A DNA stretch of 28,603 nt, taken from positions 1 to 28,603 of IMG/VR virus record IMGVR_UViG_3300033571_002325; one strand, 5' to 3'. Positions 1 through 28,603 of this stretch are shown here, piece by piece. The notes below the pieces were generated by a model. It ran no database searches. It saw only the letters and a program-made list of their open reading frames with translations, and had not been told where the DNA came from. This DNA comes from a virus. The translations under genes and the position numbers were made by a program. Within the stretch, counting starts at the first letter, position 1. Each line of letters starts with the position of its first letter.

Positions 1-1791
<1,791 letters not shown>

Positions 1792-1838
1792 AGTATCCGT
1801 CCGTCTTTGTCGGTTGTGCAGTAAACTGCCACTAAATT

Positions 1839-3542
1839 CTATTGGGCTTTAAGCGCATCCACCTCGGCCTTAAGTTCCTTGATGCCGTTAATCAGAATGG
1901 CGATAATCGGGCTGTAGGCGATGCCCAATTTGCCATCTCTCGGATTCTCCGTCACAACTTCCGGGATAACTTCTTGGACGTCCTGAGCAATAAGCCCTAT
2001 TTGCCGTCCAAGGTCGTTCTCGTAGGTCCAGTTATAATATACGCCCTCAAGCCTCTTGATTATGTCGATGGCGTTGGTGATTGGCGCGACATCTTTCTTC
2101 AGTGTTGCGTCTGATACATTGGTATATGGTCCACTGCCCGTCACCCCAGACCCGGCGGCATACGGGAGAGTAAGCGCATTGCCGGGAGAGCTTGTAAGGG
2201 CAAGGAACGACGAGCCGCTATTATAAATTCCAAATGCCGCCGACGACCCAAATGTAATATTGCCAGTTGATGTATTTAACAGCATTCCACCCGCGGCTGT
2301 TATGGTAACTGACTGAGAAAAAGTATTAGCCCCAGACCAATTGTTCGTTCCAGAAACAGAAACTGGAGTTGTCCATGTCATCCCACTGCCATTGGACGAC
2401 AAGACCTGACCGTTAGACCCTACAGATGTCAGTCCTGTTCCGCCATTTGAAACGGCAAGAGTTCCGCCTAATGCAATTGTTCCAGAAGAAGTTACAGGGC
2501 TTCCTGTAACAGTTATGCCGGATAAATTAGACTGTAACCCAACACTTGTGACAGTCCCGCCAGAGGTGATTGTCCCCCAAGAAGCGGTCGTTCCGTTGGA
2601 TGTTAGATATTTGCCACTTGCGCCAGACTGCGAAGGGAGCAATGCATTAATCGCAGCACTTGCCGTTGTCTGTCCCGTGCCGCCATTTGCAATGTTAAGC
2701 GTTCCCGAAACGACAATATCACCGCCAGTTGGAACCGAGGGGGTTAAGCCCGTTGTTCCAAACGTAAGAGAACTGACGCCAGCAGCAGCTCCAGAAGAGG
2801 CAATTGTAATGCCCCCAGAAGTATTCGTTAAGGTAATGTTTGTCCCGGCTGTTAACGTCGCCAGAGAAAAACCCGTTCCGTTACCAATAAGAAGCTGACC
2901 ATTAGATGGCGTTCCGGTCACACCTGTTCCGCCATTTGTTACAGCAAGCGTTCCTCCAAGTGTCAGAGTACCCGATGACGTAATCGGACTGCCGCTGAAA
3001 GTTAGTCCAGTCGAACCACCAGAAGCAGCAACATTTGTTACGCTTCCAGCGCCAGTCGGGCCGGTAGGACCGGCATTTCCGTTAGCTCCGGTCGGGCCTG
3101 TCGGACCGGCAACTGTAGAAGATGCACCTGTAGGGCCTGTCGGGCCACCAGCAGGGCCTGTCGGACCCATGTCACCTGTCGGGCCTGTAGGGCCAGTAAC
3201 AGCAGGACCTGTCCAACCTGTCGGGCCAGTAACGGTAGAAGCGGCACCTGTCGGACCTGTCGGACCACCAGCGGGACCCGTAGGCCCCATGTCACCTGTC
3301 GGACCAGTAACCGAAGGACCAGTCCAACCTGTCGGACCCGTTGTTCCTGTCGGACCTGTCGGACCATTAACACCAGAAGTCCCAGACGCACCTGTCGGAC
3401 CTGTCGGACCTGTAGCGCCCAATCCACCCTGCGAAAGCTGCGTTTCAATATACGCAAAATTTTCGTCAAGCTGAGAAAGAGGTATCGTCTGTCCATTCGG
3501 AACATCGGCAAACGTATTAGGGACTTCATACGGTACGGGCAT
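1839..3542 (-). CDS. Collagen-like tail fibre with C-terminal S74 intramolecular chaperone
   Basis: 567 aa, ATG start with AAAGGG about 9 nt upstream. The N-terminus [14 protein letters not shown] probably anchors to the tail. Residues 43-165 are GPTG collagen-like repeats. Residues 170-470 are Gly/Ser/Thr-rich beta-repeat sequence with three copies of GTL-x-[VI]-x-NGGTG near 197, 280 and 360. Residues 475-567 match the peptidase S74 chaperone: SDATLKKDV, with candidate Ser477 and Lys482 dyad, then [14 protein letters not shown], and a C-terminal helix [14 protein letters not shown]. In this family the chaperone drives trimerisation and then cuts itself off before the catalytic serine, so the mature fibre would end near residue 476. 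It lies between the zinc-ribbon gene and the second fibre gene. Threonine in the collagen part is mostly coded by ACA. A confident fibre call; the attachment site on the virion is inferred. Confidence 0.92.
3045..3425 (-). repeat. Collagen-like GPTG-coding repeat of the S74 fibre
   Basis: Degenerate 9-nt units (cctgtcgga, cctgtaggg on the plus strand) encode GPTG. A higher-order unit of roughly 37-40 aa, WTGP[SA]VTGPTG then [10 protein letters not shown] then GA[AS]STV, occurs twice. The two copies differ at many wobble positions, so the duplication is not recent. Confidence 0.85.
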
Positions 3543-3579
3543 AATTCAAACCCTTTAGGTCTGTAAGATTCTGGCAGAC

Positions 3580-3608
3580 ATTATATACCCAGAACCTCAA
3601 TAAAGAAA
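3580..3608 (-). promoter_or_regulatory. Possible fibre promoter (perfect TATAAT)
   Basis: In the 69-nt gap before the S74 fibre gene the minus strand has an exact TATAAT at 3585-3580, about 38 nt upstream of the ATG. The region 17-18 nt further upstream is T-rich (TTTCTT) and a poor -35. It could be a sigma-70 promoter giving extra fibre transcription, or a chance match. Confidence 0.3.
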
Positions 3609-3611
3609 GAA

Positions 3612-4220
3612 CTACAGGCTCGGATTGCCGTCCTGATTCCAATACATTTCGAAACCTTGATCGTTCACGAAATACATCGGATTAGTATTTGTATTTGTCC
3701 AAACTGAGTAACGCGTCTCTTCAGTGATCAAACCGGAATTTGGAATGCCGGGTGAACCATATGGAACATTGTCCGTTCCATCGCCGGGAACCATAAACCT
3801 GACGCCGGGAAAAAGGTTTCTTCCGCCCGGAGCCTGACCAGTTTGCTGTGTAACTCGTGTATTTTGGTTTTGTGTGACGCGAACATCTCCAGTGGCGACA
3901 GGAATTCCGGTGAAAAAATCCACCTCCATGCCCTGAGTAATACGAGTATTTGTCTCGTAAAGCTCAAACTGCTCTGTTCTGGCGTTCTGAATCGGAACCG
4001 GATCCGGCGGAATAATGCGCGGTTTTAGCTGCGGTTGAGGCGTATCGTAGCACTCATCGCAAACCAGAATACGAAGGTTCTGAAGAGAACGGCCACGGTA
4101 ATCCATTTGCCAACGCAACTGGTTGTGATTATGCCATATGCCGCATCTATCGCAGACCGCAAAACTTTTCGGGCTATTTGGGTCTGTAGTTGCCCGTCCC
4201 GCTTTAGAGGCGTATCCCAT
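3612..4220 (-). CDS. Conserved phage zinc-ribbon structural protein
   Basis: 202 aa, ATG preceded by GAGGGGG at good spacing; this ribosome site lies inside the end of the upstream endonuclease gene. The N-terminal half has a four-cysteine zinc-ribbon pattern: CDRC at 23-26 and CDEC at 54-57, separated by a WQMDYRGRSLQN segment. The motif IIPPDPVPIQNAR follows at about 69-81. This combination is familiar from uncharacterised proteins between connector and fibre genes of podovirus-like phages. The C-terminal half is Asn/Thr/Gly-rich (WTNTNTNPMYFVND), like an extended virion protein. I infer a role in tail or neck assembly; no enzymatic function is evident. Confidence 0.75.
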   Translation of the reverse strand: MGYASKAGRATTDPNSPKSFAVCDRCGIWHNHNQLRWQMDYRGRSLQNLRILVCDECYDTPQPQLKPRIIPPDPVPIQNARTEQFELYETNTRITQGMEVDFFTGIPVATGDVRVTQNQNTRVTQQTGQAPGGRNLFPGVRFMVPGDGTDNVPYGSPGIPNSGLITEETRYSVWTNTNTNPMYFVNDQGFEMYWNQDGNPSL

Positions 4221-4221
4221 A

Positions 4222-4983
4222 TTATGCCCCCTCTATATATTTAAAACGGACGCCGCCAACTGATTTTCTGTTATTCTTTTTAAGGCAAAGTTCAATAACT
4301 GCGCTCTTCGAGACATTATAATATCGGGCCGCCGAACTAGCGGACGGAAAAGAAATGTCATCTGTTATGGAATATACAGGTCGTGATTTCTTGATCGGAC
4401 CCGCCATACTCCTACCTTTTGCATCCATCCCGTCAATAGGGTCTGCGTGATTTTTATTTAAAACAACGCGCTTTCTTCTCAGTGCACATTCATTTTCAAT
4501 GTCTTTTATCATCGCTTCTCGGTCCGACTTTTCAACTTCACAGTCGGACAGAACAAAATGATAATCTTTTGCAGATCTATATTTTAACCTACACACATCA
4601 GAAACAGTAACGCTTGATATTCCAAACCTAAACGCAGCGCTTGCAGCGCTGTCAAATAGTTCTCCGGTTTCTAAACACAGAACTTTTTTTCTGTTATGTG
4701 CGGGAAGGCCGGCGGTTCCATCTCCTCCATCAGTTAAATTAACCAACTTGTACCCGGCATCGCGGAACGCTTTAATCCATTTGATCTCCCAGAACTTAGC
4801 CAGATCCCAAGAAATTTCATCTTTTATTATTTCCACACGAGCGCCGTGCTTCGCTACGATATTTTTGTGAAACTTAGTTCTGCTGTGATGATTTAGTGCA
4901 TACGCGCGCTTCGTCTTCCGCCCAATTCCAACATAGAAAGGTTCGTCCGTGTCTTTTTTAAAATGGCAATATAAACACGCCAT
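4222..4983 (-). CDS. GIY-YIG homing endonuclease with NUMOD-type repeats
   Basis: 253 aa. The N-terminal domain (about 1-92) is a GIY-YIG nuclease of the variant kind: LYCHFKK replaces the first GIY strand, FYVGIGR (16-22) is the YIG strand, SRTKFHKNIV holds the conserved basic part, Glu66 in FWEIKWI is the likely metal ligand, and NLTDGGDGTAG (82-92) closes the domain. Two NUMOD-like DNA-binding repeats follow at about 99-145 and 201-250, each starting with a V-[YL]-x-[LI] strand and then an S-A-A/S-A-A helix. It starts on the stop codon of the connector gene (1-nt overlap) and ends 1 nt before the next ATG, so it sits between two structural genes without breaking either. Such free-standing genes cut phage lineages lacking them and spread by repair. 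It has no structural role. Confidence 0.9.
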   Translation of the reverse strand: MACLYCHFKKDTDEPFYVGIGRKTKRAYALNHHSRTKFHKNIVAKHGARVEIIKDEISWDLAKFWEIKWIKAFRDAGYKLVNLTDGGDGTAGLPAHNRKKVLCLETGELFDSAASAAFRFGISSVTVSDVCRLKYRSAKDYHFVLSDCEVEKSDREAMIKDIENECALRRKRVVLNKNHADPIDGMDAKGRSMAGPIKKSRPVYSITDDISFPSASSAARYYNVSKSAVIELCLKKNNRKSVGGVRFKYIEGA

Positions 4984-5774
4984 CAGCGAAAATACCCCCT
5001 CAATTGAACGTTCATCGAAATCGGAACGTTCTCTGTCGTGGCCTGCGTATACTTCATATACGCAGTTTGTTTTCTGGCTGCAATTAACTGCACTCTTTCA
5101 GGCGCATAAAGAAAACCAAGGCGTTCAGCTAGGCACCAAGTAAAATAATCATACACCTCGTAAGGCATATCAACTTGCGTACCATTACCTAAAACAGCGT
5201 CGTCTGGGCGCTGTTGGACATAATACTGTAAACCATTTGGGATATTCCACGGAGGAATAGGCCACAGGTGAAGAGTCGAAGGATTAGTGCGGTCCCACCA
5301 ATATGATGTCGGGAAACCTTGCTGATATTTATTCGCAATGGCGGCATAATCCGAACGGCTAAGCGGGAGAATCACACGATCTGTCGCTGTAGACTGCTGA
5401 GAGGCAAAAACGCCCTCCCACGGTTGAATTGAATTACTCTCGTTAATCCATTCGCTAACGACAGAGCTTTGATTATCCCAAGAGACATAAGGCTCAACGC
5501 CATTTTGTCGGATATAAACATCCAACACAAAAACAGTCTTCTTGGGAAGATTGTATGTGCCCTTACCAGCGATAATATCGATCTTCTCTAAGCTTACCTG
5601 CCAAGTCTGAATGCCGTCTCCCTGCAATTCAGACTGAACCATGTTCGCCTCAAAATATGCGTCCTGCATATGTTGAGACGTCAATTCCGTGCGCCGGAGA
5701 CCGCATCGCGCGAATGCGCCGATGACAATATTTCCCAGCGACGGGTCAAAGTTGAATGTTCCCGATATCGCCAA
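4983..5774 (-). CDS. Putative head-tail connector / tail accessory protein
   Basis: 263 aa. The best start is a TTG at 5774 preceded by AAAAGGA with 9-nt spacing; no ATG gives a full N-terminus. The sequence has the hallmarks of a family I know from podovirus-like structural operons. SRSDYAAIANKYQQGFPTSYWWDR is followed by LHLWPIPP, a Y-V-Q-Q-R-P-D-D strand, and a C-terminal helical part DYFTWCLAERLGFLYAPER. Proteins of this kind are usually annotated as tail accessory factors or adaptors that plug the portal ring, comparable in position to P22 gp4. The location after capsid genes and before fibre genes fits. Direct evidence for binding the portal is lacking, so the exact role is inferred. 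Confidence 0.65.
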   Translation of the reverse strand: MAISGTFNFDPSLGNIVIGAFARCGLRRTELTSQHMQDAYFEANMVQSELQGDGIQTWQVSLEKIDIIAGKGTYNLPKKTVFVLDVYIRQNGVEPYVSWDNQSSVVSEWINESNSIQPWEGVFASQQSTATDRVILPLSRSDYAAIANKYQQGFPTSYWWDRTNPSTLHLWPIPPWNIPNGLQYYVQQRPDDAVLGNGTQVDMPYEVYDYFTWCLAERLGFLYAPERVQLIAARKQTAYMKYTQATTENVPISMNVQLRGYFR

Positions 5775-5826
5775 GATTACTGTCCTTTTCTAAATCGGCT
5801 CCATGTCATGCATGCAGCAAAAAATC

Positions 5827-6168
5827 TTAAAATGGGACGTTGGCGGGCTGAATAAATGTTGCCTTACAAGATCCGTTGCCTGCCGTCTGTACGACTTTTG
5901 CATACTTCGGGATGCCAGTAAAAGTGCTCTGAAGAGAGCCGCTTTTCGCAGACAGATCGGTCAAAGGAACCCAAGTCATCGATCCAGAAGCGACAGGATT
6001 TGTCGGATCATTTGGATCATCAAGCGTCGAATAAACCGTGTAAGTGGCTGTACCGGTCACGCTAACCTGAATGGAGATCGGAGCAAAAGCATAAGCGTCA
6101 AAAAACACCCAGCTAGACTCAACGTTTCCCGCACTCGCATCGCTTGTCGAAACAGTAATCGGGCGCAT
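5827..6168 (-). CDS. Small beta-rich structural protein
   Basis: 113 aa, ATG preceded by GGAG at 7 nt. The start overlaps the previous gene's stop by one base (TAATG), indicating translational coupling. The protein is Thr/Ser-rich and beta-predicted: ISIQVSVTGTATYTVYSTLDDPNDP is followed by a conserved WVPLTDL and IPKYAKVVQTAG. Proteins with the same N-terminal MRPITVS and GTATYTV-x-x-T-x-DDP pattern occur in many phage structural operons without an assigned function. The fold could be an immunoglobulin-like head or neck decoration. No catalytic motif. Confidence 0.65.
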   Translation of the reverse strand: MRPITVSTSDASAGNVESSWVFFDAYAFAPISIQVSVTGTATYTVYSTLDDPNDPTNPVASGSMTWVPLTDLSAKSGSLQSTFTGIPKYAKVVQTAGNGSCKATFIQPANVPF

Positions 6169-6365
6169 TAGACTTCTCCACCGTGGCGTTTATGAAGCTT
6201 TTTAAGCGTCATCGCCAAATTAGCACGTTTTGCCAGCGTTGGGTTATCGCTATGTGAAGCTTTCTGTAGCTTTTTGGCAGAAATATTTTCACCTTCCGGA
6301 GTATGAAGCGACTTACGAAGAGAACCTTTGTTCTTAATCGCGTCCTGAATCCACTTATCGCTCAT
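6168..6365 (-). CDS. Small basic protein of unknown function
   Basis: 65 aa, starting at the ATG at 6365, which has GGAGG five to six nt upstream; an in-frame extension to 6395 lacks a ribosome site and would run into a hairpin. The sequence MSDKWIQDAIKNKGSLRKSL with a C-terminal LAKRANLAMTLKKLHK resembles short basic phage proteins seen near capsid genes. It ends in KRHGGEV, a variant of the GG tag found in several larger proteins here. I do not know its function; a virion-associated or DNA-binding role is possible. Confidence 0.65.
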   Translation of the reverse strand: MSDKWIQDAIKNKGSLRKSLHTPEGENISAKKLQKASHSDNPTLAKRANLAMTLKKLHKRHGGEV

Positions 6366-6384
6366 TTCACCCTCCGAAATAGGA

Positions 6385-6410
6385 GTTAGCCCCACCTAAG
6401 CGGGGCTAAC
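6385..6410 (-). terminator. Terminator-like hairpin after the 117-aa gene
   Basis: A perfect 9-bp inverted repeat (GTTAGCCCC / GGGGCTAAC) with an 8-nt loop lies 8 nt beyond the stop of the gene at 6418. On the minus strand it is followed by TCCTATTTC, only partly U-rich. It may be a leaky terminator or an mRNA-stabilising stem just ahead of the next ribosome site. Confidence 0.5.
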
Positions 6411-6417
6411 TGATCTA

Positions 6418-6771
6418 TTACTCACCACGTTCCATCTTGCCGCCGGGGCGGTTCGTGATGTTGGCGGCAGTCGAGAGCGGGCCACCCGAAGCGCGCTTCG
6501 CACGGTCAAGGCGAGCATGCGGCTTCGCGCCCGAAGCGCAACCGCCGTCCTTCTTCGCCTTCTTTTCCATCTTCTCTTCCATGCCTTCCGACATCTTGCC
6601 GCGACCAAAAAGACCGACTTTGCCGCCCTTCTTGAACTTGCCGGTGCGCTCTTTGGCTTCCTTCACGACATTGCTGTCGCCGCCAGCATACACCATGCTC
6701 GGAGCAGCGTCCGAAACGTTCTTGCCTTCTTCAACATTGCCGCCAGTGGCGCGAGTTGTACGACCCTTCAT
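6418..6771 (-). CDS. Basic GG-tag protein, unknown function
   Basis: 117 aa. I start at the ATG at 6771: AAAGGA lies 8 nt upstream, whereas the ATG two codons earlier would be only 2 nt from it. The protein is highly basic and low-complexity. It carries five GG tags: ATGGNV, YAGGDS, FKKGGKV, KKDGG and RPGGKM. The exact hexapeptide KKGGKV also occurs in the 396-aa and 1109-aa proteins. A Lys/Met/Glu-rich helix (GKMSEGMEEKMEKKAKK) sits in the middle. It lies between the 146-aa protein and a hairpin. It probably belongs to the virion or its assembly because of where it sits, but I recognise no domain. Confidence 0.65.
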   Translation of the reverse strand: MKGRTTRATGGNVEEGKNVSDAAPSMVYAGGDSNVVKEAKERTGKFKKGGKVGLFGRGKMSEGMEEKMEKKAKKDGGCASGAKPHARLDRAKRASGGPLSTAANITNRPGGKMERGE

Positions 6772-6793
6772 TGTCATATTCCTTTAATTTAGA

Positions 6794-7234
6794 TTAACCG
6801 TTCGAACCTTGGATATACTGGACAACCAGAACACCCACGCCGCCTGTACCCGCGCCAGAATCAACCCAAATCTGGACGTCTGTCGTGCCAACAAACCAAG
6901 CCGAAGTCGTAGTCGTCGGAGCAACAGAATAAATTCCAGCTGCTGACAGTCCGCTAAGACTACCAAGCTGATTCGCAGCAGACGTTGTTCCAATGCTAAG
7001 AGTCGTAGTCGTACCCCAAGCAGTCGTAACAAAAAGGCTGATCGAAAGGATCGTGCTATTTGCAGGAATAACAACTGATGTGCTCGTAGCACTTGTTGTC
7101 GCAGCCTGAGTGATAGCAACAGACTGAGCCATAACAGCCGAACCGACATTGGCAATGTCAGAACCGGGCGTTGTGCCAGTTGTATTCAGGATATTTCCGG
7201 CCTTGATGGGGCCGGTAAACGTCGTTGTACCCAT
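6794..7234 (-). CDS. Conserved small structural protein (Thr/Ser-rich, beta)
   Basis: 146 aa. The ATG at 7234 is chosen because AGGAGGT lies 7 nt upstream and because MGTTTFTGPIKAGNI is the usual N-terminus of this family; a longer frame reaches 7267 but has no ribosome site. The sequence is Thr/Ser/Ala-rich with alternating beta pattern (TSTSVVIPANSTILSISLFVTT) and ends VLVVQYIQGSNG. Proteins of this type directly follow the major capsid gene in many uncultured phages and are annotated as structural or hypothetical. It begins a new unit after the capsid terminator, with a roughly 90-nt untranslated leader. A minor head or neck protein is likely. Confidence 0.7.
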   Translation of the reverse strand: MGTTTFTGPIKAGNILNTTGTTPGSDIANVGSAVMAQSVAITQAATTSATSTSVVIPANSTILSISLFVTTAWGTTTTLSIGTTSAANQLGSLSGLSAAGIYSVAPTTTTSAWFVGTTDVQIWVDSGAGTGGVGVLVVQYIQGSNG

Positions 7235-7320
7235 GTTACATACCTCCTGCACTAGGTTTCGCCCCATCGTCCGTGCAGTGTCTGCCGGGCCAGTCGAGGG
7301 GGCTAGATGCCCGGATTGTT

Positions 7321-7360
7321 TTGATAAAATTCGCCGCCCACCAGATCGATGGGCGGCGAA
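7321..7360 (-). terminator. Rho-independent terminator after the major capsid gene
   Basis: A perfect 11-bp GC-rich stem (TTCGCCGCCCA / TGGGCGGCGAA) with a 9-nt loop starts 8 nt after the capsid stop codon. On the minus strand it is followed by TTTTATCAAAA. This is the clearest intrinsic terminator in the window. It separates the capsid pair from the downstream genes. Confidence 0.85.
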
Positions 7361-7368
7361 CTATTTCG

Positions 7369-8283
7369 TTACGACGTCGGGAACGAGCCGTAGATCGAAC
7401 GCCAGTTGTAGTAGCCGAAGCTGTAACGCTCGTAGCCCTTAACCAGCAGGTTGTCAGTCGTGAAATCGACCTGCATGTCCATCTCGTACGGGACGCGTTC
7501 CATGTAGACCAGACCTTTGATGTTGGTCAGCAGGAACCAAGCGTAGTTCGACGTCAGGAAGTCCATGACCATATAACCTTCCGGCAGACCGCCAGCGGTT
7601 GTATGGATAGCGTTGACGTCGTTGTCCGCCGTGCCGGGACGCAGTTCGGTCTTGGTCAGGCGGATCGCAACCGGCTCAAGAGACGGCGGAACGATCAGCT
7701 TGCGACCACGAGCGAACATCTTCAGGCCAGCGATGTCCTTGAAGTTCTGACGAATCGAGACCATCGCGTTAAGCAGGGACGATTCGTTCAGATCAACCTG
7801 AACAGTCGGCGTGTTCGGGATCACCGCGCCGTCAATCGGGTGATTGAGCGAGCAGAGAGCCTGACCGTCGCCACCGACCGACGCGTTATACGTCTGAGCG
7901 GTGTTGAGGATGTTCGCGCCGTAAATTTCCTTGGTCTGACCAAACGATTCGATCAGGCCGAGGTTCGTCGGCGTAAACTGTGTCTTGTAGAGGTTGTCAT
8001 CAATCGCCTTACGAGTGATCGCGTAGCCGAGACCGATCTCGTAGTGCTCCTGATTATAGACATAACGCTCGCTGGCGTTATTGTCGAAGCTGACCGCACC
8101 ACCTTCAGTCTTGATCGCGGCAAGACCGAGGTAACGCATTTCAGCGGTGCGCTCCAGCGCCATGTTGGACTTGGCCTTCTCAAAGACCTTATCCCACTGC
8201 GACGGAATCTGAGGATACTTACCCTCTACGCCACGCAGACCCGGCAAAAGCAGGTCGCGAATGGCACTAAGATTAACTGCCAT
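7369..8283 (-). CDS. Major capsid protein
   Basis: 304 aa, ATG with AGGAG about 10 nt upstream. It matches the Mu gpT-like / HK97-fold major head subunit pattern. The N-terminal part has helical leader sequence and RYLGLAAIKTEGGAVSFD. NLGLIESFGQTKEIYGANILN (about 107-127) forms the long helix region. The segment GRKLIVPPSLEPVAIRL followed by LRPGTADNDVNAI (about 193-226) is the strongest signature, then GLPEGYMVMDFLT and AWFLLTN (about 232-254). No separate protease or cleavable delta domain is evident. It follows a decoration-like protein by 15 nt and ends at a strong terminator, as expected for a highly expressed capsid unit. It assembles the icosahedral head with the upstream scaffold. Confidence 0.92.
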   Translation of the reverse strand: MAVNLSAIRDLLLPGLRGVEGKYPQIPSQWDKVFEKAKSNMALERTAEMRYLGLAAIKTEGGAVSFDNNASERYVYNQEHYEIGLGYAITRKAIDDNLYKTQFTPTNLGLIESFGQTKEIYGANILNTAQTYNASVGGDGQALCSLNHPIDGAVIPNTPTVQVDLNESSLLNAMVSIRQNFKDIAGLKMFARGRKLIVPPSLEPVAIRLTKTELRPGTADNDVNAIHTTAGGLPEGYMVMDFLTSNYAWFLLTNIKGLVYMERVPYEMDMQVDFTTDNLLVKGYERYSFGYYNWRSIYGSFPTS

Positions 8284-8298
8284 AGTAGCCTACTCCTT

Positions 8299-8922
8299 TT
8301 AGATGCCAGTGACCGCGCCGTTCGAGCGCAGCATTTCGTTGTTGAAGCCGACAACAACATAGTTGTAGTTCGACGTCGGATCGGTTCCGTTCGCACCCGG
8401 CGGATCAAGAACCATGTCAACGATCTGGAACGGGAACGTGGCGGTTGTGCCAACGGTGTCCAGATACATGCCAGACTGCTGCGTCAGAGCAGAGCCTGTG
8501 CCGATGTTGAGCTGGGCAAGCTGACCAACGGGGGACGACGAAAAGGCCGTCGTCGTGCCAGTGATCTGGAACGAAGAACCAGAGGTCTGGACGACAAAAC
8601 GGGCGTTCGGATCATCGATGACATAGGCGATAACGTCGCCCGTGGCATCGCTGCCCGGCCAATACTGCGACCAAACAGTGCGCTTCTGCGAAGTTGACAG
8701 ATACTGACAACCCCAGAAAATACCGGCCAGCGGAACCGCACCAGCAGTCGCCTGCTTGATGTAGCCGTTAGCGCCCGGCGAAGTAACAGGGACGACGGCA
8801 TCGCCCTTGTAGATGGCAGTAGCGTTCGTAGAAGCAATCCGGCGTGTCGAAAGGCGCCAGTTCATCGGCCCATTCGAAGTATTTACCGGACGGAAGCCGA
8901 AAGGCGCAAAAGTATTGCTCAC
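8299..8922 (-). CDS. Putative head decoration / capsid-associated protein
   Basis: 207 aa. The start is a GTG at 8922 with a very strong AAGGAGG site 6 nt upstream. MSNTFAPFGFRPV at the N-terminus is characteristic of a conserved phage protein found next to major capsid genes. It continues with GDAVVPV, GIFWGCQYLS, RTVWSQYWPGSDATGDVIAYV and DDPNARFVVQ. The beta-rich composition with no helical leader suits a capsid decoration protein. The strong ribosome site and its position as first gene of the capsid unit suggest high expression, as needed for a stoichiometric head component. The decoration role is inferred from family annotation and context, not from a visible motif. Confidence 0.72.
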   Translation of the reverse strand: MSNTFAPFGFRPVNTSNGPMNWRLSTRRIASTNATAIYKGDAVVPVTSPGANGYIKQATAGAVPLAGIFWGCQYLSTSQKRTVWSQYWPGSDATGDVIAYVIDDPNARFVVQTSGSSFQITGTTTAFSSSPVGQLAQLNIGTGSALTQQSGMYLDTVGTTATFPFQIVDMVLDPPGANGTDPTSNYNYVVVGFNNEMLRSNGAVTGI

Positions 8923-9040
8923 GGCCTTCCTCCTTATCCTAGAGTGAAGTCGCGAACCGCTACAGCGCGTAACAGTCTTTAGACGATGATGTTGAGAAGC
9001 AACTCAGCGCGAATTGCTAAAATTTCGGGTCCACCCCGAT

Positions 9041-9059
9041 GTTTGGTGAGACACCAAAC
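9041..9059. other. Perfect 8-bp hairpin
   Basis: GTTTGGTG and CACCAAAC flank a 3-nt loop. There is no U tract on either side. It could be an RNA processing or stability stem, or an operator. Confidence 0.5.
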
Positions 9060-9073
9060 TCTATGTATCAAAG

Positions 9074-9100
9074 ATTTTATCTACTCAGCGCGAGTTTCAA
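9074..9100 (-). promoter_or_regulatory. Possible sigma-70-like promoter for the capsid unit
   Basis: On the minus strand TTGAAA (9100-9095) and TAAAAT (9079-9074) each match five of six consensus positions. The spacer of 15 nt is slightly short. One copy of the 11-bp direct repeat lies inside this spacer. It would direct transcription into the decoration and capsid genes. Confidence 0.3.
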
Positions 9101-9158
9101 ATCATCTAAGATACAAATTCTAAATTTTCTAATGCTCCTTGAGCAATGTGCGACATGC

Positions 9159-9218
9159 TCTCAATTTTTTATATTGAGAATACGGCGCTTCCGGAGATTA
9201 TTGACCGAAAGCGCCGTA
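9159..9218 (-). terminator. Two adjacent stem-loops after the 176-aa gene
   Basis: The first stem met by transcription is at 9218-9181: ten perfect base pairs (TACGGCGCTT / AAGCGCCGTA), a mismatch, then three more. It is followed at once by a 7-bp AT stem at 9179-9159 (TCTCAAT / ATTGAGA) with an A-rich loop on the minus strand. The first stem begins about 20 nt after the upstream stop. The lack of a direct U run argues against a classical intrinsic terminator, so partial termination or RNase processing are alternatives. Confidence 0.45.
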
Positions 9219-9237
9219 AAAGCAAGCCCTTTGTTAA

Positions 9238-9768
9238 TTATTCGTTCGGAACGTCAATCGGAGCGCGTGTTTTTGAGAACCGATTGACCTCACGACGGCC
9301 AAGATCGCCAGCGCGACCCTCGCGCATCTGCGATTCTTTGGTCAAAACCGCATCACGCGCAGCGCGGCGCTCTTCCTCACGAGCCTCCTGCGTAAAGAGC
9401 ATCGGACGCTCCATAAGAACTAGACCGCCCACCTCAATGGTGTCGCCCTTCCAGCCGCGCGGCATCAATTCCGGATGGCGAGAAAGCGGAACCGGCTCCC
9501 AACCGTTCATTTCGTTCTGGCGAATGCGGTCAATGTCGTCCTGATTCATCACCGACTTCAGTTTCCACTGATAATCGAAGCCATCAGGCGGGTTCGGAGC
9601 CCAATATTTATCGCGCTCCGTCCCCTGAAGGTCCGGATTGCCGCGAAGCTGGCGAATACGAGCTTCTGCACGAGCCATAGACTGCTCTTTGGTCTCGCGG
9701 CCAGCGCCCGTAGAAGTAGCAGAACGCGCTTCACGCGTCCGCGCTTCATTATTTGTTTCAGTAACCAT
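9238..9768 (-). CDS. Conserved phage protein between scaffold and capsid genes
   Basis: 176 aa, ATG preceded by AAAGGA at about 9 nt. A charged N-terminus (Arg/Glu/Ala) leads into a conserved core: DGFDYQWKLKSV, NQDDIDRIRQNEMNGWEPVPLSRHPELMPRGWKGDTIEVGG and LMERP. The C-terminus is a charged helix (AREEERRAARDAVLTKESQMREG). The core pattern, with GW-x-PV, RHPE and LMERP, is familiar from uncharacterised proteins at this same position in many metagenomic phages. The location between the scaffold and capsid genes suggests a role in head assembly, for example an accessory scaffold, but no activity can be read from the sequence. Confidence 0.68.
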   Translation of the reverse strand: MVTETNNEARTREARSATSTGAGRETKEQSMARAEARIRQLRGNPDLQGTERDKYWAPNPPDGFDYQWKLKSVMNQDDIDRIRQNEMNGWEPVPLSRHPELMPRGWKGDTIEVGGLVLMERPMLFTQEAREEERRAARDAVLTKESQMREGRAGDLGRREVNRFSKTRAPIDVPNE

Positions 9769-9795
9769 GAATATATTCCTTTAAGTGCGTTTTGA

Positions 9796-10782
9796 TTAGG
9801 CGCTAAGTTTGCCCTGTTTGATCAAATACGCTTTGTTTCGTGCGTAAGATTCGATTGCCTTTTCCCGTGACATTTCGGGCTCAGCAAGAATGGCCATTTC
9901 GACCTCAGATGGCGAAAGAACCATCGTATTGGACGCGCCACTTGACCGGGAAGAAATGCCAGACGCCGAAGAGGCAACCGGAGCCGAAACCATCGACTTT
10001 TTCGCCCGAGGTGCATAACTTTCATCAGAAGAGCTACGCGAATATCCAAGACGGTTTTCGATGTAACCAAAATATTCGTCGGATTCCGGAACAAGACCGT
10101 CTTCAAGCGCGTCCTGATGGGCTCGCGTCAATCGACCAATCTTGTCGGTGACTTCGGGATGCTCACGCAACCACTGAGCGCTTTTCGGCGTTAAACGGCT
10201 GGCATAGACCTCAACAGGGTCCTGCTGAATTTGAGGCTCAAAATTAGGAATCTGAGGCTCGTAAACAGCGCCCTCTGTCGTCTGCTGAAGAACTTCTTCA
10301 AGCTTTTGCTTGCCGTTGTTCAACTGAAGTAGATGACTTTCCGCCTGAGCAATTGCGCGCTGCGCTTTTGCCGCAAGGTTATAATCACCAGCAGCCATAG
10401 CTTCTGCGTAATCACGCTCAGCATTTGCAGCAGCCTGCTCAGTTGCATCAATCGCATTCATAATAATGCGATAGTTGCTGTCCTGAACTTCAGTCTGAGC
10501 GCGTCCAACAGACTGAGCCTGCTGACGGGCATACAACTCAGCCTGCTGACGGGCATTGCGCTCCGCTTCAGCAACACGCTTTTGATGCTCATATTGTTTT
10601 TTCAGGTCGTGAAGGGCTTTTTCACGATCATCGACCTTATCTGATTTGTCATTCGAAACTTCGCGAATTTGAGATTTTGTCTCATCAATCTTCGCGTTCT
10701 TGTCGGAAAGCTCAACTTCGGTAACAGTCTCTTCTGGAAGAGTTACCTCAACCGGCTTTTCTTCTTTAACTTCATCAATCAT
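9796..10782 (-). CDS. Putative scaffolding protein
   Basis: 328 aa, ATG with AAGGAG 8 nt upstream. The N-terminus is acidic (VKEEKPVEVTLPEETVTEVEL). A long coiled-coil region rich in Ala/Gln/Glu/Lys follows at about 50-180 (EKALHDLKKQYEHQKRVAEAE, then RQQAELYARQQAQ). A conserved LTPKSAQWLREHPEV segment lies near 200. The C-terminus has a Ser-rich linker and a final basic helix EMSREKAIESYARNKAYLIK. Acidic coiled coil plus a helical basic C-terminus is the usual architecture of phage scaffolds, whose C-terminus binds the capsid protein. Position between GroES and the capsid genes agrees. Sequence identity with any known scaffold cannot be shown here. Confidence 0.75.
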   Translation of the reverse strand: MIDEVKEEKPVEVTLPEETVTEVELSDKNAKIDETKSQIREVSNDKSDKVDDREKALHDLKKQYEHQKRVAEAERNARQQAELYARQQAQSVGRAQTEVQDSNYRIIMNAIDATEQAAANAERDYAEAMAAGDYNLAAKAQRAIAQAESHLLQLNNGKQKLEEVLQQTTEGAVYEPQIPNFEPQIQQDPVEVYASRLTPKSAQWLREHPEVTDKIGRLTRAHQDALEDGLVPESDEYFGYIENRLGYSRSSSDESYAPRAKKSMVSAPVASSASGISSRSSGASNTMVLSPSEVEMAILAEPEMSREKAIESYARNKAYLIKQGKLSA

Positions 10783-10794
10783 AGGAAGCGCTCC

Positions 10795-11211
10795 TTAGTA
10801 AACGAGATCCGGATGGCTCACCCGGCAACGGATGTGAATGTCATTAACAACACGGCAATCAACAACGCTATCTCTCGAAATGCGCGATTTCATCGTGTTT
10901 AACTGGAAAGGCCAGCCATCTGACGGCCTAAAGACAACCCAATCTCCGACATTAATGTCTCGGAATTTGTTGCCCTCTTCATCGACATAAGCAGTTGTGC
11001 CAAGTTTTAGGATTAGGCCAACTTTGCCCTGCCAACGGGATTCTTCTCGCGTTGCGTCCGAAAGGATAATTCCGCTCTTTGTCTTTTCCGGCGGAATATA
11101 CAGAGCAACTAAAACATCACTACCGAAAATCTCTACGCCTTCTAACTCTCCGACTTTATCCAAGAGCGCGGCCTTGGGATCAGTCTCATGATTCATTTCT
11201 ATCGCGGGCAT
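10795..11211 (-). CDS. GroES-like co-chaperonin
   Basis: 138 aa, ATG at 11211; an internal ATG five codons in is also possible. The core fits the GroES fold. GSDVLVALYIPPEKT (about 30-44) corresponds to the first strand. KSGIIL (45-50) matches the mobile loop with its hydrophobic tripeptide IIL that contacts GroEL. ESRWQGKVGLILKLG follows, then VGDWVVFRPSDGW (88-100). It is longer than bacterial GroES (about 97 aa), with extra N- and C-terminal segments. No GroEL gene is in the window, so it would work with host GroEL or one encoded elsewhere, probably to fold the capsid protein. T4 gp31 is the classical precedent for such a phage co-chaperonin. Its place just before the scaffold gene supports a head-assembly role. 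Confidence 0.85.
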   Translation of the reverse strand: MPAIEMNHETDPKAALLDKVGELEGVEIFGSDVLVALYIPPEKTKSGIILSDATREESRWQGKVGLILKLGTTAYVDEEGNKFRDINVGDWVVFRPSDGWPFQLNTMKSRISRDSVVDCRVVNDIHIRCRVSHPDLVY

Positions 11212-11217
11212 CGCGAC

Positions 11218-11427
11218 TTACCTTTCTTCACGTTTAACACCAAGGATATCTTCATTGACATCTTTGGCGATTGCGAGAGCATCTCGCAAACCCTTTATGA
11301 CACCGACCCGGAACCGCATGTCCGCCCAATCGATGGCTCTTCCAGTGACTAACTCAGCAGCATGCTTTTCGAGTTGTTCACCAATCTGCTTTTCAATTTC
11401 TTGAAGGCAGCGAAGATCTAAATTCAT
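11218..11427 (-). CDS. Small helical protein of unknown function
   Basis: 69 aa, ATG at 11427 with a strong AGGAG six nt upstream. It is fully helical and charged: MNLDLRCLQEIEKQIGEQLEKHAAEL, then VGVIKGLRDALAIAKDVNEDILGVKREE. Short proteins ending in GLR-x-AL-x-IA-x-x-x-NE-x-ILG are often encoded beside the GroES and scaffold genes of related phages. It is separated by 6 nt from the GroES start, so the two are probably translated together. Function unknown; an assembly cofactor is a guess. Confidence 0.68.
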   Translation of the reverse strand: MNLDLRCLQEIEKQIGEQLEKHAAELVTGRAIDWADMRFRVGVIKGLRDALAIAKDVNEDILGVKREER

Positions 11428-11446
11428 TCGCTCTCCTGTGTGGGAA

Positions 11447-11472
11447 AGCCCCCGATCTATTGACCGGGGGCT
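11447..11472 (-). terminator. Terminator-like hairpin after the 396-aa gene
   Basis: An 8-bp GC stem (AGCCCCCG / CGGGGGCT) with a 10-nt loop lies 7 nt after the stop at 11480. On the minus strand it is followed by TTTCCC, a short U run. It precedes the ribosome site of the 69-aa gene and probably reduces read-through. Confidence 0.55.
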
Positions 11473-11479
11473 AATTTAT

Positions 11480-12670
11480 TTAGACGCTTTTACCTTTGGT
11501 CGTTCCAGCGCCGTAAGCATCAATCTTCTGCTTGCGACCAAAACCACCGCCAGAGCCGAAGTCCATGGCCGGATATTCACCCTTACGACCGGGCTTCTTA
11601 TACGGAACCTGAACCGCACCGCCATCTTTGCGCATCATCGGGGGCTGAGCGCCGCCCATCGGGGGCATACCACCCATCGGGGGCATACCGCCCATCGGGG
11701 GCATACCGCCCATCGGGGGCATACCACCCGGAGCGCCAGCCATCGGCGGAGGCGCGGGCGGCATCATCGGAGCGCCGCTCGGACCCGGAGGCATACCAGT
11801 CAGAGGACGAACGCCAGCCTGCTGATCCTGACCCTGATCCTTGCCAAGGTTGAAGATCATCACAGTCTTGCTGTCCTTGCCCTGACGACCGTCTTTACCA
11901 GCATCGGACATCAAAGGACCACCAGCATCACGCTTCTTGCGCGCAACGCCGCCCTTTTTCATGGCGTATTCGCCGCCACCAAGATTGCCCTTTTTATATT
12001 CGTCGGGCGAAATATAACTGCGGCTAAGCTCGTTCATTGCCTTTCGCTCTTCGGGGGAAATAGCCGAAGAACCAACCTTGCCACGGTTCTTGCGCAGACG
12101 ATCCTCGGACTCAAAAATTTCATCTTCCGGAGGAAGCGCGCCACCATCGTCCTTGTACGTACGACCGCCTTTTTTCAGACCTTTCATGGACTGCTGCTTG
12201 TCGTGCTTTTCATCAAGCTTAGAGTGTTCCCACTTCTCAAGCTTCATACCGTGCTTCTTAGCGAGTTTGCGATCTTCGGCAAGATCCTTCTTGGAGTGTT
12301 CCCACTCAATCTCGCTAACCTTGCCGCCAGCCTTACGAACAGCAATATCCGGCTTGTTGTAGGTCAGCTGCTGCTCAGTTCCTGTCGGAATCTTGCCAGC
12401 GCGAGCGCCGCCACGCGGGGCCTTGTCCAGACGCTTCAGGCTGTCCGCACCAACGACCTTACCGCCCTTCTTACGCATAATGCGCGGCATCGTCTCTTTC
12501 GAGAGTTCCGGCTCTTTATCAATCGGCTTTAGGCCGCGCTGCTCATTCGTATTGAGAGCATCAAAGCCAGCCCAATTCTTAGCTTTGCCAGTGTGCTTCT
12601 CATCAGCACCATAAGCTTTTAGCTTCTTCTCGTGCGACTCTTTCGCCGCCTTATGATATTCATGCGCCAT
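11480..12670 (-). CDS. Basic repeat protein with GG tags, probable virion component
   Basis: 396 aa, ATG with AGGA about 9 nt upstream. It is very rich in Lys, Gly, Pro and Met with no hydrophobic core of a normal enzyme. It has GG tags at RKKGGKV (67-72), RKAGGKV (112-118), LKKGGRT, MKKGGVA, RDAGGP and RKDGGAV. Two related copies of EWEHSK / KWEHSK (about 122-151) are separated by DLAEDRKLAKKHGMKL. Residues 219-241 carry the block YISPDEYKKGNLG-x-x-EYA that also occurs in the 1109-aa protein. A GGMPPM repeat (about 316-340) follows a Pro-rich stretch. Similar proteins occur beside portal or scaffold genes of metagenomic phages without known function. A DNA-contacting or internal head protein would fit its charge. 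Confidence 0.7.
   Translation of the reverse strand: MAHEYHKAAKESHEKKLKAYGADEKHTGKAKNWAGFDALNTNEQRGLKPIDKEPELSKETMPRIMRKKGGKVVGADSLKRLDKAPRGGARAGKIPTGTEQQLTYNKPDIAVRKAGGKVSEIEWEHSKKDLAEDRKLAKKHGMKLEKWEHSKLDEKHDKQQSMKGLKKGGRTYKDDGGALPPEDEIFESEDRLRKNRGKVGSSAISPEERKAMNELSRSYISPDEYKKGNLGGGEYAMKKGGVARKKRDAGGPLMSDAGKDGRQGKDSKTVMIFNLGKDQGQDQQAGVRPLTGMPPGPSGAPMMPPAPPPMAGAPGGMPPMGGMPPMGGMPPMGGMPPMGGAQPPMMRKDGGAVQVPYKKPGRKGEYPAMDFGSGGGFGRKQKIDAYGAGTTKGKSV
11655..11726 (-). repeat. Four 18-bp tandem repeats coding GGMPPM
   Basis: Four consecutive 18-bp units, cccatcgggggcatacc followed by a or g, differ only at the final wobble base. They encode Gly-Gly-Met-Pro-Pro-Met repeats. The near-identity at DNA level indicates recent expansion by slippage or unequal recombination. 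Confidence 0.95.
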
Positions 12671-12776
12671 AATTTTAAGTCCTATAGGATAAACCCATTA
12701 AGCGAAGCGCTCGCCCTTTGGAGCGAAATTCTGGTGGCCAACCAGAATTGAAAAAATCGACTCGGCACGAGACGAA

Positions 12777-12804
12777 AATATAAGCAAGGTTATTCACCCC
12801 GCAA
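12777..12804 (-). promoter_or_regulatory. Weak candidate promoter upstream of the 396-aa gene
   Basis: In the 178-nt gap between two genes the minus strand has TTGCGG (12804-12799), a 16-nt spacer and TATATT (12782-12777). The -10 matches five of six bases but the -35 only three. The same gap also holds a perfect 9-bp stem at 12727-12749 (AATTCTGGT / ACCAGAATT). Confidence 0.25.
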
Positions 12805-12808
12805 AGAC

Positions 12809-12843
12809 TTTCCCCGCAAATTATAAGCTAATTTGCGAGGAAA
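12809..12843 (-). terminator. Hairpin after the 1109-aa gene
   Basis: A stem of 9 perfect pairs (CGCAAATTA / TAATTTGCG), one mismatch and 5 further pairs starts 5 nt after the stop codon at 12849. No U tract follows on the minus strand (GTCTTTGCGG), so termination would be weak; a role in protecting mRNA 3' ends is equally possible. Confidence 0.45.
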
Positions 12844-12848
12844 TGAAG

Positions 12849-15800
12849 CTACTTTTTACGCTGCGCGGCCCTCATGTTATCGACCAAATTTGGATATGGC
12901 CGTCCTGCCGCTTTTGCCGCCGCTTTTGCCGACTTCTTTTGACCTTTGCTCAAAGCTTCCGGCTCACCCAAATCTTTAGGACGTTTCTTATCCCAAACCT
13001 TGCCGCCTTCAGCTATTTTGAGAGCACGATCCACAGCGCCACCGTCACTATGACAATTCCAAGCTCTAAGAGACTTGTTAATACGACTGTCTGGATCATT
13101 GGCCGTCTCACTGCTGGTCAACTTAGACTTCATGCCCTTCATGCGAGAGCAAAACGACTTGCGGCGCGCAGCATCTTTGTCCGTCTTAGGATGCGGAGCC
13201 GGTGGCTTCAGGTCATGGCCTTCCGCCTTGGCGGACGCACGTCCCTTGGCGTTTAGACCACCTTCAGGGTTCTGGCCTTCCTTGCGTGTCCAAGCGCCGC
13301 CACCAGCCTTAAGGCTCATGTCAAACACAGGATCTTTGTCGATCTTTGTGTTGACGCGACCGCCTTTGCGTTTTGCAATGCGGAGAGCTTTCTCAACGTC
13401 TTCTTCTGTCGGTTTAACGACGCCGCCTTTTTTAAAGCCGGGGCCATACGCCAGAGTTCCTGTAAAGTTTGTCGCGGTAGGGGGCGTATATCCAGTGACA
13501 GACGAAGGATTATACGAGCCAATAGAGTTGTAAACAGGGCCATAATTTCCATAGCCCTCTATCTTGCCCACATACTGATTTGGACCCAAATAGCTCGGGC
13601 TATGGATACCGACGCCAGTCATTGGATCCCACGTTATTGGCGTGAATTGTCCAGTGATCGGGTCAATGTGACTAGAATAAGCGGCGTTAGCTCCAGCCAT
13701 TGCATCAGTAAAGGCTTTATTGAATTGACTCATGTCTGTCATGCCCTGCGGCGTCCACTGCCCCGGCAAACCAGACTGCGTGACCGACCCAACGCTTGTC
13801 CCGGACATACCGATAGGCGTTCCAGTGGGATTTGACATTGTGCCTACGCCAGTGGCGGCTGCTGCTCCTGACGCGGCCAAAGCTTCCATAACGTTTTTAT
13901 CTGGCAGAGGCATTCCGCCGGGCGCAGAAGGTATTGCAGCCATCAAATGCGCCGGTGGATTTGGGTCCCAACGATTTATTGCCGCCAAGACCTTGTAGTT
14001 GTTTACCTGACTCTGCCAGTTCGCCATGGCGTCTTGATATTGCTTCTGTAGCGCCTGCCAATCAGAAACTTGTTTTTTATAAGCATCAATCGCGCCCTGC
14101 TGCTGAAGCTCCTGCGGAGTATACTGCTGCTGAAGCTCCTGCGGAGTATACTCTGGATAAGTATACTGCTTTGTCATTTCTGGAAGCTTGTTGTTGTCCC
14201 ACTGCGGCATGGGCGGAACTTGCGGTCCAACGTTTGCCGGCGGGCTAAACGGATGTCTACCGTTTCTTACCTCATTAGCAACGTAATCGGCTTCAAACTT
14301 CTTGCGGGCGTCACTTGCCGATCTCCATTGATCGAACTGTTGACGATATGTCTGATACGCAGTCGCAGTCTTGGCCTCATTAGAATTTTTGATGAAGTTG
14401 TCGATATCGGACATTTTAACTTTGCCCGAGGAAAGCTGACCAAGCAGATTTTTCAATCCTTGATCGCTAGGAGCCTGATGCAGATATTTGTCATAAATAG
14501 CATTGATCTGCTGAATCCATGCCTGTGAGGATTCTGTTTGTGTTTTAGGTGCTGTCCCCGTTGCACCCGCAAATTGTATGCCGTCTTCCGGCATAGTGAA
14601 GACGCCAAACTGTCCACTTTTAGGTATCGTGCGGAGTGCCGCGACTTTGGCGGCTACGGCAGGACCGTGAGTATTAATACCACGGAAAATGCGGTCTTGT
14701 GGGGTCTTACCTTTTCCATGCTCTAATTTATCTTTCATATAGACAACCGCGACTTTCGCCGCGATTTCCGGATTCAACAACAAGTCTGGATTTTCCTCCA
14801 GTTGGGTTCCAAGCCCAGCCTTTTCGCCGTAATCACGATAATTTGCGCGTCCCGTAAGCTGAATGTGTCCGCGCCCACGGTAATTGTAGCCATCATCCCC
14901 ACCTTTATTGCCTGCGGAATGGGCATACACACGATTGAAGAATGCGCGGTCATCTTTCTTCAACCGCTCTAGTTCTGCGTCAGGTATTTTCCGAGTTTGC
15001 GGAAGCGCGCGGTGGATATCTTTAACCTTGGTTCCAGAATAAGAATTTTCTGATTTGGGTTTAAAATTTGATTCTCCTTGAACAGCCGCAGCCATAATAT
15101 TTCGAATTTGTGGATCCCTAATGTTATAATAATTCAGCGCGTCAATAAGAGTTGATTTTCCGCGATTGACTAAGTCAGCCACTGCGTCCACGGCTCCGGA
15201 AGCCACTTTACCGGCTGTGTCCACAGCATCGGATAAGTATCCTTCAGCAGTCTGCGCGCCAGCTTGTTCAAATTGTTTCGGGAATGTCTTTTCTAAAAAT
15301 CCGGCCCAATCTTGATTGTTTCCGAGTTGTTCTTGAGCAGCTGCAAGCTGCTCTGGTGTCGCCGTTTTACCTGTAAAATCTTGATACATTCGGTTTATGT
15401 CTTGAACGTTCAGACCTTCATCTGAAGCAGTAAAAGAGCCCACCATATCGGTAAGATTTAAACCGCCCTTTGCTTGATTGGTCCAATAATCCAAGCCCTC
15501 CTTATCAGGAGCGCGGCCAAGGGCCGTTTGATAAAGTGCGTTTATCGCTTGTGTAGGGTTGTCTTTGTATAGGCCCTGAAACTCTTTAGAACCAGCAAAC
15601 TGCTGGAGAACATCGGCCTGACTTATGTCGCCATTTTCAAGCTGATTAGCCCAATACGCCACGCCTTCTTTATCTGGCGTCCTACCCATGATGTTTTTAT
15701 ACAGAGAGTTAACATAATCAACCGTAGATTCTTGCGGTGTATTAGACTGATCAACAACCGGATTAGACGTGTCTAAACCGGTATCGCCTCCTGTCGCGTA

Positions 15801-16178
15801 ACCAGCGCGTCCACCCGTGGACAATGCATACTCTTTACGCCCTAAGTTGCCTTTGCGATATTCCTCTGGGGAAATATACCACATTGGGTCCTTGGGAGAA
15901 TCCATTCTCTTATAAAAGGGCGTCGTGTTAATAACGTCGCGCTGATCCCAATATTCTTTTGACCCAACTTCCGGCGCGGCTTTAGGCGCGACTGGAGGCG
16001 AGACTTTGCCGCCTTTTTTATAACCATCAGCCAAATGCGGAAACTCAGCGTCAAGATCATTAAGCAATGACACCGCATCCTTATGCGCATCTACAGAATT
16101 GCTCGTAGGGCGCTCGTATGTCGGAGCCTTCTTCTGGGTGGCCAGACGAAGAGCGTTGTCGATTGCTTTGTCTTTCAT
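12849..16178 (-). CDS. GH19-type lysozyme/chitinase-like virion protein with DUF4214-like repeats
   Basis: 1109 aa. The N-terminus has a short helix IDNALRLA, the tag KKGGKV (54-59) and the block YISPEEYRKGNLG (101-113). Two clear DUF4214-like repeats follow at about 153-200 and 207-250 (YVNSLYKNIMGRTPDKEGVAYW and its partner), with weaker copies at 260-300 and 557-600. Residues about 345-520 form a GH19-like hydrolase: AAAVQGESNF with Glu369 as likely catalytic acid, then YNYRGRGHIQLTGRANY (431-447), NPDLLLNPEIAAKVAVVYM and GINTH. A Gln/Pro-rich region (660-760) and Gly/Ser-rich linker follow. The C-terminus has tags FKKGGVV, KRKGGRV, AEGGKV and the module KSFCSRMKGMKSKLTS with SRINKSLRAWNC, resembling a small domain of other phage proteins. 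It probably opens peptidoglycan during entry. Confidence 0.82.
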   Translation of the reverse strand: MKDKAIDNALRLATQKKAPTYERPTSNSVDAHKDAVSLLNDLDAEFPHLADGYKKGGKVSPPVAPKAAPEVGSKEYWDQRDVINTTPFYKRMDSPKDPMWYISPEEYRKGNLGRKEYALSTGGRAGYATGGDTGLDTSNPVVDQSNTPQESTVDYVNSLYKNIMGRTPDKEGVAYWANQLENGDISQADVLQQFAGSKEFQGLYKDNPTQAINALYQTALGRAPDKEGLDYWTNQAKGGLNLTDMVGSFTASDEGLNVQDINRMYQDFTGKTATPEQLAAAQEQLGNNQDWAGFLEKTFPKQFEQAGAQTAEGYLSDAVDTAGKVASGAVDAVADLVNRGKSTLIDALNYYNIRDPQIRNIMAAAVQGESNFKPKSENSYSGTKVKDIHRALPQTRKIPDAELERLKKDDRAFFNRVYAHSAGNKGGDDGYNYRGRGHIQLTGRANYRDYGEKAGLGTQLEENPDLLLNPEIAAKVAVVYMKDKLEHGKGKTPQDRIFRGINTHGPAVAAKVAALRTIPKSGQFGVFTMPEDGIQFAGATGTAPKTQTESSQAWIQQINAIYDKYLHQAPSDQGLKNLLGQLSSGKVKMSDIDNFIKNSNEAKTATAYQTYRQQFDQWRSASDARKKFEADYVANEVRNGRHPFSPPANVGPQVPPMPQWDNNKLPEMTKQYTYPEYTPQELQQQYTPQELQQQGAIDAYKKQVSDWQALQKQYQDAMANWQSQVNNYKVLAAINRWDPNPPAHLMAAIPSAPGGMPLPDKNVMEALAASGAAAATGVGTMSNPTGTPIGMSGTSVGSVTQSGLPGQWTPQGMTDMSQFNKAFTDAMAGANAAYSSHIDPITGQFTPITWDPMTGVGIHSPSYLGPNQYVGKIEGYGNYGPVYNSIGSYNPSSVTGYTPPTATNFTGTLAYGPGFKKGGVVKPTEEDVEKALRIAKRKGGRVNTKIDKDPVFDMSLKAGGGAWTRKEGQNPEGGLNAKGRASAKAEGHDLKPPAPHPKTDKDAARRKSFCSRMKGMKSKLTSSETANDPDSRINKSLRAWNCHSDGGAVDRALKIAEGGKVWDKKRPKDLGEPEALSKGQKKSAKAAAKAAGRPYPNLVDNMRAAQRKK
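14097..14150 (-). repeat. Perfect 27-bp tandem duplication
   Basis: Two identical 27-bp copies (14097-14123 and 14124-14150) encode the nonapeptide YTPQELQQQ twice within the Gln/Pro-rich linker of the 1109-aa protein. Perfect identity points to a recent duplication. Confidence 0.95.
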
Positions 16179-16188
16179 GATGTCACCA

Positions 16189-19100
16189 TTAATCCCCGGA
16201 GCGCTCTCCGCCGATAATATTCAAATCTTCACGCAAACGTTTTAACTCAGGAAGATGCCCGGCCCCTGCTACATAAACCCCAGAAGGAGCATTCAGCAGG
16301 AATTGGTTTCTGGAATCCTCTGTTTTCTTGGCAAGTTTACCAAGTTTATTGGGATATTCCAACCAATTTTCAGGCCAAGTCAGACTCTCGCCGGTCTTAA
16401 AGAACTTTTTCAGATTTTCTTTGGTCGCCGGAAGTTGAGACATTTTTAAAAGGTCAACGTCATTTTCACTGCCAGCTTGAAGGAAATCCCTCAAAGCTTT
16501 TTCATCATACCGGCGATCTTTGAAGTATTTCATCTTATCCTGATTGGAAATCAGGCTGGACATAATCGTCTTTTCTGGAGAGACGAAAGTTTCGTGAGGT
16601 TTATTGACGTCAACATTTGAGAACATTGGCGTCAAATACTCAATCGGATACCCCTTGACACTTTTGGCATGGAGATCATCCCAAGATCCATTGTATTTGG
16701 GCAAAAAATCCTTGTTCTGATCAATATCCCCGCCTGTTCCCTCATAATAAGCGCCGTGCTTATTGGCGATATCTTGGATTTTTTGCTTCAAATCATCAGA
16801 AAGCTCGGCCTTTTGGCCATGCGGAGAGCCGATTATGACTTTTTCGTCACCAATAAAAGTCACGCCATATGGGGCAGAGCCTCCTTCAGCGTAACCCTTT
16901 CTTTCTGGCCAATCTTGATCCGGAGACCATTCAGGATATTTATCTTTCCCAAGCTCAAAGAACGGTGATTTGCCTTCACTTGTTCTGCGCTTCGCGGCTT
17001 CATAAGCACGCTGATCAACGTCTTTTGAAGGAGGCGCTTCAAGCCTTTCTGCCATCATGACGTTAGCTAAGTCATCTTTATCAATTCCTTCATAAATTGA
17101 AGGATAAGAAATGTCGCGCTCAGCCGAATATTCGCTGACAATATGATCACCTTGAGACAAAGGACCACGGAAACCGATGCCTTTCGACTCTGGAGAGTCT
17201 AATTCGCCGGTTTTTTCGTTGTAGCGTTGACCATATGGCAAGCGCATCGGCAATTCTTCGCTCTTTGGATGCGAAATTACGCTCGGCGCGACGTCAAAAT
17301 CGAATAATTTCTCGAAAATCGTCGGACCACGGCCATTTTGGCGCGCTTTTCCCTCATCCTTCGCCAAAATAGCGCCCGCCGCCACTGCCGGAACTTCAGA
17401 TCCAGCAATTTTCCATAAAGTTCCCGGAACACCAGTGTAATTGGCAGGATTAGAAGGATCTTGCTGTATAAATTTGGCAGCTTCATAAGCATCTAAAGCT
17501 CTTCCTATCGGCGTCGTCTCAGGCGTTGCATACAACGGCAACGTCTTCTGCCCATAAGCCAGCTTCAAAGCCTTTTCAATCGCCGGATGATACTGGTAAG
17601 GCACCGAAAATAGCTCTTTTTTGCCGCCCAAAAGCGGAGCATCAAGAACCACGGGCCGACGTGGAGCTTCCGGCTCTTCCGAACCAATAAATTCATGCGC
17701 ATGACGCGCCATTTGATAACGACGGATCTCCGGATCGTCGCTCAATTCCTCCGCAGGAGGCATAATCTTCAATCCGTGAACAGGTTCCTGCGTCTTGCGA
17801 TTAATTTTGAAGGAGCTACCGCCATCGGCGCGGGTCAAACGCTCGGCAATCGGCAATCCGCGCTTTGTGATCTCGTTTAATTTGTCGGAAACTGCGCCGC
17901 CGCGTTTGTAGCCGTAGAAAAAGTAGCCTTGGTCCTTCAACCTTTGCTTATATTTCTCGCGCATGGACGGCGTAATATGAGCCCAATAACCCTCGACATC
18001 GCCTTCATGGCGTCCTTTTGGTAAAACACCAGCATAAACATTGGGTTTTTCGCCAAAATAATGCTGAATAATTCTCTTTAATTTTGCGGGCTTCTTTTCT
18101 TCATACAGAGACCGATAGCCTTCGGCACCAAGCATAAAATTCTTAGATTGAATTTTGCCTTCCATCTCATCTTCAATCTGTTTGGCCATTTTTGACCCAA
18201 CAATTGAAGACAGTGGTTTGTCTCTGAAACGACTGACGGAAGAATCAACGACCATGAGCTGCGTTTTGCCGTTCTTTGTGACCGGCTGAACGTTTAAATG
18301 TTCTTCGGAATTGGAATTAACAGGTTTGACGTAGACTGTTTTTTCGTTCCCGCCTTCATCTAAAATAATTTTAGGTTCGTCATATCCTTTGTCTACTATT
18401 TGATTGTAATAATCTTGGGCATCTTTTTTATTATTAAAAGTTTCAGTCGAGCGATAACCGTCATTATCAATAAAACTGACTTCATGTTTTGATGGAATTT
18501 CCCAGCGAATATGATCAACCGCCTGTCTAAAGGAATCTGTATATCGACGCGCATGTTCCTGACTGCCGGGAATAAAAACGCGGTCATAATCGCCTTCAAG
18601 AGCCTCTTGAAGCATGCGCTTAACGCCAAGATCAATATGTGCGTCATCGCCAACATAAGGAACAGTTGACACCATCCCACGCTGCTCGGGAATTGCTTCT
18701 ATTTTGCTCTGCAATTCTTCAATACCCGCATGATGAGCAGCATTCATCTCATCATATTTTTTATTATAAATAGTCTTTAATTCTTTTAGCTCAGGCTCAA
18801 TCTTAGAAAAGATTGGGCTATACGCTCGGTTGAACTCATCCGTATCGCTTTTAAGCTGTTTTGATTTATTAAATTTTTCCCACAGAGGCCCAACCTCTGG
18901 CTTGATTTTATCGAAAATTTTGGCTTCTTCTGCTTCCTTCCAGTCACGAAGAGCATCGGCAGCTTTTCTGCCGCTTTCAACATGCTCATCAAGCTGACTC
19001 AAAAGATTACGACGCTGACGATCAATGATCGGATCAACGCCACCATGCTTGCGGATTTCAGACGCCCAATCAGACTGCTGCTCTTCATCTGACAGGACTT

Positions 19101-21603
19101 TTAATTTCTGTCCGGTTTCAGGATCGGTGATTTCACGATCCTTGAAGCGCGATTGCGTTATCGGATTTCTGACACCGGGGCTGTGGGGCTCATGCTCAAA
19201 AGATGCGCCTCCATAAACGGGAGCATCTTTAGCACGCAAAGCTTGAGATTGAGCTTCATACTCAGCATGAAGAGCAGGACGTTCATTTCGCGCCATCTCA
19301 CGATATTTATTTTCTTCTTCAATAATCTGCCAAGGTTTCTGAGACGCCTCAAGCCATTCAAATGACAAACCTAAAGCGTTGGCCATTTTCTCCGGATTCT
19401 TTTTAGCCTCTTCGTCTACAATCTTTTTAAACAAATTATCGCGCTTTTGGGTCATTACATCTAAAGGAGTATCGACACCCGGCTGAATTCCATCCTTTCT
19501 AGATTTTTCCCAAGACTCCATTAATTCTGGATCATCATACATTTGCTGAAGACGTTCCGCCTTCATTTTTTCTAAAAATTCGTTGACACTAGCCTCATGC
19601 TCAGAGTCCATGTTCCAAACATGCTCTTGCTGTGCTTCAATTTTAGCATTTAAATCAGCAAGTTTCGTATCATATTCATTCTGAAGCGACGGATGAATGC
19701 CTTGAACATCATTTTGATGTGGAAGCCTTAACGTAGAAATGCGATAATTTTCTCCGCCCGGAGTGGAGTAGCTTTCATAATTTGCTGGATTTAATTCGCC
19801 AGACTTACGAGCCGCTTCGTATGCATCATTATAAGCGGCGTCCGCCTCTCTTGTTTTGTTGTTTGCGTCAACAAATTCGTCCATAAATTTATGAAGAAAC
19901 TGCGGTGTTTCATTGTAAATATTTTTGGCTCTGTCGCCACCCGCATATAAAGCATTAACAACTCTTGAAGAATGCAAATTAGGATCTTTGTTTAAATCGC
20001 TATTTACAAAACGATCAACCATAGTCAAAAGATTTGCATGGGCGTTAGATGCGTTGTCCGAAGCAACGTATGTCGCTTCTTCTAAATCTTTAATTTCTTT
20101 TGGAACATACCCAAATTTAACGCGAGACACCTGCGGAAACGCGCGCTTGAATTTATCGGCAATCTCTTCTCTCGTCACAACCTGCTCAGGGGCATAATCA
20201 AAGTCAGCCCACTTCATTTCTTCAGGTTTAACAGCGCCAAGTTTTTGATCAACAAGCTTAGCCTGCATGTTCGCCCAAGTATCGCTCTCCGGCAAAAATG
20301 TATGAGCCGCTTCATATCCACGAGAGGCCATGCCAATCGGATTTAAATGAGGTTTAAAATCCGGCAACGGATTAATAACTTCATTCGGCTTAGGAACTTC
20401 CGTCGCCGCCGGACGCATGGCGTCGTATTTAGGCTTCTCTTCAATATTCCACTGATGATGAGGACTATTATACTGGTCGCGCTTGCCGCCGCCCTTGGCC
20501 CAATCTTCAACCATCGCAGCCAAAGACTGCTTTTTAGTCAACTGCGGAGCAGCCTCGACAGCCGCCTCAACCACGGGCGCAGCTTCACGAGCCGCCGTAG
20601 CAGCCTCACCCGCAACCTTCGCAGCCGGAGCAATCGACGCAGCAAACTTAAGAGCCAAAGGCAATTTAAGCGCAGCGCCAGCAGCAGGGCCAACAAACGG
20701 AATGGCATAAGCAACATCACCAGCAGCGCCCAAAGTTTTTAGCGCAGCAGAGCCATAATGCTTGTTCTTAATGTCCTCCTTCACCGAAGGTTCAAATCCA
20801 CCTTCAGCAGTCGGAAACTTACCAGCAGCAGTCACCAATCCAGAGCCGGGCGCAAAACCAGCCCCCATCAAACCCGCGCGCTTTCCCGTCAATATTCCAG
20901 CTTCAGGATCATACTGCTTCGCAGATCCTTCCAACTCTTTCTTGATAAAGTCTTCCTGCGATTCCTCTTCAGGAACACCCTCAACAGACCCATCCGTCGC
21001 ATAACCGCCTCTGTTAAATTGCATGCGGCTGGGAACAGTCTCAAAGTCAGGATCTTCAACGCCAACAGTGCTTCCGGGCTCAGCGCGGTCTGCAAAAATC
21101 TGCGCCTGCTCTTCCTCATTCCCCGGACTAACAATCGCAGCGTCCTGCTCAACGCCATCACCATTGCGAGAAACAACGGCATTTGGGCGAACGCCCTGAG
21201 CAAAAGACTGTTGCTGTGCTTCGCCTTTCGGCTGCACATAATCAAGAAGCTTATTCAACTCGCCATTACGAACCGCACTAACAACTTTATCCTGATCAAT
21301 CTTCTTAGGATTGAAAAAGATCTGCCCTTCCCTTGTTTGAACAACCTTCATCTTGGGAGGAACAACAACATTTGGAGAAGCATTAGAAACAAAAACAGCA
21401 GACCGTTTGCCTTGAACGAGCTGCTGTAATTGAAGACCCAAAGTCTCCGGACGTTCGGGAACCGTTTCAGGCTCTCCCGTCGTCAACGGAGTTTCAACCG
21501 AACCATCCGTGGCATATCCACGTCGAGCAATTGTCTGATGATAACGAATAGGTGTCTTAATTCGCTGCGCCAGATTTAATGCGTCTTTAATGGTCCGGTT
21601 CAT
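16189..21603 (-). CDS. Giant virion-associated protein with polyvalent-type domain
   Basis: 1804 aa, ATG with AGGA 8 nt upstream. The N-terminal helix IKDALNLA is followed by two GYATDGSVE tags (29-37 and 200-208). A hydrophobic Ala/Gly segment at about 285-330 (AGDVAYAIPFVGPAAG) could cross or enter a membrane. Long charged helices fill about 560-790. Residues about 795-1230 carry, in order, EEQQSDW (840-846), VKRMLQEALEGDYDRVFIPG with QEHARRY (994-1021), LSSIVGSKMAKQI (1131-1143), GAEGYRSLYEEK (1159-1170) and ITPSMREK (1210-1217). This series matches a domain known from very large phage and plasmid polyvalent proteins. Tags KRGGAV, RADGG and AEGG follow, then an unrecognised C-terminal domain with a KYFKDRRYDEKALRDFL segment. 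Ejection with DNA into the host is the likely role; the biochemical activity is unknown. Confidence 0.78.
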   Translation of the reverse strand: MNRTIKDALNLAQRIKTPIRYHQTIARRGYATDGSVETPLTTGEPETVPERPETLGLQLQQLVQGKRSAVFVSNASPNVVVPPKMKVVQTREGQIFFNPKKIDQDKVVSAVRNGELNKLLDYVQPKGEAQQQSFAQGVRPNAVVSRNGDGVEQDAAIVSPGNEEEQAQIFADRAEPGSTVGVEDPDFETVPSRMQFNRGGYATDGSVEGVPEEESQEDFIKKELEGSAKQYDPEAGILTGKRAGLMGAGFAPGSGLVTAAGKFPTAEGGFEPSVKEDIKNKHYGSAALKTLGAAGDVAYAIPFVGPAAGAALKLPLALKFAASIAPAAKVAGEAATAAREAAPVVEAAVEAAPQLTKKQSLAAMVEDWAKGGGKRDQYNSPHHQWNIEEKPKYDAMRPAATEVPKPNEVINPLPDFKPHLNPIGMASRGYEAAHTFLPESDTWANMQAKLVDQKLGAVKPEEMKWADFDYAPEQVVTREEIADKFKRAFPQVSRVKFGYVPKEIKDLEEATYVASDNASNAHANLLTMVDRFVNSDLNKDPNLHSSRVVNALYAGGDRAKNIYNETPQFLHKFMDEFVDANNKTREADAAYNDAYEAARKSGELNPANYESYSTPGGENYRISTLRLPHQNDVQGIHPSLQNEYDTKLADLNAKIEAQQEHVWNMDSEHEASVNEFLEKMKAERLQQMYDDPELMESWEKSRKDGIQPGVDTPLDVMTQKRDNLFKKIVDEEAKKNPEKMANALGLSFEWLEASQKPWQIIEEENKYREMARNERPALHAEYEAQSQALRAKDAPVYGGASFEHEPHSPGVRNPITQSRFKDREITDPETGQKLKVLSDEEQQSDWASEIRKHGGVDPIIDRQRRNLLSQLDEHVESGRKAADALRDWKEAEEAKIFDKIKPEVGPLWEKFNKSKQLKSDTDEFNRAYSPIFSKIEPELKELKTIYNKKYDEMNAAHHAGIEELQSKIEAIPEQRGMVSTVPYVGDDAHIDLGVKRMLQEALEGDYDRVFIPGSQEHARRYTDSFRQAVDHIRWEIPSKHEVSFIDNDGYRSTETFNNKKDAQDYYNQIVDKGYDEPKIILDEGGNEKTVYVKPVNSNSEEHLNVQPVTKNGKTQLMVVDSSVSRFRDKPLSSIVGSKMAKQIEDEMEGKIQSKNFMLGAEGYRSLYEEKKPAKLKRIIQHYFGEKPNVYAGVLPKGRHEGDVEGYWAHITPSMREKYKQRLKDQGYFFYGYKRGGAVSDKLNEITKRGLPIAERLTRADGGSSFKINRKTQEPVHGLKIMPPAEELSDDPEIRRYQMARHAHEFIGSEEPEAPRRPVVLDAPLLGGKKELFSVPYQYHPAIEKALKLAYGQKTLPLYATPETTPIGRALDAYEAAKFIQQDPSNPANYTGVPGTLWKIAGSEVPAVAAGAILAKDEGKARQNGRGPTIFEKLFDFDVAPSVISHPKSEELPMRLPYGQRYNEKTGELDSPESKGIGFRGPLSQGDHIVSEYSAERDISYPSIYEGIDKDDLANVMMAERLEAPPSKDVDQRAYEAAKRRTSEGKSPFFELGKDKYPEWSPDQDWPERKGYAEGGSAPYGVTFIGDEKVIIGSPHGQKAELSDDLKQKIQDIANKHGAYYEGTGGDIDQNKDFLPKYNGSWDDLHAKSVKGYPIEYLTPMFSNVDVNKPHETFVSPEKTIMSSLISNQDKMKYFKDRRYDEKALRDFLQAGSENDVDLLKMSQLPATKENLKKFFKTGESLTWPENWLEYPNKLGKLAKKTEDSRNQFLLNAPSGVYVAGAGHLPELKRLREDLNIIGGERSGD

Positions 21604-21617
21604 AATTTGTGTCCTGA

Positions 21618-22331
21618 TTAAAAGATGCCAAGGCGCGAAAGAATTGCCAAAGCGCTACGAAGATCAGGACCCTGCTGATACTGACCCTGACCGCCCTGCT
21701 GTTGACCGCCCTGCTGAGCCAAACGCATCGCGTCCATCACTTCAGGTGATTGATAGTTTCTACCAAAATCATCTGTCATCGGGGCCATGCGCCGCTGATA
21801 ATCCTGACCTTCAGCACTGTTCCTAAAGTTATCCATAAGCTGGCCACGATTAACGGCCCCAGAGCCAAGCTGACTGCGCCAGAAATCAGCGCCGCCCTGA
21901 TCAGCCTCGCGGCCAAGCTGCGTATGATAAAGCATCTGAAGATAGTCATCGTCAGACATATGATGCGCACCATTCCCGCCGCCCCAAACACCATTGGGAT
22001 TAATCTGCGGCATACCACCAACTTGCGGAGCGCCGCCTGACTGCGTCATGCCGCCGTAAGGATCAGAATAAGACGGCTCAGGACCACCCGCTTGTGGGTC
22101 AATCTGATTCCACCAAGATGTGCGGCGACTAGCATATGGATTGGGACCAAGGCCACCGCCCATGCCAAACAAACCACCAAAGCCCATGCCTCCATAATTT
22201 GGCGCAGGAGAATTCCCAGCCATCGGAGGAAGCTGTGTCGTCTGCGGCATATTAAACGGCGGAACATCACCCATGCCGCCAGCGCCCTGTCCACCACCAC
22301 TCTGAGCGGGGCCTGAAGATTTCGAACCCAT
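21618..22331 (-). CDS. Gly/Gln/Met-rich protein with one DUF4214-like repeat
   Basis: 237 aa, ATG with AGGAG 7 nt upstream. Residues 1-120 are low-complexity Gly/Pro/Met/Asn sequence (GGMGFGGLFGMGGG, GPEPSYSDPYGG). Residues about 128-178 form a DUF4214-like repeat: DDYLQMLYHTQLGREADQGGADFW, then LMDNFRNSAEGQDY. A Gln/Gly-rich run and a helical C-terminus LRSALAILSRLGIF complete it. The same repeat type is found in the 1109-aa protein, on the other side of the giant gene, which suggests the three products work together. It follows the portal by 41 nt. It is most likely a virion protein; the low-complexity part may be disordered. Confidence 0.72.
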   Translation of the reverse strand: MGSKSSGPAQSGGGQGAGGMGDVPPFNMPQTTQLPPMAGNSPAPNYGGMGFGGLFGMGGGLGPNPYASRRTSWWNQIDPQAGGPEPSYSDPYGGMTQSGGAPQVGGMPQINPNGVWGGGNGAHHMSDDDYLQMLYHTQLGREADQGGADFWRSQLGSGAVNRGQLMDNFRNSAEGQDYQRRMAPMTDDFGRNYQSPEVMDAMRLAQQGGQQQGGQGQYQQGPDLRSALAILSRLGIF

Positions 22332-22372
22332 TTTTAGCTCCTATTTCTTACGCGAAAGCGCGCTATCGGCAC

Positions 22373-24715
22373 TCATTCCAAGCCTTCAAATCCCGCAGCA
22401 TTCTGACGATCCGCCGCTTCGGCCTCTCTCATCTGCTGCGCGACTTCATGAAGTCTCTGAGCCGCCGCCTGCTGCTGACCATGCGCAAGCTCAAGATCCA
22501 TTTTCTCACGGGCATGAGATAAATCCAACCCCTTAACACGATCACTTTCCGCAAGATCTTCCTGCTTAAACCGCTCCTGCTGCGTCATCTTGTCCTTGTG
22601 AACAATCTGCGACTGCTGCAACTTCATGCCCTCAAGTTGCAACTTAGCATTGCGATCCTGCGCATGATTGATCGCATCAGTCTTCGCAATCTGACGCTTC
22701 GTAATAGCGTCAATGTTTTGCGTCTGAACCTGAGCCATCTTCGTCTGCGCTTCGACCTGAGCGTTCTGCGCCTTGACCTGCGTGTCCGCCATCTTCGCCT
22801 GAGCGCTCAACATCTTAGCCTGCGCATCAATCATGCGAGACTGATCAACTTGCGGCTGCGGAGGCGTCTTGTTAAACAGATCCGCCGCATCCTCAATGCC
22901 AATCATCGAAAGAATGCGCTCGTAAACCGCCTTCTGGTCAAAGGCCGAAGGGTTCTGCTGCGCAAGAGTGTAAATCGCAATCGCCTTCTGAATACGCATC
23001 GTCTGGCTAGACGTATTCGGATCAGCCTTTGGAACAATATCGCGATTGTCCAAAGCTTCCTGCAATCTCGCAGCATCGCTCTGGAAATTCGGGTTCTTGT
23101 TGCTGCGCCACAAAGCCTGCGGATCGCGACGGAACAACTCTTTCAACAATCCAAATTCTTTCTGCTGCGCAGTATGCATGCGCTTATGCACCGCATTAAG
23201 AACCTTGGTTGCTTGTTCAATCATCGCAATCGTTGTGCCGACCGGCGCATCTTGCCGACCTTCGCCAACAGCCGTCTCAGCCATCATGCCAAGACGCTGC
23301 GATGTCGCTTCGACGTTCTGAATGATCTGAACAAATCCGCCGCCAACATCACGATACGGCAACGGCATAAATGCCTGATTCAACGGAACGCCATCTACAT
23401 CCATCGGCGCGACCTGACCCGGCCCCACGCGTATGTTAGTCGTTTGCTGTTTTCCGGTAGATCTAGCCATAATGCCGCCCGGAAAATTAGCGAGCATGCC
23501 ATTGTCAAGAGCAATACGCCAAGCCGCTGTAAGAGCACGACTAGCGTTGCCAAGAATATGTAGTAGGCCAAGATTAACACCGGGAAAAGCGGGAACAAAC
23601 ACATACTCGACGAAGACTTCTTTGCGGACATAGGATTCGTCTCCTTCTTCCCACCACCGCCGGATTTCGAGTATCTGGCGGCTGTCCTTATCAAGCGTCA
23701 CCCGATAAGGTAGCGGGAGTCCTGTCGGCTCACCGTCTTCTTCGTGCTCAAAACCTTTGAGATCAATTTCGCAATAACATTCGTAAATCTCACGATCTGG
23801 ATCATCAATTCCGCCGATCTGCATGTTCGGCTGAATGCCAGAAATCTCATCCAGCTTTTTATCAACGCGGTTTAAGTCCGGCGTGTAAACGCCCGTCAAC
23901 GGGACATCGCGCCAAGCGCCAACAAGCTGCATCTGCTTAACAACGCTCGGACGCATCCGACTACGGTGCGTCACTCTTGCGCAAGTCTCCAAAGAGACCG
24001 CACCATCGCTCAGGATAATGTCCTTACGGTCAATCGTCTCCGAAACAGGGCGGCGCTTCAACGGATGGAAGTAAACCTTCTTATATGCCTCGCCCCCGTG
24101 ACCAAGGCTAAAGAACATGCGATCCGTGTCAGGGTAATACTCAGGAGCGCCAACCGTCAGGTAATGATTGAAATCATCCTCAAGCTGCTCAGCCTGCTCA
24201 TCAAGCTGCAACGTGCTGTCGCCCTCATTCGCAACCTTCACCGGCCCGTCCGCTGGAAGCATCTCACCACGGGCGTTAGCCTGAAATCGCAAAATTGACT
24301 CGAGCAGTAACGGATGACGGACAACGGAAATGCCCTCATCGTTCGGCTCAGAGCGCGGCTCTTCCAGCTTCACGCCCAACAGATCAATGCCTTTAACAAT
24401 GTCGCCAAGCCTCTGTTCTTGGCGCATCAGGTCATCAGTGATCAAGCGCATCAGATCATCGGCCAAGCCGCCAAGCGTTCCGCTGTCCACATGATCAGCC
24501 AGATTGGCGTCGTGATCTTTCGACTCCTCCGGCTGCGCCATGTTAAGCCCACCAAAATTGATGGAGATGCTGCCGTCCGGCAGATCAATGACAAGCGCAT
24601 CCTCTTTCTGCTTAACCTTGTCTAAGTCGCCAAGGTCCACGGTTTCAGAACCGGGCATCTCGGGCGCAGCTTCTTCGGGTTTCTGAAGGAATCGAAAATC
24701 ATCAGCCATGGTCAT
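22373..24715 (-). CDS. Portal protein
   Basis: 780 aa, starting at ATG 24715 inside the previous gene's stop (4-nt overlap, ATGA); a second ATG two codons later is also possible. The core fits a family of large podovirus-like portals. LDEQAEQLEDDFNHYLTV is followed by EYYPDTDRMFFSLGHGGEAYKKVYFHPLKRRPVSE and IILSDGAVSLETCARVTHRS. The C-terminal core has GQVAPMDVDGVPL, FVQIIQNVEATSQRLGMMAE, and GTTIAMIEQATKVLNAVHKRMH, the long helix that lines such channels. Residues about 624-772 are a long Gln/Ala/Lys coiled coil (AQAKMLSAQAKMADTQVKAQ), probably the barrel or a site for internal proteins. It forms the dodecameric ring at one head vertex through which DNA is packaged by the terminase. Confidence 0.88.
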   Translation of the reverse strand: MTMADDFRFLQKPEEAAPEMPGSETVDLGDLDKVKQKEDALVIDLPDGSISINFGGLNMAQPEESKDHDANLADHVDSGTLGGLADDLMRLITDDLMRQEQRLGDIVKGIDLLGVKLEEPRSEPNDEGISVVRHPLLLESILRFQANARGEMLPADGPVKVANEGDSTLQLDEQAEQLEDDFNHYLTVGAPEYYPDTDRMFFSLGHGGEAYKKVYFHPLKRRPVSETIDRKDIILSDGAVSLETCARVTHRSRMRPSVVKQMQLVGAWRDVPLTGVYTPDLNRVDKKLDEISGIQPNMQIGGIDDPDREIYECYCEIDLKGFEHEEDGEPTGLPLPYRVTLDKDSRQILEIRRWWEEGDESYVRKEVFVEYVFVPAFPGVNLGLLHILGNASRALTAAWRIALDNGMLANFPGGIMARSTGKQQTTNIRVGPGQVAPMDVDGVPLNQAFMPLPYRDVGGGFVQIIQNVEATSQRLGMMAETAVGEGRQDAPVGTTIAMIEQATKVLNAVHKRMHTAQQKEFGLLKELFRRDPQALWRSNKNPNFQSDAARLQEALDNRDIVPKADPNTSSQTMRIQKAIAIYTLAQQNPSAFDQKAVYERILSMIGIEDAADLFNKTPPQPQVDQSRMIDAQAKMLSAQAKMADTQVKAQNAQVEAQTKMAQVQTQNIDAITKRQIAKTDAINHAQDRNAKLQLEGMKLQQSQIVHKDKMTQQERFKQEDLAESDRVKGLDLSHAREKMDLELAHGQQQAAAQRLHEVAQQMREAEAADRQNAAGFEGLE

Positions 24716-24942
24716 TCGTCCATATAGATTTCATTTAGATCAACGTATTGATCAGTGCAGGATAATCGCAGAGTTGGCTCGTATAGGCGGAACGCCGTTC
24801 CCACGCCAGTCAATGCGTCGTAGATTGCTTTTAGCTCTGGGCCATAGGGGCCACGCGACCAATCAGCCGTTAGCACAAAATCATAAATCACCGCCGCCTC
24901 ACGGGGCGTCAGCTCTAAATAAATTGTCGGCTCTCTTTTCAT
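24712..24942 (-). CDS. Small acidic protein of unknown function
   Basis: 76 aa from the ATG at 24942, which has GGGAG about 7 nt upstream. The frame is open to a GTG at 25014, which would add a hydrophobic leader (MALFLLLLYGYF) but lacks a ribosome site. The product is MKREPTIYLELTPREAAVIYDFVL, then DWSRGPYGPELKAIYDAL and an acidic end. Similar short proteins with LT-x-x-EA and GPY-x-x-x-L-x-x-IY-x-AL patterns occur in other phages with no known role. Its stop overlaps the portal start by 4 nt, so it may couple portal translation. Its ribosome site lies in a small GC hairpin. Confidence 0.6.
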   Translation of the reverse strand: MKREPTIYLELTPREAAVIYDFVLTADWSRGPYGPELKAIYDALTGVGTAFRLYEPTLRLSCTDQYVDLNEIYMDE

Positions 24943-24944
24943 GT

Positions 24945-24957
24945 GGCGGCTCCCGCC
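24945..24957 (-). other. GC hairpin over a ribosome binding site
   Basis: On the minus strand GGCGG-GAG-CCGCC forms a tight 5-bp stem ending 2 nt before the ATG at 24942. It contains the only Shine-Dalgarno-like GGGAG. It would hide the site until melted, for example by ribosomes translating from upstream. Confidence 0.4.
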
Positions 24958-25022
24958 GTCATTTATCGTCGCGGCAGAAAAATAACCATACAATAAAAGC
25001 AGAAAAAGCGCCACCCGTTAGG

Positions 25023-25057
25023 GCGACCGACCATTGTATCAACTCTTGGTCGGTCGC
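25023..25057 (-). other. Perfect 11-bp stem-loop between small genes
   Basis: GCGACCGACCA and TGGTCGGTCGC flank a 13-nt loop, starting 7 nt after the stop at 25065. The next bases on the minus strand are CCTAACGGG, with TTTTT only after a further 7 nt. It is a strong RNA structure but not a standard terminator. Confidence 0.6.
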
Positions 25058-25064
25058 GTTCACT

Positions 25065-25367
25065 TCAGCAATCCCCGGTCAGATTGAAAGCGTCAACGTG
25101 ATGCCAGCCAATAGGCACAACATCAAAATAGCGGATAGCGCCATCCTCGTTAATGCAACGCTTCTTCATCATAAAAGGTTCAATCCCGTCAGGAAGGACT
25201 TTGCCATTCGTCGGCTCGCGGCCATTGATGTAGCTGTAATCTCCAACAGCAAAAGGCGTTATCTTCGCCATCCAACTTTCAAACGTGATCGGAACTTCAC
25301 GCTTGGGATGGTAGTTACGCCATGCGTAAAAGAAACATTCCAACGCATACAAGAGCCGTTTAATCAT
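25065..25367 (-). CDS. Hypothetical 100-aa protein
   Basis: 100 aa, ATG with a good AGGAG about 8 nt upstream, overlapping the previous gene by 8 nt. The N-terminus is a basic aromatic helix (MIKRLLYALECFFYAWRNYHP). The remainder is mixed, with ITFESWMAKITPFAVGDYSYI and KKRCINEDGAIRYFDVVPIGWHHVD. I do not recognise a family. It ends just before a strong 11-bp hairpin. The gene is supported by its ribosome site and by the tight packing of the cluster. Confidence 0.6.
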   Translation of the reverse strand: MIKRLLYALECFFYAWRNYHPKREVPITFESWMAKITPFAVGDYSYINGREPTNGKVLPDGIEPFMMKKRCINEDGAIRYFDVVPIGWHHVDAFNLTGDC

Positions 25368-25581
25368 TGTTATCTCCTACAATTTCACGCGCTATCTGTC
25401 TGTGCTGCGGGGTAGCCGTATCACTCTCTGACACCATCGCTGCATAGTGCATAAGGCGATGGTTGATCTTTCGCAGTCGTTTGATTTCATCACAAGCTGC
25501 ATCAAGCAACTGTTCTCGCTCACTCAACATCGTGCGACCGTTAAGGATGTATTTAATACGATGCACGATGTCCATTGTCAT
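25360..25581 (-). CDS. Small helical protein, unknown
   Basis: 73 aa, MTMDIVHRIKYIL at the N-terminus, then REQLLDAACDEIKRLRKINHRL, a charged coiled-coil helix, and an acidic tail GDNND. The start lies 1 nt beyond the previous stop; the ribosome site is poor, so translation is probably coupled. Phages often encode such short proteins with an A-x-x-EI-x-x-LR motif, function unknown. Confidence 0.55.
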   Translation of the reverse strand: MTMDIVHRIKYILNGRTMLSEREQLLDAACDEIKRLRKINHRLMHYAAMVSESDTATPQHRQIAREIVGDNND

Positions 25582-25582
25582 T

Positions 25583-25807
25583 TTAGTGTGGCCCTGAGCA
25601 TGGGTCGTTCAATAATTTTTTAGCGACCTTGTTGTGATAACGAATGTTATGCTGCAACACGTTTTCTTCGCGTAACAGCAACGCAACTTCTTCTGCCAAG
25701 TCTATCGCTCTGTCCGTCCCACTAGAGGCGCGCAATTCATCAAAAATATCTGCGAGGCGTTCTTTGATCGCCTCCGATCTTTCTTCTAAATCGCTTATCG
25801 TTCTCAT
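25583..25807 (-). CDS. Small charged coiled-coil protein, unknown
   Basis: 74 aa from the ATG at 25807, which has AAGAAG about 5-6 nt upstream; a GTG two codons earlier is an alternative. The protein is almost all helix: ISDLEERSEAIKERLADIFDEL, then LAEEVALLLREENVLQHNIR, ending in CSGPH. It begins only 13 nt after the 3' end of the tRNA, so the tRNA must be cut out of a shared transcript. No family recognised. Confidence 0.55.
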   Translation of the reverse strand: MRTISDLEERSEAIKERLADIFDELRASSGTDRAIDLAEEVALLLREENVLQHNIRYHNKVAKKLLNDPCSGPH

Positions 25808-25820
25808 GTTCACTTCTTTA

Positions 25821-25896
25821 TGGTGCTGGCGGAGAGGGTCGAACTCCCGGCCTGATGATTACAAATCAACTGCTCTGCCAACTGAGCTACGCCAGC
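25821..25896 (-). tRNA. tRNA-Thr (anticodon UGU)
   Basis: 76 nt with the full cloverleaf. The acceptor stem is GCTGGCG / CGCCAGC. The D-stem is GCTC / GAGC with loop AGTTGGCA. The anticodon loop is TTTGTAA, giving TGT. The variable loop is AGGCC, the T-stem GGGAG / CTCTC and the T-loop TTCGACC. The 3' CCA is encoded. The anticodon stem GTTGA / TCATC has one T-T mismatch in the second pair. It starts one base after the large terminase stop and ends 13 nt before the next start. It reads ACA (and perhaps ACG) codons. Confidence 0.93.
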
Positions 25897-25897
25897 G

Positions 25898-27634
25898 TTA
25901 AACATCATACACGGGTTTATTGATCATCTTGATATTCGCGCTGTCCCGTATCTGCGCGATGATTTCCTCCGGCCTGCGGATCATGTTGCGCTCGCGCAAA
26001 TATTTTATGGCTTGCGTCATAGAGTCCACGAGATCATCATGCTTCACCTTTGGGAAGCTTTCGCATTGCGTAATTACTTTGTCCGCCCAATCACGGTCGG
26101 GCGCATACACTACGCCGTTGCTGAATGTCGGTTGCACGGCATAGGCCCGTGCTACTTTGTCTAAACTGCCGGGATTTACTAATTCAACGCCCCATGTGTT
26201 TGTGCGATTTAAACGCTTAATCTCTTGCGCGACGGATAGCCCCGGCCCCTTCGATTCAATCAAGAGCATATCAACATTATACTTGTTGCACGTTTCAATA
26301 ACGTGTTCGACAAGTCCCATGTTCTCGCGCTGTCGTATGCGATACTGCATGTCGCTTTCATGCTCCATGCGCTCAACGTCTGGGCCGTGTATGGGTAGGC
26401 GTTTTTCCCAAGCGTGCATAAGCATGACGCATGGTATTGTGTCGCGGTCATCAATGTAGTCTGAAACTTCGCCGCTGCGTCCTAGTATTCGGCGCGCACT
26501 CTGTCCGCCGCGCTGCCATATCCCCCACACCGTCAACGCGCTTGCATCGTTTTCTTGCTTGCTAGTATATGCGCCGTCTAATGATGCAACAATGTAATCC
26601 ATCGGCGGATATTTGTTTGATCCTGACAGACCTTGCGAGTTTGCTAATTCGTCATCCCACAATTGCCACCAGTCACGGCGTATGATTCCACCGCCGCGAG
26701 GTGTGGGCGTTTGCTGGAATTGTCCTGCGACGGCCCAAGGCCCCATGACTTGTTTGTCGCGTTCAACGACTTCACGCGGAAAGCGCGTTTCAAAAAGCAA
26801 TTCGTTTTCTTCTTCGCGCGGATCTTCGTATCCAAGCTCTGTTACGCATTTGCGCGCAGGATCAAACTCCATCGGCAACATAACATGCGTATAGCCTAAG
26901 TTTTTTTCGAGGATGATTCCCGATACGTCATCAACGTGCAAACGCTGCATAATCACAACGATTGCAGATGAATCAGGGTTTGTTAAACGTGTCGGCACCG
27001 CTTCAAGGAATGTTTCAATTGTTGAAGCGCGCTTCACATCAGACATTGCAGAATCCACACTGTGCGGATCGTCGATCGTGACGCGATCACCGCGAACACC
27101 CGTCATTGATTCAAACGCGACAGCTTCACGGAAGCCGGTCTTTGTATTTTCAAATTTTGTTTTAGCGTTTACGTCTCCCGTAAGACGCACAACGTCTCCC
27201 CATCTTTCTTTATACCAGTCACTTTGCACGAGACGGCGCATCTTCGTTGAATCGCGAATAGCAAGGTTTTGCGAGTGCGCTGTGCAAATGAAACGCAATC
27301 CGGGTTTCTTTGTCCATTCCCATGCAGGCCAGAATACATTGACTAGAAGCGATTTCATCATGCCCGGCGGCACGTTAATTAAAAGACGATTTATCTCGCC
27401 GTTTGTTACCGCTTCAAGATGCGCTGAAATAAAATCAATGTGCCAATTGTGCGTGTATGGCTGCGCCGGTTCAACGACATGCCATGCCTGTTTGATAAAC
27501 TCTGATAATGATTCTTCGCAATTCTCTTTTGATTTAATCAGATTGTATCTGATCGCCGCTTCTGCACGACGGCGCAATTCATCACGCGGCAAGCGTAATA
27601 CATCATTCGGATTTATATTTAATTCGCTGATCAT
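25898..27634 (-). CDS. terL: Terminase large subunit (ATPase and nuclease)
   Basis: 578 aa, ATG overlapping the upstream stop by 4 nt. The N-terminal ATPase has a Walker A-type loop NVPPGMMKS (87-95) after AQPYTHNWHIDFI, and Walker B VTIDDP (185-190) with the acidic pair. VAGQFQQTPTPRGGGII (302-318) links to the nuclease domain. Candidate metal ligands are Asp353 in VASLDGAYT, Glu460 in LLIESKG and Asp533/Asp534 in KHDDLVDSM. It cuts concatemeric DNA and powers translocation into the head through the portal. The length is usual for the family. It is followed directly by a tRNA and small genes rather than by the portal. Confidence 0.95.
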   Translation of the reverse strand: MISELNINPNDVLRLPRDELRRRAEAAIRYNLIKSKENCEESLSEFIKQAWHVVEPAQPYTHNWHIDFISAHLEAVTNGEINRLLINVPPGMMKSLLVNVFWPAWEWTKKPGLRFICTAHSQNLAIRDSTKMRRLVQSDWYKERWGDVVRLTGDVNAKTKFENTKTGFREAVAFESMTGVRGDRVTIDDPHSVDSAMSDVKRASTIETFLEAVPTRLTNPDSSAIVVIMQRLHVDDVSGIILEKNLGYTHVMLPMEFDPARKCVTELGYEDPREEENELLFETRFPREVVERDKQVMGPWAVAGQFQQTPTPRGGGIIRRDWWQLWDDELANSQGLSGSNKYPPMDYIVASLDGAYTSKQENDASALTVWGIWQRGGQSARRILGRSGEVSDYIDDRDTIPCVMLMHAWEKRLPIHGPDVERMEHESDMQYRIRQRENMGLVEHVIETCNKYNVDMLLIESKGPGLSVAQEIKRLNRTNTWGVELVNPGSLDKVARAYAVQPTFSNGVVYAPDRDWADKVITQCESFPKVKHDDLVDSMTQAIKYLRERNMIRRPEEIIAQIRDSANIKMINKPVYDV

Positions 27635-28119
27635 TGTTCTTCGTCGTTTTCGCCCGGATCATCATACGTTAAACCGCGCCGCGCTTGTTCAATAACTTCG
27701 CCTTCAATCTCAACGCCTGTAATAATCTTGATCAACTCTTGATCTGACAAGTTATCAAGAACACTGACTGACACTTCATTGTGCTGCGCTGGTTTTCCCC
27801 AACCACGATCCAAGATTTGTGTCGCAGCGTTCATTCTATGTTGCATCGCTACATCATCATCGCGCATTGTATTAAGCAAGAAACTAAACGCCTCCGCCGA
27901 ATAATCACGCGCCACGGATTTCAAACCTTTGCGAACGCGCTGATTAAATAATTCCTCCGCAGTAAAAACGCGCTTGCGACGAATAAAATGCTTAACTTCT
28001 TCTTCTGGCTCTTTCGCTTTGCGTCCACGTTTCTGCGCTTGCGCGCCAAGACGAATTTTTTTCAGCGGCTGTTCAACAATTTTTGAATCACTGTTCATGT
28101 TTTTTGAATCTTGGTTCAT
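27631..28119 (-). CDS. Putative terminase small subunit
   Basis: 162 aa from the ATG at 28119 (MNQDSKNMNSDSK); an in-frame TTG at 28191 would add 24 residues, and neither start has a clear ribosome site. The N-terminus is basic (KKIRLGAQAQKRGRKAKEP), suited to DNA binding. The core DYSAEAFSFLLNTMRDDDVAMQHRMNAATQILDRGWGKPAQ is a pattern common in proteins directly upstream of large terminase genes. The C-terminus is acidic. The 4-nt overlap with the large subunit supports a role in recognising the packaging site. No helix-turn-helix is obvious, so the assignment rests on context and the ILDRGWGKP motif. Confidence 0.72.
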   Translation of the reverse strand: MNQDSKNMNSDSKIVEQPLKKIRLGAQAQKRGRKAKEPEEEVKHFIRRKRVFTAEELFNQRVRKGLKSVARDYSAEAFSFLLNTMRDDDVAMQHRMNAATQILDRGWGKPAQHNEVSVSVLDNLSDQELIKIITGVEIEGEVIEQARRGLTYDDPGENDEEQ

Positions 28120-28191
28120 TGCGCTTTGTTTTTGAGGCGATAAACGAGAACGAGGAAGCGCGAGGTTTTTTCGAATTTCAAATACAATCAA

Positions 28192-28366
28192 AACATAGAA
28201 AAGTAATAAAAGTCAAAAACATGCGTTTTTCTTGCAAATAGTTTTCGGAAAAAAACAGTGATTTTTTGTTTTTGTGTCGCACAAAAATACATATTTTTCA
28301 GCAAAAACAGGCAAAATAATTTTTGTTTTTATTGCTCAACAGCGCAACGCAAAAGCGAAACGAAAA
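28192..28366 (-). promoter_or_regulatory. AT-rich gap upstream of the terminase genes
   Basis: 175 nt without a gene, made largely of A and T runs. It contains a perfect 8-bp hairpin at 28269-28287 (TTTTTGTG / CACAAAAA, 3-nt loop). Several weak -10-like sequences exist but no convincing promoter pair. It could hold a promoter or the packaging initiation site, which often lies near the small terminase gene. Confidence 0.4.
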
Positions 28367-28603
28367 TCAATTCGATTCGAGCGTAGACAAGTCACCGGGA
28401 ATTTGAATAATCACCTGATTATTTTCATTCATTAAACGCAAAAGCGCGCTGACAATGTGCATTTGATCGACAGAACCTTTGCGATTTTGCGAAGAAGCGA
28501 TCAATACATTGCCGGGAGTTTTATTGTTTTCCCAAGGTGAAAACGAATTGTGTGCAATCCAAACATCAAATTTGTCTTTTTCGCCAACAGCAAGCAAATA
28601 GAA
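28367..28603 (-). CDS. Unrecognised protein, C-terminal 78 residues (start outside window)
   Basis: The frame is open to the right edge (FYLLAVGEKDKFDVWIAHN), so the start lies outside; a TTG at 28597 is unlikely to be the real start. The visible part contains WIAHNSFSPWENNKTPG, NVLIASSQNRKGSVDQ and a helix VSALLRLMNENNQVIIQIPG, ending LSTLESN. It looks like the end of a folded alpha/beta protein. I do not recognise the family. It is followed by the AT-rich gap. Confidence 0.6.
   Translation of the reverse strand, partial: FYLLAVGEKDKFDVWIAHNSFSPWENNKTPGNVLIASSQNRKGSVDQMHIVSALLRLMNENNQVIIQIPGDLSTLESN

Follow-up and report, generated by a model that had tools for sequence, protein, structure and literature searches.

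Double-glycine and short-helix tags on the cargo-block proteins of a freshwater phage group as a candidate docking peptide for head-internal proteins

Beyond T4 and a handful of model phages it is, to our knowledge, mostly not understood how accessory proteins are selected for entry into the head and for injection. Several unrelated proteins of one viral contig of 28,603 nt (IMG/VR record IMGVR_UViG_3300033571_002325, positions 1 to 28,603; hereafter the window) share short double-glycine peptides (Table 1). We put at about even the chance that these tags form a reusable docking (cargo-loading) peptide for head-internal proteins that would be ejected with the DNA, a reading drawn from sequence.

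The exact hexapeptide KKGGKV, noticed in an earlier note on this DNA, was indeed found in three unrelated proteins (the 119-, 396- and 1109-aa ORFs; hereafter p119, p396 and p1109), and the 1804-aa giant (p1804) holds both GYATDGSVE copies (aa 29-37 and aa 200-208) and KRGGAV (aa 1233-1238), while the small 75-aa ORF (p75; 65 aa from its homologue-supported start) ends in HGGEV as described. The helices IDNALRLA, VEKALRIA, VDRALKIA and IKDALNLA were all recovered in window ORFs, together with two that had not been listed, VMDAMRLA in the 237-aa protein and IEKALKLA in p1804. Within-protein shuffles revealed an excess of the pattern [KRD].{0,1}GG[KREA][VA] in p396 (5 versus 0.18), p1109 (5 versus 0.16), p1804 (2 versus 0.17, p=0.02), p119 (2 versus 0.14, p=0.02) and p75 (1 copy, p=0.007). 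The codons for KKGGKV do differ between the proteins, as had been claimed, but only by third-base changes, such that they lend little weight to conservation at the peptide level. The helix core ALR[IL]A has 48 different DNA codings among 52 cases and so is not a carried-over DNA piece, a finding that excludes conservation of a repeat at the level of the DNA.

Table 1. Genes and tags of the cargo block and its borders, in window coordinates.
Feature	Position	Strand
1804-aa giant cargo protein (p1804)	16189..21603	-
Helix tag IKDALNLA, N-terminal in p1804, aa 5-12	21568..21591	-
GYATDGSVE copy 1 in p1804, aa 29-37	21493..21519	-
RGGYATDGSVE, copy 2 in p1804, aa 198-208; edge of shuffled module 193-304	20980..21012	-
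KRGGAV in p1804, aa 1233-1238; end of shuffled module 354-1249	17890..17907	-
RADGGSS in p1804, aa 1258-1264; start of shuffled module 1263-1405	17812..17832	-
YAEGGSA in p1804, aa 1571-1577; joint of modules 1448-1573 / 1576-1804	16873..16893	-
1109-aa cargo protein (p1109)	12849..16178	-
Helix tag IDNALRLA, N-terminal in p1109, aa 6-13	16140..16163	-
KKGGKV in p1109, aa 54-59	16002..16019	-
TGGRAGYATGG in p1109, aa 121-131; precedes DUF4214 repeats	15786..15818	-
Linker cassette KKGGVV...VEKALRIA-KRKGGRV in p1109, aa 916-942; precedes DUF6321	13353..13433	-
Linker cassette SDGGAV-DRALKIA-EGGKV in p1109, aa 1044-1061; adjoins DUF6321 end (WNC)	12996..13049	-
396-aa protein (p396): basic, mostly low-complexity, at least 6 GG tags	11480..12670	-
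KKGGKV in p396, aa 67-72	12455..12472	-
237-aa protein with DUF4214	21618..22331	-
Helix tag VMDAMRLA in 237-aa protein	21717-21740	
119-aa basic protein (p119), 117 from second start (homologues' start); tags ATGGNV, KKGGKV, RASGGPL	6418..6777	-
KKGGKV in 119-aa ORF, minus strand	6616-6633	
75-aa basic protein (p75), 65 from homologue-supported start; C-terminus HGGEV	6168..6395	-
Portal protein, upstream border of cargo block	22373..24715	-
Phage GroES-like co-chaperonin, downstream border of cargo block	10795..11211	-

Across 129 non-redundant cargo proteins encoded between portal and GroES, the short helix forms the central part of a cassette, (GG)-x-[VI]-x-DALR[IL]A-[KR]...(GG), of which ADGGAVDDALRLAK is a peptide form. 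The helix motif, whose pattern was defined on part of this data set (independent evidence comes only from the contig-wide scan and the ejection proteins), occurred 103 times versus 6.8 in shuffles (15-fold), with 27 at the extreme N-terminus (0.3 expected), often within the first 5-12 residues, and 46 just after GG (0.6 expected), 26 at one exact spacing. A GG also lay no more than 20 aa downstream of 55/97 helices (25 expected), placing GG on both helix sides. Compared with 1212 non-cargo proteins of the same loci, cargo proteins were denser in the helix (13.3 versus 1.5 per 10,000 aa), in the N-terminal helix (3.5 versus 0.17 per 10,000 aa) and in the GG-linked helix (5.9 versus 0.06 per 10,000 aa). 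The hydrophobic moment was 0.56 versus 0.34. The GG tag exceeded shuffles across the homologues of p119 (7.6x), p75 (5.6x), p396 (4.4x), p1109 (2.7x) and p1804 (2.4x) and stayed at or below about 1x in the terminase, GroES, capsid, connector and tail families, with the portal excess (2.6x) due to one or two GG at fixed sequence positions. The motif was therefore neither equally frequent in non-structural proteins or shuffled sequences nor without positional conservation, the outcome that the earlier note had said would count against it. Only GG and the hydrophobic residues were invariant, nothing else being strongly conserved, and in the large proteins the residue at -1 of a tag is often acidic (ADGG, SDGG, AEGG). 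Both p396 and p119 bear a basic GG tag without the helix, so the two tag types may have two roles; portal-related phages lacking p396 (HTVC027P and DSL-LC04) have some GG tags, also without the helix.

Scanning 2.9 million viral contigs for the exact GGxVxDALR[IL]A revealed 28 loci, 19 of them inside cargo proteins of this phage group, versus 3 loci and 0 in cargo for a scrambled control in the same contigs. Other patterns were set aside: ADGGxVxDAL as a contig-wide DNA pattern gave 51 matches, many of them chance antisense frames, versus 53 for its scrambled control, and is thus too short to count, and the N-terminal pattern MxDDIxxALR[IL]A (5 versus 1) gave too few to use. Tag loci in a GTDB scan were scattered over metagenome bins of many phyla, and so no host call is made from them.

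Shuffled modules make up the large cargo proteins in mosaic fashion, such that modules 193-304, 354-1249, 1263-1405, 1448-1573 and 1576-1804 of p1804 recur in other orders in relatives. Module edges lay within 15 aa of tags in 30% of cases versus 14% expected (z 9), with control motifs in the same long proteins (GG in other contexts, PP/PG, SG, KK) at z of about 1.5 or less, and the helix itself reached z 6.2 at edges versus -1.0 for generic amphipathic heptads. The tagged joints were predicted to be disordered (pLDDT <50, one model). As for the modules, p1109 carries two DUF4214 domains, a GH19/endolysin-like stretch (290-482) and DUF6321 (PF19846; 969-1040; E=3e-19, 69.8 bits versus a curated cut-off of 28.5 bits), the last ending at WNC, which is also the end of the stand-alone copies in cyanophages and pelagiphages; nearly all cargo-block copies read on as WNC-(H)ADGGxV. 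A Pfam search with p1804 returned only LpoB (E=0.03), the AlphaFold model of its residues 350-1260 (pTM 0.24, too poor for fold matching) gave no fold match at E <= 0.001, p396 and the DUF6321 alignment found no match in the PDB, and the P-SCSP1u structure paper held nothing usable as virion evidence for DUF6321.

The tag had been suspected of being restricted to the genes between portal and connector, which proved wrong, as ejection proteins encoded elsewhere are also tagged. The family matching phrog_4287 ('DNA ejection protein') holds 29 GG tags versus 9.1 (maximum 18 in 500 shuffles), and the family next to it has a GG tag lying 40-55 aa before the C-terminal end in 6/6 and a C-terminus that is a clear helix such as PDEAIVKALDLAKDK in 4/6 and a diverged version in 2/6. 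The same arrangement is seen in MW202675. Within the cargo block, p396 was present in 20/20 portal-GroES intervals with large cargo, a count with few independent lineages behind it, and also in intervals without large cargo (22/45 intervals). Because p396 is itself tag-bearing and occurs without large cargo, it may be another client and not the reader.

Gene position and the parallel with ejection proteins suggest that the tagged variable proteins of this freshwater phage group are probably packaged inside the head. The proposed cassette would consist of a flexible GG and, two positions on, a hydrophobic residue, then the short amphipathic helix x-D-A-L-R-[IL]-A-[KR] and often another GG, and would sit at the N- or C-terminus of exchangeable modules or where they join, so that a module would keep its tag as a separate gene or in a fusion. 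During head assembly the helix would bind one common partner, for which the tag-rich p396, the scaffold, the portal and the ejection-protein complex, which includes a member with this helix at its C-terminus, are candidates. For this docking model we infer the virion location, the binding, the partner and whether the GG is also cut. More tentatively, and short of an even chance, this may be an 'address label' system in which GG-helix cassettes on module termini and joints and on ejection proteins would load an open-ended set of effectors, with p396 or the ejection complex as reader. Head targeting is the best supported of the three roles offered by the earlier note, given tags at protein ends, module joints and ejection proteins and no enrichment in capsid, connector, GroES, terminase or tail, with function proposed only from sequence features. 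The open literature that we searched yielded no description of such a tag. If true, docking would give unclassifiable giants a sequence-recognisable tag from which injected cargo could be predicted from genomes, would account for the free shuffling of modules, and would offer a tag for loading chosen proteins into laboratory phage heads.

Foremost among the alternatives, though we consider it unlikely, is polyprotein processing, in which a phage or host protease would cut at the double glycine in head maturation, freeing modules and removing helix peptides, with precedents in the removal of targeting peptides by T4 gp21 and in the adenovirus and ASFV proteases that cut GG-x. GG above expectation on both helix sides (downstream 55/97 versus 25) and modules found fused or separate and in any order are consistent with this, and a cut after GG would recreate native-like N-termini MxDDIKxALRLA and leave DUF6321 with near stand-alone ends. 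However, a C39 match was found in 0/17 records (control genomes positive; some records fragments), a C48 match likewise in 0/17, an uninformative count as the control also gave no signal, and a protease in none of about 30 proteins of one complete relative (G006) with Pfam nor in 10 with PHROGs; no residue beyond GG and the hydrophobic one is strongly conserved, and p396 would fall into many pieces if cut at its own tags. The C39 result and the lack of a candidate protease among the proteins of that relative leave the possible role as a maturation cleavage site, also raised earlier, unsupported. Double-glycine leader peptides, which are C39 substrates, similarly have an N-terminal helix followed by GG, but here GG also precedes the helix and the carriers are virion-module proteins; identity with them was rejected on finding no C39 peptidase in the 17 records of relatives, the control genomes being positive.

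Slightly less probable again is that the tags are passive linkers, recombination-tolerant flexible joints spread by gene-piece shuffling and having no binding partner. Tags do lie where shuffled modules meet and are predicted to be disordered, and some internal helices retain what looks like the relic of a start (e.g. PMHDDVKDALRIA), which gene fusion would be expected to leave. Yet conservation of the helix extends to free N- and C-termini, where a linker is unneeded, the peptide is kept under 48/52 different DNA sequences, and other linker-like motifs show no edge enrichment.

Nucleic-acid contacts, by which the basic KKGGKV patches of p75, p119 and p396 would bind the packaged genome, appear improbable. 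The three proteins are strongly basic (pI 9.8-10.1) and p75 weakly matches the family of fusellovirus VP2, a DNA-binding virion protein, but the giant is acidic (pI 5.6), many tags are acidic (ADGG, SDGG), and conservation lies in GG, hydrophobic residues and helix, which argues against the DNA-contacting patch that had also been offered. It is very improbable that the tags are a compositional accident of K/G-rich disordered phage proteins, since, although p396 and p119 are K/G-rich, composition-keeping within-protein shuffles fall 2- to 8-fold short and the helix stands 15-fold over shuffles, so composition was rejected as their source.

Among known systems, the capsid-targeting sequence of the T4 internal proteins IPII and IPIII, whose function is experimentally proven (PMC9958956), is likewise a short N-terminal peptide common to otherwise unrelated proteins, here only putatively head-internal. 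In contrast to it, the phage tags also occur at C-termini and module joints, are multi-copy and GG-adjoined, and have a function suggested by sequence; T4 also has a prohead protease, whereas none was detected among those proteins of one complete relative that were searched. Encapsulin targeting (cargo-loading) peptides (consensus SDGSLGIGSLKRS; PMC8346489) are short terminal peptides that load diverse enzymes into an HK97-fold shell, and their D-G-(x)5-[SA]-L-[KR] loosely resembles ADGGAVDDALR, for which we claim no homology. Theirs are terminal, whereas the phage tags are multi-copy, mostly internal or N-terminal, and at joints, and the tag was rejected as an encapsulin targeting peptide as its consensus differs from the SDGSLGIGSLKRS type. 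Polyvalent phage proteins are large multidomain proteins encoded near portal and packaging genes and presumed to enter virions and be injected (Iyer et al. 2017, PMC5512222); searched by term, that paper mentions neither glycine nor linkers. Like them, the proteins here combine several domains per polypeptide beside the portal (p1109 being multidomain and p1804 showing module shuffling), but the domains recognised here, DUF4214, DUF6321 and a GH19-like one, are not among their hallmark enzymes (peptidase, ART, ParB, nuclease). In Caulobacter phage RW, available on Caulobacter CB15, gp64 has the C-terminus LSDDEIKRALGLK and gp66 the C-terminus MDGGRV.

Nearly all genes of the 28,603-base window, a whole IMG/VR phage contig, lie on the minus strand, and on the coding strand they run terminase, tRNA-Thr, portal (780 aa), p237 (window proteins are named by length in amino acids), p1804, p1109, p396, p69, GroES, scaffold-like p328, p176, p207, capsid (304 aa), a cement-like protein, p119, p75, connector and tail proteins. 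Portal relatives occur in the Pelagibacter phages HTVC027P and HTVC023P, Roseobacter CRP-901, Caulobacter RW and Planktothrix Pag-Yong1, with Manatee Spring phage MW202675 the closest (41%). Our comparisons covered about 160 related loci, ten whole or near-whole viral records and about a dozen named phage genomes; the counts include related sequences that are not fully independent, and the regular expressions for the tags were shaped on part of the same data.

All peptides listed in the earlier note were present in the window. Against within-protein shuffles they were clearly over-represented in p396 and p1109 and less strongly so in the other tagged proteins. Across homologues, the GG tag stood at 2.4 to 7.6 times shuffles in p1804, p1109, p396, p75 and p119; the terminase, GroES, capsid, connector and tail families did not exceed about onefold, and the portal value of 2.6 reflects one or two GG at fixed sequence positions. 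The tag takes two forms: a basic R-x-x-RKx-GG-[RK]-V in p396, p119 and p75, and, in the large proteins, [YF]-A-[DE]-GG-x-V. Some tags in p119, p396 and a relative's DUF6321 protein are preceded by a second common motif, RLD[RK]xxR-(x)-GG. At the first glycine of GG pairs in cargo genes (the variable genes between portal and GroES) of all related loci, GGA makes up 2-5% and GGG 2%, versus 16% and 10% of all glycine codons, a shortage consistent with avoidance of Shine-Dalgarno-like GGAGG or GGGGG strings. In loci L071 and L074 the p75 domain is fused within p396-like proteins, with GG tags on its flanks.

In large proteins of relatives, a short helix lies a constant distance downstream of the GG (ADGGAVDDALRIAR, KNGGAVKDALRIAR, ADGGEVKDALRLAK); in many cases it starts the protein directly (MDENIKAALRIA, MNEDIKYALRIA; in the window, MNRTIKDALNLA and MKDKAIDNALRLA), and in several it forms the extreme C-terminus. 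Among 129 non-redundant cargo proteins there were 103 helices (6.8 in shuffles), 27 of them N-terminal (0.3) and 46 preceded by GG within 10 residues (0.6), the GG starting exactly three residues ahead of the helix in 26 of these 46. In the comparison set, 1212 non-cargo proteins from these loci, the GG-linked helix was 100 times rarer. The helix is amphipathic (moment 0.56 versus 0.34 for shuffled letters). A degenerate-DNA search of 2.9 million viral contigs for exact GGxVxDALR[IL]A matched 28 loci, 19 of them proteins in loci bearing this phage group's genes and the remainder isolated frames; the scrambled control gave 3 matches, none in such proteins. ALR[IL]A had 48 distinct DNA spellings among 52 occurrences, so selection acts on the peptide. 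The cargo proteins of a sister lineage (L061, L066, L070, L059) carry a different cassette, also fixed: GGRTLGNNAIDNALRLATGG.

Both p1804 and p1109 are mosaics of shuffled modules: p1804 module 1576-1804 forms the C-terminus in the window and the N-terminus in L014, lies close to the N-terminus in L161, and immediately precedes DUF6321 in L011. In proteins of at least 600 aa, 30% of module edges lay within 15 aa of a tag versus 14% expected (z 9), and no edge effect was found there for GG without a following hydrophobic residue, PP/PG, SG or KK; the helix itself gave z 6.2 at edges and generic heptads z -1.0. The clearest joint is that of DUF6321, whose stand-alone copies in P-SSM2, syn9, HTVC115P and MinM2 stop at ...W[NK]C and whose cargo-block copies nearly all continue as WNC-(H)ADGGxV. 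In one AlphaFold model the joints are predicted to be disordered (pLDDT <50), with much of the domain at about 60-79. Copies of DUF6321 are present in 493 phage records, most of them from cyanophages; the domain either stands alone as a small protein, encoded near the capsid gene, or forms the C-terminal domain of gp114, encoded near tail-sheath or terminase genes; no paper naming it was found in the literature searched.

The complete relative G006 has a second block 16-23 kb into the record, distant from its cargo block at 47-52 kb. The large protein family of this second block matches phrog_4287 'DNA ejection protein' and carries 29 GG tags in nine homologues, against an expectation of 9.1 and at most 18 in any of 500 shuffles. 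The adjoining family has R[AK][AS]GG[KS][VI] 40-55 residues from the end in 6/6 members, with a clear terminal helix in four (PDEAIVKALDLAKDK, PDSHVAHALEIAKDK, PDEAVAQALHLAKDK, PDHVVARALEIAKDK) and a diverged one in two; a stabilisation/needle-like family had GG tags at background level. The same tagged arrangement lies next to 'internal virion protein D' in MW202675, and Caulobacter RW has proteins with ends LSDDEIKRALGLK and MDGGRV. These tagged proteins are our main ground for reading the tag, from sequence, as probably a mark of proteins that sit inside the head and are ejected, and not of a single block of genes. Genes for GcrA and a DnaA C-terminal domain are also present in G006 (L164-L166; 127-base direct terminal repeat) and suggest an alphaproteobacterial host.

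A p396 profile found the protein in 9 of the ten related viral records and in MW202675; in the tenth, G004, the sequence covered stops before its place. It found none in HTVC027P, HTVC023P, 023Pt, CRP-901, Pag-Yong1, DSL-LC04, RW or the part of HTVC115P examined, and these same eight phages had no helix tag at the cargo position. Across 45 portal-to-GroES intervals, p396 was present in 42, including all 20 with large cargo (18 of which had the helix) and 22 without, so that p396 is the fixed element of the interval and cargo the part that varies. This makes p396 a candidate reader, that is, a binding partner of the helix, though it could instead be a client bearing the tag.

Most likely, the helix would serve for docking and GG as a hinge, together keeping the label on modules when these are swapped, fused or split. 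Sequence, position, restriction, joint disorder (in one model) and co-occurrence are what the data show directly; binding, packaging, ejection and any cleavage of tagged proteins are inferred. Cleavage at GG is a real alternative to docking, and the two could operate together, as in T4. Docking would resemble the T4 capsid-targeting sequence and encapsulin targeting peptides, in that one short peptide, common to unrelated proteins, would load them into a shell of HK97 type (PMC9958956, PMC8346489), although membership of either class cannot be claimed. Large tagged proteins of the p1804 and p1109 type match the broader concept of polyvalent proteins in phages (PMC5512222); a term search of that paper turned up no tag of this kind.

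Coordinates of motifs, genes and minor features
Feature	Sequence	Position	Remark
Two tail proteins	window	1-3542	long collagen-like GPTGPTG repeats; an S74-like intramolecular chaperone domain seems, by eye, to form the end of the second
Homing endonuclease-like insertion, by eye	window	4222-4983	GIY-YIG start followed by NUMOD-like segments in repeat; flanked by the connector gene and a tail gene
p75	window	6168-6395	small, basic, HGGEV end; weak Fusello_VP2_Capsid match (E 5e-4, under curated cut-off)
RLD[RK]xxR-(x)-GG motif	window	6475-6513	
RLD[RK]xxR-(x)-GG motif	window	12407-12433	
RLD[RK]xxR-(x)-GG motif	L171	10070-10588	
p1109	window	12849-16178	contains DUF6321
tRNA-Thr (TGT)	window	25821-25896	between terminase and portal; tRNA-Val in the matching position in Caulobacter RW
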